NCBI RefSeq assembly: GCF_014202765.1
Contig: NZ_JACHHN010000011.1
Coordinates: forward strand, 1-64,000
From: Silvimonas terrae
GTDB taxonomy: Bacteria > Pseudomonadota > Gammaproteobacteria > Burkholderiales > Chitinibacteraceae
DNA length: 64,000 nucleotides
Reading direction: 5' to 3'
Below, in pieces: positions 1 through 64,000 of this stretch; the stretch's first letter is position 1, and every line of letters starts with the position of its first letter. The notes beneath the pieces are model-generated. The model saw only the letters and a program-made list of their open reading frames with translations. It had not been told where the DNA came from and made no database searches. The translations under genes and the position numbers were made by a program.

Positions 1-130
1 CTCACACCTCACACCTCACACCTCACACCTCACACCTCACACCTCACACCTCACACCTCACACCTCACACCTCACACCTCACACCTCACACCTCACACCT
101 CACACCTCACACCTCACACCTCACACCTCA
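1..130. repeat. Tandem heptamer array (CTCACAC)n, cut by the window start
   Basis: Eighteen perfect copies of the 7-bp unit CTCACAC fill positions 1-126, followed by a partial copy. The array runs off the left edge, so its full length is unknown. It stops one base before the stop codon (132-134) of the minus-strand oxidoreductase gene. On the minus strand the unit reads GTGTGAG. The perfection of the copies suggests recent slippage-driven expansion. There is no coding sense and no spacers, so it is not a CRISPR array. Confidence 0.95.
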
Positions 131-131
131 A

Positions 132-746
132 TCAATACCCCACCGTAAACCGGGTCTGCGTGTGCTGCGGGTTTTCCAGCTCATCCACCAGCGCAATCGC
201 GTAGTCTTCCATCGAGATATGGCTGCGGCCGTGGCTGTCGGCCAGCAACTGGTCTTTGCCGATGCGAAACTTGCCGGTGCGCTCGCCCGGTGCAAATTCA
301 GCCGGTGGCGAGATAAACGTCCACAACACGGCTTTTTCTGCGCGCAGGTCATCCAGGAATTGCTTGCCGGGCACGGCTTCAACCTTATAGGCCTCCGGGA
401 AATTCGGGTCATCCAGCACGATCTTGCCTGGGGCAACTTCCAGGCTGGCTGCACCCCCCACCACCACGAGGCGCGGCACGGCAGCGTCTTTCACGGCTGC
501 CAGCAGCGGCGCGGCCTTGAGCACGCTGAAATGCGCTGCACTGACCACCACGTCATGGCCCTTGATCAAGGGCGCGAGTTCTTCTGGCCGGGTGGCATCA
601 CCCTTGGCCAGCGAGACGCAGCCTTTGGGCGTGGGCGCATCTTGCGGGTTGCGCACAATGCCGGTCACGCTGTGACCACGGCGGCAGGCTTCTTCGGCAA
701 TGCGTGAGCCTGCGCGACCGGTAACGCCGATAATCGCAATTTTCAT
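132..746 (-). CDS. NAD(P)-binding oxidoreductase, NmrA/SDR-like
   Basis: A 204-residue protein starting MKIAIIGVTGRAGSRIAEE, which carries the N-terminal glycine-rich Rossmann motif (GxTGxxG) of atypical short-chain dehydrogenases of the NmrA/YwnB type. The body (VVSAAHFSVLKAAP, VVVGGAASLEV) matches NAD(P)H-binding proteins that lack the classical YxxxK active site, so it may be a redox sensor, a reductase or an isomerase; the substrate cannot be told. A good ribosome site (AAAGGAA) lies just before the ATG. It lies downstream of the TetR gene on the same strand, with a terminator-like hairpin between them, and may be a target of that regulator. Its stop codon nearly touches the heptamer array. 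Confidence 0.85.
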   Translation of the reverse strand: MKIAIIGVTGRAGSRIAEEACRRGHSVTGIVRNPQDAPTPKGCVSLAKGDATRPEELAPLIKGHDVVVSAAHFSVLKAAPLLAAVKDAAVPRLVVVGGAASLEVAPGKIVLDDPNFPEAYKVEAVPGKQFLDDLRAEKAVLWTFISPPAEFAPGERTGKFRIGKDQLLADSHGRSHISMEDYAIALVDELENPQHTQTRFTVGY

Positions 747-773
747 GGACGGGTTCCTTTTTGTGGGTAGATC

Positions 774-804
774 AAAAACCCGGCGTGACTTGTGGCCCGC
801 CGGG
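774..804 (-). terminator. Rho-independent terminator after the TetR gene
   Basis: On the minus strand a stem CCCGGCG/CGCCGGG with a 12-base loop is followed by five T. It lies between the TetR stop (854) and the start of the downstream oxidoreductase (746), so it may only attenuate read-through. Confidence 0.6.
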
Positions 805-853
805 CTGATCCACTCAGTATATGCACCCGACGCGCGTTGTGCTGTCTTGCGCC

Positions 854-1519
854 TTACGTTTTGACTTCGATCAGTTCACCCGCCGCAACGGGGCGCGGGG
901 TGACAGAAGAGGGAAACACCAGGTAGCCCATCACTGCATCGACAATGGCGCAGCGCAACTGGCATTGCGTGAAGTTGGGCGGCGGGTTGAGCACCGCGCT
1001 GTGCACCATGATTTCCACAATCTTCATGGTGCTCCACACCGCCAGATCCAGATCGCTGACCCTGATGGCGGACCGGTGTTCTTCAAACAACTGGCGCACG
1101 GCCAGCATCACCGCGCGGTAGCCGTCGTCATCGTCATGCGGGTCACACAGCAAATCTGCGTTTTCCAGCACCCGGTGCAGTTCCGGCTCCAGCAAATGGG
1201 CTTCATGCACCGCTTCGATCATGCATTCCACCGCTTCATGCAGGGTTTTGCCGGCCAGGTGATCCAGCGCATCCAGGATCAGCGTTTCCATTTGCAGCAC
1301 ATGCCGCTCATGCAGGGCGTTGATCAGGGCATCCTTGTTGGGAAAATACTGATACACCGAACCCACGCTCACGCCGGCACGTTCTGCGACCGCATTGGTG
1401 TTGGTGGCGGCATAACCGCGCTCGCTCAAAACGCGAGCCGTGGCTTGCAAAATGGTTTCCACCATCAGCTGTGATCGGGCCTGACGCGGCGATTTTCTTG
1501 GGTTTGCCGGTGCTTGCAT
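854..1519 (-). CDS. TetR/AcrR family transcriptional regulator
   Basis: A 221-residue regulator. Residues about 14-62 form the TetR DNA-binding domain: QARSQLMVETILQATARVL, then the helix-turn-helix around VAERAGVSVGSVYQYFPNKD. The C-terminal ligand domain has no recognisable specificity. The ATG at 1517-1519 is the first in frame ahead of the conserved domain. Immediately upstream is a perfect 9-bp inverted repeat overlapping a consensus -10 box, so the protein very probably represses itself. The downstream oxidoreductase on the same strand may be co-regulated. Family assignment is firm; the ligand is unknown. Confidence 0.93.
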   Translation of the reverse strand: MQAPANPRKSPRQARSQLMVETILQATARVLSERGYAATNTNAVAERAGVSVGSVYQYFPNKDALINALHERHVLQMETLILDALDHLAGKTLHEAVECMIEAVHEAHLLEPELHRVLENADLLCDPHDDDDGYRAVMLAVRQLFEEHRSAIRVSDLDLAVWSTMKIVEIMVHSAVLNPPPNFTQCQLRCAIVDAVMGYLVFPSSVTPRPVAAGELIEVKT

Positions 1520-1533
1520 GGTGGCTCCAGGAC

Positions 1534-1597
1534 GCGAGTATGAAACGCGAGTAATTGCTCATAGAATGGCGCAGATTATACGAGTAAATACTCGTAT
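1534..1597 (-). promoter_or_regulatory. TetR autoregulatory promoter/operator
   Basis: Positions 1578-1597 are a perfect inverted repeat, ATACGAGTA-AA-TACTCGTAT. On the minus strand a consensus TATAAT (-10; plus-strand ATTATA at 1575-1580) overlaps its edge, with TTGAAT about 15 bases upstream as a short-spaced -35. Two further direct half-sites GCGAGTA occur at 1534-1540 and 1547-1553 between promoter and gene. Repressor binding here would block RNA polymerase. That the adjacent TetR is the binder is inferred from position. Confidence 0.7.
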
Positions 1598-1688
1598 TCA
1601 ATACCGTGGGCATCCTGCCGTTTGTCTGGTGGTGTGTCACAGCAAGCTTGTTTGCCCCGTCTTTGACTTGTCATCATCATTTCTTTAG

Positions 1689-1719
1689 ATATATCTTAAG
1701 ACTTATATCGTAAGATATA
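1689..1719 (+). promoter_or_regulatory. YqjI-type metal-responsive operator upstream of yqjH
   Basis: A 31-bp AT-rich site containing the inverted arms TATCTTA and TAAGATA. 29 of its 31 bases match the reverse complement of the site in front of the yqjI-like PadR gene (7039-7069). It lies 111 bp before the yqjH start. In E. coli YqjI represses yqjH from shared operators, so this is most simply the YqjI binding site. A TATA-rich stretch in the site could also serve as the -10 region. Confidence 0.75.
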
Positions 1720-1791
1720 AAAGGCCCGCAGAGGCCGCACTGAATACCGCAGCACCACAACAGCAAAAACAAGATCTGCAAAGGAAAAATC

Positions 1792-1833
1792 ATGAGACGC
1801 AACAAGGCATCAGCCGCAGGAGATCGGGCATGA
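1792..1833 (+). CDS. Possible 13-codon leader ORF translationally coupled to yqjH
   Basis: ATG at 1792 opens a 13-codon ORF (MRRNKASAAGDRA) preceded by a strong ribosome site, AAAGGAAAAATC. Its TGA stop (1831-1833) overlaps the yqjH start (ATG 1830-1832) as ATGA, the usual geometry of translational coupling. yqjH also has its own GGAG 8 bases upstream. No homology is recognised; this could be a regulatory leader or chance. Confidence 0.4.
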   Translation: MRRNKASAAGDRA

Positions 1834-2528
1834 GCGTGATTGAAAGCATCAAGGCCCTGATCAAGGGCGAACGGATTGAGCGCGCCACCGTACTGCGCGC
1901 GACCACACTGGAAGGCGTGATCCGCCACGTGGTCCTGGCCGGGGACGGCATCCGCAGCATGACGGGCTACCAGCCGGGTATGGAAATCTCCGTGTTTGTC
2001 GATGGTCAGGGCATGCAGGTGCGCCGCAAATATTCGGTGTACCGCTTTGATCCGCAAAAAGGCGAGATCGAACTGTTGATCCACTTGCATGGGCAAGGGC
2101 CGGGTAGCGCGTGGGCACGGTTGCTGGAGCGCGGCGACAATGTGCGGTTTCGCGGCTTCTCTGGCCGCATTACGGTGGATTGGCAAGCTCAGGCGCACTG
2201 GTTCTTTGGCGATGCCACGACGCTGGCACCGTTTGCCGCCATTGCGGCGGCGGCCAACGGGCCGTGTGAAGGTGTGATTGATGGCGATGACCGCATCGGC
2301 CGGGTGATTGAGGCGCTGCAACTGCCGTTCTTGCAAATGGACAAGCGCAATGGTTCCTCTCGCCAGTCCGGCATTGCGCGCACCCTGGATTTACCCATGC
2401 CGACCACGATCTACCTGGCCGGCGCAGCCAGTACGGTGCGGGATGTCCAGAACGTATTGTTGAGCGAGCGCCAGTTTGAAACCGGCTGGATCCGGCGCAA
2501 GAACTTCTGGGGCGAGCACCGCCGTTAA
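1830..2528 (+). CDS. yqjH: Siderophore-interacting protein / NADPH-dependent ferric-chelate reductase (YqjH-like)
   Basis: A 232-residue flavoprotein of the siderophore-interacting (ViuB/YqjH) family. It has an N-terminal FAD-binding barrel with the flavin motif RKYSVYRF (about residues 65-72), a stretch ELLIHLHGQGPGSAWA typical of the family, and a C-terminal NAD(P)-binding half ending YLAGAASTVRDVQN...WIRRKNFWGEHRR. Family members reduce ferric siderophores in the cytoplasm to release iron. The identity is supported by the shared operator with the YqjI-like regulator, the known partner in E. coli, although here the two genes lie 4.4 kb apart instead of adjacent. A terminator follows. The family is clear; the siderophore is unknown. 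Confidence 0.88.
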   Translation: MSVIESIKALIKGERIERATVLRATTLEGVIRHVVLAGDGIRSMTGYQPGMEISVFVDGQGMQVRRKYSVYRFDPQKGEIELLIHLHGQGPGSAWARLLERGDNVRFRGFSGRITVDWQAQAHWFFGDATTLAPFAAIAAAANGPCEGVIDGDDRIGRVIEALQLPFLQMDKRNGSSRQSGIARTLDLPMPTTIYLAGAASTVRDVQNVLLSERQFETGWIRRKNFWGEHRR

Positions 2529-2600
2529 GTGATACGGATTTTGATACGGATTTGCCCACAGAAACTGTGGATAAGTCTTGGGACAACGCTGATAAACCCC

Positions 2601-2636
2601 CGCCGCCAAGGAGAATTTCTGGCGGCGTTTTTTTTT
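2601..2636 (+). terminator. Rho-independent terminator after yqjH
   Basis: Stem CGCCGCCA/TGGCGGCG, 11-base loop, then nine T. It ends the yqjH transcript before the convergent LysR gene. Confidence 0.9.
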
Positions 2637-2659
2637 GGGCAATACAACGTCATGCCCGC

Positions 2660-3574
2660 TTAGGCAGAGTGATCCCCAGAGTGATCCCAATAAGGCGGGT
2701 TGCCAAAGGCCTCACGCAGCCAGTCCGCCAGCGCGCGCAGTTTGGCGGATACACGCTGACCTTCCCGGTGGGCGATGTAGATGAACTCTTGCTCCGGCTC
2801 AATCCCGATATCCACGCTGACTAATTCGCCACGCTGCAACGCCTCACTGGCAATGAACTGTGGCAGCAGGGCGATACCCAGCCCGGCCACGGCCGCGTCA
2901 CGCATCATGTCGCCATTGTTGAGCACCAGCCCGGCTTGACCATGCACGATGGTGGTGTTGCCCGCCGGCCCAAAGCGCCAGTCACCCGCCCCCCGGTTCA
3001 GATAGAAAATACCCCGATGGCCCTCCAGTTCTGCGGCTGTTGTGGGCTGGCCGTGCGCAGCCAGATACGCAGGCGCGGCGACCAGTACACGGCGGCTGCT
3101 GGCCAGTGTCCACGCCACCAGCCAGGAGTCCTGAATGGGTCCGTGACGGATGATGGCGTCAAACCCGTCAGAAAAAGCGTCTACGCGACGATCATTCAAA
3201 TCCAGCGTGAGCCCGATTTCCGGATGCCTGGCCAGAAACGGGTAGAGCGCCGGGCCCAGATGCAGGCGGCCAAAGGTGACCGGCGCAGAGATGCGCAAAG
3301 GCCCGGCCAGCGTGCCATGGCGCTCAGCGATGACTGCGGTGGCTTCTTCCACCTCCCGGACGATGCGGATGGCCCGCTGCAAGAACTCCATGCCGTCTTC
3401 GGTGATCGTGATCTTGCGAGTGGTGCGCTGGAGCAGGCTGGTACCCAGTTCTTTTTCCAGTTCCACAATACGGTCGCTGACCACGGACCGTGAAATACGC
3501 AGTTTCAGTGCTGCCTCGCTCAAAGACTTGCACTCGGCAACGGTGACAAACGTGGCAATGCCATCTAACTTCAT
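2660..3574 (-). CDS. LysR family transcriptional regulator
   Basis: A 304-residue regulator with an N-terminal winged helix-turn-helix (residues 1-60: FVTVAECKSLSEAALKLRIS then VVSDRIVELEKELG) and a periplasmic-binding-like effector domain starting near residue 90. It resembles the CrgA/AaeR-like subgroup in which effector domains start LAGPLRISAPVTFGRLHL. It is divergent from the SDR gene at 3733, with 158 bp between them, the standard arrangement in which the LysR protein activates its neighbour. Effector unknown. Confidence 0.93.
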   Translation of the reverse strand: MKLDGIATFVTVAECKSLSEAALKLRISRSVVSDRIVELEKELGTSLLQRTTRKITITEDGMEFLQRAIRIVREVEEATAVIAERHGTLAGPLRISAPVTFGRLHLGPALYPFLARHPEIGLTLDLNDRRVDAFSDGFDAIIRHGPIQDSWLVAWTLASSRRVLVAAPAYLAAHGQPTTAAELEGHRGIFYLNRGAGDWRFGPAGNTTIVHGQAGLVLNNGDMMRDAAVAGLGIALLPQFIASEALQRGELVSVDIGIEPEQEFIYIAHREGQRVSAKLRALADWLREAFGNPPYWDHSGDHSA

Positions 3575-3732
3575 GATTGTTCGGTTTTTCCGGAAAGCAG
3601 ATGCGGAAATTGAAGGCTACTCCGGCAGATAAGGCAAGACCATACTGCAGTCACACCTCCAGCCGGACCTGACCCAGGTTCTGTGGGGAAAACATCAAGA
3701 CATCTTCATTGACACATTGACGGAGAAACATC

Positions 3733-4497
3733 ATGGGACGTTTGCAAAACAAGGTAGCACTGGTGGTCGGTGCAAGTTCTGGTATTGGCCGGGAAACCGC
3801 AAAGCTGTTTGCCGCAGAAGGCGCCAAAGTGGTGATCGGGGCCCGCCGCGAGGATGAACTGGCCCGGCTGGTGGCAGAAATCCGCGCTGCCGGTGGTGAG
3901 GCCGTCAGCCTGGCGGGTGACGTGCGTTCGGAAGACTATGCCAAAGCGCTGGTGGCCACGGCCGTCGAAGCTTATGGCCGGCTGGATATCGCCTTCAATA
4001 ACGCCGGTACGCTGGGTGAAGCCGGCCCGAGCACCGGTGTGAGCGCCGAGGGTTTTAGTGATGCGGTTGCCATTAACCTGACCGGTTCGTTCCTTGGGGC
4101 CAAGCATCAGATTGCGCAAATGCTCAAGAACGGTGGCGGCTCGGTGATTTTCACCTCCACCTTTGTCGGTTACAGCTCGTCTTTTCCGGGCGTGGCCGCT
4201 TATGCCGCCAGCAAATCCGGGCTGATTGGCCTGACCCAGACACTGGCGGCCGAGTTTGGCCCCAGCAATATCCGGGTAAACGCCATTTTACCGGGCGCGG
4301 TCGATACGGATATGTATCGCGAAATGAACGACAACCCGGAAAAAACCGCCTTCATCACCCAATTGCATGCGCTCAAGCGCGTCGCCAAGCCAGAAGAACT
4401 GGCCCGTTCGGTGCTGTATTTTGCCTCGGATGATTCCAGCTTTGTCTCGGGTACGGCTTCGTTGATTGATGGTGGTTTGTCGATCAACCGCACTTGA
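3733..4497 (+). CDS. Short-chain dehydrogenase/reductase (classical SDR)
   Basis: A 254-residue classical SDR. The cofactor motif GASSGIG lies at residues 14-20, the structural NNAG near 90, and the catalytic Ser followed by YAASK near 157-161. The ending SFVSGTASLIDGGLSI is typical. An Arg in GARRED after the second strand favours NADP(H). Such enzymes interconvert alcohols and ketones; the substrate cannot be deduced. The ATG has GGAG 9 bases upstream. It is divergent from the LysR gene and closed by a strong terminator, so it is a one-gene unit probably under LysR control. Confidence 0.92.
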   Translation: MGRLQNKVALVVGASSGIGRETAKLFAAEGAKVVIGARREDELARLVAEIRAAGGEAVSLAGDVRSEDYAKALVATAVEAYGRLDIAFNNAGTLGEAGPSTGVSAEGFSDAVAINLTGSFLGAKHQIAQMLKNGGGSVIFTSTFVGYSSSFPGVAAYAASKSGLIGLTQTLAAEFGPSNIRVNAILPGAVDTDMYREMNDNPEKTAFITQLHALKRVAKPEELARSVLYFASDDSSFVSGTASLIDGGLSINRT

Positions 4498-4518
4498 ACG
4501 GCAGCGCCTCAAACGCGA

Positions 4519-4546
4519 TGGCCCGGTCTTGAACCGGGCCATTTTT
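4519..4546 (+). terminator. Rho-independent terminator after the SDR gene
   Basis: Perfect 9-bp stem TGGCCCGGT/ACCGGGCCA with a 5-base loop, followed by five T. Confidence 0.9.
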
Positions 4547-4738
4547 ATGGGCGTTACCCGGCCATCAGGGCTGGCGCGGGGTTTGCGCTGCCCAGCGTGG
4601 ATCGCAACGCACCGAGGCGAAAGACAAGCCTTCCAGCCAGGCGAGGAGGGCGATGATGCGACAGATGAAAACCAGCGACAGCATGTAGTGGCATCCAATG
4701 ATGAAGAAGTGGTTTACGTATCTAGCAAACCACAGCCG

Positions 4739-5758
4739 TTATTTTGACATGATCCTGTTCGCACCAGGCAAAGACGGGATTGTTACCGCCCCGACCAACC
4801 GTTCAGCCGTGCGCCAGGCCGTGGGTGATAACGGCTCTACCTGCCGCCATGCCGCCCGGAAGGCTTGCGGACTGGCAAAACCACACCGTTCTGCCACGCG
4901 CTCTACCGGCCAGCGGCTGTCCCGCAACAGCTGACGTGCCAGACCCAACCGCAATTGCTGGTGATATTGCTTGAGCGGCACGCCACAGGCTTGCTGGAAC
5001 AAGCGCGCCAGATGGCGATAGCTGACCGCAAAACGGCGGGCCAGATCGTCATAGGGCTGATCAAAAGCCGGTTGATCTGCCAGAAAATCCTGCACCTGGT
5101 GGATGAGGGCATGCTGGTGGTTGCGATATTGCAATTGGGCATCCAGCGCCGGATCTTTTTCCAGTCGCCGGAACGGCACCAGATTGTCGCGGGCAATGCG
5201 AATGGCTATGCCTGCGCCAAACTGCTGCGCCAGCAAATGCAAAGCCAGATCAATGCCGGCAGAGACGCCAGCGCTGGTCAGCAGCGGGCCATCCTCAACC
5301 AGCATGCGTTCTGCCAGCACTCGTGCTGTTGGGCAAAGCCGTTGCAGGCGGGTCAGATGACTGTGATGGGTAGTGCAACTGCGGCCATCCAGCAACCCGG
5401 CCGCGCCGAGGAAAAACGCGCCGGTACACACGCTGGCAAGGCGAATCTCCGGCAAGGCGGGGGTAGCTACCTCTCGCAACCAGCGGACGATCTGCGCATT
5501 GGCGCTTTGCTCCTGACTGTCAGGGTGTTGTTTGCTACCCACGACGATGACCACGTCGCCCGTCCGTAATTGCCCCGGCAAGGGCTGGAGTGGTCCCAGG
5601 CCCACGCCTTGAAAACTGGGGGTTTCACGTGCTGCGCCGACATAAACCAATGGCAAGGGCGCAATCCCCATTTCTGGTACGGTCGCCAGCATCTGCGCGG
5701 GGCCGGCCAGGTCCAGTAAATGGGCCTGCGGCGGGATCACAAAGAGAACGCGTTGCAT
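4739..5758 (-). CDS. GlxA-family AraC-type regulator (DJ-1/PfpI domain + HTH)
   Basis: From the ATG at 5756-5758 (MQRVLFVIPPQAHLLDLAGP) the protein is 339 residues. The first ~190 residues are a DJ-1/PfpI amidotransferase-like domain (LASVCTGAFFLGAAGLLDGRSCTTH contains the nucleophile-elbow region with a Cys). The C-terminal ~100 residues are an AraC/XylS double helix-turn-helix (DDLARRFAVSYRHLARLFQQ, then RVAERCGFASPQAFRAAW). Family members sense small metabolites. A reading frame extends 21 codons further upstream, but the family alignment starts at MQRV. It faces the DUF1272 gene divergently (159 bp), a possible target. Confidence 0.9.
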   Translation of the reverse strand: MQRVLFVIPPQAHLLDLAGPAQMLATVPEMGIAPLPLVYVGAARETPSFQGVGLGPLQPLPGQLRTGDVVIVVGSKQHPDSQEQSANAQIVRWLREVATPALPEIRLASVCTGAFFLGAAGLLDGRSCTTHHSHLTRLQRLCPTARVLAERMLVEDGPLLTSAGVSAGIDLALHLLAQQFGAGIAIRIARDNLVPFRRLEKDPALDAQLQYRNHQHALIHQVQDFLADQPAFDQPYDDLARRFAVSYRHLARLFQQACGVPLKQYHQQLRLGLARQLLRDSRWPVERVAERCGFASPQAFRAAWRQVEPLSPTAWRTAERLVGAVTIPSLPGANRIMSK

Positions 5759-5916
5759 GCGCGGCTTTACCCGGAAATGGATGCCTGGATACTCATCTTG
5801 CCATGACATAACGGATGGCATGAATTTTTCTGTTTATGGCAGAACCCGCATTTAACACAGATTTATCTGTTGGATAACATGGCAACAGTTTTTCCTTTTT
5901 TGCCACGGAGTGAACC

Positions 5917-6225
5917 ATGCTCGAACTCAGACCCGGTTGCGAACATTGCGACAAACCACTGCCTCCCGATGCGCTGGATGCCCGCATCTGCTCTTATGAA
6001 TGCACCTTCTGCGCAGAGTGCGTGCAAAACATACTCAACAATGTGTGCCCGAATTGCGGCGGCGGGTTCACCCCCCGCCCGGTACGGCCCGCACGTAACT
6101 GGAAAGATAACAATTTCCTCGGCCAGGACCCGGCCAGCGCGGTGCGCCGCTACAAACCGGTAGACCCGGCTGCGCATGCACGGTTTGCCGAACCCATTGC
6201 CACGATCGCACCGGAACATCGCTAG
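5917..6225 (+). CDS. DUF1272 zinc-ribbon protein
   Basis: A 102-residue small protein, MLELRPGCEHCDKPLPPDA..., with the DUF1272 cysteine pattern: CEHC, then CSYECTFCAEC and CPNC, enough for two zinc sites. It belongs to a conserved family of unknown function. The C-terminal third is longer than the usual ~80-residue members and polar. It stands alone, between a GlxA-type regulator (divergent) and the yqjI-like gene (convergent), with a shared terminator. Confidence 0.88.
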   Translation: MLELRPGCEHCDKPLPPDALDARICSYECTFCAECVQNILNNVCPNCGGGFTPRPVRPARNWKDNNFLGQDPASAVRRYKPVDPAAHARFAEPIATIAPEHR

Positions 6226-6234
6226 GCGCCGGCC

Positions 6235-6267
6235 AGAAAAAAAGCCACCGTAATGGTGGCTTTTTGG
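6235..6267. terminator. Bidirectional terminator between DUF1272 and yqjI
   Basis: Stem AAAGCCACC/GGTGGCTTT with a 5-base loop, an A-run on the left and a T-run on the right. It serves both convergent genes. Confidence 0.88.
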
Positions 6268-6287
6268 TTTGCGAGACAGGGGCCAGT

Positions 6288-6977
6288 TTACTTGCCGCCG
6301 GCCTCAATCTGCCGCGCGGCTTCGGCCAGAATGCTGGCAATACGGCGTTGCTCTTCCTCACCCGCACCGACATGCGCACGGATGGCGGATTTGAGCGCGC
6401 TGCGGGCCTGGTTGAGTTCCTTGATGAAGCGGCCGCCGTCGTCTTCCACGCTCATGCCAAAGCGGCTGGCATGCATATCCAGTTTTTCACCGAATACTTC
6501 ACGGATACGGTCCATCTTGTCGCCAATGGCGGTCAGGCGGCCCAGGATGGCTTCGACGCGATCGCGGTTTTCATTGAGCCAGGTGCGGCCTTCTTCCGTG
6601 ATGTTGTACTGCTTTTTGTTGCCGTCTTGCACCACGCTGGCCTGGCCTGTTTCTTCCAGATACGTCAGGGCAGGGTAGACCATGCCGGGGCTGGGGGCAT
6701 AAAAACCGTTGGTACGTTCTTCCAGGGCTTTGATGACTTCGTAACCGTGGCAGGGTTTTTCTTCCAGCAGGCTCAGAATGATCAGTTGCAGGTCGCCAGA
6801 AGAGAGCTTGCGGCCAGCGCGAAAATCGCGGCCACCGCCTTCATCATCCGCGCCGCCAAAACGGCCAAAGCCACGACCATGACCATGGCCGCGCCGGCCG
6901 ATCATGTGCAGCATGTCTTCGCGGCATTCGTGATGCCGATGGTGGTGTTCGCGCAGTTTGTCAAAAAAATGGCGCAT
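6288..6977 (-). CDS. yqjI: PadR family metal-responsive repressor (YqjI-like)
   Basis: From the ATG at 6975-6977 (AAAGGA 8 bases upstream) the protein is 229 residues. The N-terminus is rich in metal ligands (HHHRHHEC at 11-18, then GHGHG), followed by a Gly-rich linker and a PadR winged helix: LQLIILSLLEEKPCHGYEVI and YAPSPGMVYPALTYLEETG. E. coli YqjI has the same layout of a His-rich metal-binding tail plus a PadR domain and represses yqjH in response to nickel/iron. The C-terminal ~90 residues form a helical dimerisation segment. Its upstream region carries a 31-bp operator nearly identical to that of yqjH (1689-1719), so both self-control and control of yqjH are likely. The reading frame extends 20 codons further upstream without a better start. 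Confidence 0.88.
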   Translation of the reverse strand: MRHFFDKLREHHHRHHECREDMLHMIGRRGHGHGRGFGRFGGADDEGGGRDFRAGRKLSSGDLQLIILSLLEEKPCHGYEVIKALEERTNGFYAPSPGMVYPALTYLEETGQASVVQDGNKKQYNITEEGRTWLNENRDRVEAILGRLTAIGDKMDRIREVFGEKLDMHASRFGMSVEDDGGRFIKELNQARSALKSAIRAHVGAGEEEQRRIASILAEAARQIEAGGK

Positions 6978-7038
6978 GGGTTTTTCCTTTGTAGAAATTG
7001 CTGGTTTTGTTGAGGTGCAGCGTCTTTGCACTGTCACC

Positions 7039-7082
7039 TATATCTTACGATATGTGTCTTAAGATATATTTTACGAAATATC
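7039..7082 (-). promoter_or_regulatory. YqjI-type autoregulatory operator, with a third degenerate site
   Basis: The 31-bp block at 7039-7069 matches the reverse complement of 1689-1719 at 29 of 31 positions; only the two central bases differ. It lies about 62 bp before the yqjI start. An adjoining block at 7063-7082 (GATATATTTTACGAAATATC) resembles the same TATAT-TTACGA-ATAT core, so this promoter may hold an extra weaker site. Confidence 0.75.
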
Positions 7083-7315
7083 AAGTCAAGCCTTTCTACG
7101 ACAAACGGCGACAGCCCAAGCTCATCCCATCACCTTCAGCCGGTTTGGCGGGCGGCCGGTCTGGCCGGAAATTTCTCACATAAAAGCGTGTACTTATGCC
7201 GCCCGCCTGGTGAAGCAGCCGCGCGTGCGCTAAAACCAGTGCTATGACCCGCAATACCACAGCGTCGGCGGTCTACACCTGAGGACAGCACGACGGTTTC
7301 CCAAAAGGATGGAAT

Positions 7316-9889
7316 ATGCTCCAGAAATTGTGGCGATCCCTGGCGATTTTGCTGGCGGTGCTGGCGTTGCCAGCCTACGCGGCCAGTGTCAACAACGCCC
7401 CCTGGCCACATCACTTTACGGTGGATGGCACGCCGGTCACGTTTTACCAGCCACAGCTTGATAACTGGTCTGGCGATACCTTGAGCGGGCGCCTCGCCAT
7501 CTCTGTCAAAAAGGGCTCCGCGACTGCGCCGGATGGCAAGAAAAAAGACATTCTGGCCTATGGGGTGGGCTGGTTTTCTGCCCGCACGGAAACCGACAAA
7601 CAAGCCCGCACGGTGACCTTGCATAATGTGACGCTGGACAAAGTCAGCTTCCCGACTGATACCGCCAACCAGAGCCGTTATCTGGCGCTGGCGCGCAAAG
7701 CCATCCCGCAAAAGCCGTTTGTATCCAGTCTGGATCAACTGGAGGCCACGCTGGCCATTAACCATGCGGATGCTGCGCAGGCCAGTGTGGAGGTCAATAA
7801 CGCGCCGCCGCAGATTATTTTCTCGTTTGAACCGGCGTTGCTGGTGCTGGTGGATGGCTCACCTTCCGTCAAACCCACGGCCGCCGCTGGGGTCAGCCGG
7901 GTGATCAATACGCGTTCTTTGCTGCTGATTGATGACGGGACGTGGTATCTGCGCTTTGCCGGCAAATGGGTGAAAGCGTCTGCCCTGACCGGGCCGTGGA
8001 CCCCGGCCACCAGCGTGCCGGCCGGGCTGGATCAGGCCATGCAGCAAGCCATTGCCGCCAAACAGGTGGATGTGATGGACAAACCCAGTGACGAGATGAA
8101 AAAAGCACTGGCGGCGGGGAAGTACCCGGCCATCTACACCGCCACCAGCCCCACCGAACTGATCATGGTCGATGGCGAGCCCCAATTTGCGCCGCTGGCG
8201 GGCACCAACCTGGCGTACGTAGTGAACACAGCCGGCGATGTGTTTGTGGATGCCGAGGCCGAGAACGCCTGGTATGTGTTGTTGTCCGGCCGCTGGTTCA
8301 CCGCGTCTTCGACCAAAGGGCCATGGACGTATGTGCCGGGCGACAAACTGCCCGCCGGCTTTGCCAAAATCGCCTCAGACAGCCCCAAGAGCGCGGTGCT
8401 GGCATCGATCCCGGGTACGCCGGAAGCACGTGAATCGCTGATTGCCAATTCGATTCCGCAAACCGCGACCGTTCAGGTCAGTCAGGCGCAATTGCACGTG
8501 CAGTACGATGGCAATCAAGCTCAGTTCAAGCCGATTGAAGGCACGGTGCTGAACTACGCCTGGAACACCGCCACGCCCGTGATTCAGGTGGCACCCACGC
8601 AGTATTACGCGGTGCAGAACGGGGTCTGGTTCAGTGCCACATCCGCCCTCGGGCCGTGGGCGGTGGCCACGCTGGTGCCGGCGGTGATTTACACCATCCC
8701 CGCCAACTCCCCGTTGCATTACGTCACCTACGTACACGTATACGGCCACACCGATACTGTGGTTTACGTGGGCTATACACCGGGTTATTACGGCACGGTG
8801 GTTACCAATGGCGTGGTGGTTTATGGCACGGGTTACACCTGCAATGCCTGGATTGGCGATGTCTGGTATGCCTGCCCCAGCACGTATGGCTACAACGTGG
8901 CGTTTGGCTATGACGCCTACGCCGGCTGGACTTTTGGTTTTGTCGCTGGCTGGGCGTGGGCATCGGCCTGGTATGGTCCGTATTGGGGACCATGGTATGG
9001 CTGGTATGGGCCTAACCCATGGTACTGGGGGCCGTCTGTGGCGGTGGGCAATGTCTATGGGCGCTGGGGCAACACCGTGGCCCAGGGCGTGCGGGCGGAC
9101 TGGTACAACCCGTGGACCGGCAACAGTGGTACCGGCGTGCGCGGCAGTTTCTACAACGAGGCCACTGGCGGCCATGGCTATGGCTATGCGGCGCGCAATT
9201 ACAACCAGTACACCGGCGTAACATCCGGCGTCGCTGGTGGTGTGCGTTATAACCCGGAAACCGGCCGCGCTGTAGCCGGGCAGGGTGGTGCAGCTTATAA
9301 CCCCAACACCGGCAATGCCGCTGCCGGCGGGCAACGCACCAGCGTCAACACCGACACTGGCCGGGTGACCCATAGTGCCGGCGGAGCGACCCGCACCGAT
9401 CAGGGCGCAACCGCCGCGGGCGGCTTTAATAGCAAAGGGGCTGCAGGCGATGTCAGCGGCAAGGGTTATGTGCATTACGACGCCAGCACAGGCCAGGTGA
9501 CCCACGGCGGGGTGGTCAATTCTGGCGGCAACGTTTATGCGGGCAAGGACGGCAATGTCTACCGCTACGAACAGGGCCAGGGCTGGCAGCAAGTGCAACC
9601 CGACGGCCAGTTCAAGAACGTGCCCAAACCATCGGCGGAATCGGGGGTGACCACTGACCAACTGGCCCGCCAGCGTGGCACGGAACGCACGCTTGATCGC
9701 AGCGGTGTTTCACCAGCGGCCCAGGGCAATGGCAATCTGTCTGGCGCTACCCGTCAGAACCTGCAGGGTGCGGGCGAGCGTATGCAGAGCCAGAATGCAG
9801 GGCGGGCCCAGAATATGCGCAGTTTTGACCGTGGCAGCTACGGTGGCGGGTTTCAGGGGCATATGGGCGGCTTTCGCCGCTTCCGCTAG
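7316..9889 (+). CDS. Large secreted Trp/Tyr/Gly-rich repeat protein of unknown function
   Basis: An 857-residue protein with a clear signal peptide (cleavage after LPAYA-A, residue ~22). Three divergent ~70-residue repeats lie near residues 175-240, 280-350 and 393-475. Each starts with a V/Y-DG-P...P strand, has a W/Y-Y-x4-G-W/V-F/V core (RFAGKWVKAS, LLSGRWFTAS, VQNGVWFSAT) and ends in GPW. Residues ~480-580 are aromatic/Gly-rich (YGPYWGPWYGWYGPNPWYWG). A region of Y-N-P-x-TG units follows (YNPWTGN, YNPETGR, YNPNTGN), then a Gln-rich tail ending GGFRRFR. AAGGA lies 7 bases before the ATG and a strong terminator follows. It could be a surface or matrix adhesin or carbohydrate binder, but I do not recognise a characterised family. 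Confidence 0.85.
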   Translation: MLQKLWRSLAILLAVLALPAYAASVNNAPWPHHFTVDGTPVTFYQPQLDNWSGDTLSGRLAISVKKGSATAPDGKKKDILAYGVGWFSARTETDKQARTVTLHNVTLDKVSFPTDTANQSRYLALARKAIPQKPFVSSLDQLEATLAINHADAAQASVEVNNAPPQIIFSFEPALLVLVDGSPSVKPTAAAGVSRVINTRSLLLIDDGTWYLRFAGKWVKASALTGPWTPATSVPAGLDQAMQQAIAAKQVDVMDKPSDEMKKALAAGKYPAIYTATSPTELIMVDGEPQFAPLAGTNLAYVVNTAGDVFVDAEAENAWYVLLSGRWFTASSTKGPWTYVPGDKLPAGFAKIASDSPKSAVLASIPGTPEARESLIANSIPQTATVQVSQAQLHVQYDGNQAQFKPIEGTVLNYAWNTATPVIQVAPTQYYAVQNGVWFSATSALGPWAVATLVPAVIYTIPANSPLHYVTYVHVYGHTDTVVYVGYTPGYYGTVVTNGVVVYGTGYTCNAWIGDVWYACPSTYGYNVAFGYDAYAGWTFGFVAGWAWASAWYGPYWGPWYGWYGPNPWYWGPSVAVGNVYGRWGNTVAQGVRADWYNPWTGNSGTGVRGSFYNEATGGHGYGYAARNYNQYTGVTSGVAGGVRYNPETGRAVAGQGGAAYNPNTGNAAAGGQRTSVNTDTGRVTHSAGGATRTDQGATAAGGFNSKGAAGDVSGKGYVHYDASTGQVTHGGVVNSGGNVYAGKDGNVYRYEQGQGWQQVQPDGQFKNVPKPSAESGVTTDQLARQRGTERTLDRSGVSPAAQGNGNLSGATRQNLQGAGERMQSQNAGRAQNMRSFDRGSYGGGFQGHMGGFRRFR

Positions 9890-9943
9890 CAAGGGTTGAA
9901 GACACGTTGATCCTGGTTCGCTCCGGTAACGGAGCGTCGTCTC

Positions 9944-9973
9944 AAGGCCTGCACCTGGTGCAGGCCTTTTTTT
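9944..9973 (+). terminator. Rho-independent terminator
   Basis: Twelve-bp stem AAGGCCTGCACC/GGTGCAGGCCTT with a minimal loop, ending in seven T. It ends the large secreted-protein transcript before ghrA. Confidence 0.9.
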
Positions 9974-10038
9974 GTTCGTGTCACGGCGGGCATGGCATAG
10001 TCTTTGTATTGTCTGTTCGTTCCCACCCCATATACCCG

Positions 10039-10962
10039 ATGATTTATATCCATACCCCCAGCGATAACGCGCTCTGGCTTGACCTGTTTGGCAAAGCCCT
10101 GCCGGATGCAGTCATCACCGCGCATCCGCACGCGGTAGATGACACCGCCGTCACCACCCTGATCACCTGGCGCGCGCCAGAAGGGTTGTTTGCGCGTTTT
10201 CCCAACTTGCAGCACGTCTTTGCCCTTGGTGCAGGCATAGACCGGTTTCTGGACCGGCCAGACCTGCCTGCGCACGTCAACCTGTACCGGCTGACCGACG
10301 CCGGCATGGCACAACAGATGATCGAGTACGTGCTGTTTGGCGTATTGCGGTTCCAGCGCAATATGGATGGCTACCTGCGCCAGCAACAGCAGGCCCTGTG
10401 GCAGGGGTTGCCGCAGCGGGCCGCCGCCGAGATGCGTATCAGCGTGCTGGGGATGGGTGAGTTGGGTACGCAAGTGGCCCAGGCGTTGGGGCGTCTGGGT
10501 TATCCGGTCACGGGCTGGAGCCGCTCTGCCAAAGTGGTCGAGAACGTGCCGTGCGTTCATGGGTTGCCAGCGCTGGACGAGCTGTTGCGTCAAACCGATG
10601 TGCTGGTCTGCTTGCTACCGGCCACCCCGCAAACCCGGCAATTGCTGAACGAAGCACGGCTTACCCTTTTGCCGGCCGGCGCGGCCATCATCAACGCCGG
10701 GCGAGGAGATCTGATAGATCTGGACGCCTTGCTGGCGCTGCTCGATAGCGGCCAGTTACAGGGTGCCCAGCTAGATGTTTTCCCCGCCGAGCCATTGCCA
10801 ACCGGGCACCGGGCCTGGACGCACCCGGCGCTGTTCATCACGCCGCACGTGGCAGCCAATACCTTGATTGGGCCATCCGTGGCGCAGATCGCCGCGCGGA
10901 TCAAGGCGCTACAACGTGGCGAGACGGTGGATGGTCTGGTCGATCGGGCGCGTGCGTATTAA
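10039..10962 (+). CDS. ghrA: Glyoxylate/hydroxypyruvate reductase A (GhrA-like)
   Basis: From the ATG at 10039 (MIYIHTPSDNALWLDLFGKAL) the protein is 307 residues, close to E. coli GhrA. It has the D-2-hydroxyacid dehydrogenase fold: NAD(P) motif LGMGELGTQ, catalytic Arg in NAGRGDL, Glu in DVFPAEPLP and His in ITPHVA. Family members reduce glyoxylate and hydroxypyruvate to glycolate and glycerate with NADPH. The frame is open for 44 more codons, but that segment overlaps the preceding terminator and lacks family similarity. It is followed 99 bp later by ghrB. Confidence 0.9.
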   Translation: MIYIHTPSDNALWLDLFGKALPDAVITAHPHAVDDTAVTTLITWRAPEGLFARFPNLQHVFALGAGIDRFLDRPDLPAHVNLYRLTDAGMAQQMIEYVLFGVLRFQRNMDGYLRQQQQALWQGLPQRAAAEMRISVLGMGELGTQVAQALGRLGYPVTGWSRSAKVVENVPCVHGLPALDELLRQTDVLVCLLPATPQTRQLLNEARLTLLPAGAAIINAGRGDLIDLDALLALLDSGQLQGAQLDVFPAEPLPTGHRAWTHPALFITPHVAANTLIGPSVAQIAARIKALQRGETVDGLVDRARAY

Positions 10963-11061
10963 TGCGTTCTCTGACACACTGCAATAATCTCATTTGCAAC
11001 AATATCCACGCATAAAAACAAACCAGAGCGCACAGCGCCGCCCATTTCACAGGAGTGCCGT

Positions 11062-12048
11062 ATGAAACCCGTTGTCGTACTCGCCAGCCCCGTCCCGGAT
11101 GATGTGCTGCAACAGCTTGAGGCGCAGAGCCAGTTGCGCCGCTTTGATGCGCCCCGCGCCAAAGCGGATCTGGCTGCTTTTCACGCCGCCCTGGCTGATG
11201 CCGAAGGCTTGATCGGTGTGGGCCTGAAGATTGACGCTGCCTTCCTGGCGCACGCCCCGAAACTGAAGGTGGTTTCAACCATTTCTGCCGGTTACGACAC
11301 CATCAAGGTTGATGACCTGACCGCACGCGGCGTGGCCTTGTTCAATACCTCAGGCGCGCTGGCCGGTACCACCGCAGATACCGCACTGGCGCTGATGCTG
11401 GCGGTGGCGCGGCGGGTGGTTGAGCTGGATCGCTGGGTGCGTGATGGCCACTGGCGGCAGAACTTGCCCGCTGAGTTTTTTGGCGTGGATGTGCAGGGCA
11501 AAACCCTGGGGATTATCGGCATGGGGAGCATCGGCGCCGAAGTAGCCCGACGCGGCGCGCTGGGCTTTGGCATGCGCGTGCTCTACACCAAACGCACGCC
11601 GCATCCGCAGGCAGAGCAAGCCTTTGGCGCACGCCGGTGCGAGCTGGATGAACTGTTGAGCCAGTCTGATTTTGTCTGCGTCACCGTGCCGCTGACCCCG
11701 CAGACCCGCAACCTTTTAGGCGCGGCCGAGATGGCGCGCATGAAGCCCAAAGCCATTCTGATCAACATTGCGCGCGGCGGGATTATTGATGAGGCCGCAC
11801 TGGCTGCGGCACTGGCATCCGGTCATCTGGCCGGTGCCGGGCTGGATGTGTTTGAAACCGAACCGGTACTGGCAGACAACCCCTTGCTCCAGCTCGCCAA
11901 CGTGGTGGCCTTGCCGCACATTGGCTCGGCCACGCAAGAAACGCGCCATGCCATGGCGGTGAGTGCCGGGCAAAACCTGCTGCGTGCGCTGGCGGGAGAG
12001 CCTGATCTGGCCAACGCCGTCAATCCGGGGGTGTTTGGCGCGGCTTGA
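11062..12048 (+). CDS. ghrB: Glyoxylate/hydroxypyruvate reductase B (GhrB-like)
   Basis: A 328-residue D-2-hydroxyacid dehydrogenase. It has the NAD(P)-binding GMGSIG, catalytic Arg in NIARGGIID, Glu in FETEPV and His in LPHIGSATQETR. The stretch STISAGYDTIKVDDLTARGV and the ending VNPGVF follow E. coli GhrB closely. Expected role: NADPH-dependent reduction of glyoxylate, hydroxypyruvate and 2-ketogluconate. AGGAG stands 6 bases before the ATG. It is in tandem with a ghrA paralogue, and its stop codon abuts that of the convergent nasS-like gene. Confidence 0.9.
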   Translation: MKPVVVLASPVPDDVLQQLEAQSQLRRFDAPRAKADLAAFHAALADAEGLIGVGLKIDAAFLAHAPKLKVVSTISAGYDTIKVDDLTARGVALFNTSGALAGTTADTALALMLAVARRVVELDRWVRDGHWRQNLPAEFFGVDVQGKTLGIIGMGSIGAEVARRGALGFGMRVLYTKRTPHPQAEQAFGARRCELDELLSQSDFVCVTVPLTPQTRNLLGAAEMARMKPKAILINIARGGIIDEAALAAALASGHLAGAGLDVFETEPVLADNPLLQLANVVALPHIGSATQETRHAMAVSAGQNLLRALAGEPDLANAVNPGVFGAA

Positions 12049-13227
12049 TTACGGGCGTGGCCCGGTGACCGGGCTGCGCTCCCGTACAGAGAATGAACTG
12101 GCATACCCTTCCGGGTTAATGCCGTTCCACGGTTGCCCATCCATCAAGATGCTGGTGCGATAGGCGTCTGGCGGCACGGCCACGCCGGCCTCGCCAGCAG
12201 CTTCGGCAAATAGCGCCGTCTGGTTGACGGCTTTGACCACGGTGACATTGCTGGCCGGTTCCTGGGTCATGCCCCAGCGCTTGAATTGGGACAGAAACCA
12301 CAAGCCATCCGACAACCACGGGTAGTTGACTTCGCCGCCCGCAAAAAAGCGGATAGGGCGGGCGGGCTGGCGCAGTGGTGCTTTGCCATAGTCCCCCAGC
12401 AAGCGGGCCAGGATCAGGTGTTCGGGCTGGCCAATGACCTCCGGTGTGGCCAGCCACGGCGCGGCCAGCGGGCGCAGCGCCGGGTCATCCAGCCATTGGC
12501 AGGCCTCAAGCAGGATGCGGATCAAGGCCCGCGCGGCATCCGGATGTTGTTTGACAAAATCCAGGCGGCAAGTCAGGGCTTTTTCCGGATGATCGGGCCA
12601 GATTTCGCTGCTGGTCACCACCGTCGTACCGTGATGACTGTTACTGGCCAGTGTGCTCCAGGGCTCGCCCGCGCAATATCCATCCAGCTCACCCCGGGCA
12701 AGGGATTCCGCCATTTGCGTGGGGGGCACGGTGACACTACGCACATCATTGAGTGGGTGGATACCTTGCGCGGCCAGCCAGTAAAACAGCCAGAGCGCGT
12801 GCGTGCCAGTGGGGAAGGTATGCGCGAACACACGCCGGCGCGGGGTGTCCACCAGCTTCATGCGCAACGAACTACCGGCCATGACGGCATCGGCCAGCGC
12901 GTTGGAGAGTGTGATTGCCTGGCCGTTCTGGCTGAGCGTCATCAGCACGGCCATATCGGCCTGCTGGCCGCCCAGCCCAAGCTGAATGCCATAGGCCATG
13001 CCGTGCAACATTTGCGCGGCGTCCAGTTCACCACGCAACAGTTTGTCGCGCAGGGCAGACCAGGAGGGCTGGCGGCATAACTCCAGCGTCATGCCGTATT
13101 GCTCGGCCAGGCGCAAACGCTGGGCGACAACCAGCGGCGCGCACTCGGCCTGGGCGACGTAGCCCAGTCTGAGATGCGTTTTGGAAGAAGACGGCGTTAA
13201 ACGCCCGGCGCTGGCAGTGGTTGGCAT
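12049..13227 (-). CDS. nasS: NasS-like nitrate/nitrite sensor (NrtA-type binding protein)
   Basis: A protein of the CmpA/NrtA nitrate-binding superfamily: LRLGYVAQAECAPLVVAQ, then LRDKLLRGELDAAQMLHGM, TFPTGTHALWLFYWLAAQGI and GEPWSTLAS. In NasS these proteins are cytoplasmic sensors that hold the antiterminator NasT. I chose the ATG at 13225-13227 (392 residues, no signal peptide). The frame continues to a TTG at 13318-13320, and that longer form has a hydrophobic stretch ending in ASA that could be a signal peptide, so a periplasmic binding protein remains possible. Directly upstream lies a NasT-like gene, which supports the sensor reading. No nitrate reductase or transporter gene is in this window. 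Confidence 0.78.
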   Translation of the reverse strand: MPTTASAGRLTPSSSKTHLRLGYVAQAECAPLVVAQRLRLAEQYGMTLELCRQPSWSALRDKLLRGELDAAQMLHGMAYGIQLGLGGQQADMAVLMTLSQNGQAITLSNALADAVMAGSSLRMKLVDTPRRRVFAHTFPTGTHALWLFYWLAAQGIHPLNDVRSVTVPPTQMAESLARGELDGYCAGEPWSTLASNSHHGTTVVTSSEIWPDHPEKALTCRLDFVKQHPDAARALIRILLEACQWLDDPALRPLAAPWLATPEVIGQPEHLILARLLGDYGKAPLRQPARPIRFFAGGEVNYPWLSDGLWFLSQFKRWGMTQEPASNVTVVKAVNQTALFAEAAGEAGVAVPPDAYRTSILMDGQPWNGINPEGYASSFSVRERSPVTGPRP

Positions 13228-13342
13228 GGAAAAAGCAGCAAGCAAGGCAACACTGCGTTCAGAGGTGAAAAACGGGGTTGGTACGTCCCCCCGACCATTG
13301 TAAGCGCCGCTGTGTGTCAACCGGGCTGTCTGTTCTGCCAGG

Positions 13343-13768
13343 TTAGCGCAGGCTAACCTGTACCGGCCGCTCGCTGACAGGGACGCGCACCGCCGGGCGG
13401 GTAGTGGTCAGCCGGGCCACAATCAGTGCCAGGACTGGCGCAATGGCGGCGGTGGTGGCGTTATGCGATCCATACACCGACACGCCCAAGGCCAGGGCTG
13501 CCGCCAGCAAACGCTGGTCAGCGTCAGACTCACCCATCTGCACGGTGCGCGGGGCGTTGCGGTTCATGACCGCCATTTGCTCCAGCGTATCGCGCAGGGG
13601 GGATTCAGCATCGACCAGCACCAGGTCTGGGGACTGGCCTTCAACAAGGCGGGCCAGTGCGGGGGCGGTGGCGGCATCGGGCAGCAGCGTATGGCCGCGT
13701 TTACCCAAGGACTGGCGCAGCTCGCCCAGTGCTTTCTCGGTATCAGTTACCAGAAGAATACGTAGCAT
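13343..13768 (-). CDS. NasT-like receiver protein lacking the ANTAR domain
   Basis: From the ATG at 13766-13768 the protein is 141 residues. It starts MLRILLVTDTEKALGELRQS and runs through LVLVDAESPLRDTLEQM (pseudo-phosphoacceptor D53) to VSVYGSHNATTAAIAPVLALIVAR, which follows the NasT receiver domain. NasT normally continues with ~60 residues of ANTAR RNA-binding domain; here the protein ends about 16 residues after the receiver (VRVPVSERPVQVSLR) and the next gene follows. Without ANTAR it cannot act as a conventional antiterminator. It may be a decoy, a NasS-binding partner, or a decaying gene. An in-frame TTG start lies 13 codons upstream. Confidence 0.72.
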   Translation of the reverse strand: MLRILLVTDTEKALGELRQSLGKRGHTLLPDAATAPALARLVEGQSPDLVLVDAESPLRDTLEQMAVMNRNAPRTVQMGESDADQRLLAAALALGVSVYGSHNATTAAIAPVLALIVARLTTTRPAVRVPVSERPVQVSLR

Positions 13769-14075
13769 GGCTTTGGCTTCATCAAAGGGACACTCAGGCA
13801 AATGCAAGAAGCATGCCGGCTATGTGGCATTGCAACATAAGCGGCATGGCTTTGATAAGTAAGGAGTTTTGCTGATCAGTAAAACACCTGACAGGGTTTC
13901 ATGCCCCTTTATGGCGCAATCTGCGCCGTTTTGGGGTGTCTGCGGGGGATAACGGCCGATAACCGGCGCGGGTTTGCCTTGTTTTGAGGCCGGCAGCGGT
14001 GATTTGCCGTCTGGCTGGGGCAAGCGGTGATGTGGGAACAAGCGCCGCCCAGCCGGGGCCGGGCGGCGTTTTAGC
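13769..14075. other. Gene-free stretch between nasT-like gene and cytochrome c peroxidase gene
   Basis: About 300 bp with no credible ORF. It holds a GC-rich hairpin at 14043-14068 (CGCCGCCC/GGGCGGCG) followed by four T on the plus strand. It sits just past the 3' end of the peroxidase gene but points the wrong way for that gene, so its role is uncertain. No promoter consensus for the nasT-like gene is obvious. Confidence 0.5.
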
Positions 14076-15428
14076 TTACTTTACCGCCGTTTTGACCTTG
14101 CCCCCTTGCTGGATCGGGTCGGTATACCCATCGGTCAGGGTCTTCATAAAGGCGACGACGTCCCGGATATCCGCTTCAGACATGGCGGGCTTCTGGCCCG
14201 GCTTGCGGCCAAATGGCGGTTCCTGATTCAGGTTGGCGGTGTATTGCCGGGGTAGATCGTTGGGGGCGATCACCTTGCCGTCCTTGCCGCGCGGATACCA
14301 CTTGCCCGGGTTGGTATCGCGTTCGTTATAAAAGCGCACCACTTGTTCCAGCGTGATGAACTGGCCGTTGTGCATGAACACTTTGCGGGTGGCGACATTG
14401 CGTATCGATGGCGTGCGGAACAAGCCGCAGAACTCGCCCCGGCCTTTCAGATCGGTGCGGTCCGGGCCGCAGGCGCCCATGTCAAAGTGGGCTGCGTCGG
14501 CATTGGCCGGAATATGCATATTGCGCGGCACACCCAGCGCAATCAGGCCAAAGTCGCTGAAATTGGGAAAGCCGCCGCTCTCGCTGATGGCGCTGATGTG
14601 GCAACTGGCGCAATTGCCCTTGTCTTCATCGTTAAAGACGTCCAGACCGCGTAACTCCTGCGCGCTGAGCTTGGCCTGGTGGCGCAGATAAGCGTCGTAC
14701 TTGCTGCTGTAGGGGTAGAACTCGGCCGGGGTTTCCTGGAAGACTTCCAGCGCCATCGTCGCCCATTTGAAGGCGTTTTCCGGGTCTTTGAAGATATCGT
14801 CGCCAAACACCTTTTTGAACTGGCTGGCGTAGGGCGCTTTGGCTACTTTGCTGGCGACATCGGCCGGCGAGGTGTTCGCCATTTCGTTCACAGCCAGGAG
14901 CGGAATACGGGCTTGCTCATGCACGGTGCGGGCGCGGCCATCCCAATTATGGCCGCCGGTGGGGCCGGCATCCACGCTGTCGTCGCCATCATCGTCAAAG
15001 AAATGCTCGGAAAAATTGGGCACGTTTTGCAGATAACGCAAAGAGGGCACGGCGCGTGTCCCGGCCAGATTGCCGTCTTTGCCACCCATTTGCACGGGCA
15101 GGGCATTGGCCGGGCCATAGGCATGATCCGGGCTGTGACAGGTGGCGCAAGACACCTTGCCCGAGCCCGAGAGCGAGACATCGTAAAACATCAGTTTGCC
15201 CAGTGCTGCCATGTCTGCGGCCTTGGGTTGCTGTTTGAGCGTGGGCGCGTAATCGGCTTTTTTCCAGGCCGGTTGCGATGCGGCAGCGGGTTGGGCCGCT
15301 GTGCTGGCCACGCTGTCTTTACAGCCATACAGCGCGCCCAGGGTGAGCACGGCACCAGCCACGAACAGCGGATAGTACACACCGGTACGCTGTTGGCGGA
15401 TGGGGGGAAAGCGGAATTTGCTGAACAT
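14076..15428 (-). CDS. Dihaem cytochrome c peroxidase family protein
   Basis: A 450-residue exported protein with a membrane anchor or lipoprotein-like N-terminus (FVAGAVLTLGALYGC). Two c-type haem sites are seen, CATCH near residue 95 and CASCH near 277, in the contexts of the MauG/CcpA family (LGKLMFYDVSLSGSGKVSCATCH; FRTPSIRNVATRKVFMHNGQF; MSEADIRDVVAFMKTLTDGY). Family members act in the periplasm as peroxidases or in protein cofactor maturation. It is divergent (230 bp) from the AcpA-like phosphatase gene, an arrangement that suggests co-regulation. The exact substrate is not deducible. Confidence 0.9.
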   Translation of the reverse strand: MFSKFRFPPIRQQRTGVYYPLFVAGAVLTLGALYGCKDSVASTAAQPAAASQPAWKKADYAPTLKQQPKAADMAALGKLMFYDVSLSGSGKVSCATCHSPDHAYGPANALPVQMGGKDGNLAGTRAVPSLRYLQNVPNFSEHFFDDDGDDSVDAGPTGGHNWDGRARTVHEQARIPLLAVNEMANTSPADVASKVAKAPYASQFKKVFGDDIFKDPENAFKWATMALEVFQETPAEFYPYSSKYDAYLRHQAKLSAQELRGLDVFNDEDKGNCASCHISAISESGGFPNFSDFGLIALGVPRNMHIPANADAAHFDMGACGPDRTDLKGRGEFCGLFRTPSIRNVATRKVFMHNGQFITLEQVVRFYNERDTNPGKWYPRGKDGKVIAPNDLPRQYTANLNQEPPFGRKPGQKPAMSEADIRDVVAFMKTLTDGYTDPIQQGGKVKTAVK

Positions 15429-15658
15429 GGACAGCCCTGCGGTTGACTTTATAGGTGTAGGAAATCAACGGAACCAGTTGGGAATGGTTCTCGAACAGCC
15501 AGGGAGTCTAAGACCCGCTCATTACGGATCAGTGACAAGTTTGTGTAAACGGGGACAGAAGCAAAGAAATGTTTAGCTACGCTGCAATATTTATCTAATC
15601 AGGATGAAACATTGCGATACGCATAATGCGCGCTCTTCTTACAAGGAGATGTACAAAA

Positions 15659-17794
15659 ATGAAGCGCGCATTGATCCAATTGCCCGCCGCTGTCGCCGTA
15701 CTTTCTGCTTTGTCCGCCTGTGGCGGCGGCAGCAGTGATACTTCGGTTTCGACTTCGGGTGTAGTCACAGGTAGTTACTTCCGTCATGCCAAGGTGTGCA
15801 TCGACACCAATGCCAACGGCGTTTGCGATAGCGGCGAAGTCTCCGCTTACACGGACGACAACGGCGCATATACCCTCAAGGCCAATATTGCCGCAGGTTC
15901 CAAGGTTGCGCTGATTGCCGAAATCGGCACCGATGCCACCCGGTTTGACCCCACCACCAATACCGCCACACCCGTAACCAGCCGTTTGCTGTTCCGCGCA
16001 CCGGCCGGCACGACCGTTCTGAGCGCCATCAGCACCGAACTCGTCGCCATGATGAGCCAGAACGGTGGCGATCAAGCCGCAGCAACCAGCACGCTGGCAA
16101 CCCGTCTGGGCGTCAGCGCAGACAAGCTGCTGGAAGACCACAACAAAGAAGCCGACGCGACCATCAAGGCCGCGCTGCAAGCCGAAAACGATCGCGTGAT
16201 TCCACGGATTGCCGGCGCGCTGGCCTCGGGCTCTGATCCGCTGACCGCGCTGAACAATGATCTGGCGCTGGATCAGATCAAGACCGTGGTGGTGATTTAC
16301 GCCGAAAACCGCGGCTTCGATAACCTGTATGGCCTGTTCCCGGGCGCCAACGGTATTCCGGGCAAAAACCCGACCGCCACTGGCAGCATCGCCAAACAGG
16401 TGGATTTTGACGGCAGCACGCTGCCGACCCTGCCGCCGGTCTGGGGTGGTCTGACGCTGGCAGGTCAAGCGGTCACCGTGACCCAGGCGCAAGCTACGGG
16501 CTGGGCCAACAACATGTTCCAGGTAGATGATCCTGCAGGCGTGCAAGGCACGGGTGTCGTGGTGGACCAGACCGTCATCACGCGCGATCTGGTGCATCGC
16601 TTCTATGAAAACCAGATGCAGATCAACGGCGGCAAGAACGACAAATACGCCGCTTATACCGACGCGGGTGCCCTGACCATGGGTTACTTCGACGGTAGCA
16701 AGATGAAAATGTGGAACGTCGCCAGGAACTACGTGCTGGCCGACAACTTCTATCAAGGCGCATTTGGCGGTTCGTTCCTGAACCACCAGTACCTGATCTG
16801 CGCGTGCGCACCGACCTACCCGAATGCGGATACCGCCAGTGCGCATCCGAGCATCTCGGCAGTAGATACCGATGCCAACGGCAACTTTGTCCGCCTGACC
16901 CCGGCTGCGACCGCAGCGTCCTCCGTGCTGAGCGCTGCCGCGACCTATCTGGCCGACGGCAACATCACGCCGAAGGACAAGAACGGCATGTTCTACGCCG
17001 TCAACACCATGCAACCGCCGTATCAGCCGTCCAGCAACGCGCCGGCCAGCACCGATACTGCCAAGCTGTATGCAGACCCGACCAAGGCCAACACCTTGCC
17101 GGTGCAAACGCAGACCAACGTGGGTGACCTGTTGACCGCCAAGGGCATCACCTGGGCCTGGTATGCCGGTGCCTGGAACACGACGCTGACCGCCGCCCAG
17201 GGCAGCCGCAGCTTTGGTTCCCCGACACCGAACTTCCAGTTCCACCATCATCCGTTCAACTACTTCCAGCGTTTTGACCCGGGTACCACCCAGGGCGCTG
17301 CCGAGCGCGCAGAACACTTGCGTGACTTCGACAGCCGCTTTGTGGCCGATGCCAACGCCGGTACGCTGCCGACGGTGTCTTTCTACAAGCCGCAAGGTAA
17401 CCTGAACCAGCACAACGGCTATGCCAACGTGACTGACGGTGACCAGCACATTGCAGACCTGATCACCACGCTGCAAAACTCGCCGCAATGGAAGAACATG
17501 CTGATCGTCGTGACCTACGACGAAAACGGTGGCTTCTACGACCACGCCACGGTGCCCAAGGGCGACCGTTGGGGCCCGGGCACACGTATTCCGGCGATCA
17601 TTGTCTCGCCATTTGCCAAGAAGGGTTACGTGGATCACACCCAGTACGACACCGCATCCATCCTGCGCTTCATCACCAACCGCTTCTCTTTGCCGGTGCT
17701 GCAAGGCTTGAAGGATCGTGATACCGCGCTGGTGGCCAACGGTGCCAAGCCAATGGGCGACTTGTCCAACGCGCTGGATTTCTCGCAAAAGTAA
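15659..17794 (+). CDS. AcpA-like phosphoesterase (acid phosphatase/phospholipase C family) lipoprotein
   Basis: A 711-residue lipoprotein starting at the ATG 15659, preceded by AAGGAG. The lipobox LSAC-GGGSS (residue ~21) is followed by a ~110-residue β-domain (VTGSYFRHAKVCIDTNANGVC) and then the phosphoesterase domain: VVVIYAENRGFDNLYGLFPG, MWNVARNYVLADNFYQGAFGGSFLNHQYLICACAP, VVTYDENGGFYDHATVPKGDRWGPGTRIPAIIVSPFA. These are metal-site motifs of the PF04185 family (AcpA, PlcC). Residues near 245 carry ENRG where most members have ENHS. It likely hydrolyses phosphate monoesters or phosphodiesters at the cell surface. It is divergent from a dihaem peroxidase. Confidence 0.9.
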   Translation: MKRALIQLPAAVAVLSALSACGGGSSDTSVSTSGVVTGSYFRHAKVCIDTNANGVCDSGEVSAYTDDNGAYTLKANIAAGSKVALIAEIGTDATRFDPTTNTATPVTSRLLFRAPAGTTVLSAISTELVAMMSQNGGDQAAATSTLATRLGVSADKLLEDHNKEADATIKAALQAENDRVIPRIAGALASGSDPLTALNNDLALDQIKTVVVIYAENRGFDNLYGLFPGANGIPGKNPTATGSIAKQVDFDGSTLPTLPPVWGGLTLAGQAVTVTQAQATGWANNMFQVDDPAGVQGTGVVVDQTVITRDLVHRFYENQMQINGGKNDKYAAYTDAGALTMGYFDGSKMKMWNVARNYVLADNFYQGAFGGSFLNHQYLICACAPTYPNADTASAHPSISAVDTDANGNFVRLTPAATAASSVLSAAATYLADGNITPKDKNGMFYAVNTMQPPYQPSSNAPASTDTAKLYADPTKANTLPVQTQTNVGDLLTAKGITWAWYAGAWNTTLTAAQGSRSFGSPTPNFQFHHHPFNYFQRFDPGTTQGAAERAEHLRDFDSRFVADANAGTLPTVSFYKPQGNLNQHNGYANVTDGDQHIADLITTLQNSPQWKNMLIVVTYDENGGFYDHATVPKGDRWGPGTRIPAIIVSPFAKKGYVDHTQYDTASILRFITNRFSLPVLQGLKDRDTALVANGAKPMGDLSNALDFSQK

Positions 17795-17819
17795 TCCACC
17801 CCGTTGCACGCTGAACCAA

Positions 17820-17844
17820 ACGGGCCTTCGGGCCCGTTTTTTTT
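17820..17844 (+). terminator. Rho-independent terminator after the phosphoesterase gene
   Basis: Stem ACGGGCC/GGCCCGT with a TTCG tetraloop, then eight T. The following ~270 bp up to the VWA lipoprotein gene show no ORF of note. Confidence 0.92.
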
Positions 17845-18112
17845 GTTATTGCGTCCGGCGTGCCCCCGGGGGGGAATGCCATCCGTTCCCGCCAGGCGTG
17901 TCCCTGGTTTAAGGCGTTTTTGTTGCCAAATCCCCATTCCCGCATTGAACCTGCGCAAGACTGTTGAGGGTTCCAGCCCCGCTGGATAAGCAAATCAGTG
18001 TGACCTGATTGTGAGTTGCGAAGCCTCCCGCCTACCTTCACCAGCGCGCTTTCTCATGGAAGGCTGCCTCACACCTGATTCCACGTTCCGCTCACGCCAA
18101 CAGGAAAGTTCA

Positions 18113-19801
18113 ATGTGTAAACGCACCGCATACAGCAGCCTTGTCTGCCTTGCTCTGGCCGCTCTTATGGGCTGTAGCTCCCCCATGCCTGAAAACCAGG
18201 TATCAAAAGTAGCCCCACCTCCGACCGTCGTGACGCCGGTACCTGCAGTTCATCCCGCAGTTGCGCCTGCCCCCGTATCGGCCCCGGTGGGAGCAAGGGC
18301 TGGCATTGTCATCTCAGGTAGCGCGGAGATGGATAGCCAGTACCGTGTCATGTCCTCGCAAGACACCGCCAAGTACAAACACTATGACGACAATGGCATC
18401 CAGCAGGTTGCCAAACATCCGCTGACGACGTTCAGTCTTGATATGGACACCGGCAGCTATGCCAACGTCAGGCGCTTTCTTAATCAGGGCAGCCTGCCTC
18501 CTGCCGATGCGGTGCGTACTGAAGAGCTGATCAACTATTTTCCTGCCGAGGGGATTAGCGGCAAGCGCCTGAATAACTCGCCCTTTGCCGCAAATTATGA
18601 GCTTGCCCCCAGCCCCTGGGACCCGAACAAGGTCCTGCTGCGGGTGAATGTTGAAGCTGTCGGTAACAACGAGCCTGTACCCGCTTCGAACCTGGTGTTC
18701 CTGGTTGATGTGTCGGGGTCTATGGATTCGCCGGAGCGCCTGCCGCTGATCAAGACCTCCCTCAAAATGTTGACGCGACAGTTGCGCCCTCAGGACACGG
18801 TATCGCTGGTCACTTATGCCAGTGGCACCCGGGTGGTACTGCCGCCCTTGTCGGGTGAGAACAAGGCTGCTATCGAGGCTGCCATTGATCAACTGCAGGC
18901 CGGTGGTGGCACGGCGGGCGCATCGGGTTTGGCGCTGGCCTATCAAATGGCCCGGCAAGGTTTCATCGCTGGCGGTGTGAACCGCGTGTTGTTGGCTACG
19001 GATGGAGACTTCAATGTGGGCGTCACCAGTACCCAGGCGCTGATCGAGATGGTCAAGCGTGAGCGTGATTCGAACGTCACGCTTTCCACACTGGGCGTCG
19101 GCGGCAGCAACTTCAACGATGCCATGATGGTGCAGATTGCGGATGCAGGTAATGGCAACTATAGCTATCTGGATTCGCTGTCAGAGGCGAACAAAGTGCT
19201 GCACGATGAAATGCAGTCCACCCTGGTGACCGTCGCCAAAGACGTCAAGGCGCAGATTGAATTCAACCCGGCGCAAGTGATCGAATATCGGCAGATTGGC
19301 TACGAGAAGCGCCAATTGCGTAACGAAGACTTTAATAACGACAAAGTCGACGCAGGCGATATTGGTGCCGGTAAACGTGTCACTGTCCTGTATGAGCTGA
19401 CCCTGAAGGGGGGTAAACCAAGTGTAGATCCATCTCGCTACCAGTCGGCCAAAGCTGCCAAAGCGGGCGTGACACAGCACGGTGACGAATTGGCGTACCT
19501 GAAGCTGCGGTGGAAAAAGCCGGAAGGCAAACAAAGCCAGCTGGTTTCGATGGCATTGCAGAAATCCGGGATGCGGATCTCATTTAATGATGCTTCCACT
19601 GACACCCGCTTCCTGGCCGCCGTTGCCGCGTACGGGCAGAAGCTGCGTAATAACCCGTCACTGGCTTCTACCTCCTGGACGTCTATCGCAGATTGGGCAG
19701 CGGCCGCCAAAGGTCAAGATACAGCGGGCTACCGCGCCGAATTCGTACGCCTGGCAGGCTTGGCCGGATTAATCTCACCCACGAACCCACAGACCCGGTG
19801 A
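18113..19801 (+). CDS. yfbK: VWA-domain lipoprotein, YfbK-like
   Basis: From the ATG at 18113 (CAGGAAAG upstream) a 562-residue protein with a lipoprotein signal (LALAALMGC-SS). An N-terminal family domain includes HPLTTFSLDMDTGSYANVRRF. The von Willebrand factor A domain has the metal-ion site DVSGSMDS near 195 and the conserved DGDFNVG. The C-terminal DUF3520-type region includes VKAQIEFNPAQVIEYRQIGY and YQKLRNNPSL-like sequence. It is predicted to be anchored to the outer membrane facing the periplasm; E. coli YfbK is of unknown function. Single-gene unit with its own terminator. Confidence 0.88.
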   Translation: MCKRTAYSSLVCLALAALMGCSSPMPENQVSKVAPPPTVVTPVPAVHPAVAPAPVSAPVGARAGIVISGSAEMDSQYRVMSSQDTAKYKHYDDNGIQQVAKHPLTTFSLDMDTGSYANVRRFLNQGSLPPADAVRTEELINYFPAEGISGKRLNNSPFAANYELAPSPWDPNKVLLRVNVEAVGNNEPVPASNLVFLVDVSGSMDSPERLPLIKTSLKMLTRQLRPQDTVSLVTYASGTRVVLPPLSGENKAAIEAAIDQLQAGGGTAGASGLALAYQMARQGFIAGGVNRVLLATDGDFNVGVTSTQALIEMVKRERDSNVTLSTLGVGGSNFNDAMMVQIADAGNGNYSYLDSLSEANKVLHDEMQSTLVTVAKDVKAQIEFNPAQVIEYRQIGYEKRQLRNEDFNNDKVDAGDIGAGKRVTVLYELTLKGGKPSVDPSRYQSAKAAKAGVTQHGDELAYLKLRWKKPEGKQSQLVSMALQKSGMRISFNDASTDTRFLAAVAAYGQKLRNNPSLASTSWTSIADWAAAAKGQDTAGYRAEFVRLAGLAGLISPTNPQTR

Positions 19802-19816
19802 GAAAGAGGTAGCCAG

Positions 19817-19847
19817 AAAAAAGGACGGCCGAAGCCGTCCTTTTTTT
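19817..19847 (+). terminator. Rho-independent terminator after yfbK
   Basis: Perfect 9-bp stem AAGGACGGC/GCCGTCCTT with a CGAA loop, followed by T-run. Confidence 0.93.
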
Positions 19848-19989
19848 ATCTGAACCACTGGCTGGTCCTGGCGCAAACCAGTGTGCGGCGCCGGTGTACA
19901 ACCCGTTTTTTTGTTCATGCCATCTGCAAGAAGCGCTGCCACACTGCTATTGTTCTGTTTTGTCGTTTAATTGCCTTGAGGTTTTGCCC

Positions 19990-20367
19990 GTGTCCGCACT
20001 TGACGCCGTATCACGCCGCCGTATCAGCAAACTCAACCCGCGCCAGCGCAAAAAGCTGCATGTGGCGGAATATCAGGAACTGGGCTTTGATATCCACGTG
20101 ACGTTCAAGGCCCCGCTGGATGATGCCGCCATGACCGCATTCATCAACGACACACTGGATTACGCCGACCAGCGTGGCTGGATGCTCGGTGGTCTGGGCG
20201 GTCATCTGCCGCTGACAGAAACCTCGGCCTTTGTCTGCAAGGCTGCTCGCGGCTCGCTGGGCGAGGAAGACCGTGACGCGTTTGTGGCCTGGTTCAAGGC
20301 TCGTGCCGATGTCGCCACTGCCACGGCCGATGCGCTGGTTGATGTCTGGCACGGCTGGCTGGAGTAA
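19990..20367 (+). CDS. yggL: YggL-family 50S ribosome-binding protein (DUF469)
   Basis: I choose the GTG at 19990 (TTGAGG 7 bases upstream), giving 125 residues: SALDAVSRRRISKLNPRQRKKLHVAEYQELGF. The basic N-terminus with LxPRQRKKLHxxEYQELGF and the C-terminal DALVDVWHGW match E. coli YggL, a small protein reported to bind the 50S subunit. The frame is open 32 codons further upstream, but that part is Cys/hydrophobic-rich, unlike the family. First gene of a close four-gene row (GNAT, yfcF, SRPBCC) on the same strand. Confidence 0.85.
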   Translation: MSALDAVSRRRISKLNPRQRKKLHVAEYQELGFDIHVTFKAPLDDAAMTAFINDTLDYADQRGWMLGGLGGHLPLTETSAFVCKAARGSLGEEDRDAFVAWFKARADVATATADALVDVWHGWLE

Positions 20368-20374
20368 CCACGTC

Positions 20375-20836
20375 GTGAGCGCCCAGGCCGCCTTTGTGTG
20401 TCTGCCGGTCAGCCCGGCTGATCTGGAGGACCTGTGCGAGATTCGCGTGCAGGCCATGCAGCCCAGCCTGGCACGGCTGGGGCGCTTTGACGACGCCCGC
20501 GCGCGCCAGCGCTTCAGGGATCAATTTCAACCGGCCTTCACCTGGCTGATCAGCGTGAATGACACGCGGGCCGGGTTTTATTGCCTGATCCGCCAGGACA
20601 AGGCGTTTTATCTGCAAAATCTGTATCTGTTACCGGCCATGAGCGGGCAGGGCCTGGGGTCGGCCGTGCTGCAATCCATCCTCGCTCAGGCGGATAGCGC
20701 CGGTTTGCCGGTGCACCTTGAAGTGCTGATTGAAAGTGACGCTGCGCGTTTTTACGAACGCCACGGTTTTGCCAAACTGCGCGAGGATGGGGTCGATCTG
20801 TACTACCAGCGCGCTGCTGCCGTTTTGCAACCTTGA
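20375..20836 (+). CDS. GNAT family N-acetyltransferase
   Basis: From the GTG at 20375 (GGAG about 10 bases upstream), 153 residues. The acetyl-CoA binding motif A is visible as LYLLPAMSGQGLGSAVLQSI (residues ~90-109), followed by the GNAT ending VLIESDAARFYERHGFAKL. Seven bases separate it from the yggL stop. The acceptor substrate is unknown. The reading frame is open much further upstream but there overlaps yggL. Confidence 0.85.
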   Translation: MSAQAAFVCLPVSPADLEDLCEIRVQAMQPSLARLGRFDDARARQRFRDQFQPAFTWLISVNDTRAGFYCLIRQDKAFYLQNLYLLPAMSGQGLGSAVLQSILAQADSAGLPVHLEVLIESDAARFYERHGFAKLREDGVDLYYQRAAAVLQP

Positions 20837-20845
20837 GGCCGGATC

Positions 20846-21481
20846 ATGACCGACGCTGCCATCACGCTCTATACCGATGCCGCATTTCTCAGCCCCTACG
20901 CCATGAGCGTGTTTGTGGGTCTGCATGAAAAAGGGCTGCCGTTTTCGCTGGTCAGCGTAGACCTGGATAAAGGCGCGCACTACGCGCCTACCTACCGGGC
21001 CAGTTCGCTCACCGCCCGCGTACCCATGTTGCAGGCTGGCGAGTTCACGCTGTCTGAATCCACCGCCATCATCGAATTTCTGGACGACACCTTCGCCGCA
21101 CCGGATTTTGCGCCGCTGTTGCCAGTCCACCCGCTGGAGCGTGCCCGCGCCCGCCAGGTGCAAGCCTGGCTGCGCAGCGACCTGTTGCCGCTGCGGTACG
21201 AGCGTTCCACCGAAGTGGTATTCATCCAGCCCAACCCCACACCGCTGTCTTTTGAAGCCACCGACGCTGTCGAGAAGTTGTTTGATGTGGCCGACAAACT
21301 GATCCCGGATGGGGCCACCAGCCTGTTTGAACACTGGTGCATTGCCGATACTGATCTCGCGCTGATGCTCAATCGTCTGGCGCGCAACGGTGATGAGATT
21401 CCGGAAAAACTGCGCCGTTACGCTGCTGCGCAGTGGGAACGGCCTTCTGTGCGCAAGTGGCTGAATTTGCGTACCAATTAA
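20846..21481 (+). CDS. yfcF: Glutathione S-transferase, YfcF type
   Basis: A 211-residue protein with strong family match to E. coli YfcF: thioredoxin-like N-terminal half (ITLYTDAAFLSPYAMSVFVGLHEKGLPFSLVSVDL, then RVPMLQAGEFTLSESTAIIEFLDD) and helical C-terminal half (ARARQVQAWLRSDLLPLRYERST; HWCIADTDLALMLNRLARNGDE). YfcF is a glutathione transferase/peroxidase linked to oxidative stress. The Ser in SPYA is the likely glutathione-activating residue. GAGG stands before the ATG; 10 bases follow the previous stop. Confidence 0.9.
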   Translation: MTDAAITLYTDAAFLSPYAMSVFVGLHEKGLPFSLVSVDLDKGAHYAPTYRASSLTARVPMLQAGEFTLSESTAIIEFLDDTFAAPDFAPLLPVHPLERARARQVQAWLRSDLLPLRYERSTEVVFIQPNPTPLSFEATDAVEKLFDVADKLIPDGATSLFEHWCIADTDLALMLNRLARNGDEIPEKLRRYAAAQWERPSVRKWLNLRTN

Positions 21482-21500
21482 GCCCTTCAAGGCCCACTCC

Positions 21501-21893
21501 ATGCTTCCCGCGCTCACCTTCTCTGTCAGCATCAACCGCCCGGCGATTGAGGTCTATGCCTTCCTGGCCGACCCTGAAAACTGGCCGCAATGGGCCACTG
21601 GCCTGGCCAGCGGTATTCGCCAGGTCAACGGCATCTGGTACGCGCAAAGTCCGTCGGGCGAGTTGCCGGTGGATTTCTCGCCACGCAACGATTACGGCGT
21701 GCTGGACCACACTGTTATCCCGCCGGGCCAGGCGCCGGTGCATGTGCCCATGCGGGTCATCGCCAATGCCGATAGTGCCGAGGTGCTGCTCACGCTGTTC
21801 CGGCAACCTGGCATGGCGGATGACATCTGGCAGCGTGACCAGAACTGGGTGCGCAAAGACCTGACGCAACTGCAAGCGGTGCTGACCCGCTGA
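21501..21893 (+). CDS. SRPBCC-fold protein
   Basis: A 130-residue small protein with the START/SRPBCC opening FSVSINRPAIEVYAFLADPENWPQWATGL, the usual helix-grip signature of polyketide-cyclase-like proteins, and a C-terminal helix (DLTQLQAVLTR). Members bind hydrophobic ligands; no catalytic assignment is possible. AAGG lies before the ATG, 19 bases after yfcF, so it is probably the last gene of that cluster. Confidence 0.82.
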   Translation: MLPALTFSVSINRPAIEVYAFLADPENWPQWATGLASGIRQVNGIWYAQSPSGELPVDFSPRNDYGVLDHTVIPPGQAPVHVPMRVIANADSAEVLLTLFRQPGMADDIWQRDQNWVRKDLTQLQAVLTR

Positions 21894-22053
21894 ACCTCTG
21901 CGCTTGCGCTGTGTCGCAGCCAGGCGTGGTGCTGTTTCATTTGTATCAACGCGGTAGCGGTACATTTCACCTCGCGCCATCACCGCCACGCCAGCCGGCG
22001 TGCAGGTATCATGCCGCAGTCAACCGACTGGCCTTGAGCCACCCAAAAAGAAC

Positions 22054-23244
22054 ATGAAACTATCCAGAAAAACGACCCGCATCGTCGTGATCGGGCTGCT
22101 TGTGCTTGTCGCCCTGTTTGCCCTGAGCCGTGTGCTGTTCAAGCCGGCCAAACCGCAATTTCTGACCACCCCCGTGAGCCGCATGGATCTGGAAGACAGC
22201 GTGCTGGCCAGCGGCACCATCAAGCCGATCAAGCAGGTGAGTGTGGGTGCACAGGTCAACGGTCAGTTGAAGTCGCTCAAGGTCGTGCTGGGCGAGCGCG
22301 TGACCAAAGGCCAGTGGCTGGCCGAAATCGACCCGGTTTTGCAAGAGAACGACCTGCGCAAGGCTGAGGCCGGGCTCAGTAACGTGATTGCGCAAAAGGC
22401 CTCCAAACAGGCGCTGCTCAAGCAATATGAACTGGCGCTGCAACGTCAGCAAACCATGATCGCCACGGACGCCAGCGCGCGCGCTGATCTGGAAAGCGCG
22501 CAGGCGCAAGTGGATTCCACCAAAGCCGATCTGGCCGCACTGGATGCGCAGATCAAGCAATCGGCGGTGGATGTGGATACCGCCAAAGCCAACCTGGGCT
22601 ACACGCGCATTACCGCGCCCATGGATGGCGAGATCATCTCCATCGTGACGCAAGAAGGTCAGACCGTGGTGTCCGCACAAAGCGCACCGACCATTCTGAT
22701 CATGGCCAATCTGGATACCATGACCATCAAGTCGCAGGTGTCAGAGGCCGATGTCGTACGCGTCAAGCCCGGCCAACCGGTGTACTTCACCATTCTGGGC
22801 GCGCCAGACAAAAAGTTTGAAAGCAAGCTGCGGGCGATTGAACCTGCGCCAGAATCCATCAGTTCAGAAAGCACCACGACCACCAGTACAACCACCACCA
22901 GCGCGGTGTATTACAACGGCCTGTTTGACGTCGCCAACCCGGGGCATGTGCTCAAGACCAATATGACGGCGCAGGTGTCGATTGTGCAGGGCGAGGCCAA
23001 ACACGTGCTGGCGATCCCGGTCACCGCCCTGGGCCGCAAGGCCGCGGACGGTAGCTACGAAGTGCGCGTGCTGGGCAAGAATGACCTGCCGGAAACACGC
23101 CAGATCAAGGCCGGCCTGAACAACAATGTGAACGTTGAGGTCATCAGCGGCCTCAACGAGGGCGAGAAGGTGATCGTGGGCGATACCACGACCCTCAAGG
23201 CCGCCAGCGATGACCATCGCGGCCCTGGTGGCCCGGGGCACTGA
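22054..23244 (+). CDS. macA: MacA-type periplasmic adaptor of an ABC efflux pump
   Basis: A 396-residue membrane-fusion protein from the ATG at 22054. It has an N-terminal membrane anchor ([20 protein letters not shown]), a biotinyl-lipoyl/barrel half ([20 protein letters not shown]), a coiled-coil hairpin ([16 protein letters not shown]...ADLESAQAQ) and a beta-barrel ([20 protein letters not shown]). It connects MacB to an outer-membrane channel. A Ser/Thr run ([15 protein letters not shown]) sits near residues 270-285. Followed after one base by macB. The weak upstream ribosome site (AAAAAG) makes the start slightly uncertain; the frame opens 18 codons earlier. Confidence 0.92.
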
Positions 23245-23245
23245 C

Positions 23246-25216
23246 ATGAGCACGACACAAGGTCGTCCGCTCCTGCAATTGACGCATCTGGAGCGGCGCT
23301 TCCCGGCCGGGGAAGAAGAAGTTACCGTGCTCAAAGACATCAACCTGACGATCAACGCCGGTGAAATGGTGGCGATTGTCGGGCAGTCTGGCTCGGGTAA
23401 ATCCACGTTGATGAATATTCTGGGCTGCCTCGACCGGCCTTCCAGCGGTAGCTATCAGGTGGCCGGGCGCGAAACCCGCGAACTGCAAACCGACGAACTG
23501 GCGACACTACGGCGCGAGTATTTCGGGTTTATCTTCCAGCGCTATCACTTGTTGCCGCATCTGTCGGCAGAAGAAAACGTCGAAATCCCGGCGGTGTATG
23601 CCGGCACCGACAAAACCCAACGTCGTGAACGCGCCCGGGGCCTGCTGGCCCGGCTGGGGCTGGCAGACCGCACCTTGCACCGGCCCAGCCAGTTGTCCGG
23701 CGGCCAGCAGCAACGGGTCAGTATCGCCCGCGCGCTCATGAATGGTGGCGATGTGATTCTGGCCGATGAACCGACCGGCGCGCTCGATAGTCGCAGCGGC
23801 GAAGAAGTCATGAATATCCTGCGGGAGCTACACCAGCGCGGGCATACCGTCATTCTGGTCACGCATGACATGACTGTGGCCAATAACGCCGAACGCATCA
23901 TTGAACTGCGGGACGGTGAGGTGATTGCGGATCGCCCCAACGTGCATGACCAGCACAGCCTGCCGCGTGAAACGCTGGATAAACCGCTGGCTCACAAACA
24001 AAACCTGTTGCACGCCAACTGGGGCCGCTTTGGCGAGGCGTTCAAAATGGCGTGGATTGCCATGATGACGCACCGCATGCGCACGCTCTTGACCATGCTG
24101 GGCATCATCATCGGCATTACCTCGGTGGTGTCGGTGGTGGCGCTGGGGCAGGGCGCGCGGCAAAAGGTGATCGACGACATCAGTTCAATCGGCACCAACA
24201 CCATCGACGTATTCCCTGGCAAAGGCTGGGGCGATGACAAAGCCAGTTCGATCAAAACCCTCAGTCAGAGCGATCTGGCCGTGCTGCAATCCCAGTTCTT
24301 TATCGACAGCGTGACGCCCTCGGTCTCGGGCAGTGAAACGCTGCGCTTTGGCAATGTGACAGCCAGCGCGTCGGTCAGCGGTGTGGGTGAGCAGTATTTT
24401 CGTGTGCGGGACATGAAAATGGCCAGCGGCCAGGCCTTTGGCGCGGCGGAAGTGACGCGTCAGGCACAAACCGTGGTGATTGACGACAACACCCGCGCCA
24501 AGCTCTTCAAAACCTGGGAAAACCCGGTCGGCAAGGTGATCCTGGTGGGCACGCTACCGTGCACGGTAGTGGCCGTGGCAGAGAAAAAAGAAAGCGCGTT
24601 TGGCAGCAATTCCAGCCTGCAGGTGTTCATCCCCTACACCACGGCCATGGGGCGTTTGCTGGGGCAGCAGTACTTCAACAGCATCACTGTGCGTGTGCGG
24701 GATGGCTTGCCCAATGATCTGGCCGAACAAAGCCTGACCAAGGTACTGACCTTGCGGCATGGCACTCAGGACTTCTTTACCAATTCGTCCGACAGCATTC
24801 TGAAAACGGTAGAAAAAACCACCGGCACGCTCACCTTGCTGATCTCTGCCATTGCGGTGATTTCCCTTGTGGTGGGCGGGATCGGCGTCATGAATATCAT
24901 GCTGGTGTCGGTCACTGAGCGCACGCATGAAATCGGTATTCGCATGGCCGTGGGCGCGCGTCAGCATGACATCCTGCAACAGTTTTTGATTGAAGCCGTG
25001 CTGGTGTGTTTGATGGGCGGCGTGATTGGCGTGCTGCTCAGCTTTGGCATTGGCTTTGTGTTCAGCCTGTTTGTGTCCGCCATGGCGATGAAATTTTCCG
25101 TGGGCTCCATTGTGGCGGCCTGCGTGTGTTCCACTTTGATTGGCGTGATCTTTGGTTTCATGCCCGCCCGTAACGCGGCGCGGCTGGACCCGATTGAAGC
25201 CCTGGCGCGCGAATGA
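23246..25216 (+). CDS. macB: MacB-type ABC transporter (ATPase + permease)
   Basis: A 656-residue protein from the ATG at 23246. The N-terminal ATPase has Walker A GQSGSGKS, signature [15 protein letters not shown] and Walker [15 protein letters not shown] MacB periplasmic domain lies between TM1 (~290, [20 protein letters not shown]) and the three C-terminal TM helices with the FtsX motif ([32 protein letters not shown]). It powers export of macrolides, peptides or siderophores through MacA and an outer-membrane factor. The stop overlaps the next gene's ATG. Confidence 0.95.
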
Positions 25217-26604
25217 TGAGCACCATGAAACCCCTGACTACGTTATCCGCGCTCTTGCTGGCGCTGGGCCTGGCCGGTTGCGGCAGCGTCTTGCGCAGCG
25301 ATTACACCACGCCGCCCACCACCGTCCCCGCCCAGTGGGTGGGCCCGGTGACCACCGGCAGCAGCGTTGCGGCGCAAGACCCGTGGTGGCACAGCTTTAA
25401 TGACCCGCAACTCAATGCGTTGATTGATAAGGCATTGCGGACCAATAACGATCTGGCCGCCGCGACACTCAAAGTGCGCGCCGCGCAATTGCAAGCCGGA
25501 CTGGCCGATACCAACCTCACGCCGACGGTGACGGCGGGCGTGAATGGCAGCGCGTCCAAAGACCTGCAACGCGGTGGCCCGAGCACCCGCACGATGGGCG
25601 CTACGGTATCGCTGAGCTATGAGGTTGACCTGTGGGGGCATCTGTCGGCCCTGCGTGATGTCTCTGGCTGGGAAGCCAAAGCCACGGAACTGGACCGCCA
25701 GAACACCGCGCTCGCCCTGATTGGCACGACAGCGCAGTTGTACTGGCAGATTGGTTACCTGAACCAGCGCGTGCTCTCCGCGCAGCAAAGTATCGACTAC
25801 GCCCAGCGCACGCTGGATCTGGTGCGTGTGCAGCACAACGCCGGGCAATCCTCTGGTCTGGATGAAGCGCAATCCGTACAGAACCTGGCCAGCCAGAAAG
25901 CCGCACTGACCAGCTTGCTGCAACAGCGCGAAGAAGCGCGTAACGCACTGGCTATCCTGTTTAACCAGGCCCCGGAAAACCGTGAAACGGAGCGCGACGC
26001 GCTGCCCATTGGCCCGCTGCCGGAAGTGCCTGCTGGCGTGCCGGCCGATGTGCTCGGTCGTCGACCGGACCTGCGCGCTGCTGAGGCCCGTTTGCGGGAG
26101 AGCCTGGCGAACGTGGATGCGACCAGGGCCAGCTTTTACCCCACGTTCAGCCTGACCGGCAGCGTGGGAACATCCACCACCACGCTAGTCGATGTACTCA
26201 AGAATCCCATTGGTACGCTGGGCGCGGGCCTGACCTTGCCGTTCATTCAATGGAACACCACGCAACTGACGATCAAGGTCTCGCAAACCCAATACGAAGA
26301 GGCCGTGATCAACTTCCGCCAGACGTTGTACTCCGCGCTGTCGGATGTGGAAAACGCGCTCTCCGCCCGGACGCAATACAAGGCAGAAGGCGAGCAGCGG
26401 CAGATTGCGTATGACGCAGCGCTCAAGGCCGAGCAACTGGCAGAAACCCGCTACCGGGCCGGGCAGACAGGCGTGAAAGACTGGCTGGATCAGCAAGAAA
26501 CCCGGCGGACCGCGAAGATCAATCTGGATGAGAACCGGTATAACCAGTTGGTGAATTTGATGACGTTGTATAAGGCATTGGGCGGGGATACTACGGCGCT
26601 TTAA
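25213..26604 (+). CDS. Outer-membrane efflux lipoprotein (NodT/TolC family)
   Basis: A 463-residue outer-membrane factor with lipobox LGLAGC-GS, then the family opening [13 protein letters not shown] and [24 protein letters not shown]. Two OEP repeats are seen with the mid-protein motif [20 protein letters not shown]. It shares bases with the macB stop (ATG at 25213 inside TGA overlap), so macA-macB-OMF is one operon, as in the PvdRT-OpmQ layout of Pseudomonas. Whether a siderophore is the cargo is unknown. Confidence 0.92.
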
Positions 26605-26700
26605 CCAGCGCGCTGCTGCGGGGCTGGGGTACGAGTAGGGTGGATTCGGAGCGTAGCGTAGCGACAATCCACCGTGGCTGACGTAAAACCTGAACATCTG

Positions 26701-27530
26701 TTAGCGCCTTGCGGCGCGGTGTTTTACATGTCGGGGGTTGCCCGACAGCAAGTGCCTTTCTTTTGGGTCGCCAAAAGAAAGTAACCAAAGAAAAGGTGAC
26801 CCCTGCGACAGCGCCCCTTCGGGGTTCCCTGCGCTTCTCGCAAGGCGCGGCTGGCTACGGGAACTCGGGCTACGCCCTCAAACACCCCTCCGCCGAAACC
26901 CCGCGCCTTGCTGCGATGCTCGGCACTGCCGGAGGGGAGGTAGGTCAAAAACAACGGCCACATCAAAAACCAAAAACCAAAAACCAAAGCCAAAAAAGCC
27001 AAAAGCCAAAAGCCATCCCAACCCCGCAAACCATCTGTCCGTAAGAATGGTTCACCTTGCCTACCACTTCGTCATTCCCGCGGAGGCGGGAATCCAGTCC
27101 GCAGCCCAACGGGCTGCCTGCGGTGGATGACCACGACCGTCTTGAATTGTCCCAAGCAGCATGGATGCATCGCAGCTGGATTCCGGCTCAAGGCCGGAAT
27201 GACGAGTCAGTGGGATGCGTGTTGAGGTAGCGGTTGCCGTTGTCCTGGTGTTTCGTAGTTGCAGTTGTTGTTTTTGACTTTCTTTCCCCCATTAAAGCCC
27301 AGCGCCGAGGGCGTGGAGGGAGACCTTGGGCTCCCGACCGACTGAGGGCAGCCCGGAGGGCCGCCACCCCGCTGCAACTGCCATTTGGTGCGCCAGTGTC
27401 TTTGTGGGGATACCCACCAAGGGGCAGGCTGGGGTCGCCTTTCTTTGGTTATTTACCCCCAAAGAAAGTGACATGCTCCGGCCACTGCGGGTATCCCACG
27501 CTTTAAAAAGACCCGCACCGAAGGCGCTAA
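26701..27530. repeat. Composite head-to-head intergenic repeat, copy 1
   Basis: An 830-bp gene-free element between convergent genes. The left end starts TTAGCGCCTTGCGGCGC and the right end finishes CGAAGGCGCTAA, its approximate inverse. A left arm (CTTTCTTTTGGGTCGCC AAAAG..., GTAACCAAAG) and a right arm in opposite orientation (27270-27530, similar in reverse complement to 32960-33110) flank a low-complexity CAAAAAC tract (about 26963-27014) and a 135-bp module (27070-27204). A second copy is at 49060-49822. Long ORFs across it are by-products of base composition. Confidence 0.8.
27070..27204. repeat. 135-bp MITE-like module, copy 1
   Basis: Bounded by CGTCATTCC and its exact inverse GGAATGACG. 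Inside are the hairpins CCCGCGGAGGCGGG, GCAGCCCAACGGGCTGC and CCGGCTCAAGGCCGG. The same module, of exactly the same length, is found at 36511-36645 and 49411-49545. Confidence 0.88.
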
Positions 27531-27726
27531 CACCCGCAACAAGATGAAGCTGGTCCGCACCCCGGATTCCCGCCTCCGGCTCCATCCGGGCTACAAAGTG
27601 GTTCTTGCCACCAAAGGCCGCCGCTGGTGGCCGGCTGGATTCCAGCCTCAGCGGGGGGCCGCCGAGGCGAATGACGAAGTACCAGGGCAAGCACCCCGAG
27701 CTCAGACGGTTTGCATCCAATCGCAC

Positions 27727-28083
27727 TTACCCCACTTTCAACACCCCACTCATATCCTCATGTCCACTCCCACAAAACACATCACACAAAAACACCACTT
27801 CCCCCGGCGGTAAAGCCGGCAGGGTCAGCCGGGCCGTCTGCCCTGGCACCAGATCAGTTCGCAATTTCAGGTCCGGCAAGGAAAACCCCATCACGACATC
27901 ACTCACTGTCACCTCCAGCACTACCGGCTGATTCGCGGGAATGGCGACGGTAGCGGGCGTATAGACAAAGCGTTTGGCGCTAATGCGCACCACTTTGGGC
28001 TCGGCGGCAGCGACCAGCGTGGTCAGCGCGCCCGCAGACAAAGCCGCCATGCTTCCACGCAAAAACTGGCGTCGTGTCGTCAT
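27727..28083 (-). CDS. Cupredoxin-domain protein with a CuA-like copper motif
   Basis: A 118-residue exported protein with a Tat-like signal (MTTRRQFLRG...). The cupredoxin fold ends in C100-DVF-C104-GSG-H108-ED-M111, the C-x3-C-x3-H-x2-M spacing of the CuA loop of cytochrome oxidase subunit II. The other His ligand of CuA normally sits in an HGF context about 35 residues earlier; here the sequence is VVMGFSLPD, with Met65 at that place. It starts 2 bases after the stop of the metallophosphoesterase gene, so they form one operon, divergent from the ECF sigma pair. Confidence 0.88.
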   Translation of the reverse strand: MTTRRQFLRGSMAALSAGALTTLVAAAEPKVVRISAKRFVYTPATVAIPANQPVVLEVTVSDVVMGFSLPDLKLRTDLVPGQTARLTLPALPPGEVVFLCDVFCGSGHEDMSGVLKVG

Positions 28084-28085
28084 GA

Positions 28086-28979
28086 TCAGGCCCCCTGTAC
28101 CGGCAGTTCATGCAATACCGGCATGACGGCGCTGGCGGGTTCGGTCACTTCCCGAAAACCCAACCCGTGATAGGGCGCTGCGGCATTCCATGGCACGGGC
28201 ATGCGTTGCGGTTGTGATCCCGGAGCGGGCAGGGCAAACATCAGGCCCTGGCCAGCGTGATGGGCAATGTGGCCGGTCAGATGATGATGTTCCTGGTGGA
28301 TATGGCCGTAGAACACGGTCACGTTGTCATAAGGCTGCAGGAGGGCCAGCACCTGATCGCCATCTGTCGTGGCCCAATCCCAGCGCGGGTAAAGATCAAA
28401 TAACGGGCGGTGGGTGAAGACAATGATGCGGGCATCATGCGGCTGTTTGGCCAGGTCCGCCGCCAGCCATTGCAGTTGGGCGTCGCCCACTTTGGCATGC
28501 GGGTCGCTCACATTATCCAGCACGATGAAATGCACGCCTTTGTGATCAAAGGTGTAGTGCGTGGCGCCAAAAAATGCCTGGAACACCGCACCGTTATCCA
28601 GCGAGGCATCGTGCTCGCCTGGCATGTAATGCACGACCGGGACGGTGATTTGTGCCGCCAGTTGTTTGAATTCCTGCATGCGCTGGCGGCGCATGGCCGG
28701 GTCTTCACTGATGTGGGTGAGGTCGCCGGTGAACACCACAAAATCCGGCGGTGGGTTGAGCGCGTTAACGGCGGCGATGGCTTTGGGCAGCGTGCCGGTG
28801 TTGTCCGGGTTGACGGCCGGGCCCTTGAACCCCCAGTGCGTGTCAGACAACTGCACAAAGTAAAAATCACTGTTGGCGTCCTGGCCCCCTTTGCCCATGC
28901 CGGTGCAGCCGGTGACCAGTACCACACTTCCCAATCCGGCCAGTTTAAGAAAACTGCGCCGGTTGATTGCGTTTTCCAT
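28086..28979 (-). CDS. Exported metallophosphoesterase (calcineurin-like)
   Basis: From the ATG at 28977-28979 (AAAGGTG upstream), 297 residues. The N-terminus NRRSFLKLAGLGSVVLVTGC combines a twin-arginine motif with a lipobox. Calcineurin-like metal motifs follow in order: VQLSDTHWG (D-x-H), VFTGDLTH (G-D), MPGEHD (the family's GNHD), IIVFTHRPLF (H) and FYGHIHQEHH (GHxH). It hydrolyses phosphoesters outside the cytoplasm, substrate unknown. Probably regulated together with the cupredoxin gene by the divergent ECF sigma factor. Confidence 0.9.
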   Translation of the reverse strand: MENAINRRSFLKLAGLGSVVLVTGCTGMGKGGQDANSDFYFVQLSDTHWGFKGPAVNPDNTGTLPKAIAAVNALNPPPDFVVFTGDLTHISEDPAMRRQRMQEFKQLAAQITVPVVHYMPGEHDASLDNGAVFQAFFGATHYTFDHKGVHFIVLDNVSDPHAKVGDAQLQWLAADLAKQPHDARIIVFTHRPLFDLYPRWDWATTDGDQVLALLQPYDNVTVFYGHIHQEHHHLTGHIAHHAGQGLMFALPAPGSQPQRMPVPWNAAAPYHGLGFREVTEPASAVMPVLHELPVQGA

Positions 28980-29046
28980 GTTTTTCACCTTTGCTATGTT
29001 GAACACGTGTGGGGCGCTTGCTGCCCTTGTGTGTACAAACCAGCGG

Positions 29047-29066
29047 TGCGGAAAAAATATTCCGCA
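29047..29066. promoter_or_regulatory. Inverted repeat in the sigma/metallophosphoesterase intergenic region
   Basis: TGCGGAA-AAAATA-TTCCGCA, perfect 7-bp arms, lies about midway between the divergent metallophosphoesterase (start 28979) and sigma factor (start 29107) genes. It may be an operator or part of a bidirectional promoter. No regulator can be assigned. Confidence 0.5.
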
Positions 29067-29106
29067 TCAGGTGAAATAAAACTGTCCGCCCGGCAGTTAA
29101 CACAGC

Positions 29107-29643
29107 ATGAACGCCCCCATGCCACCCGACAAAAAGACCCGCTTTGAGCAACTGGCTTTGCCTCATCTGAACCGTGCCTGGCAACTGGCGCGCTGGCTGG
29201 CACGCAATGATGTGCAGGCCCAGGAAGTGGTGCAGGAGGCCTGGTTACGCGCATGGCGTTATTTCGATGGTTTTTCCGGCAACGCCGAGGATGCCCGCGC
29301 GTGGTTGCTGGCCATTGTGCGCAACGCGTTCTATGACAGCGTGGCCGTAAAACCAGAGACCGAACCGCTGGACGAAGCCGGCCCCGATGCGGTGGACTGG
29401 CGCTTCAATCCGGAAATCCTGGCCGCCCGTGCCGACGCCCGGCGCGTGCTGGAGCAAGCTTTGCGGCAACTGCCAGTGGCGTATCGGGAGATGATCGTGC
29501 TGCGCGAACTGGCGGAGTGCACGTATGAAGAAATTGCCACGCTGACGGGTTTGCCGGCCGGCACGGTGATGTCGCGCCTCTCTCGCGCCCGCAGCCAGCT
29601 GGCCCAATTGCTGGGCGCGGCCCAACCAGGAACAACGCGATGA
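29107..29643 (+). CDS. ECF-type RNA polymerase sigma factor
   Basis: A 178-residue sigma-70 family protein with region 2 (HLNRAWQLARWLARNDVQAQEVVQEAWLRAWRYF) and region 4 (LRQLPVAYREMIVLRELAECTYEEIATLTGLPAGTVMSRLSRARSQL) only, as in ECF factors. The stop TGA overlaps the anti-sigma start as ATGA. The divergent metallophosphoesterase/cupredoxin operon is the natural first target, and self-activation is usual for the class. The ECF subgroup cannot be set with certainty from sequence alone. Confidence 0.93.
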   Translation: MNAPMPPDKKTRFEQLALPHLNRAWQLARWLARNDVQAQEVVQEAWLRAWRYFDGFSGNAEDARAWLLAIVRNAFYDSVAVKPETEPLDEAGPDAVDWRFNPEILAARADARRVLEQALRQLPVAYREMIVLRELAECTYEEIATLTGLPAGTVMSRLSRARSQLAQLLGAAQPGTTR

Positions 29644-30419
29644 ACCATGATGATATCCAGACGCGTTTGTCCGCGCTGATTGATGACGAACTTCCCGCCG
29701 CAGAGGCCGATACCCTGCGGGCGCATCTGAATGACTGCGCTGAATGCCGCGAGGCCTATACGGCCATGCTGGCATTGGGTACCTGGGTGCAGCGCGATGC
29801 CATGACCCCATTGCCGCCCGTGCTGGCGGCGCAACTCTCTGCCAGCCTGGGGCCAACTGCACCGGCCGCTCCGGCCCGGCCGGTACGCCAGAGCGCCCCG
29901 GTGCGCGGCTGGTTCTGGCCGTCTCTGACCGGCCTGGGCGGCGTGCTGGCCGGTGCTGCGCTGATGTTCGCCGTGCTCCCACTGTTGCAGCCTTCCTCTG
30001 ATCTGCTCAGCCAGGACCTGCTGGCCGGGCATATTCGGGCGCTGCAGGTGGATCATTTGTCTGACGTAATCAGTACCGACCAGCACACGGTCAAACCGTG
30101 GTTTGCCGGCAAACTGGATTTCTCGCCACCTGTGCATGACCTGGTGGCGGATGGCTTTCCGCTGGCCGGGGGCCGGCTGGATTACCTGCAACAACGGCCG
30201 GTGGCTGTGCTCAACTACCGTTACCGGTTGCATGTGATTGAGGTCTACGCCTGGCCGGCGGCGGGCAAACCGGTCGGTGAGGCGCTGCAAACGCGTCAGG
30301 GCTATCAGATTCTGGGCTGGCAGCAAGAAGGCATGAATATGTGGGCGGTGTCTGATCTGAACGGGGCCGATCTGCAGCGTTTTGCCGGTCTGCTGAAAAA
30401 AGCGGGAGGCGTTTCCTGA
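29640..30419 (+). CDS. Zinc-finger anti-sigma factor, membrane bound
   Basis: A 259-residue protein. Residues 1-40 hold the ZAS motif H29-x3-C33-x2-C36 (RAHLNDCAEC), which grips the cognate sigma factor. A single membrane helix lies near 98-115 (SLTGLGGVLAGAALMFAVLPLL), followed by a ~140-residue periplasmic domain (VKPWFAGKLDFSPPVHDL...LQQRPVAVLNYRYRLHVIEVY) of the kind found in redox- or metal-responsive anti-sigmas. Translationally coupled to the sigma gene. A bidirectional terminator follows. Confidence 0.9.
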   Translation: MNHDDIQTRLSALIDDELPAAEADTLRAHLNDCAECREAYTAMLALGTWVQRDAMTPLPPVLAAQLSASLGPTAPAAPARPVRQSAPVRGWFWPSLTGLGGVLAGAALMFAVLPLLQPSSDLLSQDLLAGHIRALQVDHLSDVISTDQHTVKPWFAGKLDFSPPVHDLVADGFPLAGGRLDYLQQRPVAVLNYRYRLHVIEVYAWPAAGKPVGEALQTRQGYQILGWQQEGMNMWAVSDLNGADLQRFAGLLKKAGGVS

Positions 30420-30434
30420 ACGGATAAGCGGATT

Positions 30435-30464
30435 AAAAAGCCCGGCATTTGCCGGGCTTTTTTT
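30435..30464. terminator. Bidirectional terminator, anti-sigma / aldo-keto reductase
   Basis: Stem AAAAAGCCCGGCA/TGCCGGGCTTTTT with a 2-base apex, serving both convergent genes. Confidence 0.93.
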
Positions 30465-30476
30465 GTCGCAGCGCGT

Positions 30477-31586
30477 TCACGCTTTTGCGACCGGCACGGC
30501 GGTCACCGGCGCATAGGCTGCGGGCTGACTGTTTACGGGTACGTTGCCGTGAATGCGGTGCTGGTGATTGTCCGCAAACATGTAATACGGGAAGGGGCGG
30601 GCAGGTGCGCTGATGGCGTCAAGCCGTGCCAGTTGTGCATCCGGAATGGCGAATTCCAGCGAGCGCATGGTCTGCTGCAGTTGTTCCGGTTTGGTCGCAC
30701 CCACAATGACGCTGCTCATACCCTTGCGGTGGTACAACCAGTTGAGCGCCACTTGCGCCATCGGCCGCTCGATGTCCTGGGCCACGCGTTCCAGTTCCGC
30801 CACGATCTCAAAATTACGGGCGGTGAGCTTGTCAAAGCCCGGTGCCGCCTGGCCACCGGCAGAGGTGGTCTGCAAACGGCCGTCGCCAAACTGGCCGCCC
30901 TGGCTGGGCTTGTACTTGCCGCTCAACAACCCCATGGCGAGCGGGCTCCAGGCCACCAGACCCATGCCGGTTTCTACGGCCAGATCAGAGAACTCCAGTT
31001 CGGCATTGCGTTCGATCATGGAGTACTCCAATTGCAGGGCGGCGACCGGTTCATAACCGCGCCATTGCGCCAGCGTTTGTGCTTTGGCGGCATACCAGGC
31101 CGGTGTGTCAGACAAACCCACATAACGGATTTTGCCGGCGCGCACGGCATCATCCATGGTGCGCATGACTTCTTCTGCCGGCGTGACCCGATCCCAGGTG
31201 TGCAGGTAATACAGATCAATGTAATCCGTGTTCAGGCGCTTGAGCGAACCCTCCAGCGCCCGCATCAGATTCTTGCGATGATTGCCACCGGCGTTGGGGT
31301 TACCCGGCTCGGCGTTGTAGCTGTATTTGGTCGCCAGCACGACGCGATCGCGCACCCCGCGTTCGGCAATGAATTCGCCAGTCCAGATCTCGCTGGTACC
31401 GGCGGTGTACAGATCTGCGGTATCAATGAAATTGCCGCCGTGCTCCAGGTAAACATCAAACAGGCTCTTGGCGACATCACGTTCCGTGCCCCAGCCCCAT
31501 TCAGTGCCAAACGTCATGGTGCCCAGAGAGAACGGGCTAACCCGCAAACCAGAACGACCCAGCAGATGGTAAGTGGCGTTACTCAT
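30477..31586 (-). CDS. Aldo/keto reductase
   Basis: From the ATG at 31584-31586 (GAGGAG upstream), 369 residues starting MSNATYHLLGRSGLRVSPFSLGTMTFG. AKR TIM-barrel signatures: FIDTADLYTAGTSE (catalytic D and Y), VVLATKYSY (K), YIDLYYLHTWD (H) and the NADPH-binding end GMSSVIVGATKPEQL. It probably reduces aldehydes or ketones with NADPH. It is divergent from the LysR gene at 31697 with 110 bp between, so LysR control is likely. The frame opens 54 codons upstream into the LysR start region, which I reject. Confidence 0.92.
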   Translation of the reverse strand: MSNATYHLLGRSGLRVSPFSLGTMTFGTEWGWGTERDVAKSLFDVYLEHGGNFIDTADLYTAGTSEIWTGEFIAERGVRDRVVLATKYSYNAEPGNPNAGGNHRKNLMRALEGSLKRLNTDYIDLYYLHTWDRVTPAEEVMRTMDDAVRAGKIRYVGLSDTPAWYAAKAQTLAQWRGYEPVAALQLEYSMIERNAELEFSDLAVETGMGLVAWSPLAMGLLSGKYKPSQGGQFGDGRLQTTSAGGQAAPGFDKLTARNFEIVAELERVAQDIERPMAQVALNWLYHRKGMSSVIVGATKPEQLQQTMRSLEFAIPDAQLARLDAISAPARPFPYYMFADNHQHRIHGNVPVNSQPAAYAPVTAVPVAKA

Positions 31587-31696
31587 GATGAATCTCCTCA
31601 GTAATCCCGGCCAGACAACCGGGGTGGTCGCTTGTTGACGGAACCCATTCTGGTCTGCTTTATTGTGAAGAAAAATACTTTCTGGATTGATGGACC

Positions 31697-32626
31697 ATGA
31701 AGCAAAACTTAAAAATAGATCCGGCCCAACTCCCCGCCTTGTTAGCATTTGAACGGGTGGCCCGCCACGGCAATTTCAGCAAGGCGGCCGATGAAATGGG
31801 CGTGTCGCCCTCGGCGCTCTCGCAGACCATCCGCAACCTGGAAGCGCGCACCGGCATTCATTTGCTTAACCGCACCACGCGTCGGGTCAGCGTCACGGAA
31901 GCCGGCCTGCGTCTTTTATCCGGCGTGACGCCCGGGCTGGCGCAGATTGAAGCCGCGCTGATTGATCTGGAAGACCTGCGTGAACAACCGGCCGGCACCT
32001 TGCGCATTAACCTGCCGCGTCTGGCGTACCGCATCATCATCGCCCCGTACCTGGCGGTGTTTATGCAGGCCTACCCGGATCTGCACGTGGAGTTCCGCCT
32101 GGATGAGGGCCTGAGCGATATCGTCGGTGAGGGTTCTGATGCCGGTATCCGCTTTGGAGAAAGCGTGGCACGGGATATGGTCGCGGTACGGATCGGCGGC
32201 AAGCGGCGCATCGCCGTCGCGGCCACGCCAGATTATCTGGATCGCCACGGCCGCCCACAGGTGCCGGAAGACCTGTTTAACCACAACTGCCTGCGTTACC
32301 GCTTTATCACCAGTGGCCGACTCTACGCCTGGGAGTTCACGCGGGATGGACGTGAGTTTGAAATCGGTCTGGAAGGGCGGCTGGTGTACAACGACATTTA
32401 CGATATGGTGGATGCCGCGCGGCTGGGTCTGGGGATTGTTCACATCACGGAAGACGTGATTGCCGGGGACCTGGCCAGCGGGCGGCTGGAGCGGGTGCTG
32501 GCTGATTGGTGCGCGCCGTTTGACGGGTTCTTTTTGTACTACCCCAACCGGGCGTGGATGCCGCGCAAACTGCGGGTGTTTATTGACTGGTTTCAGCGGG
32601 TGAACCAGATGCCACAGCATCCGTAG
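31697..32626 (+). CDS. LysR family transcriptional regulator
   Basis: A 309-residue LysR protein: helix-turn-helix at residues 10-65 (LLAFERVARHGNFSKAADEMGVSPSALSQTIRNLEARTGIHLLNRT) and effector domain from ~92 (GTLRINLPRLAYRIIIAPYL). Divergent from the aldo/keto reductase. Its TAG stop codon (32624-32626) is formed by the first bases of an intergenic repeat (GTAGCCCGGATGGAG), so that repeat may have fixed or altered the C-terminus. Confidence 0.93.
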   Translation: MKQNLKIDPAQLPALLAFERVARHGNFSKAADEMGVSPSALSQTIRNLEARTGIHLLNRTTRRVSVTEAGLRLLSGVTPGLAQIEAALIDLEDLREQPAGTLRINLPRLAYRIIIAPYLAVFMQAYPDLHVEFRLDEGLSDIVGEGSDAGIRFGESVARDMVAVRIGGKRRIAVAATPDYLDRHGRPQVPEDLFNHNCLRYRFITSGRLYAWEFTRDGREFEIGLEGRLVYNDIYDMVDAARLGLGIVHITEDVIAGDLASGRLERVLADWCAPFDGFFLYYPNRAWMPRKLRVFIDWFQRVNQMPQHP

Positions 32627-33300
32627 CCCGGATGGAGCAGGAGGCGGGAATCCGGTTGTAGGGTGGATTCGGAGCGGCAGCGACAATCCGCCATTGCTGT
32701 CGTTGAAACCTGAACCATTGTCAGCGCCTGAGGGCGCGGGCTTGAAAGACATTTGATACCCGGGGTGCCGGGCCCACGTTACTTTCTTTGCTTCGCCAAA
32801 GAAAAGCGTCCGTAGCCCGGATGGAGCCGGAGGCGGGAATCCAGTTGTAGGGTGGATTCGGAGCGGCAGCGACAATCCACCATTGCTGTCGTTGAAACCT
32901 GAACTATTGTTAGCGCCTGACGGCGCAAGTTTTAAAATCGTTTGATACCGGCGGTGGCCGGAGCACGTCACTTTCTTTGCTTCGCCAAAGAAAGTAACCA
33001 AAGAAAGGCGACCCAGCCTGGCGGCCCTCCGGGCTTCCCTCAGTCGGTCGGGAGCCTAAGGTCTCCCTCCACTCCTTCGGCGCTTGGCTTTAACGGGGGA
33101 GAAAGTCAAAAGCAACGGCAAAAGCAACGGCAAAAGCAACGGCAACAGCAACAGCAACAGCACTGCTGGACTGGCACACAGCTCGTATTCCCCTCGGCGG
33201 GCCCCCGCGAAGGCGGGAATCCAGCTGCAATATTCGCAAGAATACGGGCGTCACCCCTGTCACTCCGCCTCGTCATTCCGGTGAACTCTGCAATCCCCGC
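32623..33300. repeat. Intergenic repeat cluster with a ~189-bp tandem duplication
   Basis: Two direct copies start GTAGCCCGGATGGAG at 32623 and 32812. Each continues with GTAGGGTGGATTCGGAGCG, GACAATCC, then GCGCCTGA-GGCGC and CTTTCTTTGCTTCGCCAAAG. The second copy goes on into the long composite-repeat arm (33000-33107) and a simple tract at 33108-33161: three units of AAAAGCAACGGC then three of AACAGC. Degenerate pieces of the 135-bp module follow (33190-33290). No gene is seen here; it lies between convergent LysR and EamA genes. Confidence 0.8.
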
Positions 33301-33303
33301 CGC

Positions 33304-34146
33304 CTAACCCCGCCGCCGGTTCAAAATCACCAGCACAATCCCGCCCAGAATAGCGATTGACGCCAGAATCAGCCGCAGACCCAGTGGCTCATTCAGAAAC
33401 AACACCGCCCCGATCGCGGCAATGGCGGGGACGGACAACTGCACAATGGCCGCAGTGGTGGCCGCCAGCGCTGGCAAGACGCGGTACCACAAAGCGTAAC
33501 CCAGACCGGATGTGACCACACCAGAGGCCAGCGCATAGAGCACACCTGCCATATCAAACCGCGTGTGCTGCATAACGATAATCCAGCAGCCCAACGCAAC
33601 AGGTGTTGCCCGCAAGAAATTACCGGCGGTGACCGCGGTTGGGTCACCCGCACCGCGGCCGCGCAGGGAATACACACCCCAGGCCACTCCTGCGGCAATC
33701 ATGAGCAGGGAAGAAAACAGTGGCGGGGCGGACAGGCCGGGCAACATCAAGCCGATGACGCCGGCCGCAGCCATCACGACACCCAACCATTGCCAGGGCG
33801 TGAGCCGTTCGCCACGCCACATGCCATAACCAATCATGCTGATCTGCACGGCGCCAAACAGAATCAACGCACCCGCGGCGGCTGGCAAATTGACGTAGGC
33901 CCAGGAGAACCCGGCCGCGTAGATAAACAAGGCCAGCGCAGAGGTCAGATTGCCTTTGAAGCGTGGACGTTGCGTTCGCAAACACACCAGCACCGCCAGC
34001 ACTGCCGCCCCTGATGCGATGCGGATCAAGGTGAAACTGGCCGGGTCAATTGCGGTGGTTTTCAATGCCAGCCGGCACAGGATGGAATTGCCGGCAAAGG
34101 CCACCATGGCAAACAGCGTGAGGGCAAACACGCGGGCAGGGGACAT
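33304..34146 (-). CDS. EamA/DMT family transporter
   Basis: From the ATG at 34144-34146, 280 residues with about ten membrane helices in two EamA halves: MSPARVFALTLFAMVAFAGNSILCRLALK at the start, and APPLFSSLLMIAAGVAWGVYSLRGRGAG opening the second half. It probably exports a small metabolite or amino acid; no substrate can be given. The frame extends 47 codons upstream without family similarity. It is divergent from the TetR gene at 34342, which may regulate it. Confidence 0.88.
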   Translation of the reverse strand: MSPARVFALTLFAMVAFAGNSILCRLALKTTAIDPASFTLIRIASGAAVLAVLVCLRTQRPRFKGNLTSALALFIYAAGFSWAYVNLPAAAGALILFGAVQISMIGYGMWRGERLTPWQWLGVVMAAAGVIGLMLPGLSAPPLFSSLLMIAAGVAWGVYSLRGRGAGDPTAVTAGNFLRATPVALGCWIIVMQHTRFDMAGVLYALASGVVTSGLGYALWYRVLPALAATTAAIVQLSVPAIAAIGAVLFLNEPLGLRLILASIAILGGIVLVILNRRRG

Positions 34147-34314
34147 AAAAAGAGGTACTCGCAGTATCGTGCTGTTGGGTTTCGCACCGTGTTGTGACTG
34201 CATTCTGGCAGCGATTCCCGCGCTATCAAAGCGGCGTTGCAGCGCTGTCGCAAACGTGACGTAACCGGCCAGATGACCGTCTGGCATCTCGCCAACTTAT
34301 GCTGTTTGTATAAA

Positions 34315-34326
34315 ACGACCGATCGT
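34315..34326 (+). promoter_or_regulatory. Candidate TetR operator
   Basis: ACGACCGATCGT lies 15 bases before the TetR ATG. One base away from it is the perfect palindrome ACGACCGGTCGT at 35051-35062 in the start of the next gene. The ACGACCGxTCGT form is typical of TetR-family sites; binding by this TetR is inferred from position. Confidence 0.5.
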
Positions 34327-34341
34327 GCTAATTTTCAGCGC

Positions 34342-34959
34342 ATGGGAAAAGGCGAACAGAAAAGACAAGACATCATTGAGCACGCGCTCATGCTGGCCGG
34401 GCAGGTGGGGCTGGAAGGCCTGAGCCTGGGTGGCCTTGCCACCAGCATGGAGATATCCAAAAGCGGGCTGTTTGCGCATTTCAAATCCAAAGAGGCCCTG
34501 CAACTGGCCGTGCTGGAACTGGCGCGCGAGCGTTTTGTGGCGGAAGTCATGGCGCCCGCAGTGGCGCTCCCGCGCGGCATGACGCGGCTGACCGGATTGT
34601 TTGACCGTTATCTGGCCTGGATACGCGGCCAGGCCAGTCAGGGGTCCTGCATTTTTATGGCGCTGGCGCATGAATACGATGACCGGCCGGGCGATATCCG
34701 CGACGTGCTGGTCAATTGCTGGCGCGAGTTCGGCGGCTCGGTGGCGCGCGTGGCCGCCACCGCCATTACCGAGGGCGAGTTCCGGCCAGATTGCGACCCA
34801 GGCCAGTTCGCCTTTGAGTTTGTCGGCATTGTCATGGTGTTTCAGCACGCCCACAAATTGATGGGCGAGGCGCAAGCCGAAGCGCGCGCCCGGCAAGCAT
34901 TCAAACGATTGCTGCGCTCTTACCGCCAGCCCGAAGCCCTGGCTGTGCGCCCGTCATAA
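34342..34959 (+). CDS. TetR family transcriptional regulator
   Basis: From the ATG at 34342, 205 residues: MGKGEQKRQDIIEHALMLAGQVGLEGLSLGGLATSMEISKSGLFAHFKSKEALQ is the TetR helix-turn-helix domain. The C-terminal domain includes GSCIFMALAHEYDDRPGDIRD, seen in regulators placed beside hydrolases and transporters. It is followed 49 bases later by the alpha/beta hydrolase gene and is divergent from an EamA exporter. Confidence 0.92.
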   Translation: MGKGEQKRQDIIEHALMLAGQVGLEGLSLGGLATSMEISKSGLFAHFKSKEALQLAVLELARERFVAEVMAPAVALPRGMTRLTGLFDRYLAWIRGQASQGSCIFMALAHEYDDRPGDIRDVLVNCWREFGGSVARVAATAITEGEFRPDCDPGQFAFEFVGIVMVFQHAHKLMGEAQAEARARQAFKRLLRSYRQPEALAVRPS

Positions 34960-35008
34960 CGCATTACAAACACATCAACACAGCAATTCCACACTCCGGA
35001 GCCTGATC

Positions 35009-35917
35009 ATGAACCAGCCTGATGTTGCCTTTGCGAATCGCCAAAAAAGCACGACCGGTCGTTCTTATGAGCCGCCCGCGCCGAAATGGGTAAAAACCGG
35101 CTTGTCTGCCTTGAACGCCGTGGCACCCCAGGCCGCAGCAGGGGTCTTGCAGCATCTGTTCACGACGCCCCCGCGAACTGCCTTGCGTGCGGATGAGCGC
35201 AGCGTATTGGCAAGCGCGCGGCGCTGGCAAAGCCGGGTCCGTGGTGAGTTGATGTCCGGTTACGAGTGGGGCGATGCCACCGCGCCTGCCGTGCTGTTGC
35301 TGCATGGCTGGGGCGGGCATGCAGGACACATGAGTGGCATGGTCGGGCCCTTGCTGGCCGCCGGTTACCGGGTGCTGGCGGTCGATGTCCCCGGCCACGG
35401 CAACTCGCCCCGCGCCCGGGTGGCGTTGCCGCATTTCCATGAGGCGCTGGAAGATATGGCCCAGCGCGCCGGGCGGGATCAGGTGCACGGCGTGATCGCC
35501 CATTCTTTTGGCGCGGCGGGCACCACCTACGCCTTGTCACGCGGCTTATCCGTGCCCCGGGTGGTGTTCATCGGGCCCATGACGCAATTTGGCGCGCTGT
35601 GGGATGCGGTACGGACCCGCACCGGTGTCTCCCAAGGGCTGATCCAGCGCATGATCACGCGGATGGAGGCCCGTTATTGCCTGGGTTTTGATGAAGTTGA
35701 ACCCGTTGCGCTGGCCGCAGGCCTCAACACCCCTTTACTGGTGCTACATGATCTGGACGACGACAAGGTTTCCGTCGCGCAGGGGGAGGCCCTGGTCGCC
35801 TGCTGGCCTGGCGCCGCTTTGCGCACCAGTTCGCAATTGGGGCATTTGAAGATACTGAAGGATGAAACCAGCGTGAATGCCGCTGTGGCATTTCTGTCGC
35901 GACCCGCCACCGTGTAA
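35009..35917 (+). CDS. Alpha/beta hydrolase
   Basis: A 302-residue hydrolase. The oxyanion region LLLHGWGGHAG (~91-101), nucleophile elbow IAHSFGAAG (Ser near 167), acid in HDLDDDK and final catalytic His in SQLGHLKILK (~282) make a complete triad. Substrate unknown; the family includes esterases and lipases. It starts with a good ribosome site (CGGAG). The palindrome ACGACCGGTCGT lies about 42 bases inside the gene. In line with the TetR gene upstream, probably co-regulated. Confidence 0.88.
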   Translation: MNQPDVAFANRQKSTTGRSYEPPAPKWVKTGLSALNAVAPQAAAGVLQHLFTTPPRTALRADERSVLASARRWQSRVRGELMSGYEWGDATAPAVLLLHGWGGHAGHMSGMVGPLLAAGYRVLAVDVPGHGNSPRARVALPHFHEALEDMAQRAGRDQVHGVIAHSFGAAGTTYALSRGLSVPRVVFIGPMTQFGALWDAVRTRTGVSQGLIQRMITRMEARYCLGFDEVEPVALAAGLNTPLLVLHDLDDDKVSVAQGEALVACWPGAALRTSSQLGHLKILKDETSVNAAVAFLSRPATV

Positions 35918-35985
35918 GAGCGGCGCCGGTGGAACCGGGCCAAAGTGGTCTAACATTCACGGCATTCAAACGGAGAATGTGAACC

Positions 35986-36438
35986 ATGGTTTCAAGCTGG
36001 GTGCTTGCAGTTGTTCATCTTCTGGGGGTGGGGCTCGCCTTTGCCGCCATTTACAGCCGCGCCCGCGTTCTGGGCAAACCGCCAGCACGCATTGATTTGC
36101 CCGAGGCGTTTCTGGCGGATTCTTTGTGGGGCATCAGCGCATTGGTGCTGGTACTCACCGGCCTGACCCGCGCGTTTGGTGGCTTTGAAAAAGGCACGGT
36201 CTATTACGGCCACCAGCCGTTTTTTCACATCAAGATGGCCTGTCTGGTGGCGATTTTCCTGCTGGAAATCTACCCCATGATTACCTTGCTGCGCTGGCGG
36301 GTGGGCGGACGCAAGGGAGATGCGACGCCGAATTTGTCCGTGGCGCGTAAATTGTCGCAGATCAGTTATCTGCAACTGATGTTGCTGGTGCCGATGGTGT
36401 TGAGTGCGGCGGCGATGGCGAGGGGGATTTTGTTGTAG
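35986..36438 (+). CDS. DUF2214 family membrane protein
   Basis: A 150-residue inner-membrane protein with four predicted helices: residues 4-24 (SWVLAVVHLLGVGLAFAAIY), ~46-64, ~80-98 (FHIKMACLVAIFLLEIYPMI) and ~128-147. It matches the DUF2214 family (LADSLWGISALVLVLTGLTRAFG; KG..YY..QPFFHIKM). Members have no known function; conserved His residues in the helices (VHLLG, YYGHQPFFHIK) resemble cytochrome-like ligands, which is only a suggestion. Confidence 0.85.
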   Translation: MVSSWVLAVVHLLGVGLAFAAIYSRARVLGKPPARIDLPEAFLADSLWGISALVLVLTGLTRAFGGFEKGTVYYGHQPFFHIKMACLVAIFLLEIYPMITLLRWRVGGRKGDATPNLSVARKLSQISYLQLMLLVPMVLSAAAMARGILL

Positions 36439-36510
36439 GGGGCAAGTCAAAGACAACCCCAACCCTGCAAACCGTCTGCCGGCAAAAATGGTTTCTCTAG
36501 CCCATCACTT

Positions 36511-36645
36511 CGTCATTCCTGCGCAAGCAGGAATCCAGTCTGCAGCCCAACGGGCTGCTTGCGGTGGACGACCGCGACTGCTTTGAATTGCCCTGAGCAG
36601 CATGCATGCGTCGTAGCTGGATTCCGGCTCAAGGCCGGAATGACG
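36511..36645. repeat. 135-bp MITE-like module, copy 2
   Basis: Same 135-bp length and ends (CGTCATTCC ... GGAATGACG) as copies at 27070-27204 and 49411-49545. A shared leader of about 55 bp (AACCCTGCAAACCGTCTGCC at 36462-36481) precedes all copies. Here it stands alone, without the long flanking arms, between the convergent DUF2214 and DUF1501 genes. Confidence 0.88.
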
Positions 36646-36772
36646 ATGCAAAGAAATGCAAGAAAACCATGCTTGCGCGCAGACGGCTTAGGAGGCACCG
36701 TAGCCCCCGCCACCCTCTCAACCGCGCGCCGCAAGGCCCCCACAAACAGGCTTGCCGCAGCCATCAGCCAAA

Positions 36773-37981
36773 TCAGACCAGCTTCATCTCCACCGGCTTC
36801 ACCCCCGGAAAAACCGCCTCCACCTGCTGCCCGGTAAACCCGTACAGATGCGTAAACATTCCGCCCAGCATGGCGCGGTAATCATTGAGCACCGGCCAGT
36901 CGCGATTCTGGAACAGTTTGGGGATGGAGACTTCCTGTTGCTCGCCAGCAATCTGCCCGCCGTGGATACCGCCACCCAGCACCCAATACACGCTGCCGTG
37001 ACCGTGGTCGGTGCCTTTGTTGCCGTTTTCGCGGAACGTGCGGCCAAATTCAGAGACGACCACCACCACGGTTTTTGACCAGGCATCACCCGATTCCTGC
37101 GCAAATGCGGCAAGGCCCTTGCCCAGGCTGTTGAGGTTGGCCGCCAGCACACCGTTGGCGTTGCCCTGGTTGACGTGCGTATCCCAGCCGCCGACGTCCA
37201 CAAACCCCAAGCGGTACTGTTCCCGCATCAAGCGGCCCATACGGCGGGCCTGGTCTTCAAAACCACGGGTCGAGACGGCGCCCCGGTTGGCGGCCATCAT
37301 TTCGTCTTGCAGCATTTTGGCGACGCCTTGTCGCAGGTTAAGCCCCTCTTTGACCTGCGCGCCCAGCGGGTGATTGTCGTACATGGCTGCCAGCAGTTTG
37401 CTCTGGCGGTCGTCAAACGGTGCACGGTTGGCGTCTTGCAGGGCTACGTTGGGGATGTTGATCGGGCCGGTGCAGCAGACGGGCAGCGTGCCGGTAAAAG
37501 AGATCGCCTGGACGCCCTGGATTTGTTGCGCCAGGCGGTTCATGAAACCGCTTTGGTAATTGCGATGCCCGCTGGTGGGCTGGCCCAGTTCAATACTGTC
37601 CTGGGTTTCGAAATGGCTGCGGGTCAGATCGTCCGTGCCGGCAAAGGGCACAAAGGCGATTTCGGCACGTTGCCACAGGGGGAAAAGCGAGTCTTTCAGC
37701 GCCGGGTGCAGGCCCCAGTCATTACTCAGTGGCAGCGCGTCGGTTTTGCTGATGGCAATGTTGGGACGCACGCTGTAATAGTCCGCGCTGTTAACCGGCA
37801 CGAGGAGGCTGGTGGCATCATAACCACCGCGCAAAAACACCAGCAAAAACCGGGTATCGGTATTGCTGGCGGCGGCAAACAGCTTGCCCGACCAGGTCAA
37901 GGTGCTGGCTGCTGCCCCCGCGCCCAGCCATTGCAGCAGACGGCGGCGCTCTGCCTGAAACTCATTGTGCCGGTCAGTCAT
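36773..37981 (-). CDS. DUF1501 family exported protein
   Basis: From the ATG at 37979-37981, 402 residues, starting MTDRHNEFQAERRRLLQWLGAGAAASTLTWSG, a twin-arginine-like signal. The DUF1501 domain follows (FLLVFLRGGYDATSLLVPV, DWGLHPALKDSLFPLW, VVVVSEFGRTFRENGNKGTDHGHGSVYWVLGGGIHGGQI), a sulfatase/alkaline-phosphatase-related fold. It overlaps the stop of the DUF1800 gene by 8 bases; this DUF1800-DUF1501 pairing is common in proteobacteria. Function not established; exported hydrolase-like. Confidence 0.9.
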   Translation of the reverse strand: MTDRHNEFQAERRRLLQWLGAGAAASTLTWSGKLFAAASNTDTRFLLVFLRGGYDATSLLVPVNSADYYSVRPNIAISKTDALPLSNDWGLHPALKDSLFPLWQRAEIAFVPFAGTDDLTRSHFETQDSIELGQPTSGHRNYQSGFMNRLAQQIQGVQAISFTGTLPVCCTGPINIPNVALQDANRAPFDDRQSKLLAAMYDNHPLGAQVKEGLNLRQGVAKMLQDEMMAANRGAVSTRGFEDQARRMGRLMREQYRLGFVDVGGWDTHVNQGNANGVLAANLNSLGKGLAAFAQESGDAWSKTVVVVVSEFGRTFRENGNKGTDHGHGSVYWVLGGGIHGGQIAGEQQEVSIPKLFQNRDWPVLNDYRAMLGGMFTHLYGFTGQQVEAVFPGVKPVEMKLV

Positions 37982-39491
37982 ACATGAACTCCGGAGAAGA
38001 CAGCAGCAACATGTTCCATTCTTGCTGCGAGTTGGCTTGGGATAGCGCATTGCGCGTATTGCCAGTCACGTAAGGGTCAAACACCTGGTAGTACAGCCGG
38101 TTGGTCAACATGGGAAAACCAGTGCCTTTGGTGCCATCGGGCTGATCGAACAAACCGGCGTTACCTGAACCAATGGCGCGGGCAATTTCAAAGCGTTTGA
38201 CCATCTGACCCGAGCTGGACCACGCCTCAGCCGTCAGCGGATAGCCATCTGGCGTCAGGCGGCCATACAAGGGCTCACCCAGGCCGTAGAGCCAGTTGAT
38301 TTCCGGGCGCAGGTTGATGATCTGGCGGCCGTCATACGCCAGGCGCAGAGCACTCAGGGTATACGCCATCGGGTCTTTGAACTGCTTGCCCAAAGAAGCG
38401 TTGAACTCGCGGCTGGTTAACAGGGTTTTGAGGACGGCGGCCATATCGCCGTCGGTATGCTGCCAGGTGCGGGCCATGTCATCGACTACGCTTTCGGGCG
38501 GTGTTTGCGCCATAAAGTAAGTGGCAATGTGACGGCTGACAAAACGCGCAGTTGCGGGCTGGCTGGCCAGAATGGCGGCCACCTGGTTGATCTCGGCAAA
38601 GCCTTTGCCGGCAATGTCGTGCCCCAGGAATTTCTTGTTGCCGAAATCATGGCGTTGCGGGTTGAACTCAAACGCGCCATCCCGCACCAGGAACGGCATC
38701 AGTTCTGGTTTCACCCGTGAGTTATCGGCGTTGAAGTTCACCCCCAGACCGGTGAGGATGCGCGCCAGTTCCTGCACGTCTTGCTGGCTATAGCCGCTGT
38801 TCACGCCCATGGTGTGCAGTTCCATGATCTCGCGGGCATAGTTTTCGTTGATGTGGCCGGCGGCGTTCTGGGCGTTATCCAGGTACACCAGCATGGCCGG
38901 GCTTTCCATGGTGGCGGTCAGCAGATCCCGAAAATGCCCTAGCGCGTGCGGGCGGATGGCGCTTTCTTCGTAATCCGGAATCAGCGTGCGCAGATTGTTT
39001 TTGCCGGAGAACACGCTGAAATGATTCAGCCAGAACCAGGTCATGCGCTCCTGCAACTGGTCGGGCGAATACAGCGCCCGCAGCAGGTGGCGCTGCATGG
39101 CCTGATTGATGCTGTTGTTGCCCAGATCGTTACGGGCTTTTTGCAGCGCCTGTTTGTCGACATCGCTGGCGGCGGTTTTCTGTTGCTCGTTCAGCGCACG
39201 ATATTGGGCTTCGTAATTGAGCGGATTTTGCCGGGTGATATCCAGCGCGGCGATTTGCTGTTTGACGGCGGCTGGCAGGTGCTCATCGCCTTGCGGGTGC
39301 AGTTGTTCATCCAGAAAACCGGCGCGGCCAAGCTGGTGGTAACGGGCGACGGTCGCGGCATCCACGCCCCAGGTCACCCGCTGCAGCCAGTCCAGGTCTG
39401 ATTGCGGCAGGGCGGCGTCGGCGGCGCCGGCATACGGGCTCAAGAGCATGCTGGCCAGAACCAAAGCGGGCAGGGGGCGGGTCAACAGCAT
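37974..39491 (-). CDS. DUF1800 family exported protein
   Basis: A 505-residue protein with signal peptide (LVLASMLLSPYAGAADA) and the DUF1800 domain: DLDWLQRVTWGVDAATVARY, MTWFWLNHFSVFSGKN, MLVYLDNAQNAAGHINENYAREIMELHTMGVNSGYSQQDVQELARILTGL and DGYPLTAEAWSSSGQMVKRFEIA. Function unknown. First gene of the DUF1800-DUF1501 operon. Confidence 0.9.
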   Translation of the reverse strand: MLLTRPLPALVLASMLLSPYAGAADAALPQSDLDWLQRVTWGVDAATVARYHQLGRAGFLDEQLHPQGDEHLPAAVKQQIAALDITRQNPLNYEAQYRALNEQQKTAASDVDKQALQKARNDLGNNSINQAMQRHLLRALYSPDQLQERMTWFWLNHFSVFSGKNNLRTLIPDYEESAIRPHALGHFRDLLTATMESPAMLVYLDNAQNAAGHINENYAREIMELHTMGVNSGYSQQDVQELARILTGLGVNFNADNSRVKPELMPFLVRDGAFEFNPQRHDFGNKKFLGHDIAGKGFAEINQVAAILASQPATARFVSRHIATYFMAQTPPESVVDDMARTWQHTDGDMAAVLKTLLTSREFNASLGKQFKDPMAYTLSALRLAYDGRQIINLRPEINWLYGLGEPLYGRLTPDGYPLTAEAWSSSGQMVKRFEIARAIGSGNAGLFDQPDGTKGTGFPMLTNRLYYQVFDPYVTGNTRNALSQANSQQEWNMLLLSSPEFMYD

Positions 39492-39909
39492 GGGTTGGCA
39501 TCCTTGCAGGCCGGTGTGTCACGGGTATTCAACGTTTCGCGCCAGTTACCCGATGACTGCGCCCTGTAACCATCCGTATGTACAGTTGTCGCTTTGCCCG
39601 GCCCCGAACGGTGCTGCAGGGCAACAATGCAAGCTGCAGCGGCTTCTACAATGGAACGCAGCCCCCGTTGTGCCTTTACACATTTTTTACCATTGGCTAA
39701 CCCTGGCTTAAGTCAATTTCCGGCAGACTTGCCGCCGTGGCTGGCTGATACGTTTGGCACGGAGGGGTGTGGCGGGTAAACGCCTGCACAAATGCTGACG
39801 TTAAACCTGAGCCCATACAAGATTGACCCGCTTGCTGCCCCGGTTGGGGCGGCAGGCGGCGCCCGACAAGCCTTGACCAAACGCACCGCATATAAAAACT
39901 GGATTTCCC
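39492..39909. other. 418-bp intergenic region between the DUF1800 and RND operons
   Basis: Divergent promoters for the two operons must lie here. I find no credible small gene. No clean sigma-70 pair is evident; TTGACC at about 39873 is followed by an A/T-rich stretch (CATATAAAAAC) at too short a spacing. No known operator recognised. Confidence 0.5.
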
Positions 39910-41223
39910 ATGTCTGCAGATCAACACCAGCCCGTTCCCGTAGCTTATGACCCCACCCCGCGTCGTCACCGTGTCTGGCCCTGGTTGCTGGCCGGTGTGG
40001 TGGTGATTGGTGCTGCTGGCTATTTCATTACCCATGCCAAACCGGGTGCTGCTGCACAAGCAGGGGGGGGCCGGCGCGGTGCCATGGGCAAAGGGGGCGG
40101 TGCAGCCATGCCGGTGCAGGCCCGCAAAGTGATTGCAGGTGACTTGAATGTTTATCTGACCGGCCTTGGCACCGTTACCCCTGCCAACAATGTGACCGTG
40201 CATGTGCGCGTGGGTGGTCTTTTGCAAAAAGTGTTCTTCTCCGAAGGCCAGATGGTGAAAGAAGGGCAGGTGTTGGCCCAGATTGATCCGGCCCCGTTTG
40301 CGGTGACCGTGGCCCAGGCAGAAGGCCAGCTGGTGCGCGACAAGGCTGTGCTGTTGGGTGCGCAACAGGATCTGGCGCGTTACCAGACCTTGCTCAAGCA
40401 AGAGTCGATCAGCTCACAACAGGTTGATCAGCAAAGTGCGCTGGTCAAGCAGGATGAAGGCACAGTCAAGGCCGATCAGGCTGCGGTGGATAGCGCCCGG
40501 CTGCAACTCTCCTATACCAGGGTGCTGGCTCCGGCCGCCGGTCGCGTCGGTCTGCGCCAGGTTGATCCGGGCAATATGGTGTCGACCACGGATACCAATG
40601 GTCTGGTGGTGATCAATCAGGTCACGCCAATCTCCGTGCTGTTTACCATTCCGGAAACCAGCCTGGGTCCGGTGCTGGCCCAACTGAACAAGGGCAATAC
40701 CTTGCCGGTTGATGCATTTGATCGTGGCCAGCAAATCAAACTGGCCAGCGGCAAACTGCTGACGGTGGATAACCAGATTGATACCACCACCGGCACCCTC
40801 AAACTCAAAGCCACCTTCCCCAATGAAAACGGCAGCCTGTTCCCCAATCAGTTTGTCAACGCGCGCCTGCTGGTAGAAACCCGGCATGACGCCACCCTGA
40901 TCCCCAGCGCGGCGGTTCAGCGCGGTACCAGTGGGACGTTTGTGTTTGTGGTGGGTGAGGATCAAACCGTGGAAGCACGCCCGATCAAACTGGGCCCGGT
41001 CGATGGCGACAATGTCGGTGTGGAATCCGGCCTCAAGCCAGGCGAAGTAGTCGTGATTGACGGGGGCGACAAGCTCAAGGACGGCGGCTCGGTCGAGGTG
41101 ATTTCGCCCAATGCCAGCGGTGTGGCCGGCGTGAAACCGCATGCCCGCAATGGCAGCTGGGCCCATGGCAAACATGCCAGCGGTGCAAGTAGCGCCTGGC
41201 GACACAAGCAAAGCCAGGATTAA
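39910..41223 (+). CDS. mdtA: MdtA-type RND efflux periplasmic adaptor
   Basis: A 437-residue membrane-fusion protein. An N-terminal anchor (VWPWLLAGVVVIGAAGYFIT) is followed by a Gly-rich linker, then VQARKVIAGDLNVYLTGLGTVTPANNVTVHVRVGG (lipoyl half), the coiled coil and the beta-barrel signature LQLSYTRVLAPAAGRVGLRQVDPGNMV. Resembles MdtA/MuxA, partner of paired RND pumps. First gene of a four-gene operon; 73 bases before mdtB. Confidence 0.92.
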   Translation: MSADQHQPVPVAYDPTPRRHRVWPWLLAGVVVIGAAGYFITHAKPGAAAQAGGGRRGAMGKGGGAAMPVQARKVIAGDLNVYLTGLGTVTPANNVTVHVRVGGLLQKVFFSEGQMVKEGQVLAQIDPAPFAVTVAQAEGQLVRDKAVLLGAQQDLARYQTLLKQESISSQQVDQQSALVKQDEGTVKADQAAVDSARLQLSYTRVLAPAAGRVGLRQVDPGNMVSTTDTNGLVVINQVTPISVLFTIPETSLGPVLAQLNKGNTLPVDAFDRGQQIKLASGKLLTVDNQIDTTTGTLKLKATFPNENGSLFPNQFVNARLLVETRHDATLIPSAAVQRGTSGTFVFVVGEDQTVEARPIKLGPVDGDNVGVESGLKPGEVVVIDGGDKLKDGGSVEVISPNASGVAGVKPHARNGSWAHGKHASGASSAWRHKQSQD

Positions 41224-41296
41224 TGACCATGCCCGGATATTCTTGTTTGCAGCGTAATCCGGGCTTCGCTGTGCTTGCGCCGTCTGAGAACCCCGT

Positions 41297-44200
41297 ATGA
41301 ATCCGTCACGTTTGTTTATTTTGCGCCCGGTGGCCACCAGTCTGTTGATGGTCGCCATCTTGCTGGCCGGCCTTGTGGCCATGCGCTTTTTGCCGATTTC
41401 CGCTTTGCCGGAAGTCGATTACCCCACCATTCAGGTGGTCACGCTCTATCCGGGGGCCAGCCCGGATGTCACCACGTCATCCATTACCGCGCCGCTGGAG
41501 CGTCAGTTCGGGCAGATGCCGGGACTATCGCAAATGTCTTCGGTGAACTCGGGCGGCGCGTCGGTCATTACGCTGCAGTTTGACCTCTCGCTGGGGCTGG
41601 ATGTGGCCGAGCAAGAAGTCCAGGCCGCCATCAATGCCGCCAGTAACTTGCTGCCCACCGATTTGCCCATGCCGCCGATCTACAGCAAGGTGAACCCGGC
41701 TGATACGCCGATCATGACGCTGGCGATTACCAGCGGCACCATGACCTTGCCCAAGGTGGAAGACCTGGTCGACACGCGCCTGGCGCAGAAGATTTCGCAA
41801 GTGCCGGGCGTGGGTCTGGTGAGTTTGTCCGGCGGGCAACGCCCGGCTGTGCGCATTCAGGCCAACCCCAAGCAACTGGCGTCTTACGGTCTGAATATTG
41901 AAGATGTACGCACCGCCATCGGCAATGCCAATACCAATCAGGCCAAGGGCAGTTTTGATGGCCCGATGCGCGCGTCGACCATTGATGCCAACGATCAGCT
42001 CAAGAGCGCAGCCGAGTACAACGGCCTGGTGCTGGCCTACAAAAACGGCGCGGCGATCCGCTTGTCTGATGTGGCGACCATTGTTGATGGCGCCGAAAAC
42101 GCGCGCCTTGCCGCCTGGGCCAATGACACACCGGCGATCTTGCTGAACATTCAGCGCCAGCCGGGTGCCAACGTGATCCAGGTGGTCGACAACATCAAGA
42201 AGCTGTTGCCGTCGCTCCAGGCCACGCTGCCGGGCGCCGTGGATGTAAAGGTGCTGACTGACCGCACCACCACCATTCGCGCCTCGGTCACTGACACGGT
42301 GTATGAACTCTTGCTGGCGATTGTGCTGGTGGTGCTGGTGATCTTTGTGTTCTTGCGCAATGTCTCGGCCACCATCATCCCCAGCATTGCCGTGCCGCTT
42401 TCGCTGGTGGGCACCTTTGGCGTGATGTACCTGTGCGGGTTCTCCATCAACAACCTGACCTTGATGGCGCTGACCATTGCCACGGGTTTTGTGGTCGATG
42501 ACGCCATCGTCATGATCGAGAACATTGCCCGTTACATTGAAGAGGGCGAAGAGCCCATGACTGCCGCGCTCAAGGGCGCAGAGCAGATTGGCTTTACCAT
42601 TATTTCGCTGACGTTCTCGCTGATTGCGGTGCTGATTCCGCTGTTGTTCATGGGCGATGTGGTGGGCCGCTTGTTCCGCGAGTTCGCCATCACGCTGGCG
42701 GTGTCCATCCTGATCTCGGCCGTGGTGTCGCTGACATTGACGCCGATGATGTGCGCGCGTTTGCTCAAGCACGTGCCGGAAGAAAAACAGGGGCGGTTCT
42801 ATCACAGCGTCGGCGGGTTCTTTGACCGGGTGATTGCGCAGTATGGCAAGTGGCTGACCTGGGTGCTGGATCGGCAGCGCCTCACGCTGGCGGTCGCCGT
42901 CGGTACGATTGTGCTGACCGGCCTGTTGTATGTGTTTGTGCCGAAGGGTTTCTTCCCGGTGCAGGATACCGGCGTGATTCAGGGGATTTCGGATGCCTCG
43001 CAATCGGTGTCGTTTGAAGCCATGTCGGCGCGCCAGCAACAACTGGCAGATGTCATCCTCAAAGACCAGGATGTCGAGTCGCTGACCTCCTTCATCGGCG
43101 TGGATGGCACCAATGCCACGCTCAATAGCGGCCGCATGCTGATCAACCTCAAGCCGCATGACCAGCGTTCCTCTTCGGCCAGCGAGATCATCCGTCGCCT
43201 GCAGCCGGAAGTGGCGAAAGTGGAGGGCATCTCGCTCTTCATGCAGCCGGTACAAGACCTGACTATTGAAGACCGCGTGGCACGTACGCAGTACCAATTT
43301 ACGCTGCAGACCGCTGACATCAACGAGCTATCCACGTGGGTGCCCAAACTGGTGGATAAACTCTCCGCCTTGCCACAACTGGCCGATGTTGCCAGCGACA
43401 TGCAAGACAAAGGTTTGCAGGCCTATGTGGATATTGATCGCGATGCCGCTGGCCGCCTGGGCATCACGCCGGCAGCTATCGACAACGCCTTGTACAGTGC
43501 CTATGGCCAGCGCATGGTCTCGACCATTTACACGCAGGCCAACCAGTATCGCGTGATCCTGGAAGCCTCGCCAGAGCAGACCATTGGCCCGCAGTCGCTG
43601 GGTGACTTGCATGTGGCTGGCACCAACAACGTGCAAGTGCCGTTGTCGGCCGTGGCGCGCGTGGTGGAGCAAAACACGCCGCTGGTGATCAACCATCTGG
43701 CGCAGTTCCCGTCGGCCACGGTGTCGTTCAACCTGGCGTCTGGCGCATCGCTGGGCGAGGCCGTACAGATGATCGACCAGGCCGAGAAAGAAATCGGCAT
43801 GCCGATCTCCATCGCCACCAGCTATCAGGGGGCGGCGCTGGCCTTCCGCGCGGCACTCTCTAACGAGCTGTGGCTGATTCTGGCCGCCATTGTCACCATG
43901 TATATCGTGCTGGGCGTGCTCTACGAGAGCTACATCCACCCGATCACCATTCTCTCCACGCTGCCGTCAGCCGGGATTGGCGCGCTGCTGGCGCTGCTGC
44001 TGGCGCGCACCGACCTCTCGGTCATTGCCATCATCGGTATCGTGTTGTTGATTGGTATCGTCAAGAAAAACGCCATCATGATGATCGACTTTGCCTTGCA
44101 GGCCGAGCGTGACGAAGGCAAAGCCCCGCGGGAAGCCATTTTCCAGGCGTGTCTGCTGCGTTTCCGCCCGATCTTGATGACCACCATGGCCGCTTTGCTG

Positions 44201-44416
44201 GGCGCGTTGCCGCTGATGCTGGGTACCGGTGTCGGGGCCGAGTTGCGCCATCCGCTGGGTGTGACCATGGTCGGTGGTTTGCTGGTCAGCCAGTTGCTCA
44301 CGCTGTTTACCACGCCGGTGATTTACCTGTGGTTTGATCGTGTCAGTGGCCGGTTCCGCGACTGGCAAGCCCGCCGCAATGGCCAGACGCCAACGCCTTC
44401 GACGGACGTGCGCTGA
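41297..44416 (+). CDS. mdtB: RND efflux permease, MdtB type
   Basis: A 1039-residue HAE1-family inner-membrane pump with 12 predicted helices and two large periplasmic loops. Typical opening [20 protein letters not shown], porter motif [23 protein letters not shown] and proton-relay TM4 [19 protein letters not shown]. MdtB and MdtC function as a heteromultimer driven by proton exchange. The stop overlaps the mdtC ATG. Substrates may include bile salts, novobiocin or metals as in relatives, but not deducible here. Confidence 0.94.
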
Positions 44417-47400
44417 TGAGTTTTTCTGCCACTTTCATCACCCGGCCGGTGGCCACCACGCTGCTGACCATCGGCATTGCGCTGGCGGGCATGGTCTCGT
44501 TCATGCTCTTGCCCGTGTCGCCGCTGCCGCAGGTGGATTACCCGACCATCTCGGTCTCCGCCAGCTTGCCCGGCGCGTCGCCGGACACCATGGCAGCGAC
44601 GGTCGCCACCCCGCTGGAACGTGCGCTGGGCCGCATTGCCGGCGTGACAGAAATGACCTCGTCCAGTTCGCTGGGCTCCACGCGCATTACGCTGCAATTT
44701 GATCTGGATCGCGACATCAATGGTGCCGCGCGTGACGTGCAAGCCGCCATCAACGCCGCGCGCAGCTTGCTGCCCACCGGCATGCCCAGCAATCCGACGT
44801 ACCGCAAGGTGAACCCGGCGGATGCGCCGATCATGATTCTGGCGCTGACCTCGGCTACCATGAGTCAGGGCCAGATGTATGACGCGGCCTCGACCATCCT
44901 GGCGCAAAAGCTGTCGCAGATTGATGGCGTCGGTACGGTCAACGTCGGCGGTAGTTCTTTGCCGGCGGTGCGGGTAGAACTCAACCCCACCCAGTTGAAT
45001 CAGTACGGCGTATCGCTGGAAACCGTGCGCACCACGCTGGCCGCCGCTAACGCCAACCGGCCCAAGGGCTTTGCCGAAGACGGTGATCGGCACTGGCAGA
45101 TTTACGCCAGCGACCAGGCCAAGACCGCCAAAGAGTATTTGCCGCTGATCGTCAGCTACAAAAACGGCAACGCGGTGCGGCTGTCGGATGTGGCAGAGGT
45201 CAAAGACTCGGTGCAGGACTTGCGCAATGCCGGTTCGGCCAATGGCAAGCCATCAGTCCTCTTGATTGTGCAGCGCTCGCCGGGCGCCAACATCATCGAG
45301 ACCGTCAACCGCATTTACGCTGAACTGCCCAAGCTGGAAGCGCAGATTCCCGCTGCTATTCATGTCGATGTGGCGATGGATCGCTCGCCCACCATCCGTG
45401 CCTCGCTCAATGAAGTGGAGCGCACGCTGGTGGTGTCGATTGTGCTGGTGATCTTTGTGGTGTTCCTGTTCCTGCGCAACGGCCGCGCCACACTGATCCC
45501 GGCGGTAGCCGTACCGGTGTCACTGATTGCCACTTTTGCGGCGATGTATCTGTGCGGCTTCAGCCTGAACAATCTCTCGCTGATGGCGCTGACTATTGCC
45601 ACCGGTTTTGTGGTGGATGATGCCATTGTGGTGCTGGAGAACGTCTCCCGGCACATTGAAGAGGGGATGAAACCCTTCCAGGCCGCCATGGCCGGGGCCA
45701 GCGAAGTGGGTTTTACCGTCATCAGCATGAGTATTTCGCTGGTGGCGGTGTTTATCCCCATTTTGATGATGGGAGGGATTATCGGCCGGCTGTTCCGCGA
45801 ATTTGCGGTGACCTTGTCGGTGGCTATTCTGGTGTCGCTGATTATCTCCCTGACCACCACGCCGATGATGTGCTCCCGCCTGTTGCGGCCAGAACGCAAG
45901 ACCCACGGCCGGCTGTATCGCTGGAGCGAGGCGTTTTTCAATGGCATGCAAAAGGGCTATAGCCGTTCACTGACCTGGGTGCTGCGCCACGGCCCGCTGG
46001 TCATGCTGATCTTGCTGATCACGGTCTGCCTGAATGTCTACCTGTACGTGGTCATCCCCAAGGGCTTTTTCCCGCAGCAAGACACTGGCCGCATTACCGG
46101 CAATGTGCAGGCGGACCAGAGTATTTCTTTCCAGGCCATGCGCCAGAAAATGGTGGATTTCGCCACCATTGTGAAGAGCGATCCGGCGGTGGATGTGGTC
46201 ACGGCGTATACCGGTGGCGGTCAGCGTAATGGCGGCTTCATGTTTGTCTCGCTCAAGCCCTTGAGCGAACGCAAGATTTCCTCTGACGCCGTCATTGCCC
46301 GCTTGCGCGGCAAACTGGCCAACGAGCCGGGCGCGCAACTGTTTTTGCAATCGGTGCAGGATATCCGCGTGGGTGGGCGTAGTTCCAACGCGCAGTACCA
46401 GTACACCTTGCAGGCAGATGATCTGGCCGTGCTGCGCGAGTGGCAGCCGAAAATCCAGGCCGCGCTGGCCAATGTGGACATCCTGAAAGATGTGAATACG
46501 GACTCCCAGGATAAAGGGCTGCAAACCACGCTGACGCTGAATCGCGACGCCATGGCGCGGCTGGGGCTGACCGTCACCCAGGTCGACTCCGTGCTGAACG
46601 ATGCCTTCGGCCAGCGCCAGGTCTCCACCATTTACCAGCCGCTGAACCAGTATCACGTGGTGATGGAAGTGGCACCGCAGTTCTGGCAAAGCCCGGAAGC
46701 ACTGAAGAATATCTATATCATCACCGCTGCCGGGGCGCAGGTGCCGCTATCCACCGTGGCCAGCTACGGCCCCACGTTTACACCGCTGGCGGTGAACCAT
46801 CAGGGCGAGTTTGTCGCGGCGACCATCTCGTTCAACCTGGACCCGGGTACGTCGTTGTCTGAAGCCCAGGCAGCGATTGAAGACACGATGAACCGGCTGA
46901 GTGTGCCGACATCCATTCACGGCAGCTTTGCCGGCAGCGCAGCGGCGTTCCAGCAATCTCAGAACTCGCAGCCGCTGTTGATCCTGGCAGCGATTGTGGC
47001 GGTGTATATCGTGCTGGGCATTTTGTACGAGAGCTACGTGCACCCGATCACGATTCTCTCCACGCTGCCATCCGCCGGGGTCGGCGCGCTGCTGGCGCTG
47101 ATGTTGTTCAAGACCGAGTTCACCATCGTGGCCTTGATTGGCGTGTTGCTGCTGATTGGCATCGTCAAGAAGAACGCCATCATGATGATCGACTTTGCCC
47201 TGGAGGCAGAGCGCAAACAGGGTATGACCTCGCGTGAGGCCATCTATCACGCCTGCCTGTTGCGGTTCCGCCCGATCATGATGACGACCATGGCGGCCAT
47301 CCTCGGGGCCATCCCTTTGGCGCTCGGACAGGGCGATGGCGCTGAACTGCGTCAGCCGTTAGGGATTTCAATCGTTGGTGGTCTTGTGGTCAGCCAGGTG

Positions 47401-47529
47401 CTGACGCTGTACACCACCCCTGTCATGTATCTGTACCTGGACCGTTTCCGTTTCTGGTGTCTGCGCCGTTTGGGCCGGACCGAAGCACAAACGACGTTTG
47501 ACGCGCAAAGTGGCGCAGGAGCCCGCTAA
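44416..47529 (+). CDS. mdtC: RND efflux permease, MdtC type
   Basis: A 1037-residue paralogue of the preceding pump ([91 protein letters not shown]). The [19 protein letters not shown] stretch is the hallmark of MdtC/MuxC-type partners. Translationally coupled to mdtB and abutting the outer-membrane gene, so all four parts of the pump are made from one transcript. Confidence 0.94.
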
Positions 47530-48999
47530 ATGAAACGCAATCTGACACTTACCCTGATGACCTTTGCCGTTGTGGCGGCGCTGACCGGCTGCGCCGTCGG
47601 CCCAGACTACAAAGGCGCGCCGCAGATGGACGCCGGTACGGCGTTCAAGGAAGCCCAGGGCTTCAAACAGGCCAACCCGCAAGACCTCTCGCCGCGTGGC
47701 AAGTGGTGGGAGGCCTACAACGACAGCACGCTGAATGGTTTGATCGATCAGGTACAAGTCACCAACCAGACCGTCAAACAGTTTGAAGCGCAATATCGCC
47801 AGGCCCAGGCCGCCGGTGATGTGGCCCGCGCTGCTTACTGGCCCACGCTGGGGCTGGATCTGTCTGCCTCGCGCAGCCAGAGCAACACCAGTACCGTGAG
47901 CGGCACCGGTGGCTCAACCACCACCGTGCAGCGCAGCGCCGTAAAGAACAACTACGGGGCAACACTGAACGCCAGTTGGGAGCCGGATATCTGGGGCAAG
48001 GTGCGTCGCCAGGTCGAAGCTCAGGACGCCAACACGCAAGCGGTTGCGGCGAACCTGGCCGGGGCCTTGCTCTCTGCCCAGGCCACCCTGGCACAAGATT
48101 ACTTCCAGCTGCGCGTGATTGATGCCCAGAAAGTGCTGTTGAACCAGACGGTCGACGCCTACCAGAAGTCACTGACGCTGACGCAAAACCAGTACAAGGC
48201 CGGCATCGTGACCCGCGCTGACGTCGCCCAGGCCCAAACGCAACTGTTGACGGCGCAGGCATCGCAGACCGATCTGGGCATGTCGCGCGCACAGCTTGAA
48301 CACGCCATCGCCATCCTGATTGGCAAGGCCCCGGCCAATTTCAGCCTGCCCGAGCAACCCGCGCTGATGGCCACGCTGCCGGATGTTCCGGCGGGGCTCC
48401 CGTCTGATCTGCTACAACGCCGCCCGGACATTGCCTCGGCCGAACGTGCCGTCGCGCAAGCCAACGCCAACGTCGGCGTCGCCACCGCCGCCATGTACCC
48501 GGCGCTGACGCTGTCTGGCTCCGGCGGTTACCAGGGCAATGAATGGGGCAATCTGTTCGACCTGCCCAACCGCATCTGGTCGCTGGGTGCCGGTCTGACC
48601 CAACCGCTGTTTGAAGGTGGCCTGTTGAAAGCGGGGCAGCAAGAAGCGCAGGCCCAATACGACGCCACCGTCGCGGAATATCGCCAGACCGTACTGGGTG
48701 GTTTGCAAGAGGTCGAAGACAACCTGGCCGCGCTGCGTATCTTGCAAGACGAAGCCCAGACCCAGGACCTGGCTGTGAAGGCTGCCAAGGATTCGGCTGA
48801 TCTGGCGTTCAACCAGTACAAGGCGGGAACGGCGACTTATGTCAATGTGGCGACGACCCAGGCCTCTTTGCTGAGCGCCCAGCGCACTGCGCTGGATGTG
48901 CAGCAGCGGCGCTTTACCGCCAATGTGCTGTTGATCAAGGCGCTGGGTGGTGGGTGGGAGGCGTCGCAGATGACGCAGACGGCTTCTGCTGCCAAGTGA
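47530..48999 (+). CDS. Outer-membrane efflux lipoprotein (NodT/CmeC type)
   Basis: A 489-residue outer-membrane factor with lipobox VVAALTGC-AVGPDYKGAP. It has the family segment WWEAYNDSTLNGLIDQV, mid-motif GLPSDLLQRRPDIASAERAVAQANANVGVATAAMYPALTLSG, and a second repeat ending in LQEVEDNLAALRIL. It provides the exit duct for the MdtABC-type pump. Separate from the MacAB-linked outer-membrane factor at 25213, which it resembles only at family level. A strong terminator follows. Confidence 0.92.
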   Translation: MKRNLTLTLMTFAVVAALTGCAVGPDYKGAPQMDAGTAFKEAQGFKQANPQDLSPRGKWWEAYNDSTLNGLIDQVQVTNQTVKQFEAQYRQAQAAGDVARAAYWPTLGLDLSASRSQSNTSTVSGTGGSTTTVQRSAVKNNYGATLNASWEPDIWGKVRRQVEAQDANTQAVAANLAGALLSAQATLAQDYFQLRVIDAQKVLLNQTVDAYQKSLTLTQNQYKAGIVTRADVAQAQTQLLTAQASQTDLGMSRAQLEHAIAILIGKAPANFSLPEQPALMATLPDVPAGLPSDLLQRRPDIASAERAVAQANANVGVATAAMYPALTLSGSGGYQGNEWGNLFDLPNRIWSLGAGLTQPLFEGGLLKAGQQEAQAQYDATVAEYRQTVLGGLQEVEDNLAALRILQDEAQTQDLAVKAAKDSADLAFNQYKAGTATYVNVATTQASLLSAQRTALDVQQRRFTANVLLIKALGGGWEASQMTQTASAAK

Positions 49000-49019
49000 T
49001 GGGTTGTGGTGGTTGAAAC

Positions 49020-49050
49020 AAAAAAGCCCCGGATGATCTGGGGCTTTTTT
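49020..49050 (+). terminator. Rho-independent terminator of the RND operon
   Basis: Stem AAAAAAGCCCC/GGGGCTTTTTT with a 9-base loop. Confidence 0.93.
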
Positions 49051-49297
49051 GTTTGGGGTTTAGCGCCTTGCGGCGTGGTGGGTTTGATACCGGCGGTGGC
49101 CGGAGCACCTTACTTTCTTTGCGTCGCCAAAGAAAGTAAGCAAAGAAAGGCGCCCCCTGCGACAGCGCCCACTTCGTGGGTTCCCTGCGCTTCTCGCGTG
49201 GCCCGGCAGGCTCGGGAACTCGCTGCGCTCAGACACCCCTCGCCGAAACCCCGGGCCCCGCTGCGATGCTCGGCACTGCCGGAGGGGAGGGAGGTCA

Positions 49298-49357
49298 AAA
49301 GCCAAAGCCAAAGCCAAAGCCAAAGCCAAAGCCAAAGCCAAAGCCAAAGCGAAAGCC
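49298..49357. repeat. Hexamer microsatellite (AAAGCC)10
   Basis: Ten tandem AAAGCC units, the ninth being AAAGCG, at the site where the other composite copies carry different simple repeats. Confidence 0.92.
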
Positions 49358-49410
49358 CCCAAGCCCGCAAACTGTCTGCCCGCAAGAATGATTGGCCCGC
49401 CTCACCACTT

Positions 49411-49545
49411 CGTCATTCCCGCGAAGGCGGGAATCCAGTCCGCAGCCCAACGGGCTGCTTGCGGTGGCCGACTGCTTCACTTCGGATTTACTCTGAACAG
49501 CGTGCATGCATTGCAGCTGGATTCCGGCTCAAGGCCGGAATGACG
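49411..49545. repeat. 135-bp MITE-like module, copy 3
   Basis: Ends CGTCATTCC and GGAATGACG, with internal hairpins GCAGCCCAACGGGCTGC and CCGGCTCAAGGCCGG. Same length as the other two complete copies. Confidence 0.88.
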
Positions 49546-49900
49546 AGCGAGTGGGATGCCGGTTGAATTGGCAGTTGTGTTGGTGTTGGGTTTCGGGATT
49601 GTAGTTGTTTTTGACGTTTCCCCCTGTCGAGGACTTTTCCGATTGAGGGAGGGAGACCCCAGGCTCCCGACTGATTGAGGGAACCGCGGAGCGGAAAAGC
49701 CCGGGGGTCGCCTTTCTTTGCCTACTTTCTTTGGGGCCGCCGAGGTGGTGAAGCAAAGAAAGTAGGGTGCTCCCGCCACCGCGGGTATTAAATGCTTTTA
49801 AACACTGCGCCGAAGGCGCTTACAAAAGCCAGCGTGTTACATATAGCAGTCAAGGCAATAAACGAATAAGCCTGCCGCGCAGAGCAGCGAGTGCCAGGAC

Positions 49901-50752
49901 CTAAACCCTGTTTCCACCCCTGGAATACCAAACCGCCCCCAACATCACCACCCCGCCAGCCACCAACCGCACCACATCCGCATGCTGGTTAAAAAACACC
50001 AGGTTAATCAGCAACCCAATCGGGATATGCATATTGTTCATGGCACCCAACGTGCCGGCGTCAACCATGCACGCACCCTTGTTCCACCAATAAAACCCCA
50101 ACGCGGAAGACGCCAGCCCCAGGAAGGCCAGCACAGCAAACTGCTCCGGCAAGGTCGGCAATTTGGCCGGGTTACCAAAGATCAGAAACGAGGGCAGGGC
50201 GACGATCAGGGCGCCGGCAAAGAAATAACCAAATGAACGATATTCTGGCAGGCTGACCGGGTAACGCCGTACCAGTTGCCGGTAGCCCACCTGACCCGCC
50301 GCAAAGGTCAGGTTGGCCAGTTGCAGCAACATAAAGCCGGTCAGCGCGTTGGCGTCGATATGGTCATAACGGATGATCAAGGAGCCCAGCACGGCCAGCA
50401 GCGTGGCCCCAAACGCGCGGCGGTTGAAGCGGCGCTGATAAAGGTCGTCCAGCAGCGTGATATAGATCGGCGTGAAGATGGTGAACAGCAAGACTTCGGC
50501 CACGCTCACAAAGTGAAAAGAGCGGTAGAGCAGCAGATAGGTCACACCAAACTGCAAAGCCCCGGCGGCCATGGTGCCCAGTTTGCGCATGGCGGGAATC
50601 GCGCGCCAGGCAGTGAAGGGCAGGAACACAAGGCCGGCAATGGCGACGCGGGTCAGCACGGCAAAGTCGCTATCAACATGCCCGGCCAGGAAAATGCCGA
50701 TCAGGTTGAAAGACAAGGCCCAAACCACGTTGATGACAATCAGATAAGGCAT
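49901..50752 (-). CDS. yigM: Biotin transporter-like EamA protein (YigM-like)
   Basis: A 283-residue, ten-helix EamA protein. The opening (INVVWALSFNLIGIFLAGHV then DSDFAVLTRVAIAGLVFLPF), the middle (VAEVLLFTIFTPIYITLLDD, LIIRYDHI) and the end (VDAGTLGAMNNMHIPIGLL) follow E. coli YigM, the high-affinity biotin carrier, very closely. The assignment rests on memory of the YigM sequence; related carboxylate or amine exporters remain possible. It is divergent (181 bp) from an MFS gene, with an unusual inverted repeat in between. Confidence 0.85.
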   Translation of the reverse strand: MPYLIVINVVWALSFNLIGIFLAGHVDSDFAVLTRVAIAGLVFLPFTAWRAIPAMRKLGTMAAGALQFGVTYLLLYRSFHFVSVAEVLLFTIFTPIYITLLDDLYQRRFNRRAFGATLLAVLGSLIIRYDHIDANALTGFMLLQLANLTFAAGQVGYRQLVRRYPVSLPEYRSFGYFFAGALIVALPSFLIFGNPAKLPTLPEQFAVLAFLGLASSALGFYWWNKGACMVDAGTLGAMNNMHIPIGLLINLVFFNQHADVVRLVAGGVVMLGAVWYSRGGNRV

Positions 50753-50804
50753 AGGTAGGTATTTTTGTACAGTTTGTAAATAAGAAAACGGTCATTTTCG
50801 GGCA

Positions 50805-50843
50805 TGAATGATACAGCGCGGTCAGGTTTGGGCCTATCATTCA
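50805..50843. promoter_or_regulatory. Spaced inverted repeat between yigM and the MFS gene
   Basis: Perfect 9-bp arms TGAATGATA (50805-50813) and TATCATTCA (50835-50843), 21 bp apart; the centres are 30 bp apart, close to three helical turns. A palindrome GACCGGTC (50877-50884) lies nearer the MFS gene. Looks like a two-site operator; binder unknown. Confidence 0.55.
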
Positions 50844-50933
50844 GTTTGCGCACATTTTGCTGCTCCGCATCAAACCGACCGGTCCAGTTTTGTGCTCGTG
50901 CAAAATCTTGTTTGACCAGACCGGCTGCAATCC

Positions 50934-52151
50934 ATGTCTTCAGAATCCAGTACCACCCCTGTTATCACCGAAACCCAGGACGAAAACGTCACGCTGCGCG
51001 TGGTGAGTATCGTCCTGTTTACGTTTCTGGCGTATCTGACCATTGGTATCCCGCTGGCGGTGCTGCCGTCTTACGTGCATAACGATCTGGGCTATGGCTC
51101 GGTGCTGGCAGGTCTGGCGATCAGCGCACAATATCTGGCGACGCTGGCCAGCCGCCCGCATGCCGGGCGCATGTCTGACACCATGGGCGCCAAGCGCACC
51201 GTGCTTTACGGTCTGGCCGCCGCAGGCGTCAGTGGCGTGTTCATGCTGGCAGCGGCGTTGACCACCCATATTCCGCTGCTGAGCCTGACCCTGTTGCTGA
51301 TTGGCCGACTGGTGCTGGGTTTTGCGGAAAGTTGTTGCGGTACCGGGGCGATTACCTGGGGCATAGGCACGGTGGGCGCGCAACATACCGCCAAGGTGAT
51401 TTCCTGGAACGGTGTCGCCACCTATGGTGCGTTGGCCGTGGGCGCGCCAGTGGGCGTGTTGCTGACCCAGCATATTGGCTTTGCATCCATTGGTGTGGTG
51501 GTGATGTTGCTGGGCGTGATTGGCGTGGCGCTGGCCTTGCCGCGTAAAGCTTCCCCGATCGTGCATGGTGAACGTCTGCCATTTCGTAGCGTGCTGGGCA
51601 AGGTGTTTGCCTACGGCACCGGTCTGGCGCTGGGTTCCGCTGGTTTTGGCACGATTGCCACCTTTGTTACGCTGTTCTACGCCAGCCGGCATTGGCCCAA
51701 CGCGGCGTTTACCCTGTCGATGTTCGGCCTGTGCTTTGTCGCAACGCGGCTGGTGTTTGCCCGCAGCATCAATAGCTATGGCGGTTTCAAAGTGGCTATC
51801 GTCTCGTTTGTGGTGGAGTGCATTGGCCTGACGCTGTTGTGGAACGCGCTTACCCCCACCATGGCGCTGGTCGGCGCGGCGTTGACCGGCATTGGTTTCT
51901 CGCTGGTATTCCCGGCGCTGGGGGTTGAGGCCGTAGCGCTGGTGCCGGCCGCCAGTCGTGGTGCCGCGCTGGGCGCGTATTCAGTGTTCCTGGATGTTGC
52001 CCTGGGTCTGATTGGACCGGTGGCAGGGTTGGTCATCAGCGGTTACGGTTATCCGGCGATCTTTTGCATTGCGGCGCTGGCCGCTGCCGCTGGCGTAGTG
52101 TTGACCGTGGTACTGCATCAGCGCAATCCGCGCTCGCCCGCGCTGGCCTGA
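50934..52151 (+). CDS. MFS transporter, YfcJ/YhhS type
   Basis: A 405-residue, twelve-helix major facilitator. The loop 2-3 motif [21 protein letters not shown], the stretch [49 protein letters not shown] and the later [19 protein letters not shown] match the E. coli YfcJ/YhhS subfamily, whose members export sugars or drugs. There is no strong ribosome site at the ATG, so the start may lie slightly later. Divergent from yigM; an inverted repeat follows. Confidence 0.88.
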
Positions 52152-52170
52152 TTGACCAGCAGCTTCACTG

Positions 52171-52197
52171 ACAAAGCCCGGTTAATCCGGGCTTTGT
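52171..52197. terminator. Terminator-like inverted repeat after the MFS gene
   Basis: ACAAAGCCCGG/CCGGGCTTTGT, an 11-bp stem with a 5-base loop, followed by TGTTTC rather than a pure T-run. Confidence 0.7.
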
Positions 52198-52541
52198 TGT
52201 TTCTGTGCGACGCTGGTAACAGATCCGTCCACAGCTTCTCCAAAGGGGCAGCAAGCTGACGGGTGTCGCGCTGCAACACGCGTCTTTCCTCATTCTGGCC
52301 GTACCGGCCGCAACATTATCCGGACTCTGTGGCGCCGGTTTTGGGTGTTGTTGGTGTCACTGCCTGACCGGCGGCGCCGTTTGTCCAACAGTCTGCCTAA
52401 CGCAAAGACTTACAAGCGTCTAACGTTAGGGGTGAGCAATGCACAATGCACCGGCGGCTTTTTGCAACTGTCGCGGCACACACAAGATCGATAAAAATAC
52501 GGCACCGCCGCCCAAAGAGGCGCAACGGCCGGGAGATGGGT
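52198..52541. other. 344-bp leader before the outer-membrane protein gene
   Basis: No credible gene. It contains a perfect 10-bp palindrome CTAACGTTAG at 52421-52430, preceded by a related TAACG at 52399, a possible operator for the downstream gene. Confidence 0.45.
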
Positions 52542-53318
52542 ATGCAAACGGGCTTAACCAAGCTTGTGACGGGTTGCGTGCTGGCCGCCAGTCTTGCCGG
52601 TGTGGCACTGGCAGATGATCATTTTTCGCCGGCGCAGCCTGCTGCGCCCGATAATGCCCTGGCCCCCGAACGCATGGGTAGCAATGCGGCGGCTAATGGC
52701 TGGAACACCAAGGCATCCGGCTTCGGGCCTTCTGCCTATACGCTCGGCAATCAGTGGTCCCTTGTTTCCCAACCGCTATTGAGCGGTTCTCACTCCGATT
52801 TGTTACCCGGCTCCAACCCCTATGGCAGCGGCCAGGATGTGCAAAACCTGTTGCTGGTGCCCGCCAAGGTCAACGAAGGCGCCTGGGTGGTCGGGGGCGG
52901 CACGGCGTTTCTGGGCGAAAGTACACTTAACTCTCCCAACGGCTTACCGCGCTGGGGGGCCGGCCCCTCTGGCGTGCTGATGATGCAGAACGAGAGCTGG
53001 AGCTGGGGGGTAGAAGCCAATCATATCTGGTCTTACACCGTACCGGCTTTGCATGGCAATGCCAGCACCTCGGCCGTGCAGCCCTTTGTGTCGATCAGCC
53101 AGCATTCCGGTCTGATCTGGTCACTGGGTTCAGAAACCACCTATGACTGGGTGGGCAAGGTCTGGACTGTGCCCGTCAGCGCCGGGTTATCGCGCATGTT
53201 TTCCTTCGGCAGCGAAAAAGCCATGCTGGGCGTGGAAGGAAAATACTGGATCAGCCGCCCGGACAGCACCCCCGGCTGGGGTGTGCGCTTGACCGCATCC
53301 ATGCTGTTTCCTGATTGA
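52542..53318 (+). CDS. Predicted outer-membrane/periplasmic protein of unknown function
   Basis: From the ATG at 52542 (GGGAG 8 bases upstream), 258 residues with a signal peptide (LVTGCVLAASLAGVALA-DD). The mature part is rich in alternating aromatic strands (NQWSLVSQPLL, GAWVVGGGTAFLG, ESWSWGVEANHIWSYTV, VRLTASMLFPD), and the ending in F-x-D suggests a small beta-barrel. I do not recognise a characterised family. It precedes the DUF2252 gene by 121 bases. Confidence 0.78.
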   Translation: MQTGLTKLVTGCVLAASLAGVALADDHFSPAQPAAPDNALAPERMGSNAAANGWNTKASGFGPSAYTLGNQWSLVSQPLLSGSHSDLLPGSNPYGSGQDVQNLLLVPAKVNEGAWVVGGGTAFLGESTLNSPNGLPRWGAGPSGVLMMQNESWSWGVEANHIWSYTVPALHGNASTSAVQPFVSISQHSGLIWSLGSETTYDWVGKVWTVPVSAGLSRMFSFGSEKAMLGVEGKYWISRPDSTPGWGVRLTASMLFPD

Positions 53319-53439
53319 TTCCCCGCACGGTTGCCGCCTGGTTTTGGGTTGGTCGGGCAATTGCGCCATGGCGGGCTATTCTGTGACTATTCGCAGAGGC
53401 GGGCGGGCTGCCCTCTGCCATCTCGCAATGGAGTCATGA

Positions 53440-54858
53440 ATGCGCAAACATGAAATCACCCTGGAAGACCGGATTGCCCGTGGTGTGGAAGCGCGCAAAG
53501 CGGTCAAACGGGGTACGCATGATCATCCGGGCAAGTGTGATCGAGACCCTATCCTGTTACTGCAAGCCAATAGCGAAGGCCGGGTGGCGCGGTTGGTGCC
53601 ATTGCGTTATGCGCGCATGCTGACGTCGCCATTTGCATTTTTCCGCGGCAGCGCCATTTTGCAGGCTCATGATTTGTCCGGCACGCCAGACTCGGGCATT
53701 TATTTCCAGATCTGCGGCGATTGTCATCTCTCCAACTTTGGCGGATTTGCCACGCCAGAGCGCCATTTGTTGTTTGATCTGAACGATTTTGATGAAACCC
53801 ATCCCGGCCCGTGGGAATGGGATCTCAAGCGTCTTTGTGCCAGCTTTGCCGTGGCGGCGCGCCACTTGGGCCACGGTGATGTGGCGGCCGAAGAAATGGC
53901 CTGGACTGCGGCCCGGACCTATCAGCAATACATGGGCGAATACGCACAGATGGGCGCGCTGGATGTCTGGTACGACCAGATCACCTTTGACCGGATTCTG
54001 GAGCAATCCAGAACGGCTGAAGGGCGCAAGATCGTCAAGGAAGGCATGGCCAAGGCAGACCGGCGCAGTAGCGAAGAATTGCTGCCCAAACTGGGCGTGC
54101 TGGAAAACGGTAAATGGAAAATCCGGGATGCACCGCCAGCGGTTTTTCACATTCACAGCAATACCTCGCTGTTTGATGAAGTGGATGACTGGGTGCAACT
54201 GGGCGGCCCGGAAGAATTGATCAAAAAACTTTACAAGGAATACAGCGGCACCATTGCGCCTAGCCACCGGCTGTTGCTGGAGCGCTTCTCACTGCATGAC
54301 ATGGCGTTCAAGGTGGTCGGGGTAGGCAGCGTCGGCACGCGCTGCCTTGTGGCGCTGATGATGGATGATCAAGGCAAACCCTTGTTCTTGCAGATCAAAG
54401 AAGCGGCAACCTCGGTGCTGGCTCCCTATGTGAAAAGCAAATCACCGTTGCAACATCAGGGTCGCCGGGTGGTCGATGGTCAACGCTTGATGCAGGCCTC
54501 CAGCGATATTTTCCTGGGCTGGTCGACCGGCCCCTCTGGCCGCCACTTTTATCTGCGCCAGTTGCGCGACATGAAGGTCTCTGCCCAGGTTGATTTGTAT
54601 GATGCAGAACGTCTGACCGGTTACGCTCGCGCTTGCGGCTGGGCACTGGCGCGTTCCCACGCGCGCGCCGGGGGCATGGCGGCGGAAATCAGTGGTTATC
54701 TGGGCAAGAGCGAAAGCATGGCCGGGGCACTTGGTAAATATGCAATGGCGTATGCGGCACAGGTCGACATTGACTATGATGCGTTCTCGAAAGCGTGTCG
54801 TTCTGGTCGCTTGCAAGCCAGAACCGAAGCGGATTACGCCGCCGATTTTTCAGTATGA
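53440..54858 (+). CDS. DUF2252 family protein
   Basis: A 472-residue DUF2252 protein: FYRGSA-type motif (FAFFRGSAILQAHDL), GDCHLSNFGGFATPERHLLFDLNDFDETHPGPWEWDLKRL, and QIKEAATSVL near the middle. The HxxN-[FWL]DxND pattern resembles aminoglycoside phosphotransferase/protein-kinase-like active sites, so a phosphotransferase role is often suggested, but it is unproven. The end carries ALARSHARAGG. Stands alone after an outer-membrane protein gene. Confidence 0.9.
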   Translation: MRKHEITLEDRIARGVEARKAVKRGTHDHPGKCDRDPILLLQANSEGRVARLVPLRYARMLTSPFAFFRGSAILQAHDLSGTPDSGIYFQICGDCHLSNFGGFATPERHLLFDLNDFDETHPGPWEWDLKRLCASFAVAARHLGHGDVAAEEMAWTAARTYQQYMGEYAQMGALDVWYDQITFDRILEQSRTAEGRKIVKEGMAKADRRSSEELLPKLGVLENGKWKIRDAPPAVFHIHSNTSLFDEVDDWVQLGGPEELIKKLYKEYSGTIAPSHRLLLERFSLHDMAFKVVGVGSVGTRCLVALMMDDQGKPLFLQIKEAATSVLAPYVKSKSPLQHQGRRVVDGQRLMQASSDIFLGWSTGPSGRHFYLRQLRDMKVSAQVDLYDAERLTGYARACGWALARSHARAGGMAAEISGYLGKSESMAGALGKYAMAYAAQVDIDYDAFSKACRSGRLQARTEADYAADFSV

Positions 54859-54945
54859 AGCGCACGCCAGTCAGCGATCGTCTGGCCTGCCCCTTAAAAT
54901 GAAGTACCCAATCTTGTATCCGGAAAAACGTTGAGGAACACCGAA

Positions 54946-55359
54946 ATGCGAACCCGACAGACCCTCATAACAACAGCGTTGATTTGTGCCGCATTGATCG
55001 GCCAGGTGCATGCCGCCGGGCTTGGCTTCATGAGCAATACCCCGCTGAGCCGCCTCAAGCCGGACGAGATTGCCAGCCTGGATAAAACCATTAGCGATGC
55101 GCTAGAGCACAGCAAGATTGGCCAGAGCGAATCCTGGAGCAATGCCGATACGCAAAAAAGCAACCCGACCGAAGTCAAAATCACCCCGAGCCGTGAGTTT
55201 GAGCGCAATGGCCTGAGTTGCCGCCAGGTGAAGCTTAACTTTATCAACAAGGTGCAAAACGATGTCATGAACCCGTCTTATTGCAAAGGTGCAGACGGGG
55301 AGTGGAATCTGGCACCGCCCGCCACCGCCAAGGCCCCCAAGGCCTCTGCCAGTCACTGA
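54946..55359 (+). CDS. Small secreted protein (surface-antigen-like)
   Basis: From the ATG at 54946 (GAGGA upstream), 137 residues with a signal peptide (LICAALIGQVHA-AGLGFM). The mature sequence has PLSRLKPDEIASLDKTISDAL, then WSNADTQKSNPTEVKITPSREFERNGLSCRQV...YCKGADGEWNL, reminiscent of the RT0821/Lpp0805 outer-membrane surface family (conserved CR..., C-x-G-DG-W). Two cysteines probably form a disulfide. A TTG five codons upstream is a less likely start. Terminator follows. Confidence 0.78.
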   Translation: MRTRQTLITTALICAALIGQVHAAGLGFMSNTPLSRLKPDEIASLDKTISDALEHSKIGQSESWSNADTQKSNPTEVKITPSREFERNGLSCRQVKLNFINKVQNDVMNPSYCKGADGEWNLAPPATAKAPKASASH

Positions 55360-55379
55360 CAAACCACCTCGGAATGCAC

Positions 55380-55410
55380 AAAAAACACGTCCTGCGCGGC
55401 GTGTTTTTTT
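55380..55410 (+). terminator. Rho-independent terminator
   Basis: AAAAAACACG and CGTGTTTTTTT around a 10-base loop. Confidence 0.85.
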
Positions 55411-55575
55411 ACGACTGTAATCCTGAAACTACCGGTTGCGTTGTGGATGTTGCACTGCGACATAAAACATACCGGATGGTGTGCAATTCCGGCTAAATGA
55501 TTACCTGCAAATTTTTTAAAACTTGTTTAATATGTAAGTATAAATTCAACCTGATATAAACCCATCGGAGTTTGC

Positions 55576-55881
55576 ATGTTCGTTCAGCTTGTCCAGTCTC
55601 GCCTCAAAGACCCCAATGCCCACGATGTTTATCTAGCGCTGACTCAGGACATGCTGGCGTGGTTGCGCGTACAGGCAGGGTTTGTGGCCTATGAACTGTA
55701 CGAAGGCGACGGTTACTTTTTTGACCGCCTCGTCTGGGAAGACGAGTCAAGTTGTCGGGCTGCGGCTGATCGCTTTATGGATACCGGCACGGCGTTCAGC
55801 ATGCTGGCGCTGGTACAGCCAGAAATCCACACCTTGCTGGGTGAGGAAATTGTCGTTGCTGCAGCGCAACCCGTTGCCTAG
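55576..55881 (+). CDS. ABM-like dimeric alpha+beta barrel protein
   Basis: A 101-residue protein (MFVQLVQSRLKDPNAHDVYLAL...GFVAYELYEGDGYFFDRLVWEDES) resembling antibiotic-biosynthesis-monooxygenase/heme-degrading-monooxygenase folds. Preceded by a low-GC stretch unlike its surroundings (55500-55560), probably its promoter region, and CGGAG at the ribosome site. No catalytic claim is possible. Confidence 0.78.
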   Translation: MFVQLVQSRLKDPNAHDVYLALTQDMLAWLRVQAGFVAYELYEGDGYFFDRLVWEDESSCRAAADRFMDTGTAFSMLALVQPEIHTLLGEEIVVAAAQPVA

Positions 55882-55941
55882 TCACTGCCCGCGTTGGCGG
55901 GTATGCTGAACGGCATGTTTCGTGCCTGAGGTTGTACCTGG

Positions 55942-56576
55942 ATGTCTGCAGTAGAACTGGTTTGTTTTGATCTGGATGGCACCCTGGTTGACAGCGAACG
56001 ACTGTGTAATCAGGCGTTTCTGGAGTTGTTGCCGCAACTGGATGAAACCCTTGAAGGGATGGTGGCGCGTTATCGCGGGGTCAAGTTTGCCCCCATTGCC
56101 GCCGATCTCTCCCGCCGCATTGGCCACCCCTTGCCAGATGACTTTGAAGCCCGTTACCGGGCCCGCGTGGCGCAACTGTTCGATGACGAGTTGGTGCCCA
56201 TGCCCGGGGTGCTGGACATGATCCGCCAGTTGTCCTTGCCGTTCTGTCTGGTTTCCAATGGTCCGCTCGCCAAAATGCGCCATGCCCTGACGGTGACCGG
56301 GCTGGCGCCGTATTTGGGGAGCGTCTGCATAGTGCTTACGACGTGGGTATCTGGAAGCCTGATCCGGGTTTGTTCTTGCACGTGGCCGCACAATACGGGG
56401 CGTCACCAGCGCAATGCGTGGTGGTGGAAGATAGCCCGACCGGCGTGACTGCCGCCGTAGCGGCAGGGATGCAGGCCCTGTTTTATCAGCCCCATCAGGC
56501 AGAGGAACCTGTACCCGCCGGGGTGCGGGTGTTTGGGCACATGAATGAACTGGGCCCGTTGCTGGCAGGGCGTTAG
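55942..56576 (+). pseudogene. HAD-family phosphatase broken by a single-base frameshift
   Basis: The first frame encodes MSAVELVCFDLDGTLVDSERL (HAD motif I DxDGT), a cap helix domain and LPFCLVSNGPLAKM (motif II Ser). After GLAPYLG at 56317 it runs into unrelated sequence to a stop at 56448. The family sequence continues in the other frame (…ERLHSAYDVGIWKPDPGLFLHVAAQ, then CVVVEDSPTGVTAAVAAGM) to 56576, including motifs III and IV. Restoring one G in the GGGG run at 56316-56319 gives a 211-residue protein of YieH-like size. True mutation, sequencing error or slippage cannot be told apart here. Confidence 0.85.
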
Positions 56577-56587
56577 CGCCTGCCAGC
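56561..56587. terminator. Inverted repeat between the convergent HAD and dbpA genes
   Basis: GCTGGCAGG/CCTGCCAGC, 9-bp stem, spanning the HAD stop codon. No T-run on either side, so termination is only possible. Confidence 0.4.
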
Positions 56588-56594
56588 AGCGTGG

Positions 56595-57986
56595 TTACTC
56601 ATCCAGCAAGCGCACCCGGCAGCGTTTGCCCTTGATGTTGGTATTGCTCAGGCGTTGCAACGCTTCGTAGGCAATATTGCGTTCGACCGCCACAAAGGTG
56701 GAGAAATCGAACACGTTGATCTTGCCGATCTGCTCACCCTTGAAGCCGGCGTCACCCGTCAGCGCACCCAGCACGTCGCCGGGACGCAGTTTGTCTTTGC
56801 GGCCGGAGGCAATTTCCAGCGTTGCCATGGGCGGTTGCAGGGTTTTGCCATCTGCCGGCGCGGCTTCGGTCAGGTGGTGCCAGACGGCTTTGACGCCTTG
56901 CTGGTATTCCTCAATCAGGCGCACCCACTTTTTCTCGTCCGCCGAGGCCAGCGTGACCGCCAGGCCACGTTCCTTGCCGCGACCGGTACGGCCAATGCGG
57001 TGCACGTGGACTTCCGCATCGCGTGAGACATCCACGTTCAGTACCATGTCCAGCGAGGCAATATCCAGCCCGCGCGCGGCCACGTCGGTGGCGACCAGCA
57101 CGGAACAACTGCGGTTGGCAAAGCGCACCAGAATCTCATCGCGGTCGCGCTGTTCCATGTCGCCATACAGCGCTTGCGCGGACAGACCGCGTTCGCGCAG
57201 GGCCTGGGCCAGTTCGCGGCAATGGATCTTGGTATTACAGAACGCCAGGGTGGATACCGGACGGAAGTGTTCAATGATCTGCGCTGCCGCATCGTTCCGG
57301 CGGGTGTGTTCTACATCGTAAAACCGCTGTTCAATGTGGTTGGCGTCGTGGAAAGACTCCACCTTGATTTCCACCGGCTGACGCAGGAAACCCGCGCTTT
57401 GCTTGCGGATATCTTCGGTATACGTGGCGGAGAACAGCATGGTCTGGCGGTGCTTGGGGCACTGCCGGACAATGTTGACCACTTCGTCGTAAAAACCCAT
57501 GTCGATCATGCGGTCCGCTTCATCCAGCACCAGCATGCTCACGCGGCGCAGGTCCAGCGTGCCGCGCGCCAGGTGATCGTGCAGCCGGCCCGGCGTGCCA
57601 ACGATGATGTGCGCACCGTGTTCCAGCGAGCCAATCTGCGGGCCCATGGGCGAGCCGCCACACAGCGTCAGGATCTTGATGTTGTCCATGTGCCGCGCCA
57701 GTTGGCGCAGCGACTTGGCCACCTGGTCAGCCAGTTCCCGCGTGGGGCAGATGACCAGCGCCTGAATGGCAAACAGCGTCGGGTTCAGGTTATGCAACAA
57801 CCCCAGCCCGAAGGCCGCGGTCTTGCCGCTGCCGGTTTTGGCCTGGGCAATGACATCCTTGCGATCCAGAATCAGCGGCAGGCTTTTGGCCTGGATGTCG
57901 GTCATCTCTTGATAATCAAGGCTGGCCAGGTTGGCCAGTTGCGCGGCAGAGAGCGGCAACGCAGAAAAAGGGGCTTTGCTCTTCAC
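56595..57986 (-). CDS. dbpA: ATP-dependent RNA helicase DbpA
   Basis: From the GTG at 57984-57986 (AAGGA 7 bases upstream), 463 residues. DEAD-box motifs in order: Q region (DYQEMTDIQAKSLP), Walker A AKTGSGKT (49-56), PTRELA, GTPGRL, DEAD (156-159), SAT, then ARGLD and HRIGRTGR. The C-terminal ~75 residues (RPGDVLGALTGDAGFKGEQIG ... NIKGKRCRVRLLDE) are the DbpA RNA-binding domain that recognises 23S rRNA hairpin 92. Role: late steps of 50S assembly. Lies 51 bases after map on the same strand. Confidence 0.94.
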   Translation of the reverse strand: MKSKAPFSALPLSAAQLANLASLDYQEMTDIQAKSLPLILDRKDVIAQAKTGSGKTAAFGLGLLHNLNPTLFAIQALVICPTRELADQVAKSLRQLARHMDNIKILTLCGGSPMGPQIGSLEHGAHIIVGTPGRLHDHLARGTLDLRRVSMLVLDEADRMIDMGFYDEVVNIVRQCPKHRQTMLFSATYTEDIRKQSAGFLRQPVEIKVESFHDANHIEQRFYDVEHTRRNDAAAQIIEHFRPVSTLAFCNTKIHCRELAQALRERGLSAQALYGDMEQRDRDEILVRFANRSCSVLVATDVAARGLDIASLDMVLNVDVSRDAEVHVHRIGRTGRGKERGLAVTLASADEKKWVRLIEEYQQGVKAVWHHLTEAAPADGKTLQPPMATLEIASGRKDKLRPGDVLGALTGDAGFKGEQIGKINVFDFSTFVAVERNIAYEALQRLSNTNIKGKRCRVRLLDE

Positions 57987-58036
57987 AGGCAATCCTTGAA
58001 ACGGGGTGGGGTAGAACAGGGCGGCGCCAGCAACGC

Positions 58037-58816
58037 TCACCCTTGATAAGTAAAGTTTTCCGGCCACGGCGTCAGGATTTCAAACCCGTCGTCCGTCACC
58101 GTAATCATGTGTTCCCATTGGGCCGACAGCGAGCCATCGCGCGTCACTACGGTCCAGCCATCGGCCAGTGAACGCACGCCGGCTTCGCCCGCATTGATCA
58201 TGGGCTCAACGGTAAAGGTCATGCCTTTTTTCAGGCGCAAACCGGTGCCCGCGCGGCCGTAATGCAACACCTGCGGTTCTTCGTGATACACCCGGCCTAT
58301 GCCGTGACCGCAGTATTCGCGTACTACCGTATAACCACGGCTTTCCGCCAGAGTCTGAATGGCGTGGCCCACGTCGCCCAGGGTGGCGCCAGGGCGCACC
58401 ACTTCAATACCGGCCATCATGGCTTCAAAGGTGGTATCGACCAGCTTGCGGGCGGCATTGGACGGGGTGCCGGCGTAAAACATGCGGCTGGTGTCGCCGT
58501 GCCAGCCATCCTTGATCACCGTGACGTCGATATTGACGATATCGCCATCCTTGAGGATTTCCCTGGGGCTGGGAATCCCGTGACAGACCACGCCGTTGAC
58601 CGAGGTACACAAGGTTTTGGGAAAACCGTGATAACCGACATTGGCCGGAATGGTCTTCTGCACCTTGGTGATGTACTCAAAGCAACGCCGGTCCAGTTCT
58701 TCCGTCGAGACACCCGGTTGCACGTACTCGCTGATCATTTCCAGTACTTCCGCCGCAAGGCGGCCGGCCACGCGCATTGATTCGATCTGTTCGGGTGTCT
58801 TGAGGGTAATGGCCAT
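58037..58816 (-). CDS. map: Methionine aminopeptidase, type I
   Basis: A 259-residue enzyme with the five metal ligands at the canonical positions D97, D108, H171, E204 and E235 (NIDVTV, HGDTS, GHGIGRVYHEEP, TVEPMI, WEHMI). It removes the initiator Met from nascent proteins using two divalent metals. AAAGGA before the ATG. Here it lies upstream of dbpA, not next to rpsB as in many genomes, so the organism may have a second copy elsewhere. Confidence 0.95.
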   Translation of the reverse strand: MAITLKTPEQIESMRVAGRLAAEVLEMISEYVQPGVSTEELDRRCFEYITKVQKTIPANVGYHGFPKTLCTSVNGVVCHGIPSPREILKDGDIVNIDVTVIKDGWHGDTSRMFYAGTPSNAARKLVDTTFEAMMAGIEVVRPGATLGDVGHAIQTLAESRGYTVVREYCGHGIGRVYHEEPQVLHYGRAGTGLRLKKGMTFTVEPMINAGEAGVRSLADGWTVVTRDGSLSAQWEHMITVTDDGFEILTPWPENFTYQG

Positions 58817-58924
58817 TGTGATCCTTTAAGTCATGGCGGGTTTGGCAACTTGCTATACCTGCAATTATCCCGTGAGTCGGGCGGGATATACAGCCTTTTC
58901 ACCAGATGGGGCCAGGCGGGCTGT

Positions 58925-59830
58925 TTATCCACCCGCATTGCGTACTTCTGCCCGCGCAATATCAAGCATGGCACGCACCAGCGGTGGCGGATTTTCGCGT
59001 CGCCATGCCAGCCAGACCGCCGTTTGTGCGGCGGGGTCGGCAATGGTGCGGTAGGTGACGGTTTCCACCTGGATGCGCTGCTGCAGCGCTGACAGGATAG
59101 CCACCCCGAAACCGGCGGCAATCAAGGCCACCTGGGTCGAGGTTTCACGCACTTCCTGAGCCACGCGCGGTACAAATCCGGCATCCCGGCACAGCGTCCA
59201 GACCTGATCGGCCATGGTAATACCCATGCCGCGTGGCAGCATCACAAAATCATCGTCGGCAAATTGTGCCAGCGACACCTTGTCCGTCGGCTGGCTACGC
59301 GCGGCCGGATGGCTGGTGTGCATGGCGACCACCAGGGGCTCGCGCATCAGTTCAAGCACGGCCAGCGATTCGGGCAGGGCAATGGGCCGGATGACCGCCA
59401 TATCCAGCCAGCGTTCCAGCAAGGCATTGATTTGCTGCGGCGTGGTCATTTCCCGCAGGGTCAGTTGCACGGCCGGATGGTGTTCCCGAAACGCGTGGAT
59501 AGCGCGGCCAAACACGGCGGTATACGGGGCAGAGCCCGTTAGCCCCAGCCGCAACTCGCCGGATTCTCCACGGTGTGCATGGACGGCTTGTTCTACCGCG
59601 TACTCCAGTTGCTGCAAGATGCGGCGCGCGTGATCCAGAAAGGTACGCCCGGCTTCGGTCAATTCCACCCGCCGATTGGTGCGATTAAACAGCCGCACCT
59701 GCATGTCCTGTTCCAGCGCCTGGATTTGTTGTGAGAGCGGTGGCTGGGTGATGCCAAGGCGTTCAGCGGCGCGGCCAAAGTGCAGTTCTTCGGCCACTGT
59801 CACAAAGTAGCGGAGCTGGCGTAGTTCCAT
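58925..59830 (-). CDS. LysR family transcriptional regulator
   Basis: From the ATG at 59828-59830, 301 residues: MELRQLRYFVTVAEELHFGRAAERLGITQPPLSQQIQALEQDMQVRLFNRTNRRVELTEAG is a textbook LysR helix-turn-helix, and the effector domain begins near 90 (ELRLGLTGSAPYTAVFGRAI). The frame opens 15 codons earlier, and neither start has a strong ribosome site. Divergent from the MFS gene at 59949, its likely target. Confidence 0.93.
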   Translation of the reverse strand: MELRQLRYFVTVAEELHFGRAAERLGITQPPLSQQIQALEQDMQVRLFNRTNRRVELTEAGRTFLDHARRILQQLEYAVEQAVHAHRGESGELRLGLTGSAPYTAVFGRAIHAFREHHPAVQLTLREMTTPQQINALLERWLDMAVIRPIALPESLAVLELMREPLVVAMHTSHPAARSQPTDKVSLAQFADDDFVMLPRGMGITMADQVWTLCRDAGFVPRVAQEVRETSTQVALIAAGFGVAILSALQQRIQVETVTYRTIADPAAQTAVWLAWRRENPPPLVRAMLDIARAEVRNAGG

Positions 59831-59854
59831 TGAGTCGTAAAACATATCAAATGA

Positions 59855-59873
59855 GTCGATTGATATTATCGAC
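59855..59873. promoter_or_regulatory. Inverted repeat between LysR and MFS genes
   Basis: GTCGAT-TGATATT-ATCGAC, 6-bp arms with T and A at LysR-like (T-N11-A) spacing, in the 118-bp divergent promoter region. A natural binding site for the adjacent LysR protein. Confidence 0.5.
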
Positions 59874-59948
59874 ATTAATACGGGTTTTTTCTAGACTGAT
59901 TGCCAATGAAATCAAATGGCGTGCGCGCCAGATCGCCACTGGAAATCC

Positions 59949-61337
59949 ATGTCACCCGAATACAACGGTCTGCCGCTGCCCGCGCGCTATTGGGCCATCC
60001 TGACGCTGGCGCTGGCCATCAGCATGGCCGTGCTGGATGGCGCCATTGCCAATGTGGCTTTGCCGGCCATTGCCCATGATCTGCATGCCAGCCCGGCGGC
60101 CTCCATCTGGGTGGTGAACGCTTATCAACTGGCCACCACGGTGTCTTTGCTGGCGTTTGCCTCGCTGGGAGATATTTACGGATACCGGCGCATTTACCAG
60201 ATTGGTCTGGCGGTATTTACCGTGACGTCCGTATTGTGTGCGCTGTCTGATTCGCTGCTGACCTTGACCATTGCCCGCATCTTGCAAGGTTTTGGCGCTT
60301 CCGCACTGATGAGCGTGAATACGGCGCTGGTGCGGCTGATCTATCCCAAACAGCAACTGGGGCGCGGCATGGCGATCAATTCGCTGGTGGTGGCGCTTTC
60401 CTCGGCGGCAGGGCCGACCATTGCGGCCGGTATTCTGGCTGTCGCCAACTGGCAGTGGCTGTTTGCCATCAACTTGCCGCTGGGCGTGCTGGCGTTTGTC
60501 ATCGCCATGAAGTCCCTGCCGGTCAATGCCCACAAGGCCACCCACGGTTTTGATCTGAAAAGCGCGTTGCTCAACGCGGCGACCTTTGGCTTGCTGATTT
60601 TCAGCATTGATGGCCTGGGGCATAACGCCAACAAACCGCTGGTGCTGGGTATGTTGGTCATGGCGCTGGCCGTGGGTTATCTGTTTGTGCGCCGCCAATT
60701 GACGCTGAGTGCGCCCATGCTGCCGGTGGATTTACTGCGTATTCCCTTGTTCAGCTTGTCTATCTGTACCTCCATCTGTTCTTTCAGTGCGCAGATGCTG
60801 GCGATGGTCTCGCTGCCGTTTTACTTGCAGGAAAACCTCAACCTGTCGGCCACACAGACCGGTTTGTTACTGACGCCCTGGCCCCTGGCCATTGTGGTCA
60901 CTGCACCATTGGCGGGACGCCTTGTAGAGAAAAAATACTCGCCGGGCATGCTGGGCGGGATTGGCCTGGCGCTGTTCGCGGCCGGTTTGCTGTTGCTGGC
61001 CTTGTTGCCCGCTAACCCAGGCAGCCTGGATATCATCTGGCGCATGGCGCTGTGCGGGATCGGGTTTGGTTTTTTCCAGTCGCCCAACAACTTCGCCATT
61101 CTCTCTTCCGCCCCGGCGCATCGCAGCGGCGGCGCCAGCGGCATGCTGGGTACCGCACGGCTGGTGGGCCAGACCACGGGGGCATCTCTGGTGGCGCTGA
61201 TGTTTGGTCTGTTTGGGCAGGGTGGTACGCGCAGCAGTTTGCTGACGGCCGCAATCTTCGCCATCTGCGCGGCAGGCGTGAGTTTTATGCGGATGGCGGG
61301 CAGCGTGAACCCGGCACAGGCCACGCGGGCGGGTTGA
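59949..61337 (+). CDS. MFS transporter, DHA2-like
   Basis: From the ATG at 59949, 462 residues with about 14 predicted helices. Starts MSPEYNGLPLPARYWAILTLALAISMAVLDGAIANVALPAIAHDL (DHA2 motif D of LDxTIVNVALP type). Also seen: ASLGDIYGYRRIYQIGLAVF, ARILQGFGASALMSVNTALV and the final FQSPNNFAILSSAPAHRSGGASGMLGTARLVGQ. Members export drugs or solvents by proton antiport; substrate unknown. Paired with the divergent LysR gene. Confidence 0.9.
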   Translation: MSPEYNGLPLPARYWAILTLALAISMAVLDGAIANVALPAIAHDLHASPAASIWVVNAYQLATTVSLLAFASLGDIYGYRRIYQIGLAVFTVTSVLCALSDSLLTLTIARILQGFGASALMSVNTALVRLIYPKQQLGRGMAINSLVVALSSAAGPTIAAGILAVANWQWLFAINLPLGVLAFVIAMKSLPVNAHKATHGFDLKSALLNAATFGLLIFSIDGLGHNANKPLVLGMLVMALAVGYLFVRRQLTLSAPMLPVDLLRIPLFSLSICTSICSFSAQMLAMVSLPFYLQENLNLSATQTGLLLTPWPLAIVVTAPLAGRLVEKKYSPGMLGGIGLALFAAGLLLLALLPANPGSLDIIWRMALCGIGFGFFQSPNNFAILSSAPAHRSGGASGMLGTARLVGQTTGASLVALMFGLFGQGGTRSSLLTAAIFAICAAGVSFMRMAGSVNPAQATRAG

Positions 61338-61358
61338 TGCCGGACAGATGGGGAACAA

Positions 61359-61727
61359 TCAGGCGCGTCGCTGCTGCGCCTTGTTGCGCATGACAATCAC
61401 CGCCACAAACAGACCCAACAGCGCACCCGGCAGCAACAGCGGCAGCATCATGCAAATGATCAGACCCACGGCCAGCAGGGGTAGCAAAATGAGGCCCAGT
61501 AGCAACATGGACGAGCCTGCGAGCAGCAGCATCAACAGCGTAACCAGCAATCCATCCAGCAATAGCGCCAGCAGCGCGCTACCCACCAGCATGGCCCAGA
61601 ACGGGACCAGGTGTACTGGCTGACCGTTATCAGTGACGTGCAGCCATTGCGTCGGAAAGAAATAATGGCCGACGATGATCACCAGTGCCGTGAGCGCCAG
61701 AACCCGTACGATGCTTGTGCCACGCAT
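61359..61727 (-). CDS. Small hydrophobic membrane protein
   Basis: From the ATG at 61725-61727, 122 residues. An N-terminal helix (VRVLALTALVIIVGHYFFP) is followed by a short loop and two or three very Leu-rich helices (AMLVGSALLALLLDGLLVTLLMLLLAG; LLLGLILLPLLAVGLIICMMLPLLLPGALLGLF). No family recognised. The longer frame upstream is the shadow of ada. It is divergent from ada and convergent with the MFS gene. Confidence 0.7.
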   Translation of the reverse strand: MRGTSIVRVLALTALVIIVGHYFFPTQWLHVTDNGQPVHLVPFWAMLVGSALLALLLDGLLVTLLMLLLAGSSMLLLGLILLPLLAVGLIICMMLPLLLPGALLGLFVAVIVMRNKAQQRRA

Positions 61728-61842
61728 GACCTTGCCCCATTTGAAGTCAGAGCCTGCACCAAAGACCCCGTCTATGCACCAAGCATATGCCCGCACCACA
61801 AGCCTGGCAAACGCCGCATAATGACCGGATCGTCTGGCCTTC

Positions 61843-61855
61843 AATTTGAAAGCAA
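61843..61855 (+). promoter_or_regulatory. Candidate Ada box
   Basis: AATTTGAAAGCAA, 65-77 bp before the ada ATG, resembles the E. coli Ada binding site (AAT and GCAA elements). Methylated Ada would bind here to activate the ada-alkB operon. Spacing to a promoter is not clear. Confidence 0.5.
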
Positions 61856-61919
61856 GGCGCGGAGTTCGCCCGGGATTGCATTGACCGACCATACGGGTGT
61901 CGATGAACCGGGAGCCATC

Positions 61920-63023
61920 ATGTCTGCCCAATTTGCCATGTCTGCCAAACCAGATACCGCGCCGGACGCGGTTTTTATCAATGACGACGAACGTTGGGAT
62001 GCAGTCCAGCGGCGGGATACGCACGCCGACGGTTTGTTCTGGTACGGCGTGCGCACCACGGGCGTGTATTGCCGCCCGTCCTGCCCGTCGCGCCATGCCT
62101 TGCGCAAGAATGTGTATTTCTACACCAGCCAGACCGAGGCCGAAGCCGCCGGCCTGCGTGCCTGCAAACGCTGCAAGCCGGATCAGGATTCGCTCGCCAG
62201 CCAGCATGCCGAAGCGGTCGCGCGGGCTTGCCGGCTGATCGAAACCGCCGAGAACCTGCCTTCATTGACGCAACTGGCCGCTGCGGCCGGGCTGAGTCGT
62301 TACTATTTTCACCATGTGTTCAAGGACATTACCGGCGTAACCCCGCGCGAATACGCCGCAGCGCATCGCGCCGGGCGCGTGCGGGCCGAGCTGCAACGCG
62401 CTGACAATGTGACGGACGCCTTGTATCAAGCGGGGTTCGGGTCCAGTGGGCGCTTTTACGAAAAATCCACCGAAATGCTGGGTATGAAACCCAAGGGCTA
62501 CCAGCGTGGCGGGGAGGGCGAGGCCATCCGCTTTGGGGTAGGCCAATGCACGCTGGGCGCCATCCTGGTCGCAGCCACCGAACAAGGTGTGTGCAGTATT
62601 TTGCTGGGTGACGAACCGGATGAACTGGTCCGCGATCTGCAAGATCGTTTCCCCAAGGCGCAATTGATCGGTGCCGATACCCGGTTTGAACAATGGATGG
62701 CGCAAGTGATCGGCTTTGTTGATCATCCGGCCCATGGTTTGGCACTGCCGCTGGATATTCGCGGTACGGCCTTCCAGGAGCGGGTCTGGCAAGCTTTGCG
62801 GGCGATTCCGCCGGGCAGCACGGCCAGTTATGCCGATATTGCCGGGCGCATAGGCCAGCCGCGTGCGGTACGCGCCGTGGCGCAAGCCTGTGCGGCCAAT
62901 AAACTGGCGGTGGCAATCCCGTGCCACCGTGTCGTGCGCAATGACGGCGCGTTGTCGGGTTACCGTTGGGGCGTAGAACGCAAACGGGCCTTGCTGGCGC
63001 GCGAAGCGGAGAATACCGAGTGA
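61920..63023 (+). CDS. ada: Ada: methylphosphotriester/O6-methylguanine-DNA methyltransferase and activator
   Basis: From the ATG at 61920 (GGGAG upstream), 367 residues. The N-terminal zinc site is C51, C55, C82, C85 (GVYCRPSCPSRHALRKNVYFY, ACKRCKPD), with the same 4-27-3 spacing as E. coli C38/C42/C69/C72. An AraC-like double helix-turn-helix spans ~95-180. The C-terminal MGMT domain has the active AIPCHRVV with C335. It repairs alkylated DNA and turns on its own operon when methylated on the first cysteine. The frame is open 103 codons upstream but that part is an antisense shadow. Confidence 0.95.
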   Translation: MSAQFAMSAKPDTAPDAVFINDDERWDAVQRRDTHADGLFWYGVRTTGVYCRPSCPSRHALRKNVYFYTSQTEAEAAGLRACKRCKPDQDSLASQHAEAVARACRLIETAENLPSLTQLAAAAGLSRYYFHHVFKDITGVTPREYAAAHRAGRVRAELQRADNVTDALYQAGFGSSGRFYEKSTEMLGMKPKGYQRGGEGEAIRFGVGQCTLGAILVAATEQGVCSILLGDEPDELVRDLQDRFPKAQLIGADTRFEQWMAQVIGFVDHPAHGLALPLDIRGTAFQERVWQALRAIPPGSTASYADIAGRIGQPRAVRAVAQACAANKLAVAIPCHRVVRNDGALSGYRWGVERKRALLAREAENTE

Positions 63024-63667
63024 GTATGGCAGACCTGTTTGACGGCATGGCGCAAGGCGACGAACAACTGGCGCCGGGCGCCTGGTTGCTGCGCGGCTTT
63101 GCCCGTGACATGGCCAGTACCTTGCTACACGACGTGGCCAGTGTGACCGCGGTTGCGCCTTTCCGCCATCTGGTCACGCCTGGCGGTTACACCATGTCGG
63201 TGGCCATGACCAACTGCGGGCGCGTGGGCTGGACCTCTGAAGCGCGTGGTTATCGTTATGCCGGGATTGATCCGCAAACCGGCCAGGCCTGGCCGGCGCT
63301 GCCGGATTCGTTTGCTGACCTGGCCCGCCGCGCTGCCCAAGCGGCGGGTTTCCCCGATTTTGACCCGGATGCGTGTCTGATCAACCGCTACACCCCTGGC
63401 TCGCGTCTCTCTTTGCATCAAGACCGGGATGAGAACGACCGTGTCGCGCCGATTGTCTCGGTCTCGCTGGGCTTGCCGGCGGTGTTCCAGTTTGGCGGCC
63501 TTGCCCGTACCGACAAACCGGCACGCTACCGGCTGGAGCATGGGGATGTGGTGGTATGGGGCGGGCCGTCGCGGTTTGCTTATCACGGCGTGCTGCCGGT
63601 GGCGGATGGATATCACCCGGAGACGGGGAATTTGCGGATCAATATTACGTTCCGGAAGGTGTTTTGA
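63020..63667 (+). CDS. alkB: AlkB: Fe(II)/2-oxoglutarate-dependent DNA dealkylase
   Basis: From the GTG at 63020, which overlaps the ada stop (GTGA), 215 residues; an ATG at 63026 is an alternative. Iron ligands H133, D135 and H189 (SLHQDRDEND, YHG) and the 2-oxoglutarate arginines R206/R212 (NLRINITFRKVF) sit within two residues of E. coli AlkB H131/D133/H187/R204/R210. It oxidatively repairs 1-methyladenine and 3-methylcytosine. Translationally coupled to ada, as in E. coli. Confidence 0.95.
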   Translation: MSMADLFDGMAQGDEQLAPGAWLLRGFARDMASTLLHDVASVTAVAPFRHLVTPGGYTMSVAMTNCGRVGWTSEARGYRYAGIDPQTGQAWPALPDSFADLARRAAQAAGFPDFDPDACLINRYTPGSRLSLHQDRDENDRVAPIVSVSLGLPAVFQFGGLARTDKPARYRLEHGDVVVWGGPSRFAYHGVLPVADGYHPETGNLRINITFRKVF

Positions 63668-63689
63668 AGGGGTAGTTGTTGCTTTTGCA

Positions 63690-64000
63690 GAGTGGGTACC
63701 CCCACAAAGCCGTTGGATGTACCGGATGACAGGTGGAGCGGGGCGGCCGGGAATCCGGGGTGACAATGTTGGCAAAGACGCTGTCCTGGTGAACATGGCC
63801 ACCCCGGATTCCCGCTCCGCTCCATCCGGGCTACGGTGCTGCAACGGCAATATCAAAAGGCAACCCAACCCCGCAAGCCATTTGCCCGCAAGATGGATTC
63901 ACTACGCCTACCACATCGTCATTCCCGCGGAGGCGGGAATCCAGGAACCGTAGCCCGGATGAAGGCCAACGGCCGGGAATCCGGGGTGACAATGTCGGCA
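63690..64000. repeat. Intergenic repeat cluster, cut by the window end
   Basis: Gene-free mosaic: the motif GGGAATCCGGGGTGACAATG appears near 63752-63771 and 63976-63995. An inverted CCCGGATTCCCGCTCC stretch (63793 onward) and half of the 135-bp module (CGTCATTCCCGCGGAGGCGGGAATCCAG-type, 63917-63944) preceded by its usual leader also occur. The second half of the module is replaced by GTAGCCCGGATGAAGG. It continues past the window. Confidence 0.75.

What the first reader, a model, noticed from the sequence alone, without database searches (positions are those of the whole stretch)
26701..49822. Composite head-to-head intergenic elements with inverted ends
The 830-bp element at 26701-27530 and the 763-bp element at 49060-49822 have the same plan: TTAGCGCC end, arm, simple-sequence tract, 135-bp module, inverted arm, GGCGCT(T/A)A end. 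They encode nothing plausible and carry no transposase. They could be a non-autonomous mobile element, a BIME-like structural repeat, or a DNA-organisation site, and I know of no description of this exact architecture.
Basis: seen in the sequence. Interest (0 to 1): 0.7.

Follow-up and report, generated by a model that had tools for sequence, protein, structure and literature searches.

The report
Replication-oriented head-to-head intergenic repeats
The two elements are copies of a large family of non-coding, hairpin-rich repeats lying between genes in a Silvimonas genome, and in this genome one of their two halves almost always points in the direction of chromosome copying, which suggests that they were inserted during replication.

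Summary
Both elements belong to a genome-wide family in Silvimonas (Betaproteobacteria, Neisseriales). Each is an inverted pair of two different half-elements: an L-half of about 240 bp (TTAGCGCC hairpin, arm, L core) and an R-half of about 190 bp (same end and arm, other core). The 135-bp module is a head-to-head pair of known CGTC-1/dRS3 palindromes. Halves also occur alone; composites keep their order. Three things were not foreseen. (1) L-bearing elements point along the leading strand in 59 of 62 sampled copies, whatever the gene direction, while R-only elements are random (25:22). (2) The L-half has a covarying secondary structure. (3) Of 19 L sites compared with S. amylolytica, 8 are empty there, all leading here; both lagging copies are shared. 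Best reading: a non-autonomous structured repeat whose recent lineage inserted strand-specifically at replication. No enzyme was identified; no Y1/RAYT-type transposase was found in the copy-rich genomes. Architecture selection is less likely: few exact KOPS, negative octamer test. Polarity is weak in S. amylolytica (11:6) and absent in one genome of another genus (7:7). New variant of a known kind (REP/BIME/NIME-like mosaics).

The parts
26701..26813 (+). L-half of element 1: end hairpin (TTAGCGCC...GGCGC) and arm
   Evidence: helices 1-3
26814..26942 (+). L core of element 1, with the covarying long helix; ends GCCGGAGGGGAGG
26943..27069 (+). simple-sequence tract and short conserved stretch (CGCAAACC..AAGAATGGTT) of element 1
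27070..27204 (.). 135-bp module: head-to-head pair of CGTC-tagged palindromes (the first is ATTCCC N8 GGGAAT, dRS3 type)
   Evidence: pattern from PMC3898611; CGTC-1 family from PMC3733652
27262..27427 (-). R core of element 1 (end-first reading is on the minus strand)
27428..27530 (-). inverted arm and end hairpin of the R-half of element 1
26635..26673 (+). outer GTAG-tagged palindrome left of element 1 (REP-like)
   Evidence: (module Y)
27561..27594 (-). outer GTAG-tagged palindrome right of element 1 (REP-like)
   Evidence: (module v)
49060..49157 (+). L-half of element 2: end hairpin and arm
49158..49297 (+). L core of element 2 (here with an exact GGGGAGGG near its end)
49298..49357 (+). 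AAAGCC simple-sequence tract, 10 units
49411..49545 (.). 135-bp module: head-to-head CGTC-tagged palindromes
   Evidence: Neisseria match to query 346-383
49590..49703 (-). R core of element 2
49704..49822 (-). inverted arm and end of the R-half of element 2
32752..33116 (+). solo R-half in the same window

Best explanation
A family of non-autonomous, non-coding, structure-forming repeats of the REP/BIME/NIME kind. Two half-elements (L and R) with the same end hairpin and arm occur alone or joined tail to tail, mostly round a CGTC-palindrome pair, in gaps between genes. Shown: the copies, the order in composites, the presence/absence polymorphism, the covarying fold, and the leading-strand orientation of the L lineage in this genome. 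Inferred: the recently active L lineage inserts in one orientation relative to fork movement, as elements that use single-stranded DNA at the fork do, helped by an enzyme or replication process not identified here; R-halves spread without this bias. No host function needs to be assumed.
For: L-bearing elements in 1.28 Mb of sampled own genome: 58 leading to 4 lagging of 62; one of the 4 lies left of dnaA in a stretch of negative skew, giving 59:3, p about 2e-14. R-only 25:22. Strand assignment is checked by GGGNAGGG, 149:9 outside elements, the strongest gapped octamer. Genes are nearly balanced (575:523), and leading L elements between co-directional genes run with them in 12 cases, against in 16. 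In relative G002 the sign changes across dif. G002 30:4, S. amylolytica 11:6; R-only there 4:5 together. Of 19 own L sites compared with S. amylolytica, 8 face a gap under 140 bp there, all leading; the 2 lagging ones are shared. The two reader elements add two further sites without element there. Covariation: 96.9% paired against 86.7 (sd 0.4) in shuffles, 218 double-changed cells against 67.
Against: No Y1 transposase (PF01797) in G000, G001 or G002, the copy-rich genomes. No target duplication seen by eye and right boundaries are mostly unclear (17 sites printed in 55); gain and loss cannot be told apart site by site. R-halves share ends and arm but are unpolarised, which a simple end-driven mechanism does not predict. 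A variant with CTCCTTA(A/T)GGGG is lagging in 5 of 5 copies seen. In G041, another genus, L copies are even: 7 leading, 7 lagging, 2 unclear by my reading. Outer modules near R-only elements lean to leading too (v 23:9, Y 28:17, i 12:0), which I cannot explain. In helices defined by Watson-Crick pairing, mismatches on the L+ strand are A-C 35 to G-U 3, hinting that the folded strand is the complement, not the strand exposed on the lagging template.
Confidence: 0.48

Rival explanations
1. Orientation is imposed afterwards by selection: L is, or carries, a polar chromosome-organisation signal (FtsK-guiding or other), so copies in the wrong orientation are lost.
For: Strong polarity in G000 and G002. 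L copies with GGGGAGG after the core, one base from the KOPS form, are leading in 56 of 56, those without it 29:12 (Fisher 1e-5 pooled; 0.017, 0.002 and 0.27 in G000, G001 and G002).
Against: Exact GGGNAGGG on the leading strand is present in 2 of 58 leading L elements. R-only elements with GGGGAGG are 9 leading to 10 lagging. Outside elements GGGGAGG followed by A, C or T is 26:12. The octamer polarity score of L+ is slightly negative (-0.023) and its GC skew is -0.040. No exact end motif lies in C2:247,114-670,137, which holds dif at 606 kb. Old lagging copies persist in two or three species.
Confidence: 0.2
2. Structured RNA or terminator-like elements: transcribed hairpins that end or stabilise transcripts, kept for that role, with spread as a side effect.
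For: Strong covariation; A-C over G-U asymmetry, as expected for an RNA of the complementary strand; 16 of 35 leading L-only and 10 of 23 leading composites lie between convergent genes and only 2 of these 58 between divergent genes.
Against: Does not explain replication-strand polarity independent of gene direction. No Rfam match. Quasi-palindromes can also be kept paired at DNA level (own knowledge). Element 2 sits behind an existing terminator-like hairpin (49016-49054).
Confidence: 0.14
3. Passive expansion by template switching and recombination among hairpin-rich intergenic mosaics, with the bias coming from fork direction and no transposase at all.
For: Nested modules, arrays, varying tails and reuse of sites by different elements; no Y1 enzyme.
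Against: Over a hundred end motifs across the genome, a similarity to the empty site that stops exactly at 49059 and a kept L-R order are not typical of local template switching.
Confidence: 0.18

Closest known systems
NIME arrays and dRS3 of Neisseria (CGTC-1 REPs)
   Same: Same order Neisseriales; the 135-bp module is a pair of dRS3-type, CGTC-tagged palindromes head to head; mosaic intergenic arrays (PMC3898611 passages; PMC3733652 abstract and passages).
   Different: The L and R halves with arm and end hairpin are not described in the passages that I saw; the term leading strand has 0 occurrences in PMC3733652.
GTAG REPs, BIMEs and RAYT/TIRYT systems
   Same: Outer GTAG palindromes; inverted pairing of units; ssDNA use would give strand bias (PMC6006769 passages; PMC3733652 section 16).
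   Different: L and R are several times longer, lack a GTAG tag at their end, and no Y1 gene was found in the three copy-rich genomes.
IS200/IS605 and their non-autonomous derivatives
   Same: Hairpin ends, no target duplication seen, replication-strand orientation.
   Different: No transposase found in the copy-rich genomes; R shares the ends but shows no bias.
KOPS/AIMS (PMC5993296 passages)
   Same: Leading-strand polarity.
   Different: Hundreds of bases long, not 8; no sign of terminus enrichment; octamer test negative.
Arm-core inverted pair in Variovorax paradoxus CP063167 (no feature annotated there)
   Same: About 700 bp by reading, two inverted copies of arm plus L-like core between genes.
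   Different: Both halves look L-like; a different repeat lies between them.

Membership tests
dRS3 / CGTC-1 REP (for the 135-bp module only) | ATTCCC(N8)GGGAAT with CGTC tag, often in head-to-head dimers | tested here: met
   Exact at 27074-27093 with CGTC at 27070-27073; the second unit, with the inverted tag GACG at 27201-27204, has ATTCCGG..CCGGAAT and so departs from the exact pattern. Neisseria match.
GTAG REP / BIME (for L and R) | GTAG or GTGG tag beside a 20-40 bp palindrome | tested here: not met
   L and R begin TGTTAGCGCC (consensus). GTAG palindromes flank many of them as separate modules.
GTAG REP / BIME (for L and R) | RAYT (Y1 HUH transposase) in the genome | tested here: not met
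   PF01797: 0 matches in G000, G001, G002; 2 in G003, 1 in G041, 1 in G042; found in 5 of 14 control genomes.
MITE | terminal inverted repeats | tested here: met
   for composites; solo halves have only one such end
MITE | target site duplication | tested here: inconclusive
   no flanking duplication visible by eye, but right boundaries are often unclear
MITE | ends shared with a full-length insertion sequence | not tested
   no search for other transposase families with these ends was made; nine open frames of the two elements match no Pfam or NCBIfam family over cut-off
KOPS/AIMS | leading-strand bias | tested here: met
   59:3 in G000
KOPS/AIMS | abundance rising toward the terminus | tested here: inconclusive
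   No exact end motif in the C2 stretch from 247 kb to 670 kb that holds dif; contigs were not ordered along the ori-ter axis
Known Rfam RNA family | covariance-model match | tested here: not met
   whole window, gathering threshold: 0
Phage part | similar DNA in phage records | tested here: not met
   element 2: no match in 50,697 phage records; 5 partial matches in the plasmid collection

The most novel reading that the evidence does not exclude
An uncharacterised class of large, structured, non-autonomous elements that enters the chromosome in one orientation relative to the replication fork without a HUH-Y1 transposase, its two halves behaving differently (L strand-bound, R free), with the L-R plan seen in two genera of Chitinibacteraceae and kin in Burkholderiales.
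Probability: 0.3. Interest if true: 0.82.

Novelty: new variant of a known kind. Interest (0 to 1): 0.58.

Why it matters
To my knowledge (recalled, not from a call) few sequence elements longer than an octamer follow replication direction this strictly. Here the same genome holds its own control (R-only elements, and palindrome modules standing alone, unpolarised), so the question whether polarity comes from insertion at the fork or from later selection can be tested directly. It also gives Silvimonas an unannotated repeat family with over a hundred end motifs that may shape intergenic regions and genome rearrangement.

Tried and rejected
Near-KOPS motif as cause: the GGGGAGG tail goes with leading orientation in L, but not in R-only elements (9:10 with it, 15:12 without), and outside the elements it is only weakly polarised; rejected as sole cause. 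Folding asymmetry of the two strands as cause: leading and lagging L copies do not differ (p 0.86, 85 and 12 copies). Octamer architecture score: slightly negative. Gene direction: no effect. Coding capacity: no family above cut-off in nine open frames. Rfam: none. Generality: even in G041, weak in S. amylolytica. RNAalifold G-U counts as strand evidence were set aside, because the predicted fold itself favours wobble; only helices defined by Watson-Crick pairing were used. A resemblance to integron attC sites was considered from memory only and not tested. Literature searches without a direct description of the halves; the sequence-string search listed one Neisseria paper holding a dRS3-type string and three papers on mammals holding the GTAG string, none opened.

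Rows dropped or chosen: L hits of 60 bp or less and R hits of 70 bp or less were ignored (so C5:196615 counts as R only). Alignment A1 used 67 of 97 L-halves. 87 R-halves met the filters. Own stretches were chosen round hits, plus 4 others from contigs C1 and C2, so they are not a random sample; relatives' stretches were chosen round hits. Strand signs of G001 and G002 stretches were set by hand from skew and GGGNAGGG; several are weak (for example L192, L197, L201, L206, L224). Lists of the genome search score at most 40 candidates a genome and were cut. One search stopped on an error after printing the part that I used; one search timed out and gave nothing.
Full report
WHAT IS THERE. The sequence at 26701-27530 and 49060-49822 is as described. 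The genome is a Silvimonas: the protein of the gene beside element 2 is 94% identical to that of S. amylolytica, and relative G001 carries a contig of exactly the length of that record, so I take G001 as S. amylolytica.

ANATOMY. Consensus L and R halves share TGTTAGCGCC, a GCGCC/GGCGC hairpin, a CCGG hairpin and the arm, and end in a GTCAAAAGCAAC-type simple-sequence tail. The cores differ. The 135-bp module is a head-to-head pair of CGTC-tagged palindromes; the first fits the dRS3 pattern ATTCCC(N8)GGGAAT printed in PMC3898611 (passages) and CGTC-1 as described in PMC3733652 (abstract, passages and section 16). GTAG-tagged palindromes lie outside many copies. Nine open frames in the two elements match no Pfam or NCBIfam family over cut-off, and Rfam has no match in the window. 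None of the 111 elements lies inside a predicted gene (the gene finder was my own simple one).

POLARITY. In each of the 12 contigs sampled, the majority orientation of L-halves has the sign of the GC skew. By contig sign the count is 58 leading to 4 lagging. One of the four, at C5:6-194, lies left of dnaA (C5:10593) in a stretch with negative skew, so the count becomes 59:3; it is the only sampled copy on that side of dnaA on this contig. R-only elements are 25:22; L against R differs with Fisher p about 3e-7. The strand assignment is supported by GGGNAGGG, 149:9 outside elements. Gene direction is nearly balanced (575:523), and among leading L elements between co-directional genes 12 run with and 16 against them. 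Other repeat modules standing alone are unpolarised (GTAG type v 37:39, type Y 14:15, CGTC palindromes 9:14), while modules of the composite lineage found without L lean to leading (for example T 4:1 alone and 5:1 near R), and so do outer modules near R-only elements (v 23:9, Y 28:17, i 12:0), which I cannot explain (all). In relatives, G002 gives 30:4 and S. amylolytica 11:6; R-only elements there are 1:1 and 3:4. On contig C1 of G002 the sampled L-halves left of dif (918,986) are on the plus strand, with one exception at 429,179, and the two at 1.43 Mb are on the minus strand. In G041, another genus, L copies over 100 bp are 7 leading, 7 lagging and 2 unclear by my reading.

SUBFAMILIES. Copies with GGGGAGG after the core are leading in 56 of 56; those without are 29:12 (97 copies of three genomes). 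A variant with CTCCTTA(A/T)GGGG is lagging in 5 of 5 copies. Since R-only elements with GGGGAGG show no bias (9:10), I read the motif as a mark of the lineage, not as the cause.

STRUCTURE. In an alignment of 67 L-halves RNAalifold finds 52 pairs, 14 with double changes. For five helices chosen mostly by Watson-Crick pairing, 96.9% of cells pair (shuffles 86.7, sd 0.4), with 218 double-changed cells (shuffles 67), and slid controls fall to 38-50%. The helices were chosen on the same alignment, which favours them. The long core helix keeps 11 pairs through several different complementary sequences. The measure of further pair types did not exceed shuffles (485 of 500 as high). Mismatches are A-C 35, G-U 3 on the L+ strand; cells are not independent.

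SITES. In S. amylolytica element 2 is absent: its DNA aligns to the window up to 49059 and again from 49923. For element 1 the gap between matching flanks is 103 bp there against 1,116 bp here, 283 bp in G003, and 1,653 bp in G002, where an L-L-R array stands. Over the ortholog pairs that could be made with the fetched stretches, 19 own L sites were compared with S. amylolytica: 8 gaps under 140 bp (all own copies leading), 6 leading in both, 2 lagging in both, 1 leading here but lagging there, 1 with R only there, 1 other without L there. Against G002, 18 own L sites: 13 leading in both, 1 gap under 140 bp, 1 lagging in both, 1 lagging here with R only there, 1 leading here but lagging there, 1 leading here and mixed there. 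Where only the relative has L, it is leading at 2 sites of S. amylolytica and at 5 of 6 sites of G002. Thus the lagging own copies compared are shared, older ones with one relative or both, and the copies absent from S. amylolytica are leading. The numbers are small.

MECHANISM. Insertion-time bias fits best: the copies missing from the relative are all leading, old lagging copies have not been purged, and the L sequence itself carries no leading-strand composition. Elements that use the lagging-strand template (IS608, ISDra2) are the known precedent (PMC6006769, passages), but no Y1 transposase was found in the three copy-rich genomes, so that step is inference without an enzyme. Selection for chromosome architecture remains possible.

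RANGE. A query of the L-half of element 2 matches all 43 family genomes searched, the own one included (11 genera), often by the arm alone. Over most of its length it is matched at 73-78% in G041 and G042 of one other genus, and at 70-72% in G040, G019, G014 and G015 (a cut list). One composite with the same L-R plan was read in full in G042 (L240). A Variovorax paradoxus replicon carries an inverted pair of arm plus L-like core. Element 2 has no match in phage records.

NOVELTY. The palindrome modules are known. I found no description of the L and R halves or of such polarity; most of the listed papers were not opened, and subscription papers are mostly not in that library.

Noticed in passing
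window 1-130: 18.6 perfect copies of the heptamer CTCACAC at the end of contig C11; the 9-mer CCTCACACC also recurs in own stretches at C1:861 kb and C3:588 kb, in these three stretches only on the leading strand.
   Followed up: partly
window 32616-32993: A 189-bp unit twice in tandem (88% alike) holding both GTAG palindromes and an end-like hairpin, overlapping the solo R-half at 32752-33116.
   Followed up: no
window 36506-36646: A CGTC palindrome pair (M module) standing alone between genes.
   Followed up: no
G000:C1:498523 and its orthologs: The same intergenic site holds a leading L here but a lagging short R-L composite in both G001 and G002, so sites are reused or elements replaced.
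   Followed up: partly
G000:C9:39518: A bare end hairpin with outer modules but no arm or core where G002 has a full array; could be a remnant or a target.
   Followed up: no
NZ_CP119140.1: A 2.17-Mb record in the plasmid collection labelled as a N. gonorrhoeae plasmid has the size of a chromosome.
   Followed up: no
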